64,000 bases of DNA from assembly GCF_022267315.1 (NCBI RefSeq), contig NZ_JAIKLE010000011.1, positions 1 to 64,000 of the forward strand, written 5' to 3'. Shown here piece after piece: positions 1 through 64,000 of the stretch (its first letter is position 1; each line of letters starts with the position of its first letter). The translations under genes were made by a program, and so were the position numbers. Below the pieces are notes generated by a model. The model did not search any database, was not told the origin of the DNA, and was given only the letters and a program-made list of their open reading frames with translations. This DNA is from Maribellus maritimus. GTDB taxonomy: Bacteria; Bacteroidota; Bacteroidia; Bacteroidales; Prolixibacteraceae.

Positions 1-1
1 C

Positions 2-94
2 TTAATCAGGCAAATGAAAACAAGGGTAAGCTGTTGCAGTGGTAGCATTTGTCGCTGTTTGAGCAGTATTGGACTTCGAAATGCTGAATAACAT
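2..94 (-). CDS. possible 30-residue peptide, unrecognised
   Basis: A short ATG-started frame runs leftwards to a TAA almost at the window edge. The predicted peptide is rich in Ala and Thr in its middle (TAQTATNATTATA) and ends CFHLPD. I do not recognise it, and no partner gene is visible because the window ends. Reading frames this short occur by chance, so it is recorded only because it lies just past the tRNA terminator in otherwise empty sequence. Confidence 0.15.
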   Translation of the reverse strand: MLFSISKSNTAQTATNATTATAYPCFHLPD

Positions 95-147
95 TTAAAA
101 TCCATCTATTATGTAGCAATATATGCCGGTATTTATTGGTCTATTTT

Positions 148-166
148 GTTGTACCTATGTTGTACC
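148..166. repeat. two GTTGTACC direct repeats, 11 bp apart
   Basis: GTTGTACC occurs at 148-155 and again at 159-166, so the copies are offset by 11 bp, about one helical turn. They lie just beyond the tRNA-Pro terminator. This spacing suits a protein binding on one face of DNA, such as a repressor operator or an integrase site, but no cognate gene is in the window. Confidence 0.35.
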
Positions 167-167
167 C

Positions 168-206
168 ATATAAAATAAAAAGGAGCTAAACTTTTGTTTA
201 ACTCCT
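168..206 (-). terminator. rho-independent terminator of tRNA-Pro
   Basis: On the minus strand an 11-bp stem (pairs 196-206 with 181-191) closes a 4-base loop and is followed by TTTTTATTTT. The one non-Watson-Crick pair (186/201) is G-U when read on the minus strand and C-A on the plus strand, which fits transcription from the tRNA side. Confidence 0.8.
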
Positions 207-219
207 TTATTTTCAGCTG

Positions 220-293
220 TCGGGATGACAAGATTTGAACTTGCGACCCCTCGCCCCCCAGACGAGTGCGCTACCAGGCTGCGCCACATCCCG
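220..293 (-). tRNA. tRNA-Pro (anticodon GGG)
   Basis: The minus strand folds as a full 74-nt cloverleaf. It has a 7-bp acceptor stem beginning CGGGATG, a D arm with GCGC stem and AGCCTGGTA loop, an anticodon arm with loop CTGGGGG, a T arm with loop TTCAAAT, and discriminator A at 220. The loop places GGG at positions 34-36, reading proline codons CCC and CCU. CCA is not encoded. It lies upstream of, and divergent from, trxB, and is followed by a clear terminator. Confidence 0.93.
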
Positions 294-441
294 AATTTGT
301 GCCTGCAAAAATAGTCGTTGAATCGGTATCTGCAAAACTTTTTTTCACTGCAATTCAAAATAGTTGAAAATAAATCGAATTTGTCTATCGTATCTTCGCA
401 AATATCGATTGAACTTATTGTTATGAAATAAAGATGTTTTG

Positions 442-449
442 TACTTTTG
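442..449 (+). promoter_or_regulatory. trxB -7 box (TACTTTTG)
   Basis: TACTTTTG matches the Bacteroidota -7 consensus TAnnTTTG. It overlaps the upstream TTG that would otherwise extend the reading frame, so translation must begin at the ATG at 471. Confidence 0.6.
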
Positions 450-470
450 TTCGACAAAAAAATTACAGAT

Positions 471-1472
471 ATGTTTAAATCGCTTGATATTAACGAAAAC
501 GAAGAATCTAAAACTACGCCCTCTGGTGAAGCAGAGCGCGTAAAATGTTTGATTATTGGTTCTGGCCCGGCTGGATACACTGCCGCTATTTATGCTGCCC
601 GTGCTAACCTTAGTCCGGTAATGTACGAAGGACTGCAACCCGGAGGTCAGCTCACAACGACTACCGAAGTAGAAAATTATCCAGGTTACCCGGAAGGTGT
701 TACCGGCCCGGTTATGATGGAAGATTTTAAGAAGCAGGCGCAACGTTTTGGTGCCGATGTCCGTTGGGGAATGGCAACAAAAGTTGATTTTTCCGGAGAC
801 ATTCATAAAGTTTGGATTGATGACAGTAAACTTATTGAAGCAGAATCAGTGATTATTGCTACTGGTGCAACAGCCAAGTATTTGGGATTAGAAGATGAAA
901 AGAAATATGCAGGAGGAGGGGTATCTGCCTGTGCAACCTGTGATGGTTTCTTTTATCGTGGAAAAGATGTTGCCGTTGTGGGAGGCGGCGATACTGCTGC
1001 TGAAGAAGCCATGTATCTTGCTGGATTGTGCAACAAAGTATACATGATTGTCAGAAGAGACGTTTTGCGTGCTTCACGCGTCATGGCCGAAAGAACAAAG
1101 AAAACGCCAAATATTGAAATTCTATGGCAACACCAAACAAAAGGATTATATGGAGAGAACGGTGTTGTGGAAGGTGCAAAATTGGTAAAAAATTTAGGAG
1201 AACCGGATGAACAAGAAGTTGATATTAAAATCGACGGATTTTTCCTTGCAATAGGGCACAAACCTAACTCCGATATTTTTAAAGATTATTTGGAAACGGA
1301 TAGTGTTGGGTACATCAGTACAATTCCCGGGACGTCACAAACCAAAGTACCTGGAGTATTTGCCTGTGGAGATGTTCAGGATTCCCATTACAGGCAGGCA
1401 GTTACTGCAGCTGGATCCGGCTGTATGGCAGCTATCGATGCAGAAAGATTTCTCTCTGAAAAGAATGGATAA
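471..1472 (+). CDS. trxB: thioredoxin-disulfide reductase
   Basis: TrxB is a cytosolic flavoenzyme that passes electrons from NADPH through FAD and a redox disulfide to thioredoxin. The 333-residue protein shows the FAD-binding GSGPAG (residues 30-35), the active-site CATC (Cys154 and Cys157), the NADPH-binding GGGDTA (171-176) and the C-terminal FAD motif around ACGDVQD. An N-terminal extension of about 22 residues precedes the usual start of the fold. The reading frame opens at a TTG at 447, but that codon lies inside the -7 box, so I chose the ATG at 471. The gene stands alone between tRNA-Pro and a convergent synthase gene and ends at a shared terminator. Confidence 0.96.
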   Translation: MFKSLDINENEESKTTPSGEAERVKCLIIGSGPAGYTAAIYAARANLSPVMYEGLQPGGQLTTTTEVENYPGYPEGVTGPVMMEDFKKQAQRFGADVRWGMATKVDFSGDIHKVWIDDSKLIEAESVIIATGATAKYLGLEDEKKYAGGGVSACATCDGFFYRGKDVAVVGGGDTAAEEAMYLAGLCNKVYMIVRRDVLRASRVMAERTKKTPNIEILWQHQTKGLYGENGVVEGAKLVKNLGEPDEQEVDIKIDGFFLAIGHKPNSDIFKDYLETDSVGYISTIPGTSQTKVPGVFACGDVQDSHYRQAVTAAGSGCMAAIDAERFLSEKNG

Positions 1473-1526
1473 GAAAAATTTTAGAAAAAGCAGGGCAGGA
1501 CTGTCTTGTTTTTTTTACATAAAAAA

Positions 1527-1556
1527 AAGGAGTTGATGATAAACTCCTTCTTTTTT
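1527..1556. terminator. bidirectional terminator between trxB and the synthase gene
   Basis: An 8-bp stem (AAGGAGTT at 1527-1534 with AACTCCTT at 1542-1549) has a 7-base loop. It is preceded by an A run and followed by CTTTTTT, so it can stop transcription from both converging genes. Confidence 0.8.
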
Positions 1557-1575
1557 ATCTTCTTCAATTAATTAA

Positions 1576-2838
1576 CTATTTGTCAACTTTCACTTTTGCA
1601 AGGTTTTCACTTTTATATTCTCCTGCGATTAATTTTTTGTGTAAATCCTTGAATGCTTTCAATGTATATTCAACATCTTCTAATGTATGCATCGCAGTAG
1701 GAATTAAGCGCAAAAGTATTTCACCTTTAGGAATAACCGGGTAAACTACCATTGAACAGAAAATCCCATAGTTTTCGCGTAAATCGTAAACCATGTTTGT
1801 TGCTTCTGCCTCTCCTCCTTTCATATAAACCGGAGTAACCTGAGTATTTGTTTTTCCTAAATCAAAACCTGCTTCTTTTAATCCTTTTTGTAGCGTATTA
1901 ACAACGGTCCATAATCTTTCGCGCAATTCTGGCATTGTACGAATCATATCCAAACGTTTTAATGCACCAATAGTCATTGCCATTGGTAAAGATTTGGCAA
2001 AGGTTTGAGAGCGCATGTTATAACGTAGGATATAGCAAATGTCTGTTTCACAAGCGATAAAACCACCAATGCCAGCCATCGCTTTTGCAAACGTTCCAAA
2101 ATAAAGGTCAATACCGTCCTGAACGCCAAAATGTTCACCTGAACCTGCACCTGTTGGTCCCATCGTTCCAAACCCGTGAGCGTCGTCAACAAATAAGCGG
2201 AAGTTGAATTCTTTTTTTAACGCAACAATTTCGTCAAGTTTCCCAACCTGTCCGGTCATCCCAAAAACCCCTTCTGTAATAACCAGAATTCCGCCACCGG
2301 TTTCCGCTGCTATTTTGGCAGCAAAACCTAACATTTTACGGCATTTATCAATGTTGTTGTGCGAATACACAAAACTTTTTCCACCCTTTGCTTTATGTAG
2401 GAAAATACCATCCATAATACAAGCGTGTGATTCCGAATCGTATACAATAACATCTTTTCGGCTGGCCAGCACATCAATTGCAGAAACCATTCCCTGGTAT
2501 CCGTAGTTAAGCAAAAATGCATCAGGCTTACCAACAAATTCTGCTAATTCACGCTCTAACTGTTCATGTTTCGTTGTTTGTCCCGACATCATACGAGCTC
2601 CCATCGGATAAGCCATACCATACTGCGCTGCAGCTTCTGCATCGGCTTTTCTAACCTCGGGATGGTTGGCAAGACCAAGGTAGTTGTTTAAACTCCAGGT
2701 TAATACCTCTTTCCCTCTGAATTTCATTCTGGCTGAAATTTCTCCCTCAAGTTTAGGAAATGCAAAGTATCCATGGATCTGATCCATCCATTTACCGATA
2801 TCACCTTTGTTTGTCCTGAATTTTTCAAATATATCCAC
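1576..2838 (-). CDS. PLP-dependent alpha-oxoamine synthase family enzyme
   Basis: This family condenses an amino acid with an acyl-CoA or acyl-ACP and releases CO2, as do serine palmitoyltransferase, KBL and BioF. The 421-residue protein has the family lysine in FGTFAKAMAGIGG (Lys252, Schiff base to PLP), the DDAHGFG motif (Asp219, His221) and SESHAC (His138, ring stacking). The frame opens at an ATG at 2871, but that ATG lies inside a TACATTTG -7 box (2869-2876); the GTG at 2838, giving DIFEKFR, is the first start downstream of it. No bio genes are adjacent, so a lipid role (sphingoid or sulfonolipid base) is more likely than biotin, but the substrate cannot be read from sequence. Confidence 0.85.
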   Translation of the reverse strand: MDIFEKFRTNKGDIGKWMDQIHGYFAFPKLEGEISARMKFRGKEVLTWSLNNYLGLANHPEVRKADAEAAAQYGMAYPMGARMMSGQTTKHEQLERELAEFVGKPDAFLLNYGYQGMVSAIDVLASRKDVIVYDSESHACIMDGIFLHKAKGGKSFVYSHNNIDKCRKMLGFAAKIAAETGGGILVITEGVFGMTGQVGKLDEIVALKKEFNFRLFVDDAHGFGTMGPTGAGSGEHFGVQDGIDLYFGTFAKAMAGIGGFIACETDICYILRYNMRSQTFAKSLPMAMTIGALKRLDMIRTMPELRERLWTVVNTLQKGLKEAGFDLGKTNTQVTPVYMKGGEAEATNMVYDLRENYGIFCSMVVYPVIPKGEILLRLIPTAMHTLEDVEYTLKAFKDLHKKLIAGEYKSENLAKVKVDK

Positions 2839-2868
2839 GATATAAAATTTAGTGATTGTTTTAGGATG

Positions 2869-2876
2869 CAAATGTA
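2869..2876 (-). promoter_or_regulatory. -7 box of the alpha-oxoamine synthase gene
   Basis: TACATTTG on the minus strand matches TAnnTTTG. It overlaps the upstream in-frame ATG and so decides the start in favour of the GTG at 2838. Confidence 0.6.
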
Positions 2877-3073
2877 AACTTTTTTAAAAATTTGGCAAAT
2901 GTGTTAAATTATACTAATGTTTGTTCAAATATGAAGTTAAGAATAGTAATTTCGTCGCCATGTAAATAAAAAAAATGTATAAAACTCAAAATGAACCCGA
3001 TACAATAAAATGTTGTTAACAGTGTTAGGTTAAAAATAACCTTTCATATAGTTCGATGTATCTAAAAAAAGTA

Positions 3074-3081
3074 TATTTTTG
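3074..3081 (+). promoter_or_regulatory. bamD -7 box (TATTTTTG)
   Basis: TATTTTTG matches TAnnTTTG and is followed within about 20 bases by a cluster of in-frame ATGs (3086, 3092, 3098). The more upstream reading-frame start at 3056 would precede the promoter. Confidence 0.55.
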
Positions 3082-3091
3082 CGCCATGATT

Positions 3092-3910
3092 ATGAAAATG
3101 AAAAATTTAGGACTAATTTTTATTCTGGTTTTAGTGCTCTTTGCCACTGGATGTGGCGATTACAACAAGATATTAAAGAGTACTGATTACGAATTCAAAT
3201 ACAAAAAAGCAATTGAATATTATGAAGACGGTGAATATGTGCGAGCTGGCACATTGTTGCAGGAACTGGTGACTATCTATCGTGGAACTTCACGTGCTGA
3301 TAAAATATATTATTATTACGCCAAAAGTATGATTGGCCAGAAAGATTATTTGATGGCCGGACATTATTTTAAATCACTGATAAAGGAATTTCCTACCAGT
3401 GAATACATTGAAGAGGCACAGTTTATGGTTGGATATTGTGCCTATTTGCTTTCTCCAAAACCGCGTTTGGATCAATCGGTAACATCAGAAGCTATTGACG
3501 CTATGCAATTGTATATAAACCTGTATCCTTTTAGCGAAAGAGTTGATGAAGCCAACCGTTTAATCGATGAGTTACAAAACAAACTGGTATACAAATCGTA
3601 TCTGAACGCAAAATTGTATTATGATTTTGAAAACTATAAGGCAGCTGTTGTTGCTTTATCAAACGGCCTGAAAGATTATCCAGATAGCAGGTACCGGGAA
3701 GAACTGATGTACATGCTATTAAAATCGAAATATTTACTTGCTATAAGGAGCGTGGCCGACAAACAGGAAGAACGTTTATCCAGTGCATTGGATGAATATT
3801 TTACCTTTGTCGATGAGTTTCCGGAAAGTGAACACAAAAAAGAGGTAGATAAATTTTATGAAACTACCGCTGAAATGTTGAATTATAAAGAACAGTCAAA
3901 TACAAATTAA
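3092..3910 (+). CDS. bamD: outer membrane assembly lipoprotein BamD
   Basis: BamD is a periplasm-facing lipoprotein of the BAM complex that helps insert beta-barrel proteins into the outer membrane. The product has a short basic start, a hydrophobic stretch and a lipobox LFATGC, followed by TPR-like helical repeats (for example YYEDGEYVRAGTLLQEL and YYYYAKSMIGQKDYLMAGHYF) over about 250 residues, the usual size. The start could equally be 3086 or 3098; a -7 box just upstream excludes anything earlier. It heads the block bamD-rpoZ-coaBC-DUF4835-recN, with rpoZ starting 2 bp after its stop. Confidence 0.9.
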   Translation: MKMKNLGLIFILVLVLFATGCGDYNKILKSTDYEFKYKKAIEYYEDGEYVRAGTLLQELVTIYRGTSRADKIYYYYAKSMIGQKDYLMAGHYFKSLIKEFPTSEYIEEAQFMVGYCAYLLSPKPRLDQSVTSEAIDAMQLYINLYPFSERVDEANRLIDELQNKLVYKSYLNAKLYYDFENYKAAVVALSNGLKDYPDSRYREELMYMLLKSKYLLAIRSVADKQEERLSSALDEYFTFVDEFPESEHKKEVDKFYETTAEMLNYKEQSNTN

Positions 3911-3911
3911 A

Positions 3912-4247
3912 ATGGATTATAAAAAAACAAAAGCAGCTCCGTCTACTATTTCCCGTGATCTTGAAGTATTAACTCAGGAAACCGGAAATATTTATGAAAC
4001 TGTTATGATTCTGGCCAAGCGAGCCAACCAGATTTCATCGGAGTTGAAAGAGGAATTAAATCAGAAATTACAGGAATTTGCTTCATACACTGATAACCTG
4101 GAAGAGATTTTTGAAAACCGCGAGCAAATTGAAATTTCCAAATTTTACGAGCGTCTTCCAAAACCAACGCTAATCGCTTTTGAGGAGTTGAAAGACGGAG
4201 AAATTTATCATCGTAATCCTGCGAGGGAAAGCAAAAAAGGTATTTAA
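3912..4247 (+). CDS. rpoZ: RNA polymerase omega subunit-like protein
   Basis: This 111-residue protein resembles the Bacteroidota form of RpoZ (Rpb6-like). The segment TGNIYETVMILAKRANQISSELKEEL contains the helix that in omega clamps the end of the beta' subunit. The C-terminal half (EEIFENREQIEISKFYERLPKPTLIAFEEL) is typical of the group. It starts 2 bp after bamD and lies 12 bp before coaBC, so the three are probably co-transcribed. Confidence 0.8.
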   Translation: MDYKKTKAAPSTISRDLEVLTQETGNIYETVMILAKRANQISSELKEELNQKLQEFASYTDNLEEIFENREQIEISKFYERLPKPTLIAFEELKDGEIYHRNPARESKKGI

Positions 4248-4259
4248 AGATTCCGGCCT

Positions 4260-5465
4260 ATGAGGCTTGAAGGAAAAAAAATAATATTGGGGATTACCGG
4301 GAGTATAGCTGCTTATAAGGCAGCTATACTTTTACGCTTACTGGTGAAAAAAGGAGCCGAGGTTCAAATTATAATTACTTCTGCCGGAAAAGAATTTATC
4401 ACTCCTGTAACATTGTCTGCGCTATCAGGCAAACCTGTTATAAGTGAGTTTTTTGGAGCCAACGACGGAAGCTGGCACAGCCATGTTGATCTTGGGCTTT
4501 GGGCCGATCTTATGATTATTGCTCCTGCAACAGCCTCAACCATCGGAAAAATGGCCCATGGAATTGCTGATAATATGCTGGTAACAACATACATGTCAGC
4601 TAAATGCCCGGTTATGGTTGCCCCGGCTATGGATTTGGATATGTTTTCACATCCTTCAAATCAAAAGAATCTTGAGACATTAAAAAGGTACGGAAACAGT
4701 ATTATTGAACCCGGAGAAGGATTTTTAGCAAGCGGACTTGAAGGTAAGGGCCGCATGGAAGAACCGGAAAAGATACTCGAACTCATTGTGGATTTTTTTA
4801 GCAGAAAAAAAAAACTGCTGAATAAAACCTTTTTGGTTACTGCCGGACCTACTTTCGAAAAAATAGATCCCGTACGTTTTATCGGAAATTATTCTTCAGG
4901 AAAAATGGGATACGCCATTGCCAAAGAGCTTGCTTGTGAAGGTGCCAAAGTAATTTTAGTTTCAGGTCCGGTAAATCTCAAAGTCACAAACAGCAACATC
5001 AGTTTGGTGCCTGTTGAGTCGGCTGAGGAAATGTATTTAGAATGCCAAAAGTATTTTGATGCTACCGACGGTGCAGTTATGTGTGCTGCGGTGGCCGATT
5101 TTACTCCTTTACAAGCTGAAATAACGAAAACAAAAAGAGGAAAAAATAATTGGACGCTGGAGTTAAAACCAACAAAAGACATCGCGCGGGCACTGGGCGA
5201 AGTGAAGAAAAAAAATCAGATACTGGCGGGATTCGCTCTGGAAACCAGCAATGAACTGGAAAATGCATCGCAAAAACTTCACAAGAAAAACCTGGATTTT
5301 ATTGTTTTAAATTCCTTAAATGATCCGGGGGCAGGCTTCCAAACCGATACAAATAAAATTACGATTATTGATAAAGACAATAATCGTCAGAATTTTGAGT
5401 TAAAAAGTAAAAAGGAAGTAGCTGTTGATATTGTAAACAAGATAATTGATACTTTAAAGAATTAG
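4260..5465 (+). CDS. coaBC: bifunctional phosphopantothenoylcysteine decarboxylase/ligase
   Basis: This coenzyme A biosynthesis enzyme couples 4'-phosphopantothenate to cysteine (CoaB) and decarboxylates the product (CoaC). The N-terminal flavoprotein half shows GITGSIAAYKA, the catalytic His in SHVDLG, the substrate clamp APAMDLDM, and ASGLEGKGRMEEP. The CoaB half begins near residue 185 with VTAGPTFEKIDPVRFIGNYSSGKMG and contains AAVADF. At 401 residues it is full length. It is third in the bamD-rpoZ-coaBC run. Confidence 0.95.
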   Translation: MRLEGKKIILGITGSIAAYKAAILLRLLVKKGAEVQIIITSAGKEFITPVTLSALSGKPVISEFFGANDGSWHSHVDLGLWADLMIIAPATASTIGKMAHGIADNMLVTTYMSAKCPVMVAPAMDLDMFSHPSNQKNLETLKRYGNSIIEPGEGFLASGLEGKGRMEEPEKILELIVDFFSRKKKLLNKTFLVTAGPTFEKIDPVRFIGNYSSGKMGYAIAKELACEGAKVILVSGPVNLKVTNSNISLVPVESAEEMYLECQKYFDATDGAVMCAAVADFTPLQAEITKTKRGKNNWTLELKPTKDIARALGEVKKKNQILAGFALETSNELENASQKLHKKNLDFIVLNSLNDPGAGFQTDTNKITIIDKDNNRQNFELKSKKEVAVDIVNKIIDTLKN

Positions 5466-5466
5466 T

Positions 5467-5495
5467 TTTGTTGCATATTATTTTTTATATTTTCG
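5467..5495 (+). promoter_or_regulatory. probable promoter for the DUF4835 gene
   Basis: TTTG at 5467-5470 is followed after 17 bp by TATTTTCG (5488-5495), one base off TAnnTTTG. It lies 22 bp before the ATG, so this gene may be transcribed separately from coaBC. Confidence 0.4.
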
Positions 5496-5517
5496 CATTT
5501 CAACCGACAAGATTTTT

Positions 5518-6426
5518 ATGAAAAAATTAACAATTTTAATTTCCATACTATTTCTCATTTTAGGCTCTGTGTCAGCACAAGAGTTACGCTGTAATGTTAC
5601 CGTGTCATCCCAAAAAATAAAAGGTGCCAATAAAAACCTTTTCCGAACGATGCAATCTGATATTTATGAATTTATGAATAACCGGAAATGGACAGAACAT
5701 GTGTATTCTTACGATGAAAAAATAAAATGTAATATTCTGATACGGCTGGATGAACAGATTGCTGCAGATGAATTTAGAGGCACCATTCAGGTTCAGTTAA
5801 CAAGGCCTGTTTATAATTCAAGCTACGAAACAACCATTTTAAATATCAAAGACAACGATTTTCATTGCAGATATGTAGAATATCAGCCGCTTGAATACAA
5901 TGAAACATCAAATCGTGACAATCTCACAAATATTCTGGCATATTATGCCTATGTTATTTTGGGGTTTGATTATGATACCTTTTCTCCAATGGGAGGGACA
6001 CAGTATTTTGAGAAAGCGCAGGCAATTGTTAATAACTCGCAAAATGCGGCCATGAAAGGATGGAAAGCATTCGAAAGCGAAAGAAACCGCTACTGGCTGG
6101 TTGAAAACATGCTTAATAATTCTTACCAGGATTATCGGAATTGTTTATACCAATACCATCGCCAGGGATTGGATTTAATGTCGGATAGACCTGACGAAGG
6201 CCGTTCAACAATTGCTAATTCACTTCGTGATATTCAGAAAGTATTCAGACGCCGCCCCAATACGTATATTGTACAGTTATTTTTTGATGCAAAATCCGAC
6301 GAGTTGGTCAATATTTTTTCCAAATCATATCCCGATGAACGCAACAGGGTGATGGCAATTTTAACAGAAGTTGATCCGGCGAACGGAAGCAAATATGAAA
6401 AGATTGCTGAAAACGAGGGCTTTTAG
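5518..6426 (+). CDS. DUF4835 family secreted protein
   Basis: The 302-residue product has a clear signal peptide (MKKLTILISILFLILGSVSAQ) and then the DUF4835 fold with conserved segments ELRCNVTVSSQKI, VQLTRPVYNSSYETTILNIKD and a C-terminal PDERNRVMAILTEVDPANGSKYEKIA. The function is unknown. It lies between coaBC and recN, an arrangement I recall as common in Bacteroidota, and its export suggests an envelope role. Confidence 0.85.
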   Translation: MKKLTILISILFLILGSVSAQELRCNVTVSSQKIKGANKNLFRTMQSDIYEFMNNRKWTEHVYSYDEKIKCNILIRLDEQIAADEFRGTIQVQLTRPVYNSSYETTILNIKDNDFHCRYVEYQPLEYNETSNRDNLTNILAYYAYVILGFDYDTFSPMGGTQYFEKAQAIVNNSQNAAMKGWKAFESERNRYWLVENMLNNSYQDYRNCLYQYHRQGLDLMSDRPDEGRSTIANSLRDIQKVFRRRPNTYIVQLFFDAKSDELVNIFSKSYPDERNRVMAILTEVDPANGSKYEKIAENEGF

Positions 6427-6555
6427 TTTTTACCTGTACCTACAAATCTTTTCACATCTATATCCGCAAAATATTTATTAGTGGTAATTTAATTACTGTT
6501 GATTGATTTTTGGTATTTTTAAGGCATATTACAGCAATGTAAAAACTATACATTT

Positions 6556-8211
6556 ATGCTCACAAAACTTACGATTTCCAATTATGCACTGATTCAACAA
6601 CTTACAGTTGAGTTTTCTGATGGATTAAATACAATAACGGGCGAAACAGGTGCAGGAAAATCAATCATTTTGGGAGCCTTAGGGCTTATTTTAGGAAACA
6701 GGGCCGATTTATCGGTGCTGAAAAACAAGAATGAGAAATGTATAGTAGAAGGATTTTTTGAAGTTAAAAATTATAAGTTACAGTCTTTTTTTGAAAAAAA
6801 TGACCTGGACTACGACAATCAAACTATTTTACGAAGAGAAATAACACCCTCGGGAAAATCGCGGGCTTTTATTAATGACACGCCGGTAAAATTAAAAGCC
6901 ATTGGCGAACTTGGCTTAAAACTGATTGATATTCATTCGCAACACCAAAATCTTGAGCTTGTGAACCAAAAATTCCAGCTTAATCTCGTAGATGAAGTTT
7001 CAGAATCACTCAATAAATTAGATGAATACAAAACCGCTTATAGACATTTTAACCAGCTTCAAAAGAAACTCAAAGAGTTAAAAGAAAAAGCTGAAAATGC
7101 AAATACCGAGCTTGATTATTTTCAGTTTCAGTTTCATCAGCTGGAAGAAGCAAAACTAAGGGTGGGGGAGCAGGAAGAGTTGGAAACAGAACTTGAAAAA
7201 CTCACGCATGCTGAGGAGATAAAAAGTTCTTTCACCGAGGCTCTTCATTTGATTGATAATGAGCAATTTTCAGTACTTCAAAATATAAAAGAAAGTGCAA
7301 AAATTCTGGAAAGGATTCAGAACTATATCTCTGATGCTCCGGAACTGCAAAGCCGCTTACAAAGTACTTTTCTGGAGCTAAAAGATATTTGGGACGAAAT
7401 AGATGCTTTGGCTGAAAAAACAGAACACGAACCAGCTAAAATTGAGGAAATTAACGAGCGCTTAAATCTCATATACAACCTTCAGCAAAAACATCATGTC
7501 TCAGGTATCGATGAACTGATGAAACTAAAAAATGATTTTGAAAACAAAATCAAACAAGCGGTTGGTTTTGGTGATGAAATAGAAAATTCAGAAAATGAAC
7601 TGAGAACTGTTTTAGAACAACTAAAGAGTCTTGCGGGCGAACTTTCCACGATACGAAAAAAATCGTTTCCAGGTATCGGAAAAGCTGTTATTACGGATCT
7701 GGAGCAATTGGGTATGCCCAGAGCAAAATTACTTGTTGCGCACGAAGAAATGCATGACTACACGGCCTTGGGAAAAGATTCAATTTCTTTTCTGTTTAGT
7801 GCAAACAACGACTCAGAACCTTCAGAAATTTCAAAAATTGCATCTGGTGGTGAAATGTCACGTTTGATGCTGGCCATAAAAAATTTATTACGAAAATCAA
7901 AAAAACTTCCAACCATTATTTTTGATGAGATTGATTCAGGAATATCAGGTGAAGTAGCCATAAAAATGGGAAACCTTTTAAAGTCTTTTTCGGCTTCCAC
8001 TCAAATTATAAATATTACGCATCTGCCGCAAATCGCAGCAAAAGGAGACAGTCATTTTGTAGTGTTTAAATATGAAAAAGAAGAGAAAACTTACACATCA
8101 ATTCGAAAAATTGAGAACAATGAAAGGGTAGAAGAGTTGGCTAAAATGGTAAGTGGTAAAGACATTACAGATAATACGTTAAAAACAGCAAGAGAGCTTT
8201 TGAAAAATTAG
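6556..8211 (+). CDS. recN: DNA repair protein RecN
   Basis: RecN is an SMC-like ATPase acting in double-strand break repair. The 551-residue protein has an N-terminal Walker A (GETGAGKS), a central predicted coiled coil split into two arms (about residues 150-370), and a C-terminal ABC signature SGGEMSRLMLA with Walker B TIIFDEIDSGISG and THLPQIAAKGDSHF. Length and order are standard. It ends the block that begins with bamD, 129 bp after the DUF4835 gene. Confidence 0.96.
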   Translation: MLTKLTISNYALIQQLTVEFSDGLNTITGETGAGKSIILGALGLILGNRADLSVLKNKNEKCIVEGFFEVKNYKLQSFFEKNDLDYDNQTILRREITPSGKSRAFINDTPVKLKAIGELGLKLIDIHSQHQNLELVNQKFQLNLVDEVSESLNKLDEYKTAYRHFNQLQKKLKELKEKAENANTELDYFQFQFHQLEEAKLRVGEQEELETELEKLTHAEEIKSSFTEALHLIDNEQFSVLQNIKESAKILERIQNYISDAPELQSRLQSTFLELKDIWDEIDALAEKTEHEPAKIEEINERLNLIYNLQQKHHVSGIDELMKLKNDFENKIKQAVGFGDEIENSENELRTVLEQLKSLAGELSTIRKKSFPGIGKAVITDLEQLGMPRAKLLVAHEEMHDYTALGKDSISFLFSANNDSEPSEISKIASGGEMSRLMLAIKNLLRKSKKLPTIIFDEIDSGISGEVAIKMGNLLKSFSASTQIINITHLPQIAAKGDSHFVVFKYEKEEKTYTSIRKIENNERVEELAKMVSGKDITDNTLKTARELLKN

Positions 8212-8266
8212 ACTATAATCCTGTTTTTCCGTTTTTTTTAAACAAATAACATTAAATAACCAACTA

Positions 8267-9634
8267 ATGAAAAATCTTGTTTTTTTATTTTTACTTGCTT
8301 TGGCACTTTTGAATTCATGTAATGTTCAGGAAAAGAAAGAAAAAAAGCAGCCTAATTTTATTGTCTTTATTGCCGATGACGCAGCCTGGAATGAATGTGC
8401 TGCTTATGGCAACAAAGTTATTCGAACGCCAAATATAAACAAGCTGGCTGAGGAAGGACTGGTTTTCGACAATGCCTTTTTAACGGCCAGTTCGTGCAGT
8501 CCAAGCAGATGCAGTATCCTTACCGGACGTTATCCGCACAGTACCGGAGCGCCTGAATTACATATGCCCTTACCTCATAACCAGGTATTGTTTGCCGGAG
8601 AGTTACAAAAAGCCGGATATTATACAGCCGTTGCCGGGAAATATCATATCGGAGATCCACGTCCGGAGTTTGACACAATATACGGAGGCTCGCCAAGTGG
8701 CTGTGAATTCTGGGTTGAAGCAATGGAAAACAGGCCAAAAGAAAAACCTTTCTTTATGTGGATGGCGGCCATGGATCCACATCGTCCTTATAAAACAAAT
8801 ACCATTGCCAAACCACATGATCCTGCTAAAGTTATTGTGCCACCTTATTTGCCTGACAACGATTCTACCAGAAAAGACCTGGCCTTGTACTACGACGAGA
8901 TATCGCGTTTGGACAGTTATTTGGGAAAAGTATTGCAGGTTTTAAAAGATCAGGGCGAGGACGAAAATACTTTGATTATTTATATGACCGACAATGGAAG
9001 GCCTTTTCCACGAGCAAAAACCAGGCTCTACGACAGTGGTATAAAAACACCTTTTATTGTTCGTTGGCCGGCTAAAATTAAAAAGGGACGCACCAATGCC
9101 CTGATAAGTTCGATCGATATTGCTCCAACTTTTTGTGAATTGGCTGGATTAAATAGTTCTCCTACTTTCCAGGGAGTTTCTTTTGTTCCTGTTCTGAACG
9201 ATTATTCAGCAACAGTCAGAGACCACATCGCAGGAGAACATAACTGGCATGATTATCAGTCATTTGAGCGGGCAATACGGAATACAAATTTTCTTTATAT
9301 TCGTAATACGTTTCCTGAGCTTAATGCGTCGCCACCGGCTGATGCAGTTGGTAGTTTAACTTACCAGGAAATGATAAAAATGTACAATGCTGGCAAATTA
9401 AATGAAAATCAGCTTGACTGTTTTATCGCACCACGGCAGGTTGAAGAATTGTACGATGTGGTTAAAGATCCGTATCAGTTTAATAATCTTGCTAAAAGTC
9501 CGGAATACGAAAAAACGTTAACCGAAATGAGAAACAAACTGGATGATTGGATAATTCAGTACAACGATACCATTCCTGAAAATCCTACACCAGATAAATT
9601 TGACCGGTGGACAGGGAAAAGGCTATTGAAATAA
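8267..9634 (+). CDS. lipoprotein sulfatase (S1 formylglycine type)
   Basis: S1 sulfatases hydrolyse sulfate esters or sulfamates, usually of polysaccharides. The 455-residue protein carries a lipobox (LLNSC, Cys18), metal-binding IADD (Asp37, Asp38) and the modification site CSPSR (Cys77 to Arg81), which is the Cys type converted to formylglycine. GKYHIGDPRPEFD and YMTDNGRPFPRAK supply further active-site residues, and the overall look is closest to heparan N-sulfatase-like members, though the substrate is a guess. No maturase or SusCD pair is nearby, so activation must come from elsewhere in the genome. It starts 55 bp after recN. Confidence 0.9.
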   Translation: MKNLVFLFLLALALLNSCNVQEKKEKKQPNFIVFIADDAAWNECAAYGNKVIRTPNINKLAEEGLVFDNAFLTASSCSPSRCSILTGRYPHSTGAPELHMPLPHNQVLFAGELQKAGYYTAVAGKYHIGDPRPEFDTIYGGSPSGCEFWVEAMENRPKEKPFFMWMAAMDPHRPYKTNTIAKPHDPAKVIVPPYLPDNDSTRKDLALYYDEISRLDSYLGKVLQVLKDQGEDENTLIIYMTDNGRPFPRAKTRLYDSGIKTPFIVRWPAKIKKGRTNALISSIDIAPTFCELAGLNSSPTFQGVSFVPVLNDYSATVRDHIAGEHNWHDYQSFERAIRNTNFLYIRNTFPELNASPPADAVGSLTYQEMIKMYNAGKLNENQLDCFIAPRQVEELYDVVKDPYQFNNLAKSPEYEKTLTEMRNKLDDWIIQYNDTIPENPTPDKFDRWTGKRLLK

Positions 9635-9756
9635 TTATGATAAATATGATAAACATTAAAAATTGTTGTACTGTTGCGACAATTCAGAATTAAATATTTG
9701 TTTGAAATAATTAACAGAAAAACTTTTTTAGGGAGGGATTTTGTATTTATAGGTGT

Positions 9757-9791
9757 GCGGCTGGTGTGTGTTGGAAATATGCGACAGCCGC
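9757..9791. repeat. GC-rich inverted repeat
   Basis: GCGGCTG (9757-9763) and CAGCCGC (9785-9791) form a 7-bp stem with a 21-base loop in an AT-rich gap. No T run follows on either side, so it is not an obvious terminator. Confidence 0.4.
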
Positions 9792-9811
9792 GGCTATTTA
9801 ATATAGTGTCG

Positions 9812-9992
9812 AATTATAGGACGAACACTTCAAAAGAAATACCGAATTAACTTTTACATAAAATCTTTAACGTTATCGGACTGCGTCGCGATAACTGATT
9901 CTATGTAAACCACGCTCAGCCGCGTGGACGTAATTTCACAAGATTCTGCTAAGAACTCCTATTTTCAAAATTAATACGTTTGTCCTATAATT
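9812..9992 (+). ncRNA. candidate structured RNA of about 181 nt
   Basis: The ends form a 15-bp stem (9812-9826 with 9978-9992) with one G-U pair when read on the plus strand. Inside are a 12-bp stem with one mismatch (9853-9865 with 9897-9909) capped by a 7-bp hairpin (9872-9878 with 9889-9895), and beside it a 6-bp GC hairpin (9910-9915 with 9922-9927). Length and a long closing stem resemble 6S RNA, but I could not match a conserved sequence. The same end repeats could instead be the termini of a miniature transposon. No protein-coding frame explains the segment. The strand is tentative. Confidence 0.4.
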
Positions 9993-10020
9993 GATATTAT
10001 GATAAATAATATATGTTTTG

Positions 10021-10047
10021 AAAAAGGAGAGTTTCAGCTCTCCTTTA
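10021..10047 (-). terminator. terminator of the TPR gene
   Basis: On the minus strand GGAGAG pairs with CTCTCC around a 6-base loop, followed by TTTTTC. It lies about 10 bp past the stop of the TPR gene. Confidence 0.7.
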
Positions 10048-10056
10048 ACGATATAA

Positions 10057-11235
10057 TTACTGTCCTAATTTTTCCAACATTTCGTTGTACTTATCCATCT
10101 GTTTCATCCGGTAATACAAATTCTTTAACGATTCCAGTGTCATTAGATCATCTGGTTTTAATTCATTACATTTTTCCATATATGGTAAAGCTTTTTCCCA
10201 CCAGACATCAGCTTTTTTGGTTTCCTCCAAATATCTTTCATTTTCATTTGCTGGAACTGAATTGGCAACCTCAATCTGCTGAACACCTTTATTATAGTAC
10301 AATGCACCTAAATTATAATATGCACCGTAGTTTTCAGGATCAACTTCTATTGCTTTTTCATATGACTCAATTGCTTTTTCGTCATTTTCAAGCTTTTCAA
10401 ATAAAGTTCCCTGAGCAAAATAAAATGTTGCATTATCCGGATCTTGTTCAATCGCCATTTCCAGATATTTCATTGCATCTTCCGTTTTATCCTGATCCAG
10501 ATAAATCTGAATCATACTGGTAAGTACATTGTTATCATCCGGATATTTTTCAAAACCTTCCTGTAAAATTTCCAAGGCCCCCAAAGTATCCTTTTTCATC
10601 TGATAAGCGCTTGCAATTAAACTGTAAGTTCTGGCTCCGTTATAACCATACTCAGCTGCTTCTTTATAATATTTAATAGCCTTGTCATATTGCTGCGCAT
10701 TGTATGCAGCCAAACCTGTATTGTAAACAATAACAGTATCTATTGTTTCAGGGTTATCTCCTTTAATCAAAGGCATACTATTTATTGCCAAAATTTGTTC
10801 AAAAGCATTCAAGGCTTTTTCATAATCTTCACTATTAAAACCTTCAACAGCCTGATTCGTAAGATCGTTGGTTAGCAACGTAAGTTTAATTTTCAAACCA
10901 TTGCTGAACCTTCCTTTTTCGTCAAGCTCCAATGCTTTTTTGTACGACTCGAAAGCAGTAGCCAGCGGATTTTCTGCCAGTTTTTTTACATTTTCGTCCT
11001 CCGATTGATATATTGCCTGGTATATTTCTCCTCTAACTTCCCATGTTTTAGGCCAGTCGATAGTTTTCTCCGATTTGTCGTTCGACGGATCTATCGTTTC
11101 CTTTATGGCTTCTAATGCTTTTTCTAAATTACCAGAGTCCTTGAAATTTTGGGCACTGGTCACTTTTCCTTTTTGTGCAAAGCTTACACTGGCAGCAAAA
11201 ATAAAAGTTAGTAGAATTATTGTTCTTTTCATCAC
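10057..11235 (-). CDS. secreted tetratricopeptide repeat protein
   Basis: The 392-residue product has a signal peptide (MMKRTIILLTFIFAASVSFAQ) and at least seven TPR units, for example EDAMKYLEMAIEQDPDNATFYFAQGTLFEKL and KAIESYEKAIEVDPENYGAYYNLGALYYNKG. TPR solenoids bind other proteins; no enzymatic motif is present. It is likely periplasmic. A good promoter precedes it and a hairpin terminator follows, so it is probably a single-gene unit. A precise function cannot be read. Confidence 0.85.
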   Translation of the reverse strand: MMKRTIILLTFIFAASVSFAQKGKVTSAQNFKDSGNLEKALEAIKETIDPSNDKSEKTIDWPKTWEVRGEIYQAIYQSEDENVKKLAENPLATAFESYKKALELDEKGRFSNGLKIKLTLLTNDLTNQAVEGFNSEDYEKALNAFEQILAINSMPLIKGDNPETIDTVIVYNTGLAAYNAQQYDKAIKYYKEAAEYGYNGARTYSLIASAYQMKKDTLGALEILQEGFEKYPDDNNVLTSMIQIYLDQDKTEDAMKYLEMAIEQDPDNATFYFAQGTLFEKLENDEKAIESYEKAIEVDPENYGAYYNLGALYYNKGVQQIEVANSVPANENERYLEETKKADVWWEKALPYMEKCNELKPDDLMTLESLKNLYYRMKQMDKYNEMLEKLGQ

Positions 11236-11272
11236 CTAAATTTTTATTGTTTTAATTTAAATTAATCTTTTA

Positions 11273-11303
11273 CAAAAATATATGAATAATAAAATTAATC
11301 AAA
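11273..11303 (-). promoter_or_regulatory. promoter of the TPR gene
   Basis: On the minus strand TTTG (11300-11303), a 19-bp spacer and TATTTTTG (11273-11280) match the Bacteroidota -33/-7 promoter pattern, about 38 bp before the ATG. Confidence 0.6.
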
Positions 11304-11340
11304 CTTAACGTTTTATTCTCAATAATTTATTTTCTTACTG

Positions 11341-13848
11341 TTAAGAATCAATCCCTTCACTATTTTCCTGATTGTTTTCAATTTCACTATCGTTTTCAAC
11401 TTCAGCCTCTTCCTCTATAGTTACTCTTGCAACAGAAGCAATCCTGTCGTCATTTTTCAAATTTATCACCCTCACTCCCTGCGTTGCCCTTCCTAAAACA
11501 GAAATAGAGCTTACAGCCAACCGTATGGTTAATCCATGTTGCGTAATGATCATCAAATCGTTATCGTTTGACACACTTTTAATTGTAATTAAATCACCGG
11601 TTTTTTCAGTAATATTTATTGTTTTAACACCTTTTCCTCCACGATTCGTGATTCTGTAATCATCAATTTTAGAACGTTTTCCATATCCGTTTTCCGAAAT
11701 AACAAGGATATCTTCATTGCCATTATTTACACAAACCATGCCAATCACCTCGTCGTTCGGATTCCCGAGCGTAATACCTCTTACTCCAGAAGCCGTTCTT
11801 CCAATAGCACGGACAATACTTTCATTAAAACGGATAGCTTTACCCGAACGTACTGCAAGCATTATTTCACTTTCTCCGTTAGTAAGACGGGCTTCAAGCA
11901 ACTGGTCGCCGTCTTTAATAGTAATGGCATTAACACCGTTTTGTCTTGGGCGGGAGTATGCTTCGAGCGTTGTTTTCTTAATTATCCCCTTTTTCGTTGC
12001 CAGAATTATATAATTATTATTAATAAACTCTGAATCAGCTAAAGTTTTAACTTTTATGAAAGTCAATACTTTATCATCGGGTTCAATATTTAGTATATTT
12101 TGGATTGCACGTCCTTTTGAAGATCGGGTTCCTTCGGGAATTTGATACACTTTAAGCCAGTAGCATTTTCCTTTTTCGGTAAAAAGCAACAAGGTATTAT
12201 GCATTGATGCAATAAAAATGTGTTCAAGGAAATCTTCATCGCGTGTAGAGCCTCCCTTGGAGCCAACTCCTCCCCTTCCCTGTGTCCGGAATTCAGTTAA
12301 CGGTGTACGTTTAATATATCCCAGGTGCGAAATGGTAATAACCATATCATCGTCTGCATAAAAATCTTCGGGATTGAACTCTTCGGCATTTGGAACTACT
12401 TCTGTGCGTCTTTCATCTCCGTATTTCTTTTTTATTTCAAGCAATTCTTCTTTGATAATATCCATACGCAGCGATTTATCAGCAAGAATTTGTTTGAGAT
12501 GTTCGATTTGCTTCATGATATCTTCATATTCCGCACGGAGCTTATCCTGTTCCAGACCCGTTAATTGTCTCAATCGCATATCAACAATTGCACGTGCCTG
12601 AATTTCAGTTAACTCAAACTTCTCCATTAATCTTTCCCTTGCTTCGTCGGGTGTTGCTGAAGACCGGATGATGGCGATAACTTCATCAATATTGTCACTG
12701 GCAATAATTAATCCCTGCAAAATATGCGCACGTTTTTCAGCTTGGTCCAGTTCATACTGTGTGCGTCTGACAACAATCTCGTGGCGATGCTCCACAAAAT
12801 GAAAAATTAAGTCTTTTATGTTTAGCATCTTTGGCCGGCCATTTACCAAGGCAATGTTGTTTACATTAAACGATGTTTGTAATTGTGTGTATTTATACAA
12901 TTTATTTAATACCACATTACTCATCGCGTCGCGCTTGATATCATAAACAACGCGCATACCTTCTCTGCCGGACTCATCATTAACATTTGAAATCCCCTCT
13001 ATTTTCTTTTCGTTCACCAAATCAGCTGTTTTCTGAATCATCTCAGCGCGGTTAACAAGATATGGAATTTCTGTAACGATTATCTTTTCGCGGCCGTTTT
13101 CATTTTCAATATGTGCTTTCCCGCGGATTACAATCCGACCTCTTCCGGTTTCATACGATTCTTTTACTCCCTGATAGCCGTAAATTATTCCACCTGTTGG
13201 AAAATCTGGTGCCTTAATAATTTCGATTATTTCGTCAATTGTAATTTCATTGTTTTCTATAAATGCAATTGTAGCATCAATCGTATCTGAAAGATTATGA
13301 GGCGGCATGTTTGTTGCCATCCCAACAGCAATTCCTGATGCACCATTAACAATAAGTTGCGGAATCCGGGTAGGTAAAACAGTAGGTTCATTTAACGATT
13401 CATCAAAGTTAGGTTGAAAGTCCACTGTATTTTTATCCAAATCAGCCAATGTTTCTTCAGCAATTCTCGCCATTCTTGCTTCGGTATAACGCATCGCTGC
13501 CGGACTGTCACCATCAACAGAACCAAAGTTTCCCTGGCCATCAATCAGGGGATATCTCAGCGACCAGTGCTGAGCCATACGTACCATTGTAAAATATACA
13601 GAAGAATCACCATGAGGGTGATATTTCCCAAGAACTTCTCCAACAATTCTGGCAGATTTTTTATATGGACGATTGGAAAGTATTCCCAAATCATTCATTC
13701 CGTATAATACTCTTCGATGAACCGGTTTAAATCCATCCCTCACATCGGGTAACGCTCTTGAAACAATAACCGACATTGAATAATCAATATAGGCAGACTT
13801 CATCTGCTCTTCTATGTTTATTCTGATAATCTTTTCACCTTCAATCAT
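11341..13848 (-). CDS. gyrA: DNA gyrase subunit A
   Basis: GyrA breaks and rejoins DNA in the A2B2 gyrase that introduces negative supercoils. The 835-residue protein has the catalytic Tyr121 in [10 protein letters not shown], the breakage-reunion domain to about residue 500, and the six C-terminal blades with the GyrA box-like [11 protein letters not shown]. In the quinolone region [17 protein letters not shown], Ser82 is the usual Ser, while Phe86 stands where E. coli has Asp87. The acidic tail is typical of Bacteroidota. The start is supported by an unusually strong Shine-Dalgarno, AAGGAGAT, 5 bp upstream. It is divergent from clpC. Confidence 0.97.
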
Positions 13849-13852
13849 TTAT

Positions 13853-13860
13853 ATCTCCTT
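13853..13860 (-). promoter_or_regulatory. strong Shine-Dalgarno of gyrA
   Basis: AAGGAGAT on the minus strand lies 5 bp before the gyrA ATG. Such a full match to the 16S tail is uncommon next to the other genes of this window and fixes the start. Confidence 0.7.
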
Positions 13861-13893
13861 TCAAAATAAATTACCAATAATTTAAAAGCCCCA

Positions 13894-13901
13894 CAAAAAT
13901 A
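13894..13901 (-). promoter_or_regulatory. gyrA -7 box (TATTTTTG)
   Basis: TATTTTTG on the minus strand, about 45 bp upstream of the gyrA ATG, matches TAnnTTTG. Confidence 0.5.
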
Positions 13902-14029
13902 GTAAAAATCCACGGTATTCAGGCGTTTTTACTGCTGTTTTGGTGGATAGTAACAAGAAGATATCAACAATTTAACTGTCAATAATTCAGCATTTCAATA
14001 TTAGATTTAATAACTTATGACATTATCGC

Positions 14030-14037
14030 TAACTTTG
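14030..14037 (+). promoter_or_regulatory. clpC -7 box (TAACTTTG)
   Basis: TAACTTTG matches TAnnTTTG and would give a leader of about 70 nt before clpC. No CtsR-type or CIRCE-type repeat was recognised in the leader. Confidence 0.5.
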
Positions 14038-14113
14038 CGGTTGAATTTTCAGTATTTTAGTAAATCAACATTTGGGAACAATTGTTGTTGATTAAATAAA
14101 AAATGATATTTGT

Positions 14114-16636
14114 ATGGATTCACAATTTTCACCAAGGATTAAAGATATAATTGGATACAGCAGAGAAGAAGCCATTCGCTTGGGAAACGATTATATTGGG
14201 CAGGAGCACTTGTTTCTTGGAATTTTAAGAGACGGAGAAGGCACGGCAACTGATATTTTAGTGAATTTGGGCGTTGATTTGGGAGAGATAAAACAACTAA
14301 TTGAGAAAAAAATACGGTCTGATAAAGAAATTAATCAGAAAGCAGATTTGGTTATGCTGAAATCGGCCGAAAAATCATTAAAACTCATTTATTTGGAGGC
14401 GCGCTCATTTAAAAGCACAACGGCTAACAGCGGGCACTTACTACTCGCCATTTTAAAAGATAGTGAGAATATTGTTACCCAATTGCTGGTTGAGTTTGGT
14501 ATCAATTATTACATCGTAAAATCACAGTTGCAGGACTACAAAGGGCCGATTGCAAAATCGGATTTTCCTGAAAGTGATGATGATGATGCAAATGAGCCAT
14601 TTTCAAAAGGTCCCGGAGGTTCCGGCGCAAAAAAGAGTACAACCTCAAAATCGGAAACACCTGTTTTAGATAATTTTGGTATTGATATTACCAAACTGGC
14701 GGAAGAAAACAATCTTGACCCAATTGTCGGGCGTGAAAGAGAAATTGAGCGTCTGGCCCAGATTCTGAGCCGGAGAAAAAAGAATAACCCTATTCTTATC
14801 GGAGAACCAGGTGTAGGAAAATCTGCAATTGCAGAGGGATTGGCATTGCGTATTATAAGTAAAAAAGTTTCACGAATACTATTTGATAAAAGAGTAGTGA
14901 GTTTGGATATCGCTTCAATTGTTGCGGGAACAAAATACAGGGGACAGTTTGAGGAAAGAATGAAAGCGATTTTAAACGAATTGACAAAAGTAAACAACGT
15001 AATTCTTTTTATCGATGAAATTCATACGATAGTAGGAGCCGGCGGTGCAACAGGTTCTCTTGATGCTGCCAATATGCTAAAACCGGCACTGGCACGCGGC
15101 GATATCCAATGTATTGGGGCAACAACGCTCGATGAGTACCGTCAACACATTGAAAAAGACGGTGCACTTGAACGCCGTTTCCAAAAAGTAATGGTTGAAC
15201 CTACGTCGATGGAGGAAACCATCGAGATATTGAATAACATAAAAGGCAGATATGAAGATCACCACAATGTAAATTACACAGAGGAAGCATTGGATGCCTG
15301 TGTAAAACTTACTGCACGTTATATTTCCGACAGATATTTGCCCGACAAAGCCATTGATGCATTGGATGAAGCAGGCTCAAGGGTACATATTTCAAATATC
15401 AATGTTCCGGATAATATTCTGAAGCTGGAAGAAAAGATAGAAAAGATAAAAGAAGACAAAATATTGGCTGTAAAAAGTCAGAATTTTGAATTGGCTGCTG
15501 ACTTTAGAGATAAAGAAAAGAATTTCCTTCAGTTGCTTGAAAATGAAAAAGTAGCGTGGGAAAAAGAATTGGCAACACACCGCGAAACAGTTGACGAACA
15601 CAAAGTTGCTGAAGTAGTTGCAATGATGTCGGGTGTTCCTGTTCAACGAATTGCACAGGCGGAAGGCAAACGGCTAATGAACATGGAAGCCGATTTGAAA
15701 AACAGAGTTATCGGACAGGATGAAGCGATTCAAAAAATTGTTCGGGCTATTCAGCGAAACAGGGCTGGATTAAAAGATCCAAACCGCCCCATCGGTTCAT
15801 TTATCTTTTTGGGACCAACTGGCGTAGGAAAAACGCAGTTGGCAAAGGTACTAACTACCTATCTGTTCGACAGTATCGACTCACTGATTCGGATTGACAT
15901 GAGTGAATATATGGAGAAGTTTTCTGTATCCAGGATTGTTGGAGCGCCTCCGGGATACGTTGGGTACGAAGAAGGTGGTCAGCTAACTGAAAAAGTAAGA
16001 AGAAAACCTTATTCTGTTGTATTACTCGATGAAATTGAAAAAGCACATCCCGATGTATTTCATCTTTTACTTCAATTGCTTGATGAAGGAAGATTAACAG
16101 ACAGCTTAGGAAGAAGTGTTGATTTCAGAAATACAATTATTATAATGACTTCGAATATTGGTACAAGACAACTCAAAGACTTTGGCCGCGGGGTTGGTTT
16201 TTCCACAAACCAATCTGCTGAAAAAGACAATGAAAATGCGAAGTATATTATTCAGAAGGCATTAAAAAAGGCATTCGCGCCTGAATTTTTAAATCGAATA
16301 GATGATGTGATAATGTTCAACACCTTGGATAAGAAGCACATTCATAAAATTATCGATATTGAAATTAAAGATTTGTATAAACGTGTTGAATCGTTAAATT
16401 ATAAATTAAAAATTTCTCCTGCTGCCAAAGACTTTATTGCAGAAAAGGGATTTGATCCTCAATTTGGAGCGCGACCATTAAAAAGAGCAATCCAGAAATA
16501 TCTGGAAGATGAAATGGCGGAGATTATTATTAAGGCATCAATTACAGAAGGAGATACAATTTCTGTTGGTTTTGATAAAAAAAACGAGAAATTGCTGATG
16601 CGAATTTTATCAAACAAGAAGGAACTAAGTAAATAA
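14114..16636 (+). CDS. clpC: ATP-dependent Clp protease ATP-binding subunit ClpC
   Basis: ClpC is a Hsp100 unfoldase that feeds proteins to ClpP or resolves aggregates. The 840 residues comprise two Clp N repeats (about 1-150), a linker, AAA1 with Walker A GEPGVGKS, a short middle domain with a UVR-like segment ([17 protein letters not shown]), AAA2 with Walker A GPTGVGKT and Walker [13 protein letters not shown], and a C-terminal D2-small domain ([15 protein letters not shown]). The short middle domain separates ClpC from ClpB. It stands alone, divergent from gyrA, with its own terminator. Confidence 0.95.
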
Positions 16637-16641
16637 TATAA

Positions 16642-16667
16642 AGGCCTGATTCTTCAGGTCTTTTTTT
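16642..16667 (+). terminator. clpC terminator
   Basis: AGGCCTGA (16642-16649) pairs with TCAGGTCT (16654-16661) around TTCT, followed by a T run. Confidence 0.8.
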
Positions 16668-16834
16668 ATTGCCTTTTTTATCGGAAACGGACAATACTTC
16701 AATTCTTTTTACCCAGGTCAAGTCGAAGTCCCTAAAACAATGTGGTTGACAATTCACAATATATTTTTTGCGCGTGAACTTTTGTTCCTATTAAAACATT
16801 ATAATCAAGAGAACATGTTGTTAAATCAATCAAA

Positions 16835-17311
16835 ATGAAGAAATTTGCGATCGAATTTAAATGGGGAATCATTTTTACCGTAGTTTCTTTACTCTGGATA
16901 GTTTTTGAAAGACTTTTAGGATGGCACAGTAGCCATATCGACAAACACGCCGTTTACACCAACTTTTTTGCGCTTCCTGCCATTTTGGTTTTTGTTTTTG
17001 CCTTGCTTGATAAACGAAAACATTTTTACAACAACAAAATGACCTGGATGCAGGGTTTTATTGCCGGATTGGTAGTTTCTATTTTTGTTGCTGTTTTAAG
17101 TCCTATGGCACAATTCATTACCATTGAATGGATTACACCGGATTTTTTCACAAATGCACGTGAATATGTAATTAGTGTCGGCAAAATGAGTGCTGAACAA
17201 GCTGCGGAATATTTCAATCTTACAAATTATATGATGCAAAGTGCATTCGGAGCTATTTTAATGGGGGCAATCACTTCAGCTATTGTGGCCTTGTTTGTGC
17301 GAAAAAAATAA
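16835..17311 (+). CDS. DUF4199 family membrane protein
   Basis: This 158-residue protein has four hydrophobic segments (about 8-28, 44-60, 72-92 and 130-153) and the DUF4199 features FEWKWGI-like start, NFFALPAILVFVFALLDKR and a final GAITSAIVALFVRKK. The function is unknown; it is an inner membrane protein. A TTGAC followed by TATTTTTTG (16746-16770) upstream is a plausible promoter. It lies 12 bp before the next gene, so the two may be co-transcribed. Confidence 0.8.
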   Translation: MKKFAIEFKWGIIFTVVSLLWIVFERLLGWHSSHIDKHAVYTNFFALPAILVFVFALLDKRKHFYNNKMTWMQGFIAGLVVSIFVAVLSPMAQFITIEWITPDFFTNAREYVISVGKMSAEQAAEYFNLTNYMMQSAFGAILMGAITSAIVALFVRKK

Positions 17312-17322
17312 ACTGATGCCTT

Positions 17323-17916
17323 ATGAAATACTATAAAACTGTTGATGAATATATTCTTAACACAGAGAATCGAAAAGAGATTCTGATAATTCTTCGCGAA
17401 ATCTTAAAAGGAACCGAGCTGAAAGAAACGATAAAATGGGGCTCTCCTGTTTACACTTTTAACGGCAAAAACGTAGTTGGAATTGGGGCCTTTAAATCCT
17501 ATGCAGGCATTTGGTTTTTTCAGGGAGCATTGTTAAAAAATGAAGAAGGTGTTTTGGTCAATGCGCAGGAAGGAACCACAAAGGCACTGAGACAGTGGAG
17601 ATTCTCTGACGTGAATGAAATTGATGAAAAACTGGTTTTAAAATATGTAAATGAAGCTATTGAAAATCAGAAAAAAGGTAAAGAAATAAAAGCTGACAGA
17701 AAAAAAACTCTTGTTATTCCTGATGAGTTAAAAGAAGCATTTTTGAAAAACAAAGAACTGGAAATAGCTTTTAACGAATTTACAACAGGTAAGAAGCGGG
17801 AGTTTGCTGATTATATCTCACAGGCAAAACAAGAGGCAACCCGCTTAAAAAGAGTCGAAAAGATAAGACCTTTAATTCTCAAGAATATTGGACTAAATGA
17901 CAAATACAGAAAATAA
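17323..17916 (+). CDS. YdeI/DUF1801 family protein
   Basis: The 197-residue cytosolic protein has an N-terminal DUF1801 domain (IKWGSPVYTFNGKNVVGIGAFKSYAGIWFF) and a C-terminal YdeI-type helical region (LVIPDELKEAFLKNKELEIAFNEFTTGKKREFADYISQAKQ). Members are linked to stress or peptide resistance in some bacteria, but no reaction is known. It follows the DUF4199 gene by 12 bp. Confidence 0.85.
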   Translation: MKYYKTVDEYILNTENRKEILIILREILKGTELKETIKWGSPVYTFNGKNVVGIGAFKSYAGIWFFQGALLKNEEGVLVNAQEGTTKALRQWRFSDVNEIDEKLVLKYVNEAIENQKKGKEIKADRKKTLVIPDELKEAFLKNKELEIAFNEFTTGKKREFADYISQAKQEATRLKRVEKIRPLILKNIGLNDKYRK

Positions 17917-17990
17917 TTTTGTTTAACTTGCGAGTAAAAAAATCTAAACAAATTTGATTTTGATTCTGTTTATTATCAAAATAAACGTCG

Positions 17991-18491
17991 ATGAATCAAA
18001 ATATAAAAATCGTTGCTCATTCCGGTATTTACACACTTCTTGCGGAACAAATACTAAACGTTTCTATTCAGGAAGCCTGGGAATTCTTTTCATCCCCAAA
18101 GAACTTATCAAAAATAACACCACCTCAAATGGGATTTTATATCACTTCTGAAGAATTGAAACAAATGTTTGCGGGGCAAATTATCACCTATCAAATCAGA
18201 GTTTTTCCTTTTTTGAAAACAAATTGGGTTACAGAAATAACACAAGTAAAAGAACAATCTTATTTTGTTGATGAACAACGTTTTGGCCCTTACAAAATGT
18301 GGCACCATGAGCATCATTTTTCTGAAACAGAAGAAGGTGTAAAAATGATTGACCGGGTTACGTATAAAATTCCATTTGGATTTATTGGAAAAATTGCTCA
18401 TTGCATTTTTATCAAAAGGAAACTAGAAGATATTTTTAGCTACAGAGCAAAAGTTCTGGACAGAAAATTTACTGTTATGAATTTTAAATGA
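17991..18491 (+). CDS. SRPBCC (START-like) family protein
   Basis: The 166-residue product fits the ligand-binding START/Bet v1 fold in its coenzyme Q-binding/cyclase-like branch. It has LNVSIQEAWEFFSSPKNLSKITPPQMGF at the N-terminus, TNWVTEITQV in the sheet and a long C-terminal helix ending in FSYRAKVLDRKF. The ligand is unknown. No enzyme partner is adjacent. Confidence 0.8.
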   Translation: MNQNIKIVAHSGIYTLLAEQILNVSIQEAWEFFSSPKNLSKITPPQMGFYITSEELKQMFAGQIITYQIRVFPFLKTNWVTEITQVKEQSYFVDEQRFGPYKMWHHEHHFSETEEGVKMIDRVTYKIPFGFIGKIAHCIFIKRKLEDIFSYRAKVLDRKFTVMNFK

Positions 18492-18550
18492 ATTTTTGCT
18501 TAAGTTTTAACATTCGCAAATAAACCCTATTTTCACAAGAAAAAAGAGAT

Positions 18551-19624
18551 ATGAAGCTAAAGTTATTGGTGTTTTTTACTTTTTTATCCATTGGTTATAA
18601 TACGAAATCACAGGTGAATTCTTTACTCAATTTTGATAAACACAAGGCAGAGTATTTATATCATTTTGCCTACGAGTGTATTGACAACGAATATCCCAAC
18701 AAGCTTGGCCAGGTTTTAGGTAACGACAGTTACCTCGCTCCTCCCCGGGAGCTTCATCCGGCTTTTTATGGTTGTTTCGACTGGCACTCATCGGTTCATG
18801 GACACTGGACTTTAGTAACTATTTTGAATCGGTTCCCTGATTTTGAGTATCGGGATGAAATATTAAAAAAACTTCAAAAAAATATTACCAAAGAAAATAT
18901 TTTAACAGAGGTAGCTTATTTTGATGACGAGCACAATAAAGATTATGAAAGGACTTATGGCTGGGCCTGGCTCTTAAAACTCGACGAAGCTATTCTTGAA
19001 TGGGACAATCCGGAGGCAAAAGAACTGCACGAAAACCTGTTTCCTCTGGTGCGTTTGATATCTGGAAAATTTTCTGATTTTCTCGATAAATTGATTTATC
19101 CGATTCGAATTGGAGAACACAGCAACATCGCTTTCGGAATGTCATTTGCTTATGATTATGCAAAAAAATACGACCCTGAGCTGGCTTTAAAAATTGAAGA
19201 AAAAGCCAGAGAATATTATATGGAGGACTGTGAATGCCCGCTTACATGGGAACCAGGCGGTTTCGATTTCCTTTCACCTTGTTTACAGGAAGCTTTCTTG
19301 ATGGAAAAAATTTTATCAAAAGTTGAATTTGAAAAATGGTTAACAGATTTTCTTCCCGGTTTTGAAAAAAATCCGGAAAAATACCTTGAAGTAGCTGTTG
19401 TAACCGATCGCAGCGACGGTAAACTGGCACATCTCGATGGACTAAATTTCAGCCGTGCCTGGTGTTTATTCGAAATCGGACATGCCTTAAATAATCAAAA
19501 AATGATTGACCTTGGCGAAAAACATTTCAATTACAGTTATGAAAAAATGGATTCCGGAGAATATGCAGGAGCTCATTGGCTGGCTTCTTTTGCAAGCTAT
19601 GCACTTATCAAATACTCATTATAG
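18551..19624 (+). CDS. DUF2891 family secreted protein
   Basis: A 357-residue protein with a signal peptide (MKLKLLVFFTFLSIGYNTKSQ). The DUF2891 body has conserved HPAFYGCFDWHSSVHGHW, TYGWAWLLKLDEAI, GEHSNIAFGMSFA and GAHWLASFASYALIK. Its alpha-helical layout recalls alpha/alpha-barrel enzymes, but no activity is established to my knowledge. It is probably periplasmic. Confidence 0.85.
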   Translation: MKLKLLVFFTFLSIGYNTKSQVNSLLNFDKHKAEYLYHFAYECIDNEYPNKLGQVLGNDSYLAPPRELHPAFYGCFDWHSSVHGHWTLVTILNRFPDFEYRDEILKKLQKNITKENILTEVAYFDDEHNKDYERTYGWAWLLKLDEAILEWDNPEAKELHENLFPLVRLISGKFSDFLDKLIYPIRIGEHSNIAFGMSFAYDYAKKYDPELALKIEEKAREYYMEDCECPLTWEPGGFDFLSPCLQEAFLMEKILSKVEFEKWLTDFLPGFEKNPEKYLEVAVVTDRSDGKLAHLDGLNFSRAWCLFEIGHALNNQKMIDLGEKHFNYSYEKMDSGEYAGAHWLASFASYALIKYSL

Positions 19625-19672
19625 AACATTTATCTCGATATTTGTTATTTGAAAATTTAAATTTTAATTCTG

Positions 19673-20464
19673 ATGGATTTACAAGTTGAAGGAAAAATTT
19701 TTATGGTTGCCGCTTCCAGTAAAGGTTTAGGATTTGGAATTGCCAAGGAACTAGCTCTAAACGGAGCAGTTGTTTGTATTGCCAGCAGAACAAAAACTGA
19801 TATTGAAAAAGCTGCTGAAAAACTCAGAACTGAGACCAGTGGAACCATTTACTCTTCGGTTGCCGATGTTTCGAACGCCCAATCGATTAAAAGTTGGGTT
19901 TCTGAAATAACAACAGCCTTTCAGAGGATTGATGGTTTAGTTGTTAACGCTGGTGGCCCTCCTCCTGGTAAGTTTGATGATTTTGAAGACAAAGACTGGG
20001 AGGCAGCATTTAATTTAACGCTAATGAGCACTGTTCGGCTAATCAGGGGTGTCCTCCCTGTGATGAGAAGCAATGGAGGTGGTTCGATAGTAACCATCAC
20101 TTCGCTGTCAGTAAAAGAGCCCATTAACCAACTTTTGCTATCCAATGTTTTTCGATCGGGAGTTACAAGTTTGGTAAAAAGTTTGTCAAACGAAATGGCT
20201 TCTGAAAACATCAGGATAAATAACCTTTTCCCCGGAAGAATTGATACGGATCGGGTAAAATCTCTGGATAAAAATCTGGCTGAAAAAGAAGGAACATCCG
20301 CAGATGTGATAAAATCAACATTTGAAAAAACAATTCCTTTGGGCCGTTACGGAACCATTGAAGAATTTGGAAAAGCCGGTGCATTTTTACTTTCGCCTGC
20401 TGCTTCGTATATTACTGGCGCAAGTTTAGCTGTAGATGGAGGGATTATAAAAACTGTTTGGTAA
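19673..20464 (+). CDS. atypical short-chain dehydrogenase/reductase
   Basis: This 263-residue protein has the Rossmann fold of SDRs, with cofactor loop AASSKGLGFGIA, VVNAGGPPPG and a C-terminal SPAASYITGASLAVDGG. The catalytic YxxxK is absent: at the aligned position the sequence reads SNVFR (in LLLSNVFRSGVTSL), so Tyr becomes Ser and Lys becomes Arg. The upstream catalytic Ser is present in ITSLS. The gene ends 1 bp before the M1 peptidase start, suggesting co-transcription. Reaction unknown. Confidence 0.85.
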   Translation: MDLQVEGKIFMVAASSKGLGFGIAKELALNGAVVCIASRTKTDIEKAAEKLRTETSGTIYSSVADVSNAQSIKSWVSEITTAFQRIDGLVVNAGGPPPGKFDDFEDKDWEAAFNLTLMSTVRLIRGVLPVMRSNGGGSIVTITSLSVKEPINQLLLSNVFRSGVTSLVKSLSNEMASENIRINNLFPGRIDTDRVKSLDKNLAEKEGTSADVIKSTFEKTIPLGRYGTIEEFGKAGAFLLSPAASYITGASLAVDGGIIKTVW

Positions 20465-20465
20465 A

Positions 20466-22067
20466 ATGAAAATTAACCTCACCCTACTTTTTTTAGTATT
20501 CGTTTATTTTGCAGCCGCTCAAAATCATCAAAAGCGGTTTGAAAGCATTGACGTTCAGCACTATGATTTTGAAATTCACCTTAATGACACAAGCGACCGA
20601 ATTGAAGGGAAAGCCAATATCCTTGTTAAATTCTTGAAACCTTCTGAAAGTCTGCAACTAGATTTAATTGGCTTAAACTACTCAACATCCACAGGAATGA
20701 AAGTTAGGAATGTAGTGTTTGATGGTAAGCCGGTGAATTTTTTTCACAAAAATGATCAATTACAAATTATCTTTAACCGTAAAATTGGCAGCGAAGAAAC
20801 AGTTAATCTTGGTGTAATTTACTCAGGTGTTCCAGCCGACGGTTTAATAATTTCGGAAAACAAATTTGGCGATCGTACATTTTTTGGTGATAACTGGCCT
20901 AATCGGGCGAGGTACTGGCTTCCCACAGTTGATCATCCTTCAGATAAAGCGACACTCGATTTTTTCGTCTTTGCACCTGAACACTACAAAGTGGTGTCAA
21001 ACGGGCAATTGGAAAATGAGATAGATCTGGGAAACGGAATAAAATTCACCAACTGGAAAGAAAAAATCCCTATTTCCACCAAATTAATGGTTATTGGTGT
21101 CGCTCCTTTTATAGAAGCTGATTTGGGAAGATACAGAAATACAAGAGTCAGTTGCTGGGTATTTCCCCGGAATGCCGAAGAAGGAATTTCAGACTTTGCA
21201 TATGGAGTGAGACCACTCTCCTACTTTTCTCAAACTATTGGGCCATACTCATACGAAAAACTCGCACATGTACAGTCAAAGACAAAATATGGCGGAATGG
21301 AAAATGCAAGCTGTATTTTTTATGCAGAACGTGCAATTTCCGGCAAGCAAAAGATAGAAAGCCTTATTGCTCACGAAACGGCTCACCAGTGGTTTGGAAA
21401 TTCAGTAACTGAACAAAACTGGCACCATCTTTGGCTGAGCGAAGGATTCGCCACTTATCTAACCCATCGGTACGAAAAATACTATTATGGCAACCAGGTT
21501 TTTAAAGACGGATTAATTGATGACCGGAAACAAGTAATAGAGTACGCGCATAAAAAGAGGGCTCCCGTTATTGATACAACTGTTACTGATTATTTGGAGC
21601 TGTTAAATGCAAATTCCTATCAGAAAGCAAGTTGGTTTTTACATATGTTGCGGAATAAAATTGGGGACAAAGTGTTTACGCAAACGCTTAAAGAGTATTA
21701 TCTGAGCTTTCGGAATTCCACTGCATTAACCGACGATTTTAAAGATATTGCAGAAAAGAATTCAAAACAGGATCTTGATGCTTTCTTTCACCAATGGCTT
21801 TGGCAACCCGGACTTCCGGTTTTAAAATGGCAATGGAAACAAAAATCAAACGGTGAAATAAGGATTAAAATAACTCAGGTTCAAAAAAAATTCCTGTTCA
21901 ACTTTCCGCTTGAAATAAAACTTCTACTGCAAAATGGAGAAAAAAGTCAGGTCAAAACACTGGAAATTTCTGAAAGAAAAACAAGTATTTCTTTTGTGCT
22001 GAAAGGAAAAGTAAAAGATATACAACTGGATCCGGATGTAAAATTGCTTTTTGAATTAAATAAGTAA
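20466..22067 (+). CDS. M1 family zinc aminopeptidase
   Basis: M1 peptidases remove N-terminal residues. The 533-residue protein has a signal peptide (ending FAAAQ), the substrate loop YGGMENA, the zinc site HETAHQWFGN with the downstream Glu in LWLSEGFATYLTHRYEKYYYG, and a final beta-sandwich domain. It lacks the long C-terminal helical domain of larger M1 enzymes, as do many Bacteroidota members. It is probably periplasmic or exported. It starts 1 bp after the SDR gene. Confidence 0.92.
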   Translation: MKINLTLLFLVFVYFAAAQNHQKRFESIDVQHYDFEIHLNDTSDRIEGKANILVKFLKPSESLQLDLIGLNYSTSTGMKVRNVVFDGKPVNFFHKNDQLQIIFNRKIGSEETVNLGVIYSGVPADGLIISENKFGDRTFFGDNWPNRARYWLPTVDHPSDKATLDFFVFAPEHYKVVSNGQLENEIDLGNGIKFTNWKEKIPISTKLMVIGVAPFIEADLGRYRNTRVSCWVFPRNAEEGISDFAYGVRPLSYFSQTIGPYSYEKLAHVQSKTKYGGMENASCIFYAERAISGKQKIESLIAHETAHQWFGNSVTEQNWHHLWLSEGFATYLTHRYEKYYYGNQVFKDGLIDDRKQVIEYAHKKRAPVIDTTVTDYLELLNANSYQKASWFLHMLRNKIGDKVFTQTLKEYYLSFRNSTALTDDFKDIAEKNSKQDLDAFFHQWLWQPGLPVLKWQWKQKSNGEIRIKITQVQKKFLFNFPLEIKLLLQNGEKSQVKTLEISERKTSISFVLKGKVKDIQLDPDVKLLFELNK

Positions 22068-22144
22068 CCATCCAAAACCCCATAACTCCTGTTTGTGTCT
22101 ATTGAAGATTTGATGTGTTTTCATAAATTTAAACAAAAATTGAA

Positions 22145-23701
22145 GTGGAGAAAACCATTCTTTCTATTGATTGTGGAACACAAAGTCTGCGTGCAATAAT
22201 TTTTTCCTTGAAAGGAGAAGTACTTGCGATACAAAAAATCCCTTTTGAGCCATATACAAGCCCCAAGGCAGGCTGGGCTGAACAAGATCCTGAAATATAC
22301 TGGCATACATTGAAAGTGGCATGTAACAAACTAAAAAGAGAAAGCGCCCACCATTTTTCGAGTATAGTTGGAGTTGGAGTTACGGCACTCCGCGACTCAA
22401 TGGTAAACGTAAATAAAAATGGAGAACCACTTCGTCCGCTTATGATTTGGCTTGACCAAAGAAAAGCAAAACCTGTTTTCAGGCCAGAATGGGGCTTAAA
22501 AATATTGATAAAAACAATGGGGCTTGAAGACACACTAACAAAGGCCCAGCGTGAAGGAAAATGCAACTGGATTCGGCAAAATCAACCTGCAATATGGGAA
22601 AATACTTACAAATATTTGCAGGTATCGGGATTTCTTCATTATCGGCTAACCGGCGAATTCAAAGACTCGGTAGCCTCACAAATCGGGCATATTCCTTTTG
22701 ATTATAAAAAACAAAAATGGGGAAATCCTAAAAATTTGCTGGCATTTAGCACAAAGCTTTACCCTGTTGAAAAAGAAAAGCTCCCGGAACTGGTACAACC
22801 TGGCGAAATCATCGGGGGTATTGACAAAAAAGCAAGTGAAGAAACCGGTCTCCCAGAAAACTTGCCTCTGGTGGCCTGTGGTTCCGATAAAGGGTGTGAA
22901 ACGTTGGGGATGGGTGTTGTCAACACCAAACTGGGGAGTTTAAGCTTTGGCACAACGGCAACTATTCAAACTACTTCAGAGAGATATATTGAGCCGATAA
23001 AATTTATGCCTGCATACCCGGCAACAATTCCGGGGCTTTTTAATCCTGAAGTGGAAATTTTCCGCGGTTTCTGGATGATTACATGGTTTAAGAATGAATT
23101 TGCGCAAAAGGAGGTTGAGCAGGCAAAGAAAAAAGGAATCTCAGAAGAAGAAGCATTAAATAAATTGTTAAGTCAGTCACCACCTGGTTCTATGGGCCTT
23201 GTGGTTCAACCATACTGGAGCCCGGGTTTATCTGAACCTGCTGCTAAAGGAGCAATAATTGGTTTTGGAGATGTACATAAAAAACCTCATGTTTACCGCG
23301 CTGTAATAGAGGGACTGGCATTCGCATTAAAAGAAGGAAAGGAGAAAATTGAAAGAGTTTCAGGGCAAAAAATGGAAAAACTCGCGGTTTCTGGCGGCGC
23401 CTCTCAAAGCAATGAAATTTGTCAGATCGCTGCTGATATTTTTGATCTGCCGATTATACGAGGACAAACATCAGAAACATCCGGTTTGGGAGCGGCTATT
23501 ATTACAGCCTGGGCAACGGGAAATTATATTTCGTTGGAGGAAGCAACCAAAAACATGGTGAAATATAAAGATGAATTTCAACCCAATACAATACATGTTG
23601 ATTTTTACCGCAAGCTTTACAAAAAAGTATACAAAAAAATGTACAGGAAACTGGAACCTCTATACAATGAAATCAGAGAAATAACAGGATATCCCGAATA
23701 A
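22145..23701 (+). CDS. FGGY family carbohydrate kinase
   Basis: These kinases phosphorylate sugars or polyols such as xylulose, gluconate or glycerol. The 518-residue protein has the phosphate-1 loop ILSIDCGTQSLRAIIF, a central GSDKGCETLGMG, and the C-terminal ATP-binding SGGASQSNEICQIAADIFDLPI. The start is GTG; no nearer ATG fits the fold. No isomerase or transporter is adjacent, so the substrate is open. Its stop codon lies in one arm of an inverted repeat shared with the convergent receptor gene. Confidence 0.88.
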   Translation: MEKTILSIDCGTQSLRAIIFSLKGEVLAIQKIPFEPYTSPKAGWAEQDPEIYWHTLKVACNKLKRESAHHFSSIVGVGVTALRDSMVNVNKNGEPLRPLMIWLDQRKAKPVFRPEWGLKILIKTMGLEDTLTKAQREGKCNWIRQNQPAIWENTYKYLQVSGFLHYRLTGEFKDSVASQIGHIPFDYKKQKWGNPKNLLAFSTKLYPVEKEKLPELVQPGEIIGGIDKKASEETGLPENLPLVACGSDKGCETLGMGVVNTKLGSLSFGTTATIQTTSERYIEPIKFMPAYPATIPGLFNPEVEIFRGFWMITWFKNEFAQKEVEQAKKKGISEEEALNKLLSQSPPGSMGLVVQPYWSPGLSEPAAKGAIIGFGDVHKKPHVYRAVIEGLAFALKEGKEKIERVSGQKMEKLAVSGGASQSNEICQIAADIFDLPIIRGQTSETSGLGAAIITAWATGNYISLEEATKNMVKYKDEFQPNTIHVDFYRKLYKKVYKKMYRKLEPLYNEIREITGYPE

Positions 23702-23719
23702 ACAGCTTTGGGTTTATTC
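23696..23719. terminator. inverted repeat over the stop codons of two convergent genes
   Basis: GAATAAAC (23696-23703) and GTTTATTC (23712-23719) form an 8-bp stem with an 8-base loop. Each arm contains one of the two stop codons. No T run follows, so any terminator role is weak. Confidence 0.45.
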
Positions 23720-25798
23720 CAAGCGCAGAAAAACAGAAAAATAGAAATTCCTGGGATCTCCCGGGTAGTAGTAACGTGCTAAGTTACCACCAAATGCAGG
23801 CGCGTTGACAGCGAGCATAGCCGGATAATTTAAATCAAAAATATTCTGAACTCCTCCTTTTAACTCAACCAGAATATTTTTTAATCTCCCTGCATATTTA
23901 ATTTCTGCATTTGTAATTCCGTACGGATTGGTGAAATCGGAATTGGCATCGTTCACCGCCATCTCTCCGGTGTGACGATACCAAATATGCAATTTGAAAT
24001 TTCTGGTCGGACTAAATACAGAATTTATCATCCATATATTTTTAGCTGTTCCGGGCAGCATTTTTCCGGAATAGTCAACATTGTTATCGATAAAATTGGT
24101 AAAATGATAATTTACAAAAGTGGCATTGCCGCCCAAATTTAAATTCGGATAGTTTCCGGCCGGCAAAACCGACCATTTTGCTTCTGCCTCCAGGCCCGGA
24201 TGCAATGATTCTCCTGCGTTTACGCCAATATAAGCATCTTCTCCGGTGCGTCGGGCTACAAGCAGATTGTTAACATAAATACGGTAGTAGCTTAAGGAAG
24301 CCTGCAACTGATCGGAAAACAATGTCCGGAAACCAACTTCATAATTCCATCCATTTTCTGGCTTTATATCCGGATTAATTTCACCCTCCGGAAGCAATGT
24401 CTCCTCAAAGGAGGGAGTTGAAAATCCGTTGCTTACGTTACCAAAAAATGACAGTCGGGGCATAAGTAAAATATTAAATCCGAGACGCGGAGACAGAACT
24501 GGTTTATATGAATGCTTGCCGGATTGGTCGCCATTTTCGATAAAATGGTCGGCATAATCAAACCGTGTTAGATTGCCGTTAATTCCTGCTGATATATATA
24601 ACCGTTCCCAAAAACCGGATTCCATCTGAAAAAAAAGGTTTTCATAGGAACGTTTTTCCTGATTGTCGGATAAAAAAGCATTTGAATTTTCATTTGATAA
24701 TGTTGACCAATTATAATTCTCTCTGAAAAATTCAAGTCCGGAAGTAAAAGTAATACTTGAATGTTCTCCTGAAATATTCTTCTGAATATAACCTCTCCAT
24801 CCCAGATAATGTGATTGTTCATCAAGGGTATTAAACGGCCTCAATTCGTCAGCATCTCTATAGCTCCCAAAAGTAGCAAACGATATTTTTTCATCCCGCC
24901 TGGTATACACATTCAACGATATGCCAAATTGACCCGAAACATAATCCTCATAACCTTTCACATTCTTCCAATTTGAAGCTGCTTGTTCCGGGTGATTTTC
25001 AAATGTGGATAAATCGAGTGAACTTGGAATAAATGCTTTCATTTTTGTTGCCTTCAATAAAACCTGAAGATTGACATTGGTTGAAAAAGAATACTGCGAA
25101 TGCAACAAGAGGTTTGTTCGCTTTGTGTTGTTGTTTTCACGAAAACCATTGCTTTTCAAATAGGAACCCAAAGCGAAAATACTCGTTTTGTTTTGAATTA
25201 CTCCGGCGGAAAGTGTATTTTTTATTGTACTAAAAGATGCCAGGGTAGTCTGGATTTCAGCAAAATCTCTGGCAACTGTTTTGGGATGAAAAAGAATTAC
25301 TCCTCCTAAACCCGCTCCGAATAAGCTTGATGAAGGCCCTTTGATAATTTCAACTCGTTTGATGGAAGAATTTTCAAGATCTTCCAAGGTGGTTTCTCCG
25401 TCTCCTGAAGTCAATGGGATCTCACCAAAATAGGCCTTTATTTTGTTGGTTGCATAAGGTGTTCGCGAACCGATGCCGCGAATCGTTAAACGGTTTGTAT
25501 TTAATGTGCCGTGGTGCATTAAAATTCCCGGAACCTGGTTTAACGCTTCAACGGGAGAAAAAGCGCTTCCTGTTTCCAACTGTACGGAAGAAATTAAATG
25601 AACCGGAGCTGGTGTATTTAATAAATTGTATGGAGTACGAAATGCCGTTACGGTTACCTCGTCAATTTTTCCTGACAGTTCAGTACTGTCCTGTTTAACC
25701 TGTGCGTTTTTGTTTTGAGCGTTTACCTGGTGTGTGAAAAAAAAATAAAGAAGAAGGGTCGACAAAAATAAGTTGGTATAATTAATTATTCTTAGCAT
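23714..25798 (-). CDS. TonB-dependent outer membrane receptor
   Basis: TonB-dependent receptors import metal complexes or other large solutes. The 694-residue protein has a signal peptide, a plug domain with DEVTVTAFRTPYNLLNTPAPV and VEIIKGPSSSLFGAGLGGVILF, and a beta-barrel. No N-terminal CarboxypepD-like domain and no SusD partner are present, so it resembles siderophore, cobalamin or metal receptors more than SusC. No cobalamin riboswitch was seen upstream. Confidence 0.9.
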   Translation of the reverse strand: MLRIINYTNLFLSTLLLYFFFTHQVNAQNKNAQVKQDSTELSGKIDEVTVTAFRTPYNLLNTPAPVHLISSVQLETGSAFSPVEALNQVPGILMHHGTLNTNRLTIRGIGSRTPYATNKIKAYFGEIPLTSGDGETTLEDLENSSIKRVEIIKGPSSSLFGAGLGGVILFHPKTVARDFAEIQTTLASFSTIKNTLSAGVIQNKTSIFALGSYLKSNGFRENNNTKRTNLLLHSQYSFSTNVNLQVLLKATKMKAFIPSSLDLSTFENHPEQAASNWKNVKGYEDYVSGQFGISLNVYTRRDEKISFATFGSYRDADELRPFNTLDEQSHYLGWRGYIQKNISGEHSSITFTSGLEFFRENYNWSTLSNENSNAFLSDNQEKRSYENLFFQMESGFWERLYISAGINGNLTRFDYADHFIENGDQSGKHSYKPVLSPRLGFNILLMPRLSFFGNVSNGFSTPSFEETLLPEGEINPDIKPENGWNYEVGFRTLFSDQLQASLSYYRIYVNNLLVARRTGEDAYIGVNAGESLHPGLEAEAKWSVLPAGNYPNLNLGGNATFVNYHFTNFIDNNVDYSGKMLPGTAKNIWMINSVFSPTRNFKLHIWYRHTGEMAVNDANSDFTNPYGITNAEIKYAGRLKNILVELKGGVQNIFDLNYPAMLAVNAPAFGGNLARYYYPGDPRNFYFSVFLRLE

Positions 25799-25999
25799 TT
25801 GTTTTGTCGCGTTTTATTTTCATCTGTTTTGAAATATAAGTATATGGGATATTTTCAAAAGTAGCTATTTCATTTCGTTTTTTTACTCAAACGAAACTAT
25901 ACTATTTATGTTTACTTTTTTCAAAATAAAAATGCGCTTTATTGGATTAGAGTTTGTTTTGAAAAACAAAAGAAGATTAAACAGACTGTATTTACACTT

Positions 26000-26056
26000 T
26001 TACACCTGATACGATAAGCCGAAGTCGATATCAAAATAGTTCAGGAATTTCTTCAT
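26000..26056 (-). CDS. possible 18-residue peptide, unrecognised
   Basis: A short frame (MKKFLNYFDIDFGLSYQV) starts 7 bp past the stop of the phosphatase gene on the same strand. It may be chance or the residue of a lost gene. No homology is recognised. Confidence 0.15.
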   Translation of the reverse strand: MKKFLNYFDIDFGLSYQV

Positions 26057-26062
26057 CAGCAA

Positions 26063-27976
26063 CTAGTATTGAATGATAAAAAGAGTTATATCGTCGTTTT
26101 GCTTTCGCTCTCCCCTGTAATCTTCAACTTCTTTTTCTATTTCTTTGACCAGTTCGCTTGGCGTTGTTGAACTAGCTTCCATGACAATTTTTTTTAATCC
26201 CTCCAATCCCAGTTGTGCATTCTTTTCGTTAAATTGTTCGGTTATACCATCGCTATACAAAATAATTTTGTCGCCTTTGCTTATTTGAATTTTTCGGTCA
26301 GTATATTCTTTATCCGGATAAAGTCCGAGGGGTAAACCATGAGAATGATTCAATTCAATAATTTGTCCATCTTGTTTTACAATTAACGTGGTAGTGTGTG
26401 CCGCATTACTGTAATTTAACTGTCCCGTTTTAACATTTAAAACGCCTACAAAAAGAGTAAGAAAGAATTGATGCTGATTATTTGTATAAATTTCACCACT
26501 CGCCTTTTTTATTATATTCTTTGCTCTTTTAACAGTTGTACTACTTTTAATTATGGTTTGTGCGATACTCATAAAAATAGCAGCGGGAACTCCTTTTCCT
26601 GAAACATCACCAATCGTAAAAATCATATTTTCATCATCAATAAAAAAGTAATCAAACAAATCGCCACTTACAATTCCTGCCGGTTTGTAAAGAGCAAATA
26701 ATTCAATGTTATGTTTTTTCGCGAAAGATGAGTAATCTGTTTTTATTAGACTTTGTTGTATTTCTGAAGCTTGTTCCAAATCCTGCATTTGTCTGGCGCT
26801 TCTCTTTTTTTCCTGCGACTGTGAAATCCGGTAGTTATCATACCAGTTCTTCAAGTAATCAAGACTTTCAGAAATTAATTTTACTTCATTTAAAGTGTTT
26901 ATCGTTGTTTGTCCTGAAAGATTGCTAAATCTTTTAAGTTGTGTTGTCACTGTACTTAATGGTTCTACCAATTTGCCTGTAATAAAAGTTATTATGAAAT
27001 ATATAACCAGAATTCCAATTACCGAGAAAAAAAGCAACTGCAACAGCATAACATACAAAGGTTGAAACAGCTCATTATAAGGCAAAACAAAAACCAATAG
27101 CCAGCCGGTTTCTTTAACAGTAGTATAATAAATCCAGGTTTTCTGGTAGTCCAACAAGTCTGAAAAAGCGGTAGTAATCCCGGTTAATTGGTTTGAAAGT
27201 ATTTGTTTCACATCAACCTCCTCTTTATCATAAACCCTGTCGGAAAGCGTATACAAATTTCGATTTAAAATCCATTCCTTGTTTGGATGGGTAATATAGT
27301 CCCCGTCTTCCGAGACTAAAAAAGCATAGCTATTTTCAATATTTCCTATTTCAGTTGCATTTATCAAGTTGTTTAATTCCTGAAGTGATAATTCACAAAT
27401 TACTTCGCCTCTTCTTTTGAGAATATCATTTTTATCATTGGCCTCAATTGGAGATACATAAGATACAATAACAACATCATTTTCCGGGCAACGGAATGGT
27501 TTTGTCCAACCTGGCTTTTTCTGCTTAATTACCTGTTGCACTGACTCTTCCTCAAACGCGCAATGGTAAAAAGGCTTATTTCCTTTTCTGAATGTAATAC
27601 TGTCATTTTCCCGAACAGAAACAAAATTATGATAATTTTGATTTGGCACGGTAGAATCTATATTTATATGGATGGCATTGATAAAAGGATACTTGGCAAT
27701 TATTTTTTTTATAAAAAGATCCACATCGTCATGTAAGCCATAATATAATATTTGCTCAGAAATATTACCGGCTATCTCGCGTGTGGAGACAACTTGTTTT
27801 TGAACCTGCATAATTATTTTTGAACTTTCAACGATGGCCTGGCTTTCAATGTTTTCTTTTAACAGTTGCTTGTCAAAAACATACGAAACAGCTATAAAAG
27901 CTATAAAAACAATAATTACTGCAAGCGACACAAATATACTTAGTCTGTATGAAATTGATTTATTAATCATTCTCAC
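26063..27976 (-). CDS. membrane sensor with HAMP and SpoIIE/PP2C phosphatase domain
   Basis: This 637-residue receptor likely senses a periplasmic signal and dephosphorylates a partner, typically an anti-sigma antagonist. It has a first transmembrane helix (about 12-32), a Cache-type periplasmic domain (to about residue 310, with SYAFLVSEDGDYITHPNKEWI), a second helix, a HAMP-like linker (GKLVEPLSTVTTQLKRFS), a coiled coil, and a PP2C-type phosphatase with GDLFDYFFI, GDVSGKGVPAAIF, LYSDGITE and NDDITLF supplying metal ligands. No STAS or anti-sigma gene is nearby. Confidence 0.92.
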   Translation of the reverse strand: MRMINKSISYRLSIFVSLAVIIVFIAFIAVSYVFDKQLLKENIESQAIVESSKIIMQVQKQVVSTREIAGNISEQILYYGLHDDVDLFIKKIIAKYPFINAIHINIDSTVPNQNYHNFVSVRENDSITFRKGNKPFYHCAFEEESVQQVIKQKKPGWTKPFRCPENDVVIVSYVSPIEANDKNDILKRRGEVICELSLQELNNLINATEIGNIENSYAFLVSEDGDYITHPNKEWILNRNLYTLSDRVYDKEEVDVKQILSNQLTGITTAFSDLLDYQKTWIYYTTVKETGWLLVFVLPYNELFQPLYVMLLQLLFFSVIGILVIYFIITFITGKLVEPLSTVTTQLKRFSNLSGQTTINTLNEVKLISESLDYLKNWYDNYRISQSQEKKRSARQMQDLEQASEIQQSLIKTDYSSFAKKHNIELFALYKPAGIVSGDLFDYFFIDDENMIFTIGDVSGKGVPAAIFMSIAQTIIKSSTTVKRAKNIIKKASGEIYTNNQHQFFLTLFVGVLNVKTGQLNYSNAAHTTTLIVKQDGQIIELNHSHGLPLGLYPDKEYTDRKIQISKGDKIILYSDGITEQFNEKNAQLGLEGLKKIVMEASSTTPSELVKEIEKEVEDYRGERKQNDDITLFIIQY

Positions 27977-28025
27977 TACAATTTACCGCTTTTTACAATT
28001 TAAGGAATATTTTTCAAAATAACAC

Positions 28026-28895
28026 TTAATCCCAAAAGTTTAACCATTCACGTGTTCCTTTATACCGGCACGAAAGTGTAGCAATTTCGGAGGCTTTTTT
28101 CAATGCCTTTTCAAAGTTGTTATATTGAACAAAATAATAGCAGAAAGCTCCGTGAAGAAAATCGCCTGCACCAAGGGTATCAATCACTTGATTACCTTCT
28201 ACCGGTATTTTTTCATAAGTATTATTATTGTAAAAGAGTATCGGTTTTTCACCTCTTGAAATTGCAAAATATTTTACATTTTTTTCTTTCAGATAAGAAA
28301 GTACCTGTTGATTATTATTTGTAAATTGTGGATAAAAATTATTTGAACAAATGGCTACATCTGCATAATACAGAAGTTCGTCATACTGAGGTTTCCAACT
28401 CCCACAGTCAAGAACCACCGGGATATTTTTTGTTTTTGCAATTTTTGCACATTCTATACCAATCTCAGGATAAAATCCATCAAGCATCACTATATCAGGA
28501 CGTTCTGATTCAATTATATATTCTGCTGTTATTTTGGGACAAATTGTCTCAGGATGATGGGTGAAAATGTTACGTTCTCCATTTTTTAACGAACTCACAA
28601 CCGATGCAAGGATGGGGCTAAACTCCTCCCCTTCTATTAAATCAGTCAGGATTACATTTGTCTTATGGAAATCGTTTTTTACAAAATCAGAAAAAGAATG
28701 ATTCCCAACGGCTGAAATCAGGCTTGCATTGCCACTCAGTTTAGCAAAAATAACGGCCGCATTTGTTGCCGGGCCACCAACCAAAATATCGGGAGGCTGA
28801 GATTTTAATTTAACATTTGACACAGGGAACTCTTCGACAAAGTACTGAATATCAATAGTTGTTACCCCAATAAAAAGTCCCCTGCTCTTAGTCAT
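28026..28895 (-). CDS. PfkB family sugar/nucleoside kinase
   Basis: A 289-residue ribokinase-fold protein. It shows the N-terminal GGPATNAAVIFAKLSG and the C-terminal signature DTLGAGDFLHGAFCYYF with the catalytic Asp. The substrate may be a sugar, nucleoside or phosphosugar. It is the last of three genes (fabG, sulfotransferase, kinase) on the minus strand, 15 bp after the sulfotransferase. Confidence 0.88.
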   Translation of the reverse strand: MTKSRGLFIGVTTIDIQYFVEEFPVSNVKLKSQPPDILVGGPATNAAVIFAKLSGNASLISAVGNHSFSDFVKNDFHKTNVILTDLIEGEEFSPILASVVSSLKNGERNIFTHHPETICPKITAEYIIESERPDIVMLDGFYPEIGIECAKIAKTKNIPVVLDCGSWKPQYDELLYYADVAICSNNFYPQFTNNNQQVLSYLKEKNVKYFAISRGEKPILFYNNNTYEKIPVEGNQVIDTLGAGDFLHGAFCYYFVQYNNFEKALKKASEIATLSCRYKGTREWLNFWD

Positions 28896-28910
28896 AAACC
28901 GGAATTCCTG

Positions 28911-29504
28911 TTATTTTTTATAATTAAAAAAAACGAAATCATCATAATAAATATCCTGCACAATTTTTTTTGTCTCAGGTGTAAAGTATTCTTCCCACGA
29001 TTTATGTTTTGATGCATTGGTAATTTTCAATTTATAGTTCCCAAGATTCATCATTTTACAAAATTCATCAAAATCTTTTTGAAGATTTTCCATGCGCAAA
29101 ACTGTTTCCACTTCGGGATCTCCCTCTTTGTTATAAATCCAAAAGACTTGTGGTAAAAAATGAAGCTGTTTCTTAGAAGCTGTTTCCAGTCCATTTTTTA
29201 CAAAATCGTCAAAATCTTTGTATCTGGCAACAAACTTTTCACGATCGACCAAATCACCTTTATGAGTGGTTTTTTCCATCAGATAATAATAGGACGAAAC
29301 CAAACGATCATAAGGATTACGGGAAATACAAAATGCGTGAATTTTTTGTTTACCCCTGTGGGCTGCCAGCAACCTTTTATTTCTTCGCCTGATGTTATGT
29401 GTAACTACTTTTATGCCTTCTTTGCGACATAATGGACGAATACTGTTGCCGGCATTTTTGGGTATGTGTACAAAAAATATTTTTCTTTTTGAAGAAAACA
29501 GCAT
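28911..29504 (-). CDS. sulfotransferase family 2 protein
   Basis: These enzymes move sulfate from PAPS to a carbohydrate or other acceptor. The 197-residue protein shows the PAPS 5'-phosphosulfate loop FFVHIPKNAGNS and the 3'-phosphate motif SRNPYDRLVSSYYY. No signal or transmembrane segment is evident, so it would act in the cytosol. It lies between fabG (1 bp gap) and a PfkB kinase, probably in one operon. The acceptor is unknown. Confidence 0.85.
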   Translation of the reverse strand: MLFSSKRKIFFVHIPKNAGNSIRPLCRKEGIKVVTHNIRRRNKRLLAAHRGKQKIHAFCISRNPYDRLVSSYYYLMEKTTHKGDLVDREKFVARYKDFDDFVKNGLETASKKQLHFLPQVFWIYNKEGDPEVETVLRMENLQKDFDEFCKMMNLGNYKLKITNASKHKSWEEYFTPETKKIVQDIYYDDFVFFNYKK

Positions 29505-29505
29505 G

Positions 29506-30252
29506 TTAAGTATTCATTGCACCACAAACCTGGATAACCTGTCCGCTGACATAGGAAGATAAATCAGAAGCAAGGAACGTTGCAACTCCTGCTACCTCTT
29601 CGGGTGTACCACCTCGTTTTAACGGAATTGACGCTTCCCACGCTTTTCTGGCATCTTCCGGAATTTTGCCGGTCATTTCAGTAATGATAAATCCGGGTGC
29701 GATTGCGTTTGAACGAATCCCCCGAGATCCCAATTCGCGGGCTACTGACTTGGTAAAACCAATAATTCCGGCTTTTGAAGCAGAGTAGTTGGCTTGTCCG
29801 GCATTTCCACTTACACCAACTACCGAACTTAAATTAATAATTGAGCCCGATCGTTGTTTTAACATCGTGCGCTGGGCTGCTTTTGTAAAATTAAATACCG
29901 ATTTAAGATTTATATTAATTACAGCATCCCATTGATCTTCAGTCATACGCATCAAAAGTGTATCCTTGGTGATACCTGCATTGTTTACCAAAGCATCAAT
30001 CCTTCCAAAGTCTTTTACAATTTCGCTCACAACTTTATCAGTTTCCTCAAACTTACTGGCATCCGAAGCATATCCTTTAGCCTGTACACAGAGTGCTTTT
30101 AGTTCTTCCTCGGTAGCTTTCATATTTTCGTCTTCAAACAAATCGGTAAAAGCAACATTACATCCTTCCTGTGCAAATTTTATTGCTATTGCCTTCCCAA
30201 TTCCGCGTGAAGCGCCGGTAATTATCGCTGTTTTTCCTTCAAGTAACTTCAT
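29506..30252 (-). CDS. fabG: 3-oxoacyl-[acyl-carrier-protein] reductase
   Basis: FabG reduces beta-ketoacyl-ACP with NADPH in fatty acid elongation. The 248-residue protein has the cofactor motif TGASRGIG, NNAGIT, the catalytic Ser and YSASK (in NLSSVVGVSGNAGQANYSASKAG), and the C-terminal SSYVSGQVIQVCGAM. All catalytic residues are present, unlike the SDR at 19673. It heads a probable operon and has a TATATTTG -7 box upstream. Confidence 0.88.
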   Translation of the reverse strand: MKLLEGKTAIITGASRGIGKAIAIKFAQEGCNVAFTDLFEDENMKATEEELKALCVQAKGYASDASKFEETDKVVSEIVKDFGRIDALVNNAGITKDTLLMRMTEDQWDAVININLKSVFNFTKAAQRTMLKQRSGSIINLSSVVGVSGNAGQANYSASKAGIIGFTKSVARELGSRGIRSNAIAPGFIITEMTGKIPEDARKAWEASIPLKRGGTPEEVAGVATFLASDLSSYVSGQVIQVCGAMNT

Positions 30253-30272
30253 GATTTTTAATTTTAGTTGCG

Positions 30273-30280
30273 CAAATATA
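30273..30280 (-). promoter_or_regulatory. fabG -7 box (TATATTTG)
   Basis: TATATTTG on the minus strand matches TAnnTTTG, about 20 bp upstream of the fabG ATG. Confidence 0.55.
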
Positions 30281-30382
30281 ATTGTTCTTTGCTTTTATTA
30301 AAAAGTTGAACACTTCAAATCCTTTAAATACGAGTTGAAATCGTTGTGGCATATTTAACGTTCAAACCAATAGTTGAAATAT

Positions 30383-31120
30383 TCAAAATAATTCTTTCTC
30401 AAGCAGTGCCATAATTTCTCCTGCTTTCCCTGGCAAATGAATATCGGTAACCTGCTCGGTAAACAATGATTCTTCCGGATTAATTTCAATAATAATGGCG
30501 CCGTTTTGTTTAGCCGTTCTGGGAACATACGAGGCGGGAACTACTTCTCCTGTTGAGCCGATTATGATACAAACTCCAGCTTTTTCAGCATCGGCAAACG
30601 AATTCGAATAAGCATCTTGAGGAATTCCTTCTCCAAAGAAAATAAAATCGGGTTTTAAAATTTGATTATCACTTTTACAACGTGGCGGAATATTTTTAAG
30701 ATCATATTCACTGGCATCATAAATTTTTCCACATTTTAAACATTTTAGCTTTTTTGAGTTTCCATGAAATTCGTGCACTGTTTTGTTTCCGGCGTCGAAG
30801 TGAAGATTATCGATATTCTGAGTAATTACTGAATTTAACAATCCTTTCCGTTCCATTCGGGCAAGAACTTCGTGTGCCTTGTTTGGTTTTGCATAGGCAA
30901 AAAAGTCGTAAAAAATTTCACGAATATGTACCCAACATTCTTCTTCGTTGTTTAAATAATACCCCAAATCCAGAACCTCAGGATTGTATTTATTCCACAA
31001 ACCGTGTTCCCCTCTAAAAGGAGGTACACCGCTTTCTACTGAAATGCCGGCGCCTGTAAATGCAATCGTAAATTTCGACTCTTTTATTATTTCTGCTGAT
31101 TCTTTAATAAGAAGATTCAT
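30383..31120 (-). CDS. cobB: NAD-dependent protein deacylase (sirtuin)
   Basis: Sirtuins remove acyl groups from lysines using NAD. The 245-residue protein has GAGISVESGVPPFRG, QNIDNLH with the catalytic His in HEFHGN, and the zinc region CLKCGK followed by PPRCKSD. Most family members have a second CxxC here; this one reads CxxD, so the zinc site may be altered. The closing segments IIGSTGEVVPAS and IIIEINPEES are standard. It is divergent from mnmE. Confidence 0.9.
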   Translation of the reverse strand: MNLLIKESAEIIKESKFTIAFTGAGISVESGVPPFRGEHGLWNKYNPEVLDLGYYLNNEEECWVHIREIFYDFFAYAKPNKAHEVLARMERKGLLNSVITQNIDNLHFDAGNKTVHEFHGNSKKLKCLKCGKIYDASEYDLKNIPPRCKSDNQILKPDFIFFGEGIPQDAYSNSFADAEKAGVCIIIGSTGEVVPASYVPRTAKQNGAIIIEINPEESLFTEQVTDIHLPGKAGEIMALLEKELF

Positions 31121-31165
31121 TTTAAATCTGTTTTTTCCTGTTTAAAACTAATCAAAATAATGATT

Positions 31166-31173
31166 TATCTTTG
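31166..31173 (+). promoter_or_regulatory. mnmE -7 box (TATCTTTG)
   Basis: TATCTTTG matches TAnnTTTG. It lies inside the frame extension from 31160, so translation should start at the ATG at 31190. Confidence 0.6.
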
Positions 31174-31189
31174 CGGAAAGATTTTGAAA

Positions 31190-32587
31190 ATGATAGATCA
31201 ATCAACGATATGCGCTATTTCAAGCTCGCCCGGAACAGGAGCTATTGCGGTAATTCGCCTTTCAGGAAGTGAGGCGATAAGTATTACAGATAAAGTTTTT
31301 CAGAGTCCGAAAAAAGGCAAAAAACTGGTTGAGCAAAATCCAAATACGCTGCATTTTGGACAAATTGTATTTAAAGATGAAGTAGTTGACGAAGTTGTTG
31401 TTTGCCTGTTTCTTGAACCGCATTCTTTCACCGGCGAGAATATTGTTGAAATTTCCTGTCATGGCTCCACATTTATTCAACAAAAAATACTCGAAGTCTT
31501 GGTTGAAAATGGTGCCCGGCTGGCACTGCCCGGCGAATTTACACAACGTGCTTTTTTGAATGGCAAAATGGATTTATCGCAGGCCGAAGCGGTGGCCGAT
31601 GTAATTGCATCATCAAATGCTGCATCTCATAAACTGGCTTTAAACCAGATGCGGGGTGGTTTTTCCAGGGAAATCAATGATCTGCGGAGTCAGCTTTTGC
31701 ATTTTACGGCTATGGTTGAACTGGAACTGGATTTTAGTGAAGAGGATGTGGAATTTGCCGACCGAACAGAACTAAAAAATCTGACAGAAAGAATAGAAAA
31801 GTTACTGCGAAAACTTAAAAACTCATTTCAACTGGGAAATGCCATAAAAAACGGAATTCCCGTGGCCATTATAGGAGAAACAAACGTTGGTAAATCAACG
31901 TTACTGAATGCGCTTCTAAATGAAGATAAGGCTATCGTTTCTGATATTCACGGAACCACACGCGACGTAATTGAAGATGTGGTAAATATTCACGGCACAG
32001 CATTTCGTTTTTTTGACACGGCCGGAATCAGGGAAACAGAAGACCAGATTGAAAACCTTGGAATAGAACGCACCTACAGTAAACTGGAACAGGCTACAGC
32101 TGTTTTGCTGGTGGTGGATACAAACAACCCCTACCCGATAGTTTTTGGGCGAATCAACAAAATCAGAGAGCGGGTTACCAACGGACAAACGTTAATAATT
32201 GTCGCAAATAAAATTGATACCGGGCAACGGGAAACCATACAGGAATTGGAGCTGCTGGATTTAACAGACGATGAAAAAATGGTTTTTATTGCGGCAAAAA
32301 ATAAGGACAACCTCGATGAGTTGATTGATTTGATGATTCATTCCGTCAATATAGAAGCCGCCAGTCAGGAAGACATAATTGTAACCAACGCGCGCCACTA
32401 CGAAATACTAAAGAATGCGCACGAAGCAATTCTTCGCGTTCTTCAGGGACTGGAGAACGGAATTACCGGTGATTTTCTTGCTCAGGATATTCGGGAGTGT
32501 TTGCACTACTTAGGTGAAATTACCGGTGAGATATCTACCCACGAAGTACTTGGCCATATTTTTAAGAATTTTTGTATCGGAAAGTGA
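31190..32587 (+). CDS. mnmE: tRNA modification GTPase MnmE
   Basis: MnmE works with MnmG to modify wobble uridine in tRNA. The 465-residue protein has the N-terminal folate-binding domain (ICAISSSPGTGAIAVIRLSG), helical domain, G domain with GETNVGKSTLLNA, DIHGTTRD, DTAGIRE and NKID, and the C-terminal CIGK whose Cys is essential. The stop TGA at 32585-32587 lies in a direct repeat whose second copy, 26.5 kb away, reads CIGK-TAA. The stop codon used here therefore appears to come from the integrated element. Confidence 0.96.
   Translation: MIDQSTICAISSSPGTGAIAVIRLSGSEAISITDKVFQSPKKGKKLVEQNPNTLHFGQIVFKDEVVDEVVVCLFLEPHSFTGENIVEISCHGSTFIQQKILEVLVENGARLALPGEFTQRAFLNGKMDLSQAEAVADVIASSNAASHKLALNQMRGGFSREINDLRSQLLHFTAMVELELDFSEEDVEFADRTELKNLTERIEKLLRKLKNSFQLGNAIKNGIPVAIIGETNVGKSTLLNALLNEDKAIVSDIHGTTRDVIEDVVNIHGTAFRFFDTAGIRETEDQIENLGIERTYSKLEQATAVLLVVDTNNPYPIVFGRINKIRERVTNGQTLIIVANKIDTGQRETIQELELLDLTDDEKMVFIAAKNKDNLDELIDLMIHSVNIEAASQEDIIVTNARHYEILKNAHEAILRVLQGLENGITGDFLAQDIRECLHYLGEITGEISTHEVLGHIFKNFCIGK
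32570..32587 (+). repeat. attL: 18-bp direct repeat at the mnmE 3' end
   Basis: The sequence TTTTGTATCGGAAAGTGA encodes F-C-I-G-K-stop of mnmE. It matches the copy at 59106-59123 at 16 of 18 positions, including the 13-bp exact core TGTATCGGAAAGT (32573-32585). It lies about 140 bp before the integrase gene. Confidence 0.85.
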
Positions 32588-32694
32588 TAAAGGAAAATAA
32601 AAGAAACTAAATGACAATATATGAGATATTTACAATAAATATCACAAATCAAAATTTCCTATTATTTACTTTTTATATCTAATTTTTTGCTATA

Positions 32695-32727
32695 TTTTTA
32701 CAACTCAAAGCACTAAAGTTGTAAAAA
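32695..32727. promoter_or_regulatory. 10-bp inverted repeat just before the integrase start
   Basis: TTTTTACAAC (32695-32704) and GTTGTAAAAA (32718-32727) are perfect arms separated by 13 bp. The right arm ends 1 bp before the integrase ATG and the left arm overlaps the likely -7 region (TATTTTTA). This is a plausible operator or an Int/Xis binding site. Confidence 0.5.
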
Positions 32728-32728
32728 A

Positions 32729-33862
32729 ATGAAAATAAAGCTACGACAAAGAAATTTAAAGGATGGAAGAATAAGCTTATTCCTTGAATATTACAAAGGT
32801 TACACTAAAGACAAGGATGGAAAGATAAAACACAACCGGGAGTTTGAAAACCTGGAGATTTATCTAACCGATACCCAAAAAAACCAAAAACAAAAACAAC
32901 AGAATAAGGAAAAGCTAATTCTTGCAGATAAAATTTTAACTCAGAGAAAAGCAGAATACAACGCCGGAAAGTTTGGCTTTCAAAATACTTCAAAAATCAA
33001 TATAAACTTTATTGAGTATTTCAATAATATGACCGAAGAAAGGTTTGAAAGCACCGGAAATTATGACAATTGGAGAAGCACATACAACCATTTGGTTAAA
33101 TACTTTGGAGAAAACATCACATTTAAAAATTTTGATGGGGAGAAATTAAAATCATTCAAAAGTTATTTGGATTCCACTGCGACAACTCCGCAAGGTAAAC
33201 CGCTCTCAGCAAATACTAAACAATCCTACTTTTCAAAAGTTAAAGCGGCACTAAACCAAGCATTCAAAGAACGTATTATTTATGAAAATCCGGGAGATTT
33301 AGTTAAGGGGTTCCCAAAGACAGAAGTAGAGAGACCATATCTCACTCAAAGTGAAGTGCAAAAATTAGCTTTGGCAGAATGCAGGATTCCTGTTTTAAAA
33401 AAAGCCTTTCTATTTGCTTGTTTGACAGGACTCAGGTACTCAGATATAGAAAAACTTCTTTGGAAGGAAGTCCGAGAAAATGAGGATGAATTGAGGATAG
33501 TTTTCACACAAAAGAAAACCGATGGACTTGAATATTTATACATAAGTAAAAATGCCAGGGAGATTTTAGGTGAAAGAAAAGCACCTGATGATACGGTGTT
33601 TGATGGACTAAAATATTCTGCGCAAACTTCTAATATTTTAATGAAATGGGCTTATAAAGCTGGTGTACACAAAGAATTTACATTTCATTCGAGCCGACAC
33701 ACGAATGCAATTCTTATGCTTGAAAATGGAGCAGACATCTACACAGTTTCCAAAAGGCTTGGTCACAAAGAACTAAGAACAACCGAAATTTATGCTAAAA
33801 TTGTTGACAAAAAGCAAAAAGAAGCTGCCAATATTATACCCCAGATAAATATGTCGTTATGA
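32729..33862 (+). CDS. tyrosine recombinase (integrase) of the element
   Basis: The enzyme should catalyse integration into and excision from the mnmE 3' end. The 377-residue protein has an arm-binding N-terminal region, a SAM-like core-binding domain (about 95-190) and a catalytic domain with Arg236 (TGLRYSD), His320 and Arg323 (FHSSRHTN), His346 (RLGHKELR) and nucleophile Tyr355 (TTEIYAKI). All catalytic residues are present. The next gene overlaps its stop by 4 bp. Confidence 0.93.
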   Translation: MKIKLRQRNLKDGRISLFLEYYKGYTKDKDGKIKHNREFENLEIYLTDTQKNQKQKQQNKEKLILADKILTQRKAEYNAGKFGFQNTSKININFIEYFNNMTEERFESTGNYDNWRSTYNHLVKYFGENITFKNFDGEKLKSFKSYLDSTATTPQGKPLSANTKQSYFSKVKAALNQAFKERIIYENPGDLVKGFPKTEVERPYLTQSEVQKLALAECRIPVLKKAFLFACLTGLRYSDIEKLLWKEVRENEDELRIVFTQKKTDGLEYLYISKNAREILGERKAPDDTVFDGLKYSAQTSNILMKWAYKAGVHKEFTFHSSRHTNAILMLENGADIYTVSKRLGHKELRTTEIYAKIVDKKQKEAANIIPQINMSL

Positions 33863-34626
33863 GTAAGCCTGTTATAAACATCATCTTTATTGTAGCATTT
33901 ACATATCCAGCATTGAGGTTCATTTACAAATATTTAATTCTATTACTGTTTTCTGTGATTAAACGAGAAAAATTTGAATGGAATAAAGAAATTGATAAAC
34001 CCCGAATTCTATTTTACCTGGCTTTTTCTTTTTTAGCTGGGCTTTTGTGGTACATATTAGTTTTTCAAACTATACAACCTCTTGGCAAATTGCAATTTCT
34101 TTCAGATATTATACAAAGTATCTTTATTATAGGAGCGATACGCATAAGTCTGATTTTAAATGAAACATGGACAAAGCGATTTGATGAGATATCAATCATT
34201 AGAGAAATTAAAAGTTTAGTTTCAACTCAATTACGTTGTATTATTAGAGATGACAACAAAATAAAACAGTTGCATCATGCCCTAAACGATAACTATATAA
34301 ATTGTACTTTCCCGTCGTTCTATGCTTTTATAAAACAAAAGCATTTAGGAAAGCTTCCCAAAATAATTTGGATTGATTTTTTTAGGAATAAGGCCAACAG
34401 GCAAACGCTTATAGAACTGGTTACAAATTTATTTCCCGGCCTTTATAAAAAAGACGGTTCGTTAGATAGAATAACATTAGAAAACTTAATTCATGATTAT
34501 TTCTGCGAAGAAGATGGCTCTCCCATTATTCTGGGAAAAAAGCCTATCGATAAATTCATAGAAAAGACAACTGAACCAAAAGAGAAAATAAAGACACTTA
34601 TAAAAAGCTTTATATCAACAAAATAA
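33859..34626 (+). CDS. hypothetical membrane protein coupled to the integrase
   Basis: A 255-residue protein, not recognised. It has three hydrophobic segments (about 5-35, 50-72 and 83-100) and a soluble C-terminal part rich in Lys, Leu and Ile (about 105-255). The ATG overlaps the integrase TGA as ATGA, so translation is probably coupled. Its place in the element suggests a role in integration, transfer or host interaction, but nothing in the sequence names one. Confidence 0.7.
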   Translation: MSKPVINIIFIVAFTYPALRFIYKYLILLLFSVIKREKFEWNKEIDKPRILFYLAFSFLAGLLWYILVFQTIQPLGKLQFLSDIIQSIFIIGAIRISLILNETWTKRFDEISIIREIKSLVSTQLRCIIRDDNKIKQLHHALNDNYINCTFPSFYAFIKQKHLGKLPKIIWIDFFRNKANRQTLIELVTNLFPGLYKKDGSLDRITLENLIHDYFCEEDGSPIILGKKPIDKFIEKTTEPKEKIKTLIKSFISTK

Positions 34627-34725
34627 AATCCATCCCCCATCCTAATACCCATTACGTCCCCTTTCTCCCCGTTGCTATATATTTTGCTATTCTTTTCCTT
34701 TGATTCCAGATATCTAAAAAAGGAA

Positions 34726-34741
34726 AACGAAAGCTTTCGTT
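34726..34741. promoter_or_regulatory. 16-bp perfect palindrome before the HTH gene
   Basis: AACGAAAGCTTTCGTT ends 25 bp before the ATG of the excisionase-like gene. Perfect dyad symmetry of this length in a leader suits an operator, perhaps for that HTH protein itself. Confidence 0.45.
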
Positions 34742-34766
34742 CATTATTCACTAAAAAATAATAACA

Positions 34767-35054
34767 ATGAACGAATTTAAAATTGCTGAAAAGCTTGACC
34801 GTATCGAGCGACTAATTATTTCGAACAAAAAGGTACTGACATTTGATGAAGCGTGTGAATACACAGGCCTGTCACGTTCCTATTTATACAAACTAACTTC
34901 TTCCGGGAGAATACCATTCTCTAAACCAAATGGAAAAATTATTTTCTTTGAAAAAGAAAAATTAGACAACTGGCTTCTTCAGAATAGTCATAAATCCGAT
35001 GACGAAATAGAAGAGGAATCTCTTAGCTACGTCATAAAAAAGAAAAAAGCGTAA
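34767..35054 (+). CDS. excisionase-like helix-turn-helix protein
   Basis: A 95-residue protein with an HTH_17-type MerR/Xis DNA-binding domain: LTFDEACEYTGLSRSYLYKLTSSGRIPFSKPNGKIIFFEKEKLDNWL. Such proteins bend DNA to steer the integrase to excision, and some repress transcription. An acidic and then basic tail follows. It lies between the integrase pair and the replication genes. Confidence 0.82.
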   Translation: MNEFKIAEKLDRIERLIISNKKVLTFDEACEYTGLSRSYLYKLTSSGRIPFSKPNGKIIFFEKEKLDNWLLQNSHKSDDEIEEESLSYVIKKKKA

Positions 35055-35108
35055 AGCCCTACCCTTACGCTAAATATCAATTGGTTTTCCTAATTCAGAA
35101 AACCTGAT

Positions 35109-36311
35109 GTGAAAGATACAGGTTTTCGACAAACTAAAGAACAAATGGATTCAAAAGATAACTTATATGTCGTTGAAAATCCGAAAAAGAAAACAATCTT
35201 CGATTATACAGCAGAATATTTGTTTGAAAAATACGACATCCGGTACAATGAAATTTCGCATGATTATGAAGTTTCATTGAAGGAAGAAAATAACTGGCAT
35301 ATACTTAACGTCAACTCGCTGATAATAGAATTGGCTAAGGTTAGTATTGATGTAACGCCCAAGAAGCTGGAAATATTTATTAAGTCGGATTGGATTGAAA
35401 AGCATAACCCTATTCAAAATTATTTCAATTCGTTACCAGTTTGGAACGGCATAGATTATATCAAGAAATACTGTTCTTATGTACCAACCTTTGAAGACGA
35501 AGCATTTTTATATCATTTTCGTAAATGGTTGGTTCGTACGGTAAGGTGTGCACTCGAACCAGAATATTTTAACAAACAGACATTTATTATTAGCCATCGA
35601 GGACAAAGTTCCGGCAAATCTAACTGGTGCCGGTTTCTTTGCCCGCCAAGATTATCTGCTTACATGGCCGAGGACATAAGCAACGATAAAGATGCCAGAA
35701 TTCAGCTAAGCCGAAATTTCCTGCTGAATCTGGATGAATTGGCCGTACTGAGCAGGAAAGACATAAACGCACTGAAAGCCTTTTTCAGCAAAACCTTTAT
35801 CAATGAGCGCTTGCCTTATGACCGCAAAAACACAACGTTGCCCAGGATTTGCTCATTTATTAGCTCTACAAATATGACCACATTCCTGAACGATGAAACA
35901 GGCTCTGTGAGGTGGCTGTGTTTTGAACTCCGTGACACAATAAATTTTGCTTACTCGAAAGAAACCGACATTGATAACATTTGGGTGCAAGCTTATCATT
36001 TGGCTTACAAGGAACCGGGGTTCAATCCAGAATTAACGGTAAATGATGTGAACGAAAATGAAGAGCGCAACAAGAAATATACCCGGTTAACGACAGAACA
36101 GGAACTCATTGCCAAGTACTTCGAAAAATCGCAAGACATGGCCGACTTCGTTACTGCCTCCGATGTGTTGAGTGTATTAGGCCCCCTGAATTTCAGGTTA
36201 AACCACATTAATATCGGGAAAGCTCTGTCAGGGTTCAACTTTCAACGAATTAAGCACTCCCGAAAACAAGTTTGGGGATATTTGGCAAAATCAAATTTCA
36301 ATCCTGATTGA
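35109..36311 (+). CDS. VapE-type superfamily 3 helicase-like protein
   Basis: The 400-residue protein matches the VapE (virulence-associated E) family of helicase-like ATPases used in replication of phages and mobile islands. It has the family pattern NPIQNYFNSLPVWNG, a Walker A GQSSGKS (165-171), Walker B in FLLNLDELAVL, and CSFISSTNMTTFLNDETGSVRWLCFEL. The iteron-rich stretch and primase gene directly downstream point to a role in replicating the excised circle. Confidence 0.85.
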   Translation: MKDTGFRQTKEQMDSKDNLYVVENPKKKTIFDYTAEYLFEKYDIRYNEISHDYEVSLKEENNWHILNVNSLIIELAKVSIDVTPKKLEIFIKSDWIEKHNPIQNYFNSLPVWNGIDYIKKYCSYVPTFEDEAFLYHFRKWLVRTVRCALEPEYFNKQTFIISHRGQSSGKSNWCRFLCPPRLSAYMAEDISNDKDARIQLSRNFLLNLDELAVLSRKDINALKAFFSKTFINERLPYDRKNTTLPRICSFISSTNMTTFLNDETGSVRWLCFELRDTINFAYSKETDIDNIWVQAYHLAYKEPGFNPELTVNDVNENEERNKKYTRLTTEQELIAKYFEKSQDMADFVTASDVLSVLGPLNFRLNHINIGKALSGFNFQRIKHSRKQVWGYLAKSNFNPD

Positions 36312-36342
36312 AATGTTTTTGCTTAAAAATACGATTTAAAGC

Positions 36343-36520
36343 TACCTGCTTACCTTAACATACCCAGAGTGGCGTAAACAAAAGGGCTTCTACAGGTAAG
36401 AATATTACCATTCTTCTTACCTGAACCTTACCTAAGTTACCCAAAAGGTAAAACAGGTAAGTTAAAATAAGTGTCTACCTATGTTCTGACCGGCTGATTA
36501 TCTACACAAAGGTAAGTAGG
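36343..36520. repeat. iteron-like cluster of AGGTAAG/CTTACCT
   Basis: In the 240-bp gap between the helicase and primase genes the heptamer occurs exactly six times: CTTACCT at 36349, 36416 and 36427; AGGTAAG at 36394, 36455 and 36510. Degenerate copies lie at 36343, 36446, 36476 and 36517. Repeats of this kind typify initiator-binding sites of replication origins. Confidence 0.55.
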
Positions 36521-36553
36521 TAGGCAATTTTCAACATTTTAAAATATTTGCCG

Positions 36554-37426
36554 ATGAAAAAAGAAAAATTACAATGCGATACAGCGCGGGAGATTACGAT
36601 AGTCGATTTTCTGAAAGAAAACGCAGTTTTACCCCAACGGGAGAACCACAAAGAAGCCTGGTTCCTTAGCCCGCTTCGGGAAGAAAAAGAAGCATCTTTT
36701 AAGGTTTCAAAGCTGCTAAACCGCTGGTACGACCATGGGCTTGGCCAGGGCGGAAATATAATTGATCTGGTCATTGCAATGAACAACCATTGCAGCGTCC
36801 GGGAAGCGCTTTCTATCCTTGACAAAATCGCACTATCTTTTTCTTTTCAAAAGCAAGAAATTTTTGCAATTCCTGAAAAGCAAGACGAAATCAAAATTGA
36901 AAGTGTCCGTAATTTACAGCACCCGGCATTAATTACACGCCGAATCAATCCTTCAGTTGCAACCTGTTATGCAAAAGAAGTACATTATTCTTTCAGGGGG
37001 CGTACCTATTTTGCCATTGGATTAGAAAATATTTCAGGAGGCTGGGAACTCCGAAATCTGTATTTCAAAAATGCAGCTTCGCCTAAAGACTTTTCTTATT
37101 TCAATACCGGGAAACAAATGCTGAGTGTAACGGAAGGCATGTTTGACTTTTTCAGTTTGCTGATGTTTTATCCGCGCTTACCACACAAGTCGGATTTCCT
37201 GATTTTGAACTCGGTTTCTTTTACTAACCGGACTCAAAAAGTTGTCCTGCCATATTCAAAAATTGGTCTTTATCTCGACAATGACCCGGCAGGGAGAAAA
37301 GCTACAAAACAGTTAATGGCCGACTTATCGAACAGTGTCGACATGTCTGCCCTTTATGATGAAAAAAAAGATTTAAACCAGCTATTGACCGCTTCAATCC
37401 AACGATGCCGGAGACCTGTGCGGTAA
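36554..37426 (+). CDS. DNA primase-like protein (CHC2 zinc-finger-like and Toprim)
   Basis: The 290-residue protein shows a primase-like N-terminus (WFLSPLREEKEASFKVSKLLNRWYDHGLGQGGNIIDLVI) and a Toprim segment with the glutamate in VTEGMFDFFSLL and DxD-like YLDNDPAGRKATKQL. It would make primers or nick DNA for replication of the element. The frame extends to a TTG at 36548, but the ATG at 36554 is the natural start. It follows the iteron cluster. Confidence 0.82.
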   Translation: MKKEKLQCDTAREITIVDFLKENAVLPQRENHKEAWFLSPLREEKEASFKVSKLLNRWYDHGLGQGGNIIDLVIAMNNHCSVREALSILDKIALSFSFQKQEIFAIPEKQDEIKIESVRNLQHPALITRRINPSVATCYAKEVHYSFRGRTYFAIGLENISGGWELRNLYFKNAASPKDFSYFNTGKQMLSVTEGMFDFFSLLMFYPRLPHKSDFLILNSVSFTNRTQKVVLPYSKIGLYLDNDPAGRKATKQLMADLSNSVDMSALYDEKKDLNQLLTASIQRCRRPVR

Positions 37427-37433
37427 GCTATTT

Positions 37434-37511
37434 CAAGAGGTGTCAATGTTGCACAATTGACCTCTTGCTTTGCTCCTAAACTCGCAAAGGGAGGAAAATC
37501 AAAGATTTTCC
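37434..37511. other. candidate oriT: two hairpins before the mobilization genes
   Basis: The first inverted repeat pairs CAAGAG/GTCAAT (37434-37447, 2-nt bulge) with ATTGAC/CTCTTG (37456-37467). The second is a perfect 8-bp stem, GGAAAATC (37493-37500) with GATTTTCC (37504-37511), loop AAA. They lie in the 118-bp gap just before the MobC-like and relaxase genes, where oriT normally sits. The nick site is not identified. Confidence 0.5.
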
Positions 37512-37544
37512 TGGCAGCCATTTTAACGGATAAATGATAAAATT

Positions 37545-37853
37545 ATGAAAACAAAATATATTTCTTTCAGGATAAGTAATATTGAAAAGAAGGCAATAAC
37601 AATGGCTGCAAAAGAAACCGGGCTAAGCACCAGTGAATTTTCCAGGCGTGCTGCATTAAACATGAAAGTTACGCTGCGGTTTACTCCCGAAGAAATGGAA
37701 GTTTACAAAAACCTTCATATTTACCACCGGAATTTTAAAGTAATTGGCAACCTTGTTAAAAGCGACTATTTCAAAAAGAACGATATCATTCTCCTGGAAC
37801 TGGAAGAAGTGATAAAACTAATAAAGACCCACCTTAAAAAATTTGAACAATGA
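37545..37853 (+). CDS. MobC-like relaxosome accessory protein
   Basis: The 102-residue protein has a ribbon-helix-helix start (KTKYISFRISNIEKKAITMAAKETGLSTSEFSRRAAL) and the MobC-type tail (NFKVIGNLVKSDYF). MobC proteins bind oriT and help open it for the relaxase. Its stop region overlaps the relaxase start by 4 bp. Confidence 0.82.
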   Translation: MKTKYISFRISNIEKKAITMAAKETGLSTSEFSRRAALNMKVTLRFTPEEMEVYKNLHIYHRNFKVIGNLVKSDYFKKNDIILLELEEVIKLIKTHLKKFEQ

Positions 37854-38626
37854 TTGGAAAGGCCAAAAGCATATCACATGTTTCCAATGCTGTAAATTAC
37901 GCTAAAAACAAAAAAGGGGCAGTGGAAATCAGCCGGCACAATGTTGCAGGAGAATCAGGAAAAGAAATTGCCCAGGAATTCCGGGTATTCCAAAACCTGA
38001 ATGCACGATGTGAAAGAAATTCGTTTTCCATCGTTCTGAGCCCTGCCATCTCAGATGGGCAGAAACTCACAAACGGGGAATTTGCCCGGCTTGCCAATGA
38101 TTTTCTATCAAAGATGAACCTGAAAGAACATCAGTATGTCACCTTTTTACATTCAGATAGAAACCACCTTCACCTACATATTTTTGTTAACCGGATTGAT
38201 TATAACGGGAAAGCATATAAGGACAACTACATCAGCAAAAAAGCCCAACGAATTGCAGAAAGCATTGCCAAAGACTGGAAGTTTACTACAGCAAAAGAAG
38301 TTCAGCAGCAAAAAGAAGACCTATTATCCCGTCAGGTTATAGACGCACACGAAAAAGCCTTGCAACAAAAACCACGGAACATTTTTGAATATGCAGAACT
38401 GATGAAACCGTATGGTATAAACACACAATTAAAGCAAGCTTCTGACGGGAAAGTTATTGGCATAAAATTCCTGATTGGCGAAAATTCAATTAAAGCCAGT
38501 TCTGTACACCGTTCGTTTAGTGCAGCAAACCTGCAAAGATTAATCCTGCAAAACTTACAAGCAGACAATACCCATAAAAGAAACCAACAATACAATTCGA
38601 ATAAAAAACGAGGGTTTAGGTTATGA
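37850..38626 (+). CDS. relaxase/mobilization nuclease
   Basis: Relaxases nick oriT and lead the strand during conjugal transfer. The 258-residue protein has the N-terminal AVNYAKNKKGA with the likely catalytic Tyr17 and the metal-binding HSDRNHLHLHIFVNRID (His101, His106, His108, His110), the pattern of the PF03432 family. It is shorter than many relaxases and lacks an added helicase or primase domain, so it would rely on a co-resident conjugative machine. Confidence 0.88.
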   Translation: MIGKAKSISHVSNAVNYAKNKKGAVEISRHNVAGESGKEIAQEFRVFQNLNARCERNSFSIVLSPAISDGQKLTNGEFARLANDFLSKMNLKEHQYVTFLHSDRNHLHLHIFVNRIDYNGKAYKDNYISKKAQRIAESIAKDWKFTTAKEVQQQKEDLLSRQVIDAHEKALQQKPRNIFEYAELMKPYGINTQLKQASDGKVIGIKFLIGENSIKASSVHRSFSAANLQRLILQNLQADNTHKRNQQYNSNKKRGFRL

Positions 38627-38907
38627 GAAAAAATTTATCGCAACAGAAATTATTGGAAATATTAATAGTTGAAATTGAAATACTTCAACAAAATAGCAAG
38701 AACATTAAAGAAGTTGCTCCTGAAATTGCCCGGCAACTGTATGAACTAAAAACTGCCAAAATTAAGTTTGACCTAAATACTGACAAACTGGAAGAACTAC
38801 TTGAAGATAATCATCGAAAACTTAGGAAAAGTGTGGTTATGCCAAAGTGGTTTTTATGGTTGATTGCTGGTGTTTTATTGGCATCTGTTGCTAATTGGTT
38901 TGTTTAG
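38623..38907 (+). CDS. hypothetical small protein with a C-terminal membrane anchor
   Basis: A 94-residue protein, not recognised. It is predicted to be helical over about residues 5-70 and ends in a hydrophobic anchor (WFLWLIAGVLLASVANWF). It overlaps the relaxase stop by 4 bp, so it is translated with it and may assist mobilization at the membrane. After it come 180 bp without a gene. Confidence 0.65.
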   Translation: MRKNLSQQKLLEILIVEIEILQQNSKNIKEVAPEIARQLYELKTAKIKFDLNTDKLEELLEDNHRKLRKSVVMPKWFLWLIAGVLLASVANWFV

Positions 38908-39087
38908 ATTACCTAAATAAATTTATTTCTACATCTTTTTATTGTAACTGCATTAGGATAGATTACGTTATTCACCTTTTTTCATTTTACCATGCGTCTA
39001 ATAACTAAAGCATCAAAATTTTCATTTTGGCTGTTGTGCCATTCTACCCAAATATAAAATATTCTTTATTGTGTAAACTTATTTTGT

Positions 39088-41481
39088 TTACTCATATCTT
39101 AATGCCTCCACCGGATTCCTCGTAGCAGCACGCCAGCTTTGCCAGCTCACTGTTAGCAGTGCAATTCCCATTGCCAGTAATCCGGCAAGTGCAAAAATCC
39201 ACCAGCTGAGGTTCGTTTTGTAGGCAAAATTTTCAAGCCATTTACTCATGAAATAAAAGGAAACCGGTGTGGCAATGATAAAGGCGAGCGCTACCCATTT
39301 TACAAAGTCTTTATTCAGCATAGTGAGTATTTCTGCAATGTTCGCTCCGTTCACTTTACGAATACCAATTTCCTTGGTTTTTCGAATGATTGAAAAGAAA
39401 CTGACGGCGTATAATCCAACACAGGCAATTACAATGGAAATAAGGGAAAGGAAAAGTAACATTTTTTTTGCCTGCTGATCTTTTACATACTGGTTCATTA
39501 AAACCTCATCGTGAAATTTATATTCAAATGCAAAGTCAGGCTTAAATTCATCCCAAAGTGTTTTAATAATTCCAAGTACTTCAGCAACCTGTGAAGTTCT
39601 GATTTTAACATACACATTCTCGAAATTTTCCCCTAAAGTGATTGCAAGTGGTTCAATTCTGTGATGTAACGACTGAAAGTTAAAATCCTTTACAATCCCA
39701 ATAATATGATAGGTTTTGTTTCCCAGAATCAAATCTTTTCCTATTAAGGAACCTTCTCCTCTGTATTCATTTGCTGCAGTTTCATTCAACACCGTAGCTT
39801 CAAAATCGGTCTGTCGCTCCTTATCAAAATAGCGCCCTTCTTGCATCCTGAATTCAAATGTATTCTGAAACTCAGCATCAGCGGGTAAGCGACTGGTGTG
39901 AAAGTAGTTTTTGTCTTCCCTGGTTTCGAAATATCCAGAAGTCATTCCAAAGTCATTTCCAAAATAATCGCTACTGGTTGATACCGATTTTACCGCATTA
40001 TAGGTTTTTAAATTGTCCAGAAAGGTTTTCCTCTGTTGCGCTTCCATGCCACTCAATGAAAACATCATCACATTTTCGGTGTTGTAACCGCGGTCTTTAT
40101 TCACCACAAAGTTTATTTGCTTCTGGACAACTAAAGAACTCAGGATTATCAGCCCCGACAATACAAACTGAATAAGTATGAAGCTGTTGTTTCCCCACAG
40201 GCGTCTTTTTACGTTACTCTCATTTTTTATCAATTCCAGAACACGTTTGTTCGATGTTAGAATGATTGGGAAAATATTGGCAGCGAGGTTAAAAATCAGT
40301 AGAATAACAAAGCCTGAGGCGATAATTTCCAGTAGGTGTTTGTTTGATAATAATATGGTGAAATCAAGATAATGTGCCAATGGTTCCCAGGCTATCAGGT
40401 AAATAGTTACAGCCAGGAAAAACGAGACCACGAAAAAAACAAGAGTTTCGTACAAAAATTGTGAAGTTATATCTGTTTTAAATGCGCCTATTGATTTTCG
40501 GATGCCAACTTCTTTTAGTCGCGTTGAAATATTGGCGATGGTGAGATTTATAAAGTTGACCGAAGAAATTAAAAGTACCAGAATGGCCAGAATTACGGCT
40601 CCATACACATACGTTTTATTTGATGTTATAGATGAATCGAATTTATGATTGCTAAAATGAATATCTGTTAGGGGCTCGCAGGTATAGAATAAGTATATAC
40701 TATCAGAATATTTTAGATCCTCTATTGTTTTGGCGTTTGCCGCATCAACACGATCGTCGGAATGGAGATAAACGCATTTAGATATTTTAAAATTTAAATC
40801 AGCAACATTAATATTTGGCTGATTGGTTTTAAAGTAGGTAGTATAGCTTTGTGAGCCCCACCCAATTTTTTCGGGATTTGATTTTTCAATCGACTGGATA
40901 AGGTCTATTCTCAAGTGAAAATTGTCGGGTAAATCGTCAAAAACCCCGGTAACAATACATTTCTCATCTCGGAGTTCAACTACTTTTCCCAAAGCATTTT
41001 CAATAGACCCGAATTGTTTCTCCGCGATACTGTTTGAGATAATCAGGTTGTTTTCCGCTGCTAAAGGGCCTTCAACATTCGTTTTTAACGAAATACCAAA
41101 GAAAGAAAAGAAATTAGGGTCAACATAAAAAAGTGGGCCCCCGGTTACCGATTTGTCGTCGATTTTAAAATCTGCTATCCCGTTATTCAACAATCGCAGT
41201 GCTTCAGTAATTTCCGGAATATCGTTTACCATGGCAGCAGCCTGTTCTGGACTGGTTACAGCAAAGTCGGCTTTTTCCTCGTTTAACTGCCCCTGCATTA
41301 AACAACGGTATATTTTATCGTAGTCAGTGATGCTTTTGTCGAAACTGGTTTCATAATATACATAACCGGTTGCAAATAAAACAACTGCAAATGAAAGGCT
41401 TAACCCAAAAAGCTTAGCAAAGGATAGTATGCTGTTCTTCCGGGCATTTCTGATTGTAATCTTTAATTTATGTAATTTCAT
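39088..41481 (-). CDS. FtsX/MacB-type ABC permease 1 of the array
   Basis: A 797-residue permease with two FtsX modules: an N-terminal helix (about 18-40), a MacB-like periplasmic domain, three helices around residues 290-400, a second N-terminal helix near 435, a second periplasmic domain and three final helices. The coupling-helix motif EIGIRKVNGA and the array-wide ending TVSWQSWRAATRNPVEALRYE (read in two blocks) are present. Families of this type act in lipoprotein, peptide or toxin handling with an ABC ATPase, none of which is encoded nearby. It is the last gene of the array, 108 bp after the next. Confidence 0.85.
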   Translation of the reverse strand: MKLHKLKITIRNARKNSILSFAKLFGLSLSFAVVLFATGYVYYETSFDKSITDYDKIYRCLMQGQLNEEKADFAVTSPEQAAAMVNDIPEITEALRLLNNGIADFKIDDKSVTGGPLFYVDPNFFSFFGISLKTNVEGPLAAENNLIISNSIAEKQFGSIENALGKVVELRDEKCIVTGVFDDLPDNFHLRIDLIQSIEKSNPEKIGWGSQSYTTYFKTNQPNINVADLNFKISKCVYLHSDDRVDAANAKTIEDLKYSDSIYLFYTCEPLTDIHFSNHKFDSSITSNKTYVYGAVILAILVLLISSVNFINLTIANISTRLKEVGIRKSIGAFKTDITSQFLYETLVFFVVSFFLAVTIYLIAWEPLAHYLDFTILLSNKHLLEIIASGFVILLIFNLAANIFPIILTSNKRVLELIKNESNVKRRLWGNNSFILIQFVLSGLIILSSLVVQKQINFVVNKDRGYNTENVMMFSLSGMEAQQRKTFLDNLKTYNAVKSVSTSSDYFGNDFGMTSGYFETREDKNYFHTSRLPADAEFQNTFEFRMQEGRYFDKERQTDFEATVLNETAANEYRGEGSLIGKDLILGNKTYHIIGIVKDFNFQSLHHRIEPLAITLGENFENVYVKIRTSQVAEVLGIIKTLWDEFKPDFAFEYKFHDEVLMNQYVKDQQAKKMLLFLSLISIVIACVGLYAVSFFSIIRKTKEIGIRKVNGANIAEILTMLNKDFVKWVALAFIIATPVSFYFMSKWLENFAYKTNLSWWIFALAGLLAMGIALLTVSWQSWRAATRNPVEALRYE

Positions 41482-41555
41482 ATACTTGTATTTTTAAATT
41501 TCTATCGAATTGCTTTAGCCTTCAATAAATGGCTGTATTTTGGCACTAATTCTCA

Positions 41556-41597
41556 GTTCCTCTATCCGCGAATCATCGGGATTCTGGCTTTACTCAT
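41556..41597 (-). repeat. intercistronic element after permease 2
   Basis: About 42 bp covering the stop of permease 2 and what follows closely resemble 51143-51186, after permease 6. Shared blocks are CCTCTATCC, ATCGGGATT and TTACTCATA. The hairpin is perfect only in the second copy. Confidence 0.45.
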
Positions 41598-43926
41598 ACC
41601 TCAACGCTTCCACAGGGTTCCTTGTCGCCGCTCTCCAGCTTTGCCAGCTTACAGTCAGAAGTGCAATACTCATTGCGAGTACTCCGGCCAGTGCAAATAT
41701 CCACCAACTTAAGCTGGTTTTGTAAGCAAAATTTTCCAGCCACTTATTCGTGGCATAGTAAGCAATGGGTGTGGCAACCAGAAAACCAATTCCAACCCAT
41801 TTAACAAAGTCTTTGTTGAGCATCATGAGAACTTCAGAAATTTTTGCACCGTTTACTTTTCGGATGCCAATTTCTTTTATCCTTAACAGGGAAGAAAAAT
41901 AGGAGACTCCCAGTAACCCCAACACAGCAATGAATATCGAAAGGGTAGTTAGTAAATTAATAATATTGCTGAACTTTGTTTCAGTTTTATAAGCCGCCGC
42001 TATTCGTTGATCAAAAAATTCGTATTCAAAAATAGTATTGGATAAGTATGTAGTTGCTGTTTTCCTCATCAATTCAATTATTTCGGAAGGATTACCCGAA
42101 AATCGTACAATGGCATGCGATATATTATCAGGGCTGTAATGGGCTACAAATGGTTGTATCGACATTTGCATTGATTTATTGTGAAAGTCTTCGATAACAC
42201 CGGAAATTTGGTATTCTTTACCGCCCAGCTTAATAGTTTCATTTAAGGGATCTTTCACACCACGTTCATCCAGCAGGGTTTGATTAACGATACATTGATT
42301 TTCAACATTCTCTTTAAAACCATTACCCTGGCTGAATTTTATTTCCATCGTGTTAAAAAAGTCCTTATCAACATTAATAAATTCTGTGGCTCTCATTTGC
42401 TGATTACCAAGGCTATCAGTATATACTTCGCCATAAATATTACCCATTTTGGAAAGTGGAAGATTGTTCGTTCCTGCCACATTTCTGACATTCGGATTTT
42501 TCAACAGTTCCTCTTTGAAAACCGGGTAAGAATGAACGTCCTTTGGTGCAATATTCATCGAAATCAACGACTCTTTATTAAATCCCAAATCACCTTCCTG
42601 CATGAATGAAAGCTGTTTGCGAACCAGCATTGATGCTGATATTAAAGCAATGAATGCCATCAGTTGGAAAGTTAAAAGTGAGTTAAAAAGAATTTTGCCT
42701 GCTTTTCCCTTACTCAATCTATTTTGAAGAATTTCAATGGGCTTTATATTACCACTAATAAGTTGGTTGATAAACGATGAAAGAAAAATGATTGAAAAGG
42801 AACAAAGCAGTGCTCCTGTTACTATTTTCTTTGTATTTAATATAGCATTAAAAGGTGTGTCGCTGCCAACAAAATTGGGGAAATAGGGTTGGGTTAGCTT
42901 AAACAAACCAAACGTTATTACAAAAGCTATCACCGAGAAAATAAAAACCGATATTGAATTTTTTAAGAATAAGTGAAATTTTTTGGCGCCTGAAATTTTC
43001 TCGATTCCCCACAAACGCATTTGTTGTGTTTTTTCAATGGTAGACAAAAGCACATAGTTGATAATTGAGATAAGGAGAATTAGCACGCCCAACGTAATGA
43101 ATATTTTCAAACGCATGTTAACATGTATCTTATTCAGTTCAGTTAATAATAATGTTGGCGATTTTTCTAATTTGGCGAGCCTGATATAATCCTGCGTAAG
43201 TTTTGCCGTAAAATCTGAAATATCTGACTCAGGTGCCAACTGAATAAAATTTTTACACTGGTAGTTCCAATCCGATTTGTAATCCTTTTTCCCCTGCGCC
43301 TGCATAAAATGCGAAAGACTCCCTATCCAGTGATAGCTGACATTTGAATTACTTGCCGGATTCTTAATAATACCGGTGATTGTGAAGTCAATAAGTTGAT
43401 CATTAATAATAAGTGAAACCGGAGTGCCAATAACATCAAGCTTTCCAAATCGTTTTGTTGCTATATTTTCCGATATAATTAGCGGGTTAGGTGCCTTGAG
43501 ACTTTCTTCGGCATTACCTGCAATAAAGTTAAAACTGAAAAAATCAAAGAAGTTTTCTTCAACAAATCCAATTTCAGTGTAATCCGATTTAATTAGATTG
43601 TTTTCCTGCTTTATGAAAATAGCGGTGTTTTTACTGTCGAAACTGGTATTTTTAACCACCTCGGGATAACGGTCCGACAAAGATTCACAAAGAACATAGG
43701 GCAAAGGAAACTGAAAATAACTCTCTCCAAACTTGTCACGAGCTTCCATACTGAATTTATTACCGGCTGAATCCTGAAAAGAGTCGAAGTTCGTTTCATG
43801 CAGCACATAATAACTAGCTGCCATAAAAACCCAAAGACCAATAATTAGTCCGCTAATTTTCAATACTGAAATGTATTTGTTTTTTAAAAGAGACCGTAAT
43901 TCACGAATAAAATATAGTTTGAACAT
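41590..43926 (-). CDS. FtsX/MacB-type ABC permease 2 of the array
   Basis: A 778-residue paralogue with the same eight-helix layout. The first periplasmic domain is unlike that of its neighbours (SMEARDKFGESYFQFPLPYVLCES), while the last 75 residues match them nearly residue for residue (EIGIRKVNGAKISEV, MLNKDFVKWV, LSWWIFALAGVLAM). The N-terminus MFKLYFIRELRSLLKNKYISVLKISG is the amphipathic start typical of the group. It lies 21 bp after permease 3, in the same operon. Confidence 0.85.
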   Translation of the reverse strand: MFKLYFIRELRSLLKNKYISVLKISGLIIGLWVFMAASYYVLHETNFDSFQDSAGNKFSMEARDKFGESYFQFPLPYVLCESLSDRYPEVVKNTSFDSKNTAIFIKQENNLIKSDYTEIGFVEENFFDFFSFNFIAGNAEESLKAPNPLIISENIATKRFGKLDVIGTPVSLIINDQLIDFTITGIIKNPASNSNVSYHWIGSLSHFMQAQGKKDYKSDWNYQCKNFIQLAPESDISDFTAKLTQDYIRLAKLEKSPTLLLTELNKIHVNMRLKIFITLGVLILLISIINYVLLSTIEKTQQMRLWGIEKISGAKKFHLFLKNSISVFIFSVIAFVITFGLFKLTQPYFPNFVGSDTPFNAILNTKKIVTGALLCSFSIIFLSSFINQLISGNIKPIEILQNRLSKGKAGKILFNSLLTFQLMAFIALISASMLVRKQLSFMQEGDLGFNKESLISMNIAPKDVHSYPVFKEELLKNPNVRNVAGTNNLPLSKMGNIYGEVYTDSLGNQQMRATEFINVDKDFFNTMEIKFSQGNGFKENVENQCIVNQTLLDERGVKDPLNETIKLGGKEYQISGVIEDFHNKSMQMSIQPFVAHYSPDNISHAIVRFSGNPSEIIELMRKTATTYLSNTIFEYEFFDQRIAAAYKTETKFSNIINLLTTLSIFIAVLGLLGVSYFSSLLRIKEIGIRKVNGAKISEVLMMLNKDFVKWVGIGFLVATPIAYYATNKWLENFAYKTSLSWWIFALAGVLAMSIALLTVSWQSWRAATRNPVEALRYE

Positions 43927-43947
43927 AATATTATCTTATCATTTAAA

Positions 43948-46359
43948 CTACTCATACCTCAGCGCTTCTACCGGATTTCTCGTGGCAGCTCGCCAACTTT
44001 GCCAACTTACTGTTAGCAAAGCAATCCCCAGTGCAAGCAATCCTGCCAATGCAAATATCCACCAGCTTAAAGTGGTTTTATAGGCAAAGTTTTCGAGCCA
44101 TTTGTGCATAGCGTAATAAGCAATGGGTGTGGCAATTACAAACGCAATTGCTACCCACTTTACAAAGTCTTTGTTTAGCATCGATAATATCTCGGAGATT
44201 TTGGCACCGTTTACTTTGCGGATGCCGATTTCTTTTATTCGTTGATTGGTTCTGTAATAGGATAAGCCAAACAACCCCAAAGTGGCAATAAAAATAGCCA
44301 GAAAGGTAAAAATTGTAAATGCCTCGCTAAATTTCTTTTCCTCGTTATAGAGCGATGCGAACTTTTTGTCGATGAAGTTATAATGAAATGTACTTTGGGT
44401 AAAAACCTTTCCCCATTCTTTTCTAAGTATCTCTATCTTTTTATCTATTTCAGCAATTGATGCCGAATTACTTTTTAATTTTACAATTAATCCATCTTCA
44501 TTTGGAGAATAGCGAATAATGAAAGGTTTTACTTCATTTTTCAACCCAAAGTGGTGATAATCTTTTACAACTGCGGCTATCTGAAAACTCCGTCCCCAAA
44601 AGTTTACTTCCTTTCCAACCGCTTCGTTCAAATCAGTAAAGCCCATCAACCGGGCAGAGTGTTCATTTATAATTATCCTGTTTTTGTCAATGTCCTCATT
44701 CCCCGAAAAATTATAGCCGGCAAGTATTTTAAATTCCATCAGGGGAATGTAGTCTTCATCTACTTCGAAATTAAACCAGTTTGTATGCTCATCTTTAGTG
44801 CCATCAGGAAAGGTGATGTGAGAAAATGTACTCATATTATCATAACCTTCTCCCGGATAAGTTTGAGCTAGTGACACATTTTCCACAAAAGATAATTTTT
44901 CGACTTCAGCTTTTAGAACCCGGAATGAATTATGTGAATTTTCAGGTTTATCTATAATTGTACTTTTTATGGAAATGGTCTGATTCAGGTTCATTCCTAA
45001 AGGAATGTCGCTCATGAATTTTAACTGTTTTAGGATGGTTATTGTTCCCGTTAAAAGAATAATGGTAGCCAGAAATTGCACGGTTACAATTCCCTTTCTA
45101 AAACTAAGCTTGTTAGGTGTCCCTGTAAGTTTTCCTTTTAAGATTTTTACAGGCGCAAATGAAGAAAGCACAATTGAAGGGTATAAACCGGACAAAAATA
45201 TCCCGGCAAGAGGTATTCCTATTAAAATTAAGGTCTGCCCAATTCCAATTACGCGTAAGGATAATTCTTTCCCGACAAACGAATTGAAGAACGGTAAAAT
45301 CAAGAGAGTCAGTCCCAATGAAATAAAGAAAGCAGCAAAATTCAACAAAAACGACTCTGAAACAAACTGAGATACAAGTTGTATCTTACGCGCTCCTGCC
45401 ACCTTCCTGATTCCAACTTCTTTTGTTCGTTCCATCATTTTTGCAGAGGCTAAATTGATGTAATTTAGCCAGGAGAGCAAAATGATAAAAACAGATATGG
45501 CAAATAAAAACCGGACACTGCTTGCATTTCCATTGGTTTCCGCCTCGTAAGGTTTATCGGAATAAAGATGGATATCTGCAAGCGGTTCAATGTTTTGCCG
45601 TTCGTTCTTGATGGGGACATCAAGTTCGAAAATTTTCTGGCGAAGTTCATTTTCTGCTACTCCTTCTTTTGCCAAAAGATAAGTAAAAGTGTTATTGTTA
45701 CTCCAGTTAAGGGTTTGAGGATTAAAAACCCGCCAGTCCTTATAGGTTGAATAGGAAACCAAAAAGTTGATTTTCAGATGTGTGTTTTTAGGGATATCTT
45801 TAATTACACCTGTCACCCGGAGCGTGGTATTTGCTCCGTTGTAAAACGCCTTAATTGTTTTTCCAACGGGGTCTGATTGCCCGAAAATTTTACGAGCCGA
45901 GCTTTCGGTTAGAACAATTGTATTGGGTTCATTTAAAGCCGTTACCTGGTTTCCTTTCTGCATATAAGGAGTAAATAGATGAAAGAATGACGGGTCGGCT
46001 AAATGCCCGTTTTCAATTTCATATACCTTATTGTTGAATTCAAACGATGTCTTGTATAACTGAAAGAAGCGGATAAAATCTACAACTTCAGGAATGTTTT
46101 CTTTCATTGTCGGTCCTGCAAGGTTATAAGCCTGGGCATCGCCCGGAACCAGTTCCCCTTTTTCGATATAATCCATATAAACCCTGTAAATATTTTTGTA
46201 GTTTTTGTAAAATTTGTCATAGCTTCTTTCGTACCCTACATATAACACGATGATAATAAATGAAGCCATCCCAATGGCTAAACCGCTTAGGTTAATAATT
46301 GAAAACAGTTTACTTTTTAATAAACTTCTTACTGCCGTTTTTAAGTAATTCTTTATCAT
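43948..46359 (-). CDS. FtsX/MacB-type ABC permease 3 of the array
   Basis: An 803-residue paralogue. The first module carries TKEVGIRKVAGARKIQL and the second KEIGIRKVNGAKISEI, the two coupling-helix motifs expected of a double-FtsX permease. The start MIKNYLKTAVRSLLKSKLFSIINLSGLAIGMA is the best match to the general family. It lies 14 bp after permease 4. Substrate unknown. Confidence 0.87.
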   Translation of the reverse strand: MIKNYLKTAVRSLLKSKLFSIINLSGLAIGMASFIIIVLYVGYERSYDKFYKNYKNIYRVYMDYIEKGELVPGDAQAYNLAGPTMKENIPEVVDFIRFFQLYKTSFEFNNKVYEIENGHLADPSFFHLFTPYMQKGNQVTALNEPNTIVLTESSARKIFGQSDPVGKTIKAFYNGANTTLRVTGVIKDIPKNTHLKINFLVSYSTYKDWRVFNPQTLNWSNNNTFTYLLAKEGVAENELRQKIFELDVPIKNERQNIEPLADIHLYSDKPYEAETNGNASSVRFLFAISVFIILLSWLNYINLASAKMMERTKEVGIRKVAGARKIQLVSQFVSESFLLNFAAFFISLGLTLLILPFFNSFVGKELSLRVIGIGQTLILIGIPLAGIFLSGLYPSIVLSSFAPVKILKGKLTGTPNKLSFRKGIVTVQFLATIILLTGTITILKQLKFMSDIPLGMNLNQTISIKSTIIDKPENSHNSFRVLKAEVEKLSFVENVSLAQTYPGEGYDNMSTFSHITFPDGTKDEHTNWFNFEVDEDYIPLMEFKILAGYNFSGNEDIDKNRIIINEHSARLMGFTDLNEAVGKEVNFWGRSFQIAAVVKDYHHFGLKNEVKPFIIRYSPNEDGLIVKLKSNSASIAEIDKKIEILRKEWGKVFTQSTFHYNFIDKKFASLYNEEKKFSEAFTIFTFLAIFIATLGLFGLSYYRTNQRIKEIGIRKVNGAKISEILSMLNKDFVKWVAIAFVIATPIAYYAMHKWLENFAYKTTLSWWIFALAGLLALGIALLTVSWQSWRAATRNPVEALRYE

Positions 46360-46373
46360 GGTAGTTTATTTTT

Positions 46374-48725
46374 TTATTCATACCGCAATGCTTCCACCGG
46401 GTTTCTGGTTGCTGCCCGCCAGCTTTGCCAACTTACAGTTAACAATGCGATTCCCAATGCCAGCAAGCCGGACAATGCAAAAATCCACCAACTTAAAGTA
46501 GTTTTGTAAGCAAAGTTTTCGAGCCATTTTTGCATAACGAAATATGAAACTGGGGTGGCAACAATGAAAGCAATTACAACCCATTTGATAAAGTCTTTAT
46601 TCAGCATTGTTATAACTTCGGAGATTTTAGCGCCATTCACCTTGCGTATCCCAATTTCTTTAATCCTTCTTTCCGAAGAAAAGATGGCAAGCCCTAAAAT
46701 TCCGATACAAGAGATTACAATGGCAAGGATGGCAAAAAATCCGATGGTTTTGGCAAATCGTTCTTCCGACCTGTACATAGAGTCGAACCATTGATCATAA
46801 AACTGGTATTTAAAAGGATAATTCGGCAGCAAATTCTGCCAGGTTTTTTTAATCGAATTCATAGCCTGGGCAATGTTGTTGCCTTCCAGTCTTACATTAA
46901 TGGCCGACGGTCTGAACCCGGGGGTTACCATAACGCAAAGCGGCCCGATTGTTTCATGCATCGAACTGTAGTGGAAATCTTTCACCACACCGATGATATC
47001 GAAGCCGCCATAATTATTAAATCGTTTATTTTCAAGATTGTCAAATTCGAAATAGTTATATGCTGCTTCATTTAAATAACAAACTTTACCATAGTCGCCG
47101 GGTTGCAGTTCTCTTCCCTTAATTATTTCTAACCCGAATGTTTTAATAAATGCGGTATCGACCAATAAACAGGGAACACTCATATTTTTGTCGGTATTTT
47201 CCATATTTGATCCCATCCGTATATTAATATTTCCGGGGACTCCGTTTGAGCTTGTCATACTTTTAATAAATGGAGATTTTTGTAATTCACTCTGCAAAAG
47301 CATCGCTTTCTGCACGTCATTTTCCTGGACCCATGGGACATCAACCCTTACCAGTTGTTCTTCAGTAAAACCCGGATTTTTATGTTTTACATAGCTAATT
47401 TGCCGGTAAACAACCATAACACAAAAGATGAGGACAATTGAAATGGTAAATTGAAAAATAGTAAGTGAATTCCTGAAAACAGATTTATTTTTTAATGTAC
47501 TTACAGAACCGCTTAATATTTTTACAGGATTAATTCCACTTAGCGCTACTGCCGGTCCACTTCCGCTGACAACGCCGATTATAACGGAGAAAAATACCAG
47601 TATTAAATTGTAGGGGAATTTAAAAAGAAGGTTAAAATCGACGGATGTATCGAATACTGATTGGTAAAATGGCAATAAAACCCGGAGAAAAATAATGGCA
47701 AGCAGGAAGGCAAAAACTGAGACGATTACCGATTCAAACATAAAGTGTAAAAGGATATTTCTGCGAAATGCCCCGATTGCCTTTTTTACACCCGTGTCTT
47801 TGTTTCTTTTGTTTTGCTGGGCAATGGTCAGGTTAACGTAATTTATGATAGCGAGTGTAAGAATTATAATAGCAATTGCACCCAGTAGCCTCATTAAGCC
47901 AATATTTCCCCTTTTGGTTGCGCTTCCGGTAGTCGAATCAAACAGATACATATTTTTCAATGCAAGAAAATCGACCTCTTTTAAATAAGGGTCAAGAATA
48001 TGGCTGTTAGAATTAATTTTTGAAACCAGGTTTTCGCGGTTGGTGTTTTTGTTCAGTTGCAAATAAATACGGAAAGGCCAGCGATAAGTACTTAAATCAT
48101 CACCATCGCCAATCCAGCTCGAAAATTTAAAGCTTTTGTTTTCGGCATTTACCAAAATTTCAGCAGAAATACTCGAATTCTCAGGGAAGTCGTCAATAAT
48201 ACCACTTATTGTAAGTGGAATACGGTTTTCATACATAATTTCTTTGCCCAAAGCACTTTCTGTTCCGAAAAGTGATTTTGCCGTACTTTGGGTTATTATT
48301 GCTGAAGTTAATGTGGAAAATGGTTTTTCCCGGTTGCCGGCGATAAACGGGATGGTAAACACATTAAAAAAATTGTTATCAACCGACATGATATTATCGA
48401 TGTATGAGGCCTGCTTATTAACCTGCACGGCAATAGGATGGTTCAAAATCTGGACCAGGCATCCGTTTTCAATCTCCGGATAATTTTGTAGCAAAATGTC
48501 TTTCACCCTGTAATCGATTGAACTTGTGTTATCTTCAGTATCGATTAAACGCACAATTTGCCGGGCATTTTCATGGTATCTGTCGTATGAATATTCTTTT
48601 ACCAGGAAAAGGGCAATGGCCAGGCAGATGGAGATTCCAAAGGCAAACCCGCTGATATTAATTACAGAGAATTTTTTATTTTTCCACAGGTTTCTCAATG
48701 CAGATTTTAAATAATATGTGAACAT
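46374..48725 (-). CDS. FtsX/MacB-type ABC permease 4 of the array
   Basis: A 783-residue paralogue. The first coupling helix reads NKDTGVKKAIGAFRRNILL, a more diverged version than in permease 3, and the second reads KEIGIRKVNGAKISEV. Periplasmic domains are distinct (EDNTSSIDYRVKDILLQNYPEIENGCLVQIL). The C-terminal module is the shared one. It lies 22 bp after permease 5. Confidence 0.86.
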   Translation of the reverse strand: MFTYYLKSALRNLWKNKKFSVINISGFAFGISICLAIALFLVKEYSYDRYHENARQIVRLIDTEDNTSSIDYRVKDILLQNYPEIENGCLVQILNHPIAVQVNKQASYIDNIMSVDNNFFNVFTIPFIAGNREKPFSTLTSAIITQSTAKSLFGTESALGKEIMYENRIPLTISGIIDDFPENSSISAEILVNAENKSFKFSSWIGDGDDLSTYRWPFRIYLQLNKNTNRENLVSKINSNSHILDPYLKEVDFLALKNMYLFDSTTGSATKRGNIGLMRLLGAIAIIILTLAIINYVNLTIAQQNKRNKDTGVKKAIGAFRRNILLHFMFESVIVSVFAFLLAIIFLRVLLPFYQSVFDTSVDFNLLFKFPYNLILVFFSVIIGVVSGSGPAVALSGINPVKILSGSVSTLKNKSVFRNSLTIFQFTISIVLIFCVMVVYRQISYVKHKNPGFTEEQLVRVDVPWVQENDVQKAMLLQSELQKSPFIKSMTSSNGVPGNINIRMGSNMENTDKNMSVPCLLVDTAFIKTFGLEIIKGRELQPGDYGKVCYLNEAAYNYFEFDNLENKRFNNYGGFDIIGVVKDFHYSSMHETIGPLCVMVTPGFRPSAINVRLEGNNIAQAMNSIKKTWQNLLPNYPFKYQFYDQWFDSMYRSEERFAKTIGFFAILAIVISCIGILGLAIFSSERRIKEIGIRKVNGAKISEVITMLNKDFIKWVVIAFIVATPVSYFVMQKWLENFAYKTTLSWWIFALSGLLALGIALLTVSWQSWRAATRNPVEALRYE

Positions 48726-48747
48726 GATTTTATTTTTAAATTAGTTA

Positions 48748-51081
48748 CTATTCATATCTCAGCGCTTCTACCGGGTTTCGCGTTGCTGCCCGCCAGCTCT
48801 GCCAACTCACCGTTAACAATGCAATTCCCAATGCCATCACTCCGGCCAGCGCAAAAATCCACCAGCTTAAAGTGGTTTTGTAAGCAAAATTTTCAAGCCA
48901 TTTTTGCATTATACCCCAGGCAACCGGAGTAGCGACAACAAATGCAATAAGTACCCAACGAATAAATCCTTTGTTTAGCAATGATATCACTTCGCTTACT
49001 TTTGCTCCATTTACTTTTCTGATTCCAATTTCCTTGGTCCGGTTAATAATAAAATGTGATGCCAGGCCATAAAGCCCCAGACAAGAGATCAAAATTGCCA
49101 CAAGGGTTAGCCAGGAAAATACGGTCATATCTTTTTCATTTTGCCGGTACAATCCGGCCATATGCTGATCCATAAACCGGAACTCAAAGGGTTCATCAGG
49201 AAATAAATTCTCCCATTTTTTCTGAATTACCTTGACGTTCTTGAGTTCCGCTCTTAAAAAAACATAGGAAGGTTGCCCTTCAAGTAGCTCAAATTTTAAA
49301 GGTTCAATGGGGTTATTTAGTGCATCAAAATGAAAATCCTTAACTACTCCAATTATCTTTTGTGGAGGAGTTTCATCCAATATTTTCCCAACCGGATTAC
49401 TCCACCCCATAGCTTTTACATATGCCTGGTTGATAATAACAGATTTATCCTTATCATTGGAATTAGTTCGTGAAAAATTACGGCCTTCAACCATTTCAAT
49501 GCCAAACAAATCAATATAATTCTCATCAATTTGTGGTTGATTCAATACAAACTGTACATCATCACCATTGTCGTCTTTAACCGCCATAATTGCTTTCATC
49601 CAGTTGGAAGTTGATCCAAGATTGGTTCCACCTCCTCCAAATGCCATCGATTTCACCTCAGGCAATGCCGAAAACTCCTGTCGTATAACTTCCTTCCCCG
49701 GAAATTTTTCAGGTTCAGGAGGAATTGAAACGGCCATAAGCTGCTCTTTGTTAAACCCAAGCTCTGCATTCTTCATAAACCGAATCTGGCTCCATATCAT
49801 AAATAATCCGGCAATCATAACAATGGCAACCGCATTTTGAAAAGTAACCAGTGTTTTACAGAATAAACCAAATCCTTGTTTTTTAACGGAGGAGACTTTG
49901 GTGGTTTTAAATGCAGGATACAAACCTACCATTACACCAAAAGCAACAAAAAAACCAACGATTGGAATAGCTATCCTAATAACAGAAGACAGATCGAAAT
50001 TTTTCTCAAACAATTGATTAAACATCGGGAAAAGCAAAGAAGCCAGTCCGATTGAAATAACAGCCGCAAAAAAAACGTTCAGAACCGATTCGCTGATGAT
50101 ATGATAATAAATCCATCTTTTTCCACATCCGATGGTTTTACGAATGTTAAATTCATGTTCCCTCTTTTCCAGTTGTGCCAACGTCAGATTATTGTAATTG
50201 ATTCCGGCAATAATGAGTATTAATAAAGCAACCACAGAAAAGGCGTAAACGGTTGTTTTGTTTCCTTTAAGCGAATCAGCAAGTAAAGAATTATCAAAAT
50301 GAATACTTTGCAGCGGCTGCAGATGATGAACCAATTTAAAACCACCAATTTCTTTTAAGAGATCAGCATATTTTTCATCTGTTAATTTTTCTATTTTACG
50401 TTTTAGCCCGGTAACATTAGCACTTGTCATTTTAAAGTAGACAAAGTACTCGCCCCAGTCAACAAGTTCGCCGATACCGTCAAAATCCGAAGGGATAAGA
50501 GCAGAAAACCGCAGGTCGGTATTCGTGGGTAAATCTTTTATTACACCGGTAATCTGGTAGTCTTTTTTGTCGATGGTAATTTTCTGCCCCAATGGAGATA
50601 AATCACCCAAAATATTTTTGGCAAGTTTTTCTGTTAAAACAATTGTATTGGGTGATTTTAAAAATTCAGACGGATTTCCCATTAATGCAGGATAGGCAAA
50701 TAGCTTAAAAATGGAAGGCGTAGCAGCTCTTACATTAATATTTTTATATTCATTTTCTCCAAATTTAAGCGTGGCACCTCCTTCCGTCTCAACGCAGGTA
50801 AAATCTTCAATTTCCGGGCAACTGTTTTTTAGTATTTGGGCAAAAGGAGGATTTGCCAATGCCATGTCAGTGGTTTGTCCGGAGGGTGAAGTTAACGAAG
50901 TTGTAAGCCGGAAAATCCGGTTGGCATCAGGATGATAATTGTCATACGTAACTTCATTTTCAACATAAAGTGAAACAAAAATAAAGATTATCATAGCTAC
51001 CGACAGGCCAACCAAGTTCAGGAAAAAATCAAGTTTATTTTTCCTGACAACACGTAAAATATTATTTATGAATGTATTCAT
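48748..51081 (-). CDS. FtsX/MacB-type ABC permease 5 of the array
   Basis: A 777-residue paralogue. The first coupling helix (EHEFNIRKTIGCGKRWIYY) lacks the usual Glu-Ile/Val-Gly pattern, whereas the second (KEIGIRKVNGAKVSEV) is intact. The end of the protein is the shared block. A 96-bp gap separates it from permease 6 and contains a short stub of a permease end and a hairpin. Confidence 0.85.
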   Translation of the reverse strand: MNTFINNILRVVRKNKLDFFLNLVGLSVAMIIFIFVSLYVENEVTYDNYHPDANRIFRLTTSLTSPSGQTTDMALANPPFAQILKNSCPEIEDFTCVETEGGATLKFGENEYKNINVRAATPSIFKLFAYPALMGNPSEFLKSPNTIVLTEKLAKNILGDLSPLGQKITIDKKDYQITGVIKDLPTNTDLRFSALIPSDFDGIGELVDWGEYFVYFKMTSANVTGLKRKIEKLTDEKYADLLKEIGGFKLVHHLQPLQSIHFDNSLLADSLKGNKTTVYAFSVVALLILIIAGINYNNLTLAQLEKREHEFNIRKTIGCGKRWIYYHIISESVLNVFFAAVISIGLASLLFPMFNQLFEKNFDLSSVIRIAIPIVGFFVAFGVMVGLYPAFKTTKVSSVKKQGFGLFCKTLVTFQNAVAIVMIAGLFMIWSQIRFMKNAELGFNKEQLMAVSIPPEPEKFPGKEVIRQEFSALPEVKSMAFGGGGTNLGSTSNWMKAIMAVKDDNGDDVQFVLNQPQIDENYIDLFGIEMVEGRNFSRTNSNDKDKSVIINQAYVKAMGWSNPVGKILDETPPQKIIGVVKDFHFDALNNPIEPLKFELLEGQPSYVFLRAELKNVKVIQKKWENLFPDEPFEFRFMDQHMAGLYRQNEKDMTVFSWLTLVAILISCLGLYGLASHFIINRTKEIGIRKVNGAKVSEVISLLNKGFIRWVLIAFVVATPVAWGIMQKWLENFAYKTTLSWWIFALAGVMALGIALLTVSWQSWRAATRNPVEALRYE

Positions 51082-51131
51082 CTCCAGATATTTATTTTAT
51101 AATTATACTTTAAACTTCAATACTCAAGTCC

Positions 51132-51153
51132 TACTCATAACGTAGTGCCTCTA
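51132..51153 (-). pseudogene. 22-bp stub of a permease 3' end
   Basis: Read on the minus strand this is a decayed copy of the last codons E-A-L-R-Y-E-stop found in every permease of the array. It lies 24 bp beyond the real stop of permease 6, as if a gene end had been duplicated or left after a deletion. Confidence 0.4.
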
Positions 51154-51186
51154 TCCCGAGCAATCGGGATTTCAGCCTTACTCATA
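51143..51186 (-). repeat. intercistronic hairpin element after permease 6
   Basis: On the minus strand ATCCCGA and TCGGGAT form a 7-bp stem (51152-51170) with a 4-base loop just after the permease 6 stop. A closely related stretch follows permease 2 at 41556-41597. It lacks a T run and may act in mRNA processing rather than termination. Confidence 0.45.
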
Positions 51187-53559
51187 GCGTAAGGCTTCAA
51201 CCGGGTTTCTCGTGGCAGCCCGCCAGCTTTGCCAGCTCACAGTTAACAAAGCAATTCCCAACGCCAGCAAACCGGCAAGTGCAAATATCCACCAACTCAA
51301 ACTCGTCTTGAAGGCAAAGTTTTCGAGCCACTTATTCATGGCGTAATATGCAATTGGCGTAGCAATAATAAATGCAATTATTACCCACTTTACAAAATCT
51401 ATATTGAGCAAAGCCAATACCTCTGAAATGCTGGCGCCGTTTACTTTACGGATACCTACCTCTTTGGTGCGGCGTTGTACTGAAAATGCAATATGAGAAA
51501 ACAACCCGAAGCATGAAAGCAAAACTGCAACAAGACAAAAGGCAGCGATAATTTTTGAAAGGCGTTCTTCTCCCCCGTACATGGCATCAAATTTATCGGC
51601 AACGGTAAACAACTCAAAGGGTTTTCCTCCTGATATTTCCCCCCATTCACTTTTGATAATCGGTAACGCTTTTGCCTCGTATCCCGGCTTCACGCGAAAG
51701 ACCATGTATTCAGGATAAGCATTTTTCTTATACCTGTAAATCATTGGTGGAATTGCCTGTGCCAGTGAATTTATATTTATATCTTTCAAAACACCAATAA
51801 CCGGCACTTTATAATCCTTTGAAAAAATGGCCAATTGTTTGTTTTCTATCGACTTCCATCCCAGTTTCTTTTTTAAAGTTTCATTAATTAAAATGCCCTC
51901 TGCGTCTGAGGCCAGTTCTTTAGAAAAATTGCGTCCTTCTACCACTGGTTGTTCCATCACACCCGCATAGTTCTCATCTATCCCAACAGATATGGTCGTA
52001 TAAGAGTTAAAATTTTCAGGGTTAAATACAGTGAACCCGTTTTTGTAAACTGTTCCGGGAATGGCTTCTGTAGCTGCAATACCTTTAATGCCATTTTGAA
52101 TTCCCCGCTTTTGTATTTCCTGCTCCAGTATCGGTGCTTTCTCTTTAATATTATTAGTTTCCCCGTTTAGCTGACTTATATTAACTGCAATCAGTCCATT
52201 TTTATTGAACCCCAAATCATGGTTTTTCATAAACGAAATTTGCTTAAAAACAAACAGCGAGGCTATAATAAGCATTGTAGCAATTGAAAGCTGCGCTACA
52301 ACCAATGATTTACGAAATACGTTTCCTGATGGATTGTATCCCTTTTTTCCTGACAGTAATTCTACAGGTCTTGGACGGGAAATTACCATAGCCGGATACA
52401 AACCGGACAATAACCCTGAAATGAGTATGATTCCCAACAGAATAAACCAGACGGATGGATTGGAAAATAAATCGTAACCTTTCATTAATGCCAGCTTTTG
52501 AAAGGGGGGAATGAGAAGCCTGGTTAATAATAATGCTATTCCCATTGCAACAACCGTTTTAAAAAAAGTTACGATAAGAAATTCTGTTGCCAGACTCCGA
52601 TGCGATGCTCCCAACACCTTGTATATTCCGGTTTCTTTTACATTCTTCTCTGTTTGACTAATAGACAGATTGACAAAATTGATACAGGCAATAACAATTA
52701 TAAATCCAGCTATAACACCCAATACCCAAATCAGAACAAATGAAACCGGAGTCGATATCGGATTTTCAATATCTGTACGAAAATGAGAGCCTTTTAAGGG
52801 AATAAGTTGAAAATCATAACGCCCGTCAATATATGGTGCTTTATGTCTTTCAAGAATGGTATTTATTTTTTGTTCCATATCTTCTTCTTGTCCCGTGTTT
52901 TTCATTTTGGCAAGAATGTGATAGCCTCCCCACCACCATAATTCTTGCCAGTTGGCTTGATTCATCGATTCCCAGGGAAGATACATTTCGAAATCAAAAT
53001 CGCTGTTTACCGCAGGATTTTGAATTATCCCCTCAACTGTAAAAATCTTCTCTCCTCCATAATTTTCAACTGTAAACATTTTGCCCATTGGATTTTCCTG
53101 CCCAAACAATTTTTGCGCACACGCCCGGGTAAGTACCGAACTTCCTGGTTCAGACAAAACTGTTTCTGAACCAACCAAAAGTTTTGTCCCTAACACATCA
53201 AAAATATTAGCATCGGCAACAGCAGCCCTGATACTAAACTTGGTCTCGCCACTGGTAACCGGATAGGAATAAGATGATAGCGCGGCAATCTCGCCAACCC
53301 CGGGATAATCATCACGGATTGCCTGTGCCAAAGGCAAAGGAGTGCCAAACGACAAACTTCCGTTGTTCCTGTCCTTTTCAACAACACGGTAAATTTTTTC
53401 TTTTTCAGGAATGTGATTATCAAAGGAAAGATGATATTGCAGATACAAAATTATCAACAAACTCATTGCCATACCAATAGATAAACCGGCAATATTTAGC
53501 AAGCCATATCCTCCTTCTTTTTTGAAAGAATGTTTTAAATGCTTAAAAATATTCATCAT
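51178..53559 (-). CDS. FtsX/MacB-type ABC permease 6, first gene of the array
   Basis: A 793-residue paralogue and the most upstream intact member. The first coupling helix reads VKETGIYKVLGASHRSLATEF and the second KEVGIRKVNGASISEV. The N-terminus LLNIAGLSIGMAMSLLIILYLQYHLSFDNH is a typical first helix. Two ATG codons in tandem (53559, 53556) can both serve as start. The promoter of the operon should lie upstream of here, but none was clearly seen; a permease stub occupies 53590-53733. Confidence 0.86.
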   Translation of the reverse strand: MMNIFKHLKHSFKKEGGYGLLNIAGLSIGMAMSLLIILYLQYHLSFDNHIPEKEKIYRVVEKDRNNGSLSFGTPLPLAQAIRDDYPGVGEIAALSSYSYPVTSGETKFSIRAAVADANIFDVLGTKLLVGSETVLSEPGSSVLTRACAQKLFGQENPMGKMFTVENYGGEKIFTVEGIIQNPAVNSDFDFEMYLPWESMNQANWQELWWWGGYHILAKMKNTGQEEDMEQKINTILERHKAPYIDGRYDFQLIPLKGSHFRTDIENPISTPVSFVLIWVLGVIAGFIIVIACINFVNLSISQTEKNVKETGIYKVLGASHRSLATEFLIVTFFKTVVAMGIALLLTRLLIPPFQKLALMKGYDLFSNPSVWFILLGIILISGLLSGLYPAMVISRPRPVELLSGKKGYNPSGNVFRKSLVVAQLSIATMLIIASLFVFKQISFMKNHDLGFNKNGLIAVNISQLNGETNNIKEKAPILEQEIQKRGIQNGIKGIAATEAIPGTVYKNGFTVFNPENFNSYTTISVGIDENYAGVMEQPVVEGRNFSKELASDAEGILINETLKKKLGWKSIENKQLAIFSKDYKVPVIGVLKDININSLAQAIPPMIYRYKKNAYPEYMVFRVKPGYEAKALPIIKSEWGEISGGKPFELFTVADKFDAMYGGEERLSKIIAAFCLVAVLLSCFGLFSHIAFSVQRRTKEVGIRKVNGASISEVLALLNIDFVKWVIIAFIIATPIAYYAMNKWLENFAFKTSLSWWIFALAGLLALGIALLTVSWQSWRAATRNPVEALRYE

Positions 53560-53589
53560 GGTTATAAAAGATTTTATTCCCTTAAAAAT

Positions 53590-53733
53590 TACTCATATCT
53601 GAGTGCTTCAACCGGGTTCCTTGTTGCAGCCCGCCAACTTTGCCAGCTAACGGTTAGTAATGCAATACCAAGTGACATCACTCCGGCAAGTAAAAATCCA
53701 CCAGCTTAAATTGGTTTTGCAAGCAAAATATTA
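53590..53733 (-). pseudogene. 3' remnant of a seventh permease gene
   Basis: On the minus strand the sequence encodes the shared ending (LSWWIF, then LAGVMSLGIALLTVSWQSW and RAATRNPVEALRYE) but with 2 bases lost after WWIF, which shifts the frame, and no upstream body. It is a truncated relative of the six intact permeases and lies immediately upstream of permease 6. Confidence 0.75.
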
Positions 53734-53863
53734 GATCCTTTTTCATAACTATCTATGTAACACCCAAAACATTAATATTTTATCAATAAAAATGCCTTTT
53801 TACTAAACTACTGAATAACAAAATCTTATAAAACCATTAATATGAACAAGTGTCAACTTATTT

Positions 53864-53876
53864 TACACCTGGTGTA
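53864..53876. promoter_or_regulatory. 13-bp palindrome in the gap before the array
   Basis: TACACC and GGTGTA flank a single T, in the 376-bp gap (53734-54110) between the permease remnant and the HU-like gene. It could be an operator for either divergent unit. Nothing else was recognised in this gap. Confidence 0.3.
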
Positions 53877-54110
53877 TGATTTTTAGTCAGGTTATAAATC
53901 ATCAGACATTGAAAAATAAATAATATTTTGTGAGGCTACTGATTATATGTTAAAACCAATCATTTAGGAAAAACTTAGAATTTGACAAAAACACTTTAGT
54001 TCAATCAATTAATTCTAAAATAAGTTGAACAAAGTTTTTTAACTTTACTGACCTATACAAATGCCCCTACCTTGGGTTATTGACAAATAAAAAAATTAAA
54101 ATACAGAATT

Positions 54111-54401
54111 ATGACTAAAGCTGATATCATAAATAAGATAGCCTCCGAAACCGATATTGAGAAATCACAGATAAGTAAAACCATTGAGGCGTTTATGGAT
54201 ATCGCAAAAGATTCTCTGGTAAAAGGCGAAAATATCTATTTAAGAGGATTTGGAACATTTGAAATTAAGAAGCGCGCAGAAAAGAAAGCAAGGAACATTT
54301 CAAAAAATATTACGATGGTAATTCCGCCCCACAATATTCCTTTTTTTAACCCCAGTAGGCAATTCATCGAAAAAGTAAAAAGCAGTAACAAATTAAATTG
54401 A
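54111..54401 (+). CDS. HU/IHF family DNA-binding protein
   Basis: HU-type proteins bend and compact DNA as dimers. The 96-residue product has the N-terminal helices MTKADIINKIASETDIEKSQISKTIEAFMDIAKDSL, the arm motif YLRGFGTFEIKKRAEKKARNIS and the DNA-intercalating tip IPPHNIPFFNPSRQF. In a mobile element such a protein may help the integrase assemble or silence the cargo. A 443-bp gap with a permease scar follows. Confidence 0.9.
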   Translation: MTKADIINKIASETDIEKSQISKTIEAFMDIAKDSLVKGENIYLRGFGTFEIKKRAEKKARNISKNITMVIPPHNIPFFNPSRQFIEKVKSSNKLN

Positions 54402-54570
54402 TCTTACTTTTAAAAATAATCTGCAATCATTAATTAACATATATTTCGAATGCCCTTTGTTCCGTAGATTTTTTTCTCCAAAATTGAAGGAAATCTTAAG
54501 TGTAAAGACAATTAATTTTATTACAGAAATATGCTTTTTTGTTCCCTTTTTAGCTTTTAAGTTTGTTTAT

Positions 54571-54616
54571 ACAGCAAAGGTTCAACAGAATTTCTCGTAG
54601 CAGCCCACCAGCTTTT
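54571..54616 (-). pseudogene. 46-bp scar of another permease 3' end
   Basis: This stretch matches the ends of the permease genes over the codons for W-R-A-A-T-R-N-P-V-E-A (for example the block TTTCTCGTAGCAGCCC) with several substitutions. It sits 850 bp upstream of the main remnant, beyond the HU-like gene, and implies that the array once extended further. Confidence 0.5.
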
Positions 54617-54746
54617 ACGTAGCTTCAAAACTCTTTCATATTCCTTTTAAGAAGAATAACTAAAATATTGACGGAGTTTTTTTATTGTATCAAACAAAAA
54701 TGTTATAAAAGTATTATACGAAAATCAGGAATTGAAGGGCATTCAC

Positions 54747-54773
54747 CCCTTTCACAAAATATCAACATTTTCG
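54747..54773 (+). repeat. 27-bp imperfect direct repeat, left copy
   Basis: CCCTTTCACAAAATA, two changes, then ACATTTTCG matches 58667-58693 at about 25 of 27 positions. The two copies enclose the AlbA_2 genes and the DUF3843-like gene. Confidence 0.55.
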
Positions 54774-54845
54774 AAAGCCCGCCAATATCAATACTCAATC
54801 TTCTTTTGAAGATGTTGATTTAATAACGATATTTGTGACAGAATT

Positions 54846-55007
54846 ATGGTTAAATTAAAAGAAACACTTCTACGTCCGAAAGGGAGACGATTAGAGTTCA
54901 AGGCGACAATGCCGACCAATGCTGAATTGGCCAAAACTATTGTTAATTTCGTCAATATTCAGGAGATGCGATCGACATTTCTTGAAAGAATCTTTATTTT
55001 TAAGTAA
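54846..55007 (+). pseudogene. truncated AlbA_2 gene
   Basis: A 53-residue frame begins like AlbA_2 proteins (KETLLRPKGRRLEFKATMP, then NAELAKTIVNFVN) but leaves the family pattern where AGG...IGI should follow and soon stops. The rest of the gene is missing. An intact but different AlbA_2 gene starts 91 bp downstream. Confidence 0.6.
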
Positions 55008-55098
55008 AATTCTTAATTTTCTAAATCTTCTTAGGGATTAAGCTTAAAAGGCTTTACAGAATATAATTGAACCCAGAGTAGAAAAGAAAACAGAACTC

Positions 55099-56745
55099 AT
55101 GATTGAAGATAAAAACAAAGATTACAAAAGTCTTCGCAAAGTTACGGGCAGGTCAGCCGATTTAAAAAAGCTGGCCGAAACCTGTGTTTGTTTTGCCAAT
55201 GCCCAGGGAGGTGAAATTATCATCGGTATTGAAGATAAAGAGGGTTTTCCCCCAGCCGGACAAAAAATAGAACAAACAGTGGTAAACGATGTTGTAAAAA
55301 AACTCCGTGGCTTAACGGACGGAGTTGGCATTGTTAATCCCGAAATAATTACGCATGATAATGGAGGAGAATATTTTATTTTACGCATTCTACCATCAAC
55401 ACGTACCATTGCAACCACTTCATCCGGCAAGGTTTTTATCCGAATCTCCGATAACTGTTTCCCGGTTGGCAACGAAGAACTAACCGACCTGGCAGCAGAA
55501 AAAACAGCGTTCCAGTGGGAGCTTATCACTGCACGGAAAATTACGCTGAACCAAGCAGAGCAGCATAAAATAACTTCACTTGTTGCCAATTTAAAAGCCT
55601 CTGATAAAGTTTCCGATTTTATAAAAAGCAAAAGCGTAGAAGAGATACTTGAATACTATCAGTTGCTTTCAGACGAAGGTTATTTGACTAATCTTGGAGT
55701 CTTGTGGCTTGGAAAACCACAACAAAGGGCTGGTCTGAGCTATCCTGTTACCGTTCAATATATTGTTTATAATGAGAAAGAGGAGAAAATCAGGAAAAAG
55801 GAATGGCATTTTCATTTACACAATCCCAGGGAACTGTTACTGGAAATTGAAAAGGAAGCTGTTGAATTAACTTACAGTACCGAGTTACCCGATGGGCTTT
55901 ACCGTAAAACAATCCGCCAATATGCACCTGAAGTCATTAGGGAGTTATTGATTAATGCCATTGCACATAAGAAATATACCATTTCAGGTGATATTTTCAT
56001 TGAAGTTTTTCACGACAGGATGACTATAACCAGTCCGGGCGGATTCCCTCTTGGCATAACAAAAAATAATATACTACACGAAAGGCACAGAAGAAACCCG
56101 CATTTAATTCAACTGTTAAGCCATTTAAAATTAATGGAAGGCGAAGGTTCCGGCTATGATCTGGTTTTTGAAAAATTGAGCCGCGATGCCAAACCTCTCC
56201 CCGAAATAGAAAATGAATATACCAAAGTTGCTGTAACTGTTTATGCCGGTTCGGTTAATCCTGATGTGATTTCAATACTGGATTACATCGATAAACATTT
56301 CCGGCTAACACAAAAAGAATATATTACACTTGGGATAGTTGCTACCGAGAAAAAGATACTTTCTACTCAGCTTTCCGGGAAATTACAATTGAACCAGGAA
56401 GATAAAATGCGCTCCTGGATAGGCTCGTTAATTGATAATGGGATTATGGTTAGCCAGGGCATAAAAAAAGGAACAGAATACCTGTTAAACCCGGCATTGT
56501 TTGCCCAGGCAAAATTAGATATTACACCATCATTAAGGACTTTAGAGCCATATAAAATTGAAGCATTAATTATTGAAGATTTGAAATACAACGGAAAAAG
56601 CAAATTATCGGAAATTCAGGAACGGTTGAAAGAAATTCCGAAATCAGATATTCAAAAAGCTGTTTACAGGATGGTTGAAAGTGAAGATTTAATTACAGAA
56701 GGAGCTAAAAGAAACAGGACTTATAACTTGTTCAAAAAAAAATAA
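55099..56745 (+). CDS. AlbA_2 domain ATP-binding regulator-like protein
   Basis: The 548-residue protein has an N-terminal AlbA_2 (Schlafen-like) domain (LAETCVCFANAQGGEIIIGIED, about 25-135), a GHKL-type HATPase_c_4 region (ELLINAIAHKKYTISGDIFIEVFHDRMTITSPGGFP and GEGSGYDLVFE, about 270-390), and C-terminal winged helix segments (about 400-545). Such proteins are called putative transcriptional regulators or helicases and are common in mobile elements; some serve in defence. No confirmed function can be given. It is convergent with the DUF3843-like gene. Confidence 0.85.
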   Translation: MIEDKNKDYKSLRKVTGRSADLKKLAETCVCFANAQGGEIIIGIEDKEGFPPAGQKIEQTVVNDVVKKLRGLTDGVGIVNPEIITHDNGGEYFILRILPSTRTIATTSSGKVFIRISDNCFPVGNEELTDLAAEKTAFQWELITARKITLNQAEQHKITSLVANLKASDKVSDFIKSKSVEEILEYYQLLSDEGYLTNLGVLWLGKPQQRAGLSYPVTVQYIVYNEKEEKIRKKEWHFHLHNPRELLLEIEKEAVELTYSTELPDGLYRKTIRQYAPEVIRELLINAIAHKKYTISGDIFIEVFHDRMTITSPGGFPLGITKNNILHERHRRNPHLIQLLSHLKLMEGEGSGYDLVFEKLSRDAKPLPEIENEYTKVAVTVYAGSVNPDVISILDYIDKHFRLTQKEYITLGIVATEKKILSTQLSGKLQLNQEDKMRSWIGSLIDNGIMVSQGIKKGTEYLLNPALFAQAKLDITPSLRTLEPYKIEALIIEDLKYNGKSKLSEIQERLKEIPKSDIQKAVYRMVESEDLITEGAKRNRTYNLFKKK

Positions 56746-56955
56746 ATGAAAAATAAAACAAAAAATAAAACAACACTAACTACTGGCAGACAACACATTA
56801 CGTTATTTTTGCATCGTGTAAGCAAATAAATAAAACAGACTTAATCAGATTTAAATAATTTTCCCCTACCATAAATTGGCAATATTTCTGAAAGACAAGC
56901 CCCTGAGAGGATCAAAAACTTCAGGTATAAGCTGGTATTTTCCAAATTGTATAAA

Positions 56956-58575
56956 TTAGTTTTTGTCTCCAATTGCGGTAATTGATGGCTCTGAATAATA
57001 TCTTTCTTTTTTCCAGAAACGGAGCAAAAAATCAATATCATTTAGATAAAGTTTGCCCATTCCTTCTGTAAAAAAAGGGAGTTTGTCTCTGCAATTGTTA
57101 ATACAATACATAGCCAGTTCAGTAGAGATACTTTCATCCATAAATAACCTGAAAATATGGTCGTCACTATTCTCTTTATCAAAAAACGGGTTCCCAGGTA
57201 ACGGAAATGCAGAATTACATTCAAGTGCAATTTCAATTCCGCTTTTCTCGTTGAAAAATACCAATCCTGATTCTGCCACGTCTGAAAAATCAATTGTCTC
57301 CTGTTCTTTTTCAGGCTCAAAAAATCCATCTTTTCTCCCCCTTTCACGAGCTTCTTCAATCTCCTTTTCAGTCAGGTTTAGCGAATCGTTAAAATAGTTA
57401 TAATATTTTTGATTAAAATCCATTAACTTGTCTGAAACCATGAAAGCAATGGGCGAGCCATTATTAAAATCCAGAAAAGTTGCAAACTGTTTTTTCAAGG
57501 TATCAACTATTTTTTCATTTTTATGGTCAAGGAAATTAACTGCCTGCCTGCTTTCAACTGAGTTTTTTTCTTTAAGGACTAAATCTGCATTAAAATCATT
57601 TTGAAAATATACGCCGGAAAACCACCACTCTTTTTCCCACTGTACAATTCCCATAAAAACAATTGTATCGATTTCTGTTAAATTATGGGAATGGTCGAAA
57701 GATTTCTTTGTTAGCCTGAATGTTTTCCCCGAAGCAATATGTTCAAGAAATATATCCTTTTCATCCTGCCCTTTATAAAGAAAAAAACCACGTATTCTTT
57801 TGGAGATATTTAAATATGCATCATGAAAAGGGTGTTCTTTACCAATAATACCAGCCACCCATTCCTTCCCTTTTAAACCCAACAGACGAGTACAACTGTT
57901 TTGTAACGTAGTCTCCCTGTTTTCATTCAAAAACATCATAAGGTTTTCATCCATCCCATTTTCTTCAATTATTCCGGCTTCACTTTCTTCAAGCCGGAAT
58001 AAAGTGTCGGGGTAGAACAGGTAAGTTTTAAAAAGTAATGTATCAATGAGATTCCGGGAATCGTAATAATCAGCATCTTCACTAATTGTGTAAATTCTTT
58101 GTAGTACATTATTCTCCGGCGCATACTCCCAGGCTTCATCAAAAACAGTAAAAACATTTTTGGTGCTTTGTTCAATAAATTCGTTATAAGGCGAAATAAA
58201 TTTATCGTTTTGTATGGTATTCATAAAATACCAAATAAGAAAGCCTAAGTCTTGCGGGTTAATTTCGTCGTCGAAATACTCTTCGCAATCGTAAAATGGC
58301 AATGGTTTATTGTACAATTGTTTGTGTTGCTTCACAAAAGTACTGTATATATTTGTGTCGGAAATCAGGTCTTCAAACCAGGCGGTTAAAAAACAGGCAA
58401 GAAGGTTAATGTCTTCTTTTTCTATGTAGCTATAAAAAACTACCGATGCTTTGTCTGAAAGTAAAGCTTGTTTAACCTTATTACAAAGTTTAAGATAATA
58501 GCTATCAGTTAGTGTTTGATTTTCGTATGGTTTTAAAGTTAACCAGTCATCAATATATATTTTGTCTTTTTCCAT
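56956..58575 (-). CDS. DUF3843-like hypothetical protein
   Basis: The 539-residue protein begins KDKIYIDDWLTLKPYENQTLTDSYYLKLCNKVKQAL, which I recall as the DUF3843 family of Bacteroidota, mainly from memory of its start. It is soluble, acidic and Phe/Tyr/Trp-rich, and shows no known catalytic motif. It faces the AlbA_2 gene tail to tail with a 210-bp gap. A role with that gene is possible but unproven. Confidence 0.6.
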   Translation of the reverse strand: MEKDKIYIDDWLTLKPYENQTLTDSYYLKLCNKVKQALLSDKASVVFYSYIEKEDINLLACFLTAWFEDLISDTNIYSTFVKQHKQLYNKPLPFYDCEEYFDDEINPQDLGFLIWYFMNTIQNDKFISPYNEFIEQSTKNVFTVFDEAWEYAPENNVLQRIYTISEDADYYDSRNLIDTLLFKTYLFYPDTLFRLEESEAGIIEENGMDENLMMFLNENRETTLQNSCTRLLGLKGKEWVAGIIGKEHPFHDAYLNISKRIRGFFLYKGQDEKDIFLEHIASGKTFRLTKKSFDHSHNLTEIDTIVFMGIVQWEKEWWFSGVYFQNDFNADLVLKEKNSVESRQAVNFLDHKNEKIVDTLKKQFATFLDFNNGSPIAFMVSDKLMDFNQKYYNYFNDSLNLTEKEIEEARERGRKDGFFEPEKEQETIDFSDVAESGLVFFNEKSGIEIALECNSAFPLPGNPFFDKENSDDHIFRLFMDESISTELAMYCINNCRDKLPFFTEGMGKLYLNDIDFLLRFWKKERYYSEPSITAIGDKN

Positions 58576-58666
58576 ATTAAAGAATATTACTTCAACCCTC
58601 TAAAGCAATGTTTTCGTTACCTCCACGAATTATAAGTCAAATATTATTATGGGCTAAATTTACAAT

Positions 58667-58693
58667 CCCTTTCACAAAATACCTACATTTTCG
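58667..58693 (+). repeat. 27-bp imperfect direct repeat, right copy
   Basis: This is the second copy of the repeat at 54747-54773. It lies in the 530-bp gap (58576-59105) between the DUF3843-like gene and attR, a stretch in which no gene was recognised. Confidence 0.55.
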
Positions 58694-59105
58694 GGAAACA
58701 AGAAGCCCTCCAGGTTTTCAAAAGCTTCCGACATAAAGCCATTCATTCCAAAACCGGAAGAGTTAATTTCTTCCATCGCACTTTCCTAATTTCAAAAGGA
58801 CTTAACCTGCGTTAACTCCGGTTAAAACTTTTTGAAATCCTTCATTAACACTTCTGCTTTTTCCATTCATTTTTTATTTCTTTTCCTTTTGAAAATTTTC
58901 CGAAAATGTTTAACGCGGTGTTTACGGGTTTGAAATAGAGTCTTATGCTTAATATATCTGCAAGATAGTGTATCTTTATGGAGAAATAACAGGCGAAATT
59001 AACACCGATATAAAAAACTGATATTTTCACATCATATTTACATCTCGCGCAATTCGAGTACCATATAAGAATCTAATAATGTGCCTATTACACAAAAACT
59101 ACACA

Positions 59106-59123
59106 TTCTGTATCGGAAAGTAA
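59106..59123 (+). repeat. attR: 18-bp direct repeat, displaced mnmE 3' end
   Basis: TTCTGTATCGGAAAGTAA reads as F-C-I-G-K-stop, the end of mnmE, although no mnmE body precedes it. It matches attL at 16 of 18 positions. The TAA lies 6 bp from the end of lplA and is probably the original mnmE stop. Confidence 0.85.
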
Positions 59124-59129
59124 TCCTAA

Positions 59130-60116
59130 CTATTTAAACACCTCCAAAATTTCGTCCAGTGTAACATTTCCAAAATATTCCGAAAGGTTCACGGATGAAA
59201 GGATTTTTTGGATATTCTCTGTTTCGTGTTTTTCGCCACCAAATTTTTCTTCCAATTCTTCAATCGGCTTGGAAGCAAAAAAATCACCAAAGATTTTTGC
59301 TTTTTGAATGGTTCCTTTTTTTACATCGAGATGAGCTTCAATAAAACCAGCCGGAACTTTAATGGCTTTATTAAAATTATATGCCGGTGAAACACCAAAA
59401 TTCCAGCCCCAGGTACTGTATTTTTCATCGGCCAGTTTTTTAATTCCTTCCAATTCCTCCTGCGTTAATTGATGAATTCCCGAATTGGGTTGGTTCTCTT
59501 CCAGAATCTGAGTAATCAAAAGCGTTTTAAAAGATTCTACCGTAGTTTCATCCGGCAAATAGTCTATTAGATTGGTAACGCGGGCCCGGGCAGATTTTAC
59601 TGCTTTATCTTTAAATTTCAGAGGATTAATTTTTAGTGCTTCGCTCAACACTTTCATTTCGGAGTTTAGTAAAATAGTACCGTGTTGAACTATTTTTCCG
59701 TTTCGCGCCAGTTTTGCATTACCGCTAAATTTTTTCCCATCAACCAACAAATCGTTGCGTCCTTCCAAATTTGCGGGAACATCTAATTTATTTAATAGAT
59801 CGATAACCGGCTGTGTGAACTTCGAAAAATCAGAAAAATCATCGTCGCCCATTGGCGCGTGAAATGAAAAATTCAGATTTCCCAAGTCGTGATAAACTGC
59901 TCCCCCACCAGACAAACGGCGCACAACTTTAATTTTATTTTCCTGTACATAATCCAGGTTGATTTCAGCAAGCGTGTTCTGAAAACGCCCAACAATTATT
60001 GACGGGGCATTTACATACAACAGAAAAATTTCTTCATCAGGATATTTTTGAAGCAGAAATTCTTCAGAAGCAATATTAAAATAAGCGTTATTTGAAGGAG
60101 AATCAATTATCAGCAT
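59130..60116 (-). CDS. lplA: lipoate-protein ligase
   Basis: The enzyme activates lipoate with ATP and joins it to a lysine of lipoyl domains. The 328-residue protein has RRLSGGGAVYHDLGNLNFSFH, the catalytic lysine region GRNDLLVDGKKFSGNAK and QHGTILLNSEM, with a C-terminal accessory domain (about 245-328) typical of LplA. It is chromosomal and convergent with the displaced mnmE end. A perfect 14-bp palindrome lies 8 bp before its ATG. Confidence 0.93.
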   Translation of the reverse strand: MLIIDSPSNNAYFNIASEEFLLQKYPDEEIFLLYVNAPSIIVGRFQNTLAEINLDYVQENKIKVVRRLSGGGAVYHDLGNLNFSFHAPMGDDDFSDFSKFTQPVIDLLNKLDVPANLEGRNDLLVDGKKFSGNAKLARNGKIVQHGTILLNSEMKVLSEALKINPLKFKDKAVKSARARVTNLIDYLPDETTVESFKTLLITQILEENQPNSGIHQLTQEELEGIKKLADEKYSTWGWNFGVSPAYNFNKAIKVPAGFIEAHLDVKKGTIQKAKIFGDFFASKPIEELEEKFGGEKHETENIQKILSSVNLSEYFGNVTLDEILEVFK

Positions 60117-60124
60117 AAATAAAA

Positions 60125-60138
60125 ATTTTCGCGAAAAT
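60125..60138. promoter_or_regulatory. 14-bp palindrome before lplA
   Basis: ATTTTCGCGAAAAT lies just upstream of the lplA ATG and overlaps a TATTTTCG box that resembles a -7 element. It is a possible operator. Confidence 0.4.
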
Positions 60139-60310
60139 AAAGATTCTTTGGCTTACAATTAATTAATATTTCCTAAAAAATAACAAAACGCACATATGTT
60201 CTTTTCAGAATAGTCAGAAATATTTAGTTTTATCGCTCAATATTTCCAACCAATATTCCGCACGACAGAGGTTGGATACTTTAAACAATGTTAAATTTCA
60301 AAAAGCCAAA

Positions 60311-60967
60311 ATGAGAAAACTTCTTATTGTTTTATTTATTTCAATCGCCAGCTTTACAAAAGCGCAGGAACAATTTATTGGAATCCAAACTGGTATTAAC
60401 TTTACAAATATCAACAGTGATGGTTTGGGAGATATGGAAAACAGAACAGGCTTTACCGGAGGTATTAGTTACGAATACCAGCATTCTTCGAACTTTCAAT
60501 TTGGAGTTGATGTTTTATATTCGCAACAGGGTTTCGCCAGCGAACTGGACTTAGTTAATGAAACAGGGAATTACACAGGAGATCATGACCTTAAATATAA
60601 GTTCGACTATTTTAATTTACCGATAAAAATAGGATATGCTTTTGGGCGGTCAATAAAAATAGTTCCCAGAATTGGTATTGAGCCAGCCTATTTAAATAAA
60701 TGTGAATTTGAAGTTCCTGCTTTAAATATGAATGGCAAAATTACCGGCTCCGAAATTTATGAATTAACGGATAAAGCTACCCGGTTTAATTTAGCAGGAT
60801 TAACAGAACTGGGAATAGAAGCCAAACTATCAAACAGGATTGTTTTGTGCCCAGCAGTGAGTTTTAAACAGAGTTTTACTTCTGCCGACAATACAGACTT
60901 TTTTGAAGGCTCATCTCTGAAGCACCATGGGCTTTCAATCACAATAGGTGTTAAATACGAGCTGTAA
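60311..60967 (+). CDS. small outer membrane beta-barrel protein
   Basis: The 218-residue protein has a signal peptide (MRKLLIVLFISIASFTKAQ) and alternating hydrophobic strands in the pattern of outer membrane beta-barrel family PF13568, such as GIQTGINFTNI, FQFGVDVLYSQQGF and the final HHGLSITIGVKYEL. The frame extends upstream to a TTG at 60272, but the signal peptide begins at the ATG at 60311. Function unknown. Confidence 0.85.
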   Translation: MRKLLIVLFISIASFTKAQEQFIGIQTGINFTNINSDGLGDMENRTGFTGGISYEYQHSSNFQFGVDVLYSQQGFASELDLVNETGNYTGDHDLKYKFDYFNLPIKIGYAFGRSIKIVPRIGIEPAYLNKCEFEVPALNMNGKITGSEIYELTDKATRFNLAGLTELGIEAKLSNRIVLCPAVSFKQSFTSADNTDFFEGSSLKHHGLSITIGVKYEL

Positions 60968-61064
60968 ATTTGCAACCGAATCCAATGTACTACAACTTAC
61001 CATAAAGAGTTTGTGTATAGTATTATCTCAACATTAATGTGTTACATAACCTGAAGAAAATGCT

Positions 61065-62192
61065 TTATTCCAAATTGTATACAAAAAAAGGATTGGCATC
61101 ATTTACCGAGGCTAAATACAGTTTATTTCTTTGTTCATCAACGCAAAAATAGCCCCAGTTATCCAGTTTGTATTTTGCCACCGGATTTCCGTTCCAGTCG
61201 TATTTCTCAACAAAGATGTAGTACATTTTTTTTCGCCATTCCTTGGTTACATCAACCGGTGAACGCCCACTATATAAAATATATACAAAATCGTTACCTG
61301 CTGACATTCCCCAATAGTGGGTTGTATTTTCCGGACTCATAATTGAAACAGCATTGCCTTTTTTTGCTTCACCTGAATTGAACTTCAGGCTTCGGGATGT
61401 GTTGTTTTTTAAATCAATAAAAACAAGCTGTTTAAAATATTTGTAGGCATAAACCACACGTTGTTTCCCGGCGTTGGCACCAAAATCACCGATGTAAGAA
61501 GCCCAGCTTTGATGTTTCTCTGAAAATGAAAGATTATAAATCATTCTATTCTGAATGGAGTCGTTTTGAAAAGAGAAATCAAAAACAGCCTTCCCTCCTT
61601 TTACTGATTCGGCATATACAAATTCATGGGAAGAAAAGCTCACAAGCTGTTTGTCATTGATCTGTTGTCTTATCTGAGAGTCGGTCAACTTAAACGGTAA
61701 CGCTGAAATGGTTAAATCCTTTTGCAGAGAAAAAATATGATTATTTGCCTTTTCATAGATATAACATAAACAATCTTCGTTTTTTGCCGGAACCAATTGA
61801 GGGTATTGAAATTCTCCCGGTCCCCGCCCCATTTTCCCAAATGACTTTACCAACCCGAACCCGGGAAGTGAAAAGGCCATAAACATATTTTCACTGTTCA
61901 GGTTGGCCATAATAAGCAAACTGTCTCTTACCAGCATTTGAGTTTCCCTTACTTCAAAAATGGCATCGGTTGTTTTTTGTTCTCCCTGCAATTCAATGAT
62001 TTCGCCAAAACAGTCCTCTTCAAGCTCGATTTCGCCCGGAACTAAATCGGGATACGTTTTTACAACTGTTGACTTGTCGGCCAGACTGTCAACCACTGGT
62101 TGTTCAGATTGTTTAGAGCCCGAATCTTTCGAATTGCAGGCCGAAAACAGGATTAAAAATACAAAAAGATAAAAGGCAGTTTGTTTTAACAT
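61065..62192 (-). CDS. lipoprotein, predicted 6-bladed beta-propeller
   Basis: A 375-residue protein with a lipobox (LILFSACN). The body has repeated strands and blade-like motifs such as SFGKMGRGPGEFQYPQL and YDWNGNPVAKYKLD, as in the Bacteroidota 6-bladed propeller group. It is the last of three consecutive genes of this kind on the minus strand, 18 bp after the next. The first blades contain the FGKMGRGPGEF signature. Ligand unknown. Confidence 0.8.
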   Translation of the reverse strand: MLKQTAFYLFVFLILFSACNSKDSGSKQSEQPVVDSLADKSTVVKTYPDLVPGEIELEEDCFGEIIELQGEQKTTDAIFEVRETQMLVRDSLLIMANLNSENMFMAFSLPGFGLVKSFGKMGRGPGEFQYPQLVPAKNEDCLCYIYEKANNHIFSLQKDLTISALPFKLTDSQIRQQINDKQLVSFSSHEFVYAESVKGGKAVFDFSFQNDSIQNRMIYNLSFSEKHQSWASYIGDFGANAGKQRVVYAYKYFKQLVFIDLKNNTSRSLKFNSGEAKKGNAVSIMSPENTTHYWGMSAGNDFVYILYSGRSPVDVTKEWRKKMYYIFVEKYDWNGNPVAKYKLDNWGYFCVDEQRNKLYLASVNDANPFFVYNLE

Positions 62193-62210
62193 GGTTTTGA
62201 CGTTTTAATA

Positions 62211-63368
62211 TTATTCTACAATTACCAAAAACGGATTCTCTTCCAATCCAATTTCCAGTTTCTGATTTCCTAATTGAATATTTGTTTTATCTGCGGTTGA
62301 ATTCTTATCAAAAAAATCGGTTGGATTGGCCGCAAAGACGAGGTAGTCCTCATTGATTTCACAGGGATTCTTAAACGATTTTACCTTGGGCAAATTTAAA
62401 TAGGCGGAGATTGGGCCATTAAAAAAAACATTGCTTCTATTCTTTTCATTAATAGCATAACACGAAAAATATTCATCACCAAGAATTACCAGATTATAAT
62501 CATTAAAATAGAAAGAAGCTTTCATATAAGGGACATATCCGTTATTCAAAGCTGCTTTTTCAAATGCTGCCATTCTCCTTCTTTTTTCAAATTTTTCAGA
62601 AAATCCTGGCGGTACTTTTCGTGTTCCCAAATCGTAGCTAATTATTTTTTCAAATTGGCCGTCTTTGAACTCATAAAGGCCAAAAACAGTAGAATTTGCA
62701 AAAAATAGTCGGTTTCCTTTTTTGATAAAGTTATTGGTCATTGACCACATTAACAGTGGATAATCACTCTCTTTCGCCGGAATAAATTTTTGAGTTATAG
62801 AATCTTTGCTTAAATCATATTTCCCAATAAAAAAAGGATTGCTATGTAAAGGAGAGTTGTTTTGTAAAAAAAGATATTTTTCATCAACAGGCTCAACTGT
62901 GAGCATGTAAAAACTCTCTTTTAATTTATCATTTTTCAATACAGTCCCGTCATAGTCAATTATGGTAATGTAGTTAGCCAAAGCCTGATTAACAAAAATC
63001 AATTGCTGTTTTTTATCCACAGAGAAAGTTATAATATCATACAGTTCTTCAGGCCCCTTTCCTTTTTTTACTTTTGTAATAAAGTACCCTTTTGCGTCAA
63101 AAATAAACAAAGTGCCGTCCGACAAAACGAAAATCCGGTCATTCTCACTATCAACAGCAGTTTTCATAACAGAACCAAGTAGCGATTCGGGAGAAGTCTG
63201 CAGTTTTATAATTCGTGTTGGTTTTCCGAGATTAAGTTTCTCTTTATGTGTTGGTTCCAGGCTTACAACATTATTTTGTTCAGAACTGTTACAACTACAT
63301 AGAAAAACGAACACAAGTATGCTTAAATAAGAAGATAGATTTTTTGATTGATGTTCCATTTTCACCAT
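62211..63368 (-). CDS. lipoprotein, predicted 6-bladed beta-propeller
   Basis: A 385-residue protein with a lipobox (FVFLCSCN). Blade motifs include IFDAKGYFITKVKKGKGPEELYDI. Its tail (LVFAANPTDFFDKNSTADKT followed by NIQLGNQKLEIGLEENPFLVIVE) is almost the same as that of the adjacent partial gene, so the two are tandem duplicates. Its ATG directly abuts the stop of that gene (TAGATG). An in-frame ATG at 63359 is an alternative start. Confidence 0.8.
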   Translation of the reverse strand: MVKMEHQSKNLSSYLSILVFVFLCSCNSSEQNNVVSLEPTHKEKLNLGKPTRIIKLQTSPESLLGSVMKTAVDSENDRIFVLSDGTLFIFDAKGYFITKVKKGKGPEELYDIITFSVDKKQQLIFVNQALANYITIIDYDGTVLKNDKLKESFYMLTVEPVDEKYLFLQNNSPLHSNPFFIGKYDLSKDSITQKFIPAKESDYPLLMWSMTNNFIKKGNRLFFANSTVFGLYEFKDGQFEKIISYDLGTRKVPPGFSEKFEKRRRMAAFEKAALNNGYVPYMKASFYFNDYNLVILGDEYFSCYAINEKNRSNVFFNGPISAYLNLPKVKSFKNPCEINEDYLVFAANPTDFFDKNSTADKTNIQLGNQKLEIGLEENPFLVIVE

Positions 63369-64000
63369 CTATTTAACCACAACTAAAAACGGATTCTCTT
63401 CCAATCCAATTTCCAATTTCTGATTTCCTAATTGAATATTTGTTTGGTCTGCAGTTGAATTCTCATCAAAAAAATCGGTTGGACTAGCCGCAAAAACGAG
63501 GTAGTCCTCACTTATTTCCACCGGCAAGCTAAAAGAACGAATATCAGGTAAGTTAAAATAGCTTGTGATTGGTCCGTTTTGAAAAACTTTTCCCTTGTCT
63601 TTTTTGCTGATGACATAACAACTTCTTTTACTGTCTTCGATAATTGCCAGATAAAAATTTTTATAACAAAATGAGTTGATCAAATACGGTACAAGATTAT
63701 CGTTTAAAATTTCTTTATCGAAGTAACTTTTTCCTTTTTCCGTTGTATTTTGAATTATACTTTCCGGTATCTTTCTATTCCCCAAATCATAAGAAATTAC
63801 TTTATAAAAAACACTGTCTTTAAACTCGTATAGCGCGAAAATATTTGTTGTGGAAAAAAAATATTTCCCTTCTGTAATAGTAAAAGCGTTGTTAATAATC
63901 TTTGCTATTTTGGGATAAGGGCTGTCATCCCGATGAATGAAACGTTGAGTTATTTCCTTTTTTTCAAAATTATAAATTCCAACAAAATAAGGTTCTTTGT
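63369..64000 (-). CDS. predicted 6-bladed beta-propeller lipoprotein, cut by the window edge
   Basis: The frame is open from the window end (KEPYFVGIYNFEKKEITQRF...) through ISYDLGNRKIPES to a TAG at 63369, so the visible ATG at 63785 is internal and the true start lies beyond 64000. It matches the middle and end of the neighbouring 385-residue gene throughout. Only the C-terminal 210 residues are visible, so the signal peptide is not seen. Confidence 0.75.
   Translation of the reverse strand, partial: KEPYFVGIYNFEKKEITQRFIHRDDSPYPKIAKIINNAFTITEGKYFFSTTNIFALYEFKDSVFYKVISYDLGNRKIPESIIQNTTEKGKSYFDKEILNDNLVPYLINSFCYKNFYLAIIEDSKRSCYVISKKDKGKVFQNGPITSYFNLPDIRSFSLPVEISEDYLVFAASPTDFFDENSTADQTNIQLGNQKLEIGLEENPFLVVVK

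What the first reader, a model, noticed from the sequence alone, without database searches (positions are those of the whole stretch)
32570..59123. A 26.5-kb mobilizable element inserted at the CIGK codons of mnmE
The sequence TTYTGTATCGGAAAGTRA occurs at the mnmE stop and again 26,536 bp away, with a 13-bp exact core. The right copy has no mnmE body before it and sits 6 bp from the convergent lplA. An integrase begins about 140 bp inside the left end, and mobilization genes follow. The target is the codons for the essential MnmE CIGK motif. SGI1 of Proteobacteria uses the same gene end, so two apparently unrelated integrases would share one highly conserved target. The repeat and genes are seen; the claim of a single insertion is inference.
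Basis: partly seen in the sequence, partly recalled or inferred. Interest (0 to 1): 0.85.

Follow-up and report, generated by a model that had tools for sequence, protein, structure and literature searches.

The report
Mobile island at the mnmE end
A 26.5-kb mobile DNA island sits in the last codons of a conserved tRNA-modification gene without breaking it, and the enzyme that most likely put it there belongs to a group found widely in the Bacteroidota, in islands and in phages, that lands at this same gene end.

Summary
The last 18 bp of mnmE recur 26,536 bp away (32570-32587, 59106-59123) and the pattern occurs nowhere else in the 7.3-Mb assembly. Between them lie a tyrosine integrase, helicase/primase genes, a NikA-like protein, a relaxase and cargo (six MacB/FtsX permeases, HU, an AlbA/Schlafen ATPase, DUF3843). 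In the genus, 11 of 20 usable genomes carry a related integrase there, and 9 of these 11 show the second repeat on the same contig, 8-37 kb away, with differing cargo. Right flanks of two occupied relatives align to the DNA directly after mnmE in integrase-less relatives. Of the best 80 loci of a Bacteroidota-wide hit list, 75 have the integrase directly after mnmE; 16 of 33 informative viral contigs carry the site beside the integrase without mnmE, which I read as attP. So this is most likely an NBU-like integrative mobilizable element whose integrase belongs to a phylum-wide mnmE-targeting group. That SGI1 uses an unrelated integrase is doubtful: a published tree puts both in the IntCTnDOT subgroup. 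I could not obtain SGI1 Int to test descent, and found no empty site for this very genome.

The parts
31160..32587 (+). mnmE (tRNA modification GTPase), left flank; its last 18 bp are attL; reading frame intact
   Evidence: Pfam MnmE_helical, TrmE_N; up to 84% identical to genus orthologues
32570..32587 (+). attL, left copy of the 18-bp att core
32729..33862 (+). tyrosine integrase (Arm-DNA-bind_5, SAM_5, catalytic domain; catalytic R, K, HxxR, H and Y columns present; which columns are catalytic is recalled)
   Evidence: alignment A1
33859..34626 (+). ORF of 255 aa, no family match in Pfam or PADLOC
34767..35054 (+). HTH_17 protein, possible recombination directionality factor (inferred)
   Evidence: 41-52% identical to ORFs in G006, G007, G008, G015
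35109..36311 (+). VapE-like protein
36548..37426 (+). CHC2 zinc finger/Toprim primase-like protein
37545..37853 (+). NikA-like mobilization protein
37850..38626 (+). relaxase (MobA/VirD2 nuclease domain)
38623..38907 (+). ORF of 94 aa, no Pfam match
39088..53559 (-). six tandem MacB/FtsX permeases (39088-41481, 41590-43926, 43948-46359, 46374-48725, 48748-51081, 51178-53559), cargo
53568..53743 (-). 3' remnant of a seventh permease copy
   Evidence: repeat families D2 and D3, seven copies each
54111..54401 (+). HU-family DNA-binding protein
55099..56745 (+). AlbA_2/Schlafen domain plus RecG-C-type ATPase domain protein
56956..58575 (-). DUF3843 protein
   Evidence: E<=1e-30 in 13 of 149 order genomes, own included
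59106..59123 (+). attR, right copy of the 18-bp att core
59130..60116 (-). lplA-type lipoate ligase, right flank
   Evidence: a 79-80% identical orthologue stands 44 bp from attR of an unlike element in G017

Best explanation
The stretch 32570-59123 is an integrative mobilizable element of the NBU-like Bacteroidota type. Its integrase recombined an 18-bp attP on the circular element with the last 18 bp of mnmE (codons FCIGK and stop), so that the left copy restores mnmE exactly and the right copy remains as a non-coding relic in front of lplA. The integrase belongs to a group, shared by islands and temperate phages of Bacteroidota, that uses the mnmE 3' end as landing site and tolerates changes at codon wobble positions. 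Excision would be by the same integrase with a directionality factor (an HTH_17 protein is the candidate). Transfer would use the element's own relaxase and a helper's mating pore, since no type IV secretion family was found. Shown: repeats, gene content, occupied and vacant sites in relatives, the site beside the integrase in viral contigs. Inferred: excision, circle, helper, transfer, and that all the cargo came in with this one insertion.
For: Repeats and genes. Genus: integrase next to mnmE in 11 of 20 genomes with at least 2.8 kb after mnmE; a second copy in the same orientation on the same contig in 9 of these 11 (8.1-37.3 kb away), on another contig in G015; G001's contig ends too soon. 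Vacancy: the G002 right flank from base 6 aligns to G010 from base 6 after mnmE at 86.8% over 3,500 bp; G008 aligns to G024 from base 23/24 at 85.3% over 1,583 bp; left ends (3.5 kb) of 10 elements match none of the 9 integrase-less genomes. lplA stands beside attR also in G017, whose element is unlike (integrase 40%). Order: 20 of 30 integrase loci read adjoin mnmE, window included. Phylum: 75 of the 80 best loci. Viral contigs: of 33 with at least 1.5 kb before the integrase, 16 bear the site without mnmE, 6 with mnmE. Movement: integrase 93% identical between G008 and a Bacteroidales bin whose mnmE is 51% identical.
Against: No empty site was found for the window genome; its nearest mnmE is 84% identical, and in integrase-less G004 9.5 kb of other genes lie between mnmE and lplA. 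Of 10 right flanks compared, only G002 and G008 align at once; in G005, G007 and G017 the matching DNA is offset by 0.2-3.3 kb, in G015 and G016 it is a short piece, and G000, G006 and G012 have no DNA match. The window integrase is a long branch. 10 of 30 order loci, 2 of 77 phylum loci with enough sequence and 9 of 33 such viral contigs show neither mnmE nor its end. No HTH gene lies between mnmE and integrase in the window, unlike the three relatives tested. No oriT, circle or transfer was shown.
Confidence: 0.9

Rival explanations
1. Composite island, a variant of the main reading: a small integrase-primase-relaxase element (about 32.6-38.9 kb) inserted at mnmE, and the permeases, HU, AlbA ATPase and DUF3843 came later, or from tandem insertions whose inner att site was lost.
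For: A smaller element of the group with int, VapE-like and Toprim genes exists (G079, second copy 9.4 kb away). G002, G005 and G012 share the first 6.6-6.9 kb of element (84-90% DNA identity) and then carry mostly different cargo. The host genome has 37 permease matches.
Against: No att copy with 2 or fewer mismatches inside the element.
Confidence: 0.35
2. The integrase is a domesticated chromosomal gene that merely neighbours mnmE, and the second repeat is chance.
For: The neighbourhood mnmE-integrase is seen across the phylum.
Against: Patchy presence in the genus (11 of 20), integrase 93% identical where mnmE is 51%, 21 attL/attR pairs in direct orientation, the site without mnmE in viral contigs, vacant sites.
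Confidence: 0.02
3. The sharing of the mnmE site by SGI1 and this group is convergence of unrelated integrases.
For: Hosts differ, and the review table lists no relaxase for SGI1 (PMC5704250, passages). SGI1-type genes other than the integrase were not found among the window's Pfam matches.
Against: SGI1 integrases are placed in the IntCTnDOT subgroup with NBU1 and CTnDOT (PMC8138268). SGI1 uses the same last 18 bp, and its attP differs from attB at positions 9 and 12 (PMC2297512, passages), which are wobble positions, as are the differences here.
Confidence: 0.3

Closest known systems
NBU1/NBU2-type Bacteroides integrative mobilizable elements
   Same: Tyrosine integrase of the same published subgroup, primase-type gene (recalled for NBU1), relaxase, no mating-pore genes; insertion at a gene 3' end
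   Different: NBU1 and NBU2 sit at tRNA-Leu and tRNA-Ser 3' ends (table passages in PMC5704250); this one sits in a protein gene and carries long cargo. No alignment with NBU1 proteins was made
SGI1 and related islands (SGI1, PGI1, PGI2, AGI1; MGIVchHai6) of Gammaproteobacteria
   Same: Target is the 3' end, for SGI1 the last 18 bp, of mnmE/trmE; mobilizable island; SGI1 integrase in the same published subgroup
   Different: Other hosts and another backbone with traN, traG, mpsA/mpsB and sgaCD, mobilized by IncA/C plasmids (PMC5704250 and PMC9035990 passages); integrases not compared directly here
dusA integrase family (islands and prophages in dusA)
   Same: One integrase family, islands and prophages, one conserved tRNA-modification gene as target
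   Different: Targets the 5' end of dusA (PMC4482086, start of abstract in search listing)

Membership tests
Integrative mobilizable element (IME) | Integrase and att sites flanking the element | tested here: met
Integrative mobilizable element (IME) | Own mobilization gene(s) but no mating pore | tested here: met
   Relaxase and NikA-like protein found; none of the 17 coding genes listed under parts matches a type IV secretion family in Pfam
Integrative mobilizable element (IME) | Excision and helper-dependent transfer | not testable with these tools
   needs bench work
IntCTnDOT subgroup of tyrosine recombinases | Arm-binding, core-binding and catalytic domains of the Bacteroidetes type | tested here: met
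   PF17293, PF13102 and PF00589 over cut-off. That PF17293 marks this subgroup is inferred; among 14 control genomes it rings in 1, a Bacteroides
NBU family | Insertion at a tRNA gene | tested here: not met
   target is mnmE; the only tRNA gene in the window is at 219-293
NBU family | Sequence kinship of integrase, primase and relaxase with NBU1 | not tested
   only gene kinds and order were seen
SGI1-related elements | Insertion at last 18 bp of mnmE/trmE | tested here: met
   SGI1 site from PMC2297512 passages
SGI1-related elements | Conserved backbone (traN, traG, mpsA/mpsB, sgaCD) | tested here: not met
   no such family among Pfam matches of the 17 genes; feature list from PMC9035990 passages
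SGI1-related elements | Integrase of the SGI1 clusters | not tested
   no SGI1-type integrase could be obtained
Temperate phage | Virion structural genes | tested here: not met
   none among Pfam matches of the 17 genes; relatives of the integrase do lie on phage-like contigs

The most novel reading that the evidence does not exclude
One integrase lineage became a specialist for the CIGK codons of mnmE in Bacteroidota, spread among islands and temperate phages of the whole phylum, and later seeded the SGI1 family of Gammaproteobacteria, so that the landing site of a major island family is inherited from Bacteroidota rather than found anew.
Probability: 0.3. Interest if true: 0.7.

Novelty: new variant of a known kind. 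Interest (0 to 1): 0.5.

Why it matters
It gives Bacteroidota a predictable hotspot: the DNA after mnmE often holds an island. Of the six islands whose selected proteins were scanned with PADLOC, four (G017, G008, G006, G012) gave defence-family matches such as type I restriction, DISARM-type and reverse-transcriptase proteins; G005 gave none and the window only weak ones. Islands and temperate phages seem to contest the same 18 bp, so occupancy could affect which phage can settle. The integrase and its site, made of nearly invariant codons, may serve as an insertion tool in many Bacteroidota. And it makes the origin of SGI1's site specificity a testable question.

Tried and rejected
Kinship with SGI1 Int therefore rests on the literature. 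A viral-contig scan with the window integrase alone found no relative; with the 21-row alignment A1 it did.

Second copies that I dropped: 9 loci had a downstream match with at most 2 mismatches and I used 6 (dropped L160, L177 and L208, whose mismatches lie outside wobble positions). In one search, matches with 2 mismatches in L068, L078 (minus strand), L090 (same contig as L208) and L103 (minus strand), and all with 3 mismatches, were dropped.

Slip: I listed G001 among the empty genomes; it carries the integrase, and every control match was to it. The second G001 site (contig C618) is preceded by mnmE-like coding DNA and was not used as attR.

Papers: PMC7192596 not held. Searches for this group in print: (no paper), 28, 30, 71 and 72 with mnmE, trmE, thdF or tRNA modification GTPase among the terms, 29 and 32 more general; listings were capped at 15 to 30 and I read only some papers, so absence from print is not shown. 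The TIGER/Islander database holds about 1.75 million islands (PMC12424338, whole text) and may list such cases unremarked.
Full report
WHAT IS THERE. The last 18 bp of mnmE (31160-32587) recur 26,536 bp downstream at 59106-59123 in the same orientation. The broader pattern TTYTGYATHGGVAARTRA has just these two matches in the 7.33-Mb assembly. The right copy has no mnmE body before it and stops 6 bp short of the convergent lplA gene. Between the copies lie a 377-aa tyrosine integrase (arm-binding, core-binding and catalytic domains), a 255-aa ORF, an HTH_17 protein, a VapE-like protein, a CHC2/Toprim protein, a NikA-like protein, a relaxase, a 94-aa ORF, six MacB/FtsX permeases on the other strand, an HU protein, an AlbA/Schlafen ATPase and a DUF3843 protein. 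The residues that I know as catalytic are present in the alignment of 21 integrases. GC content shows no sharp border.

IS IT AN INSERTION? Of 25 genus genomes (window included), 20 have at least 2.8 kb after mnmE in what I fetched; 11 carry a related integrase there (the other ten 35-45% identical to the window's), 9 do not. In 9 of the 11 a second copy lies on the same contig in the same orientation, 8.1 kb (G016) to 37.3 kb (G006) away; in G015 it is on another contig, and G001's contig ends too soon. Vacancy is direct for two relatives: after the right copy of G002 the DNA aligns to integrase-less G010 from base 6 after mnmE at 86.8% over 3,500 bp, and G008 aligns to G024 and G010 from bases 23-31 at 85% over about 1,580 bp. 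The left ends (3.5 kb) of ten elements match none of the 9 integrase-less genomes (6 kb after mnmE); all control matches were to G001, which I had wrongly listed as empty. The test is not clean everywhere: in G005 the matching flank begins 1.67 kb after the right copy, in G007 and G017 it is offset by up to 3.3 kb, G015 and G016 match only short pieces, and G000, G006 and G012 have no DNA match.

For the window genome itself there is no empty partner. But an lplA orthologue (79-80%) stands 44 bp from the right copy in G017, although that element is unlike (integrase 40% identical; restriction and reverse-transcriptase cargo). So mnmE-lplA was probably a junction that was hit more than once. 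G004, without integrase, has 9.5 kb of other genes in the gap (a helicase-domain ORF of 204 aa, a RyR-domain protein, a TIR/AAA protein), perhaps a decayed island.

HOW SITE-SPECIFIC IS THE INTEGRASE? Of 198 genomes of the order, 30 have a match at E<=1e-40 (33 matches, 30 given as loci). 20 of these 30 loci, the window's included, adjoin mnmE; in the other 10 neither mnmE nor its end motif lies in the 4-20 kb examined. 75 have the integrase after mnmE on the same strand, 116 to 845 bp from it; of the other 5, three have under 700 bp before the integrase, leaving L215 and L226 as real exceptions. By record title all 80 are Bacteroidota, among them Prolixibacteraceae, Flavobacteriaceae, Cyclobacteriaceae, Chitinophagaceae, Sphingobacteriaceae, Saprospiraceae, Hymenobacteraceae and Rikenellaceae. 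The kept set is the nearest part of the relatives and A1 was built from mnmE-adjoining integrases, so the fraction for the whole family is unknown. In a tree of 47 integrases the label 'at mnmE' needs 6 changes against a shuffled mean of 14.2 (0 of 500 as low); the window row is a long branch.

IT MOVES. The integrase of G008 is 93% identical to that of a Bacteroidales bin (L208) whose mnmE is only 51% identical. G002, G005 and G012 share an alignment of 8.1-8.3 kb that begins in mnmE (84-90% identity, so about 6.6-6.9 kb of element); beyond it only a piece of 340-440 bp and, for G002 and G005, 220 bp at the right end and the flank are alike. In IMG/VR, A1 found 342 relatives and 80 were kept. 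33 have at least 1.5 kb before the integrase: 16 bear the 18-bp site without mnmE, which I read as attP, 6 bear it with mnmE, 2 have mnmE but no strict motif, and 9 have neither; over all 80, 43 have the motif and 22 mnmE. Of ten proteins from four such contigs, several match phage tail-fibre, RecE, RecT, SbcC-like and reverse-transcriptase families; L248 gave no named function. So temperate phages most likely share the landing site. In a 200-row FastTree tree the label 'IMG/VR origin' needs 4 changes (long branches noted).

THE CORE. Over 21 attL/attR pairs (10 genus, 5 order, 6 named) the copies agree over 18 bp and fall to background outside, except for an A two positions before the core's neighbour (position -2: 18 of 21 alike). 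All 231 cells at eleven positions fixed by the amino acids and the first stop base agree; differences lie at wobble positions (22 of 105) and in the last two stop-codon bases (7 of 42). The pairs were partly chosen for this (see Tried and rejected). In the 12 pairs found by plain mismatch count, all 15 differences in the first 15 bases are at wobble positions, seven other candidates having been dropped. SGI1's attP likewise differs from its attB at positions 9 and 12 (PMC2297512 passages), wobble positions in this register. The likely meaning: the integrase reads the positions fixed by the protein sequence, and the element carries a core from an earlier host.

CARGO. Selected proteins only were scanned. 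Defence-family matches: type I restriction (G017, G008), a reverse transcriptase listed as DRT (G017), DISARM-type and PDC-S05 proteins (G006), a DdmD-like protein (G012); none in four G005 proteins; weak Argonaute-associated matches for the window's AlbA ATPase. Other cargo: a rhamnosidase (G005), a purine nucleoside permease and a short-chain dehydrogenase (G002). The window's permeases resemble arrays elsewhere: the host has 37 matches at E<=1e-100 to the one permease queried, and the best other match listed is 41% identical, in G008. A 3' remnant of a seventh copy lies at 53568-53743. No ABC-type ATPase was found among the element's 17 genes; what the permeases do is unknown.

LIKELY MECHANISM. 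Integrase-mediated recombination between circular attP and the end of mnmE, which is rebuilt exactly. The relaxase and NikA-like protein would act at an oriT (not located) and a conjugative element would supply the pore. In the three relatives tested an HTH_17 gene lies between mnmE and integrase (122 aa in G006; 248 and 307 aa with three HTH_17 matches in G017 and G002); the window has one after the integrase. I take it as the directionality factor. Excision, circle and transfer are inferred.

KNOWN OR NEW? Islands at the 3' end of mnmE/trmE are well known in Gammaproteobacteria (SGI1, MGIVchHai6: PMC5704250 table passages; PMC9035990 passages). The Bacteroidetes elements in the table part that I saw sit at tRNA genes, at preferred sites or in AT-rich DNA; a Riemerella island and Porphyromonas prophages are described at tRNA genes (PMC9745183 and PMC10367356 passages). 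I saw no description of mnmE as a Bacteroidota hotspot. A published classification puts SGI1's integrase with NBU1's and CTnDOT's (PMC8138268), so 'unrelated integrases' is doubtful and common descent is open.

Noticed in passing
Purpose unknown.
   Followed up: partly
L073:1641-2384, L082:1650-2570: A protein with three HTH_17 matches lies between mnmE and integrase in G017 and G002, an unusual directionality-factor candidate.
   Followed up: no
L247, L269, L280, L287, L300 near the mnmE-end site: Partial second copies of the core, or TTGGAAAGTAAGGC-like words, beside the site in viral contigs, perhaps arm sites.
   Followed up: no
L247:3980-5320: Reverse-transcriptase match upstream of the integrase on a phage-like contig, possibly part of a diversity-generating element.
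   Followed up: no
L103, about 18477 of the mnmE-oriented stretch, minus strand: Inverted near-copy of the mnmE end 17 kb after mnmE in G157, with 2 mismatches in the first 15 bases.
   Followed up: no
L069:1438-10851 (G004): Helicase-domain ORF, RyR-domain protein and a 1523-aa TIR/AAA protein between mnmE and lplA without an integrase, perhaps a decayed defence island.
   Followed up: partly
21 attL/attR pairs, two bases upstream of the base before the core: An A at position -2 is shared by attL and attR in 18 of 21 pairs although outside the 18-bp core, perhaps an integrase contact.
   Followed up: no
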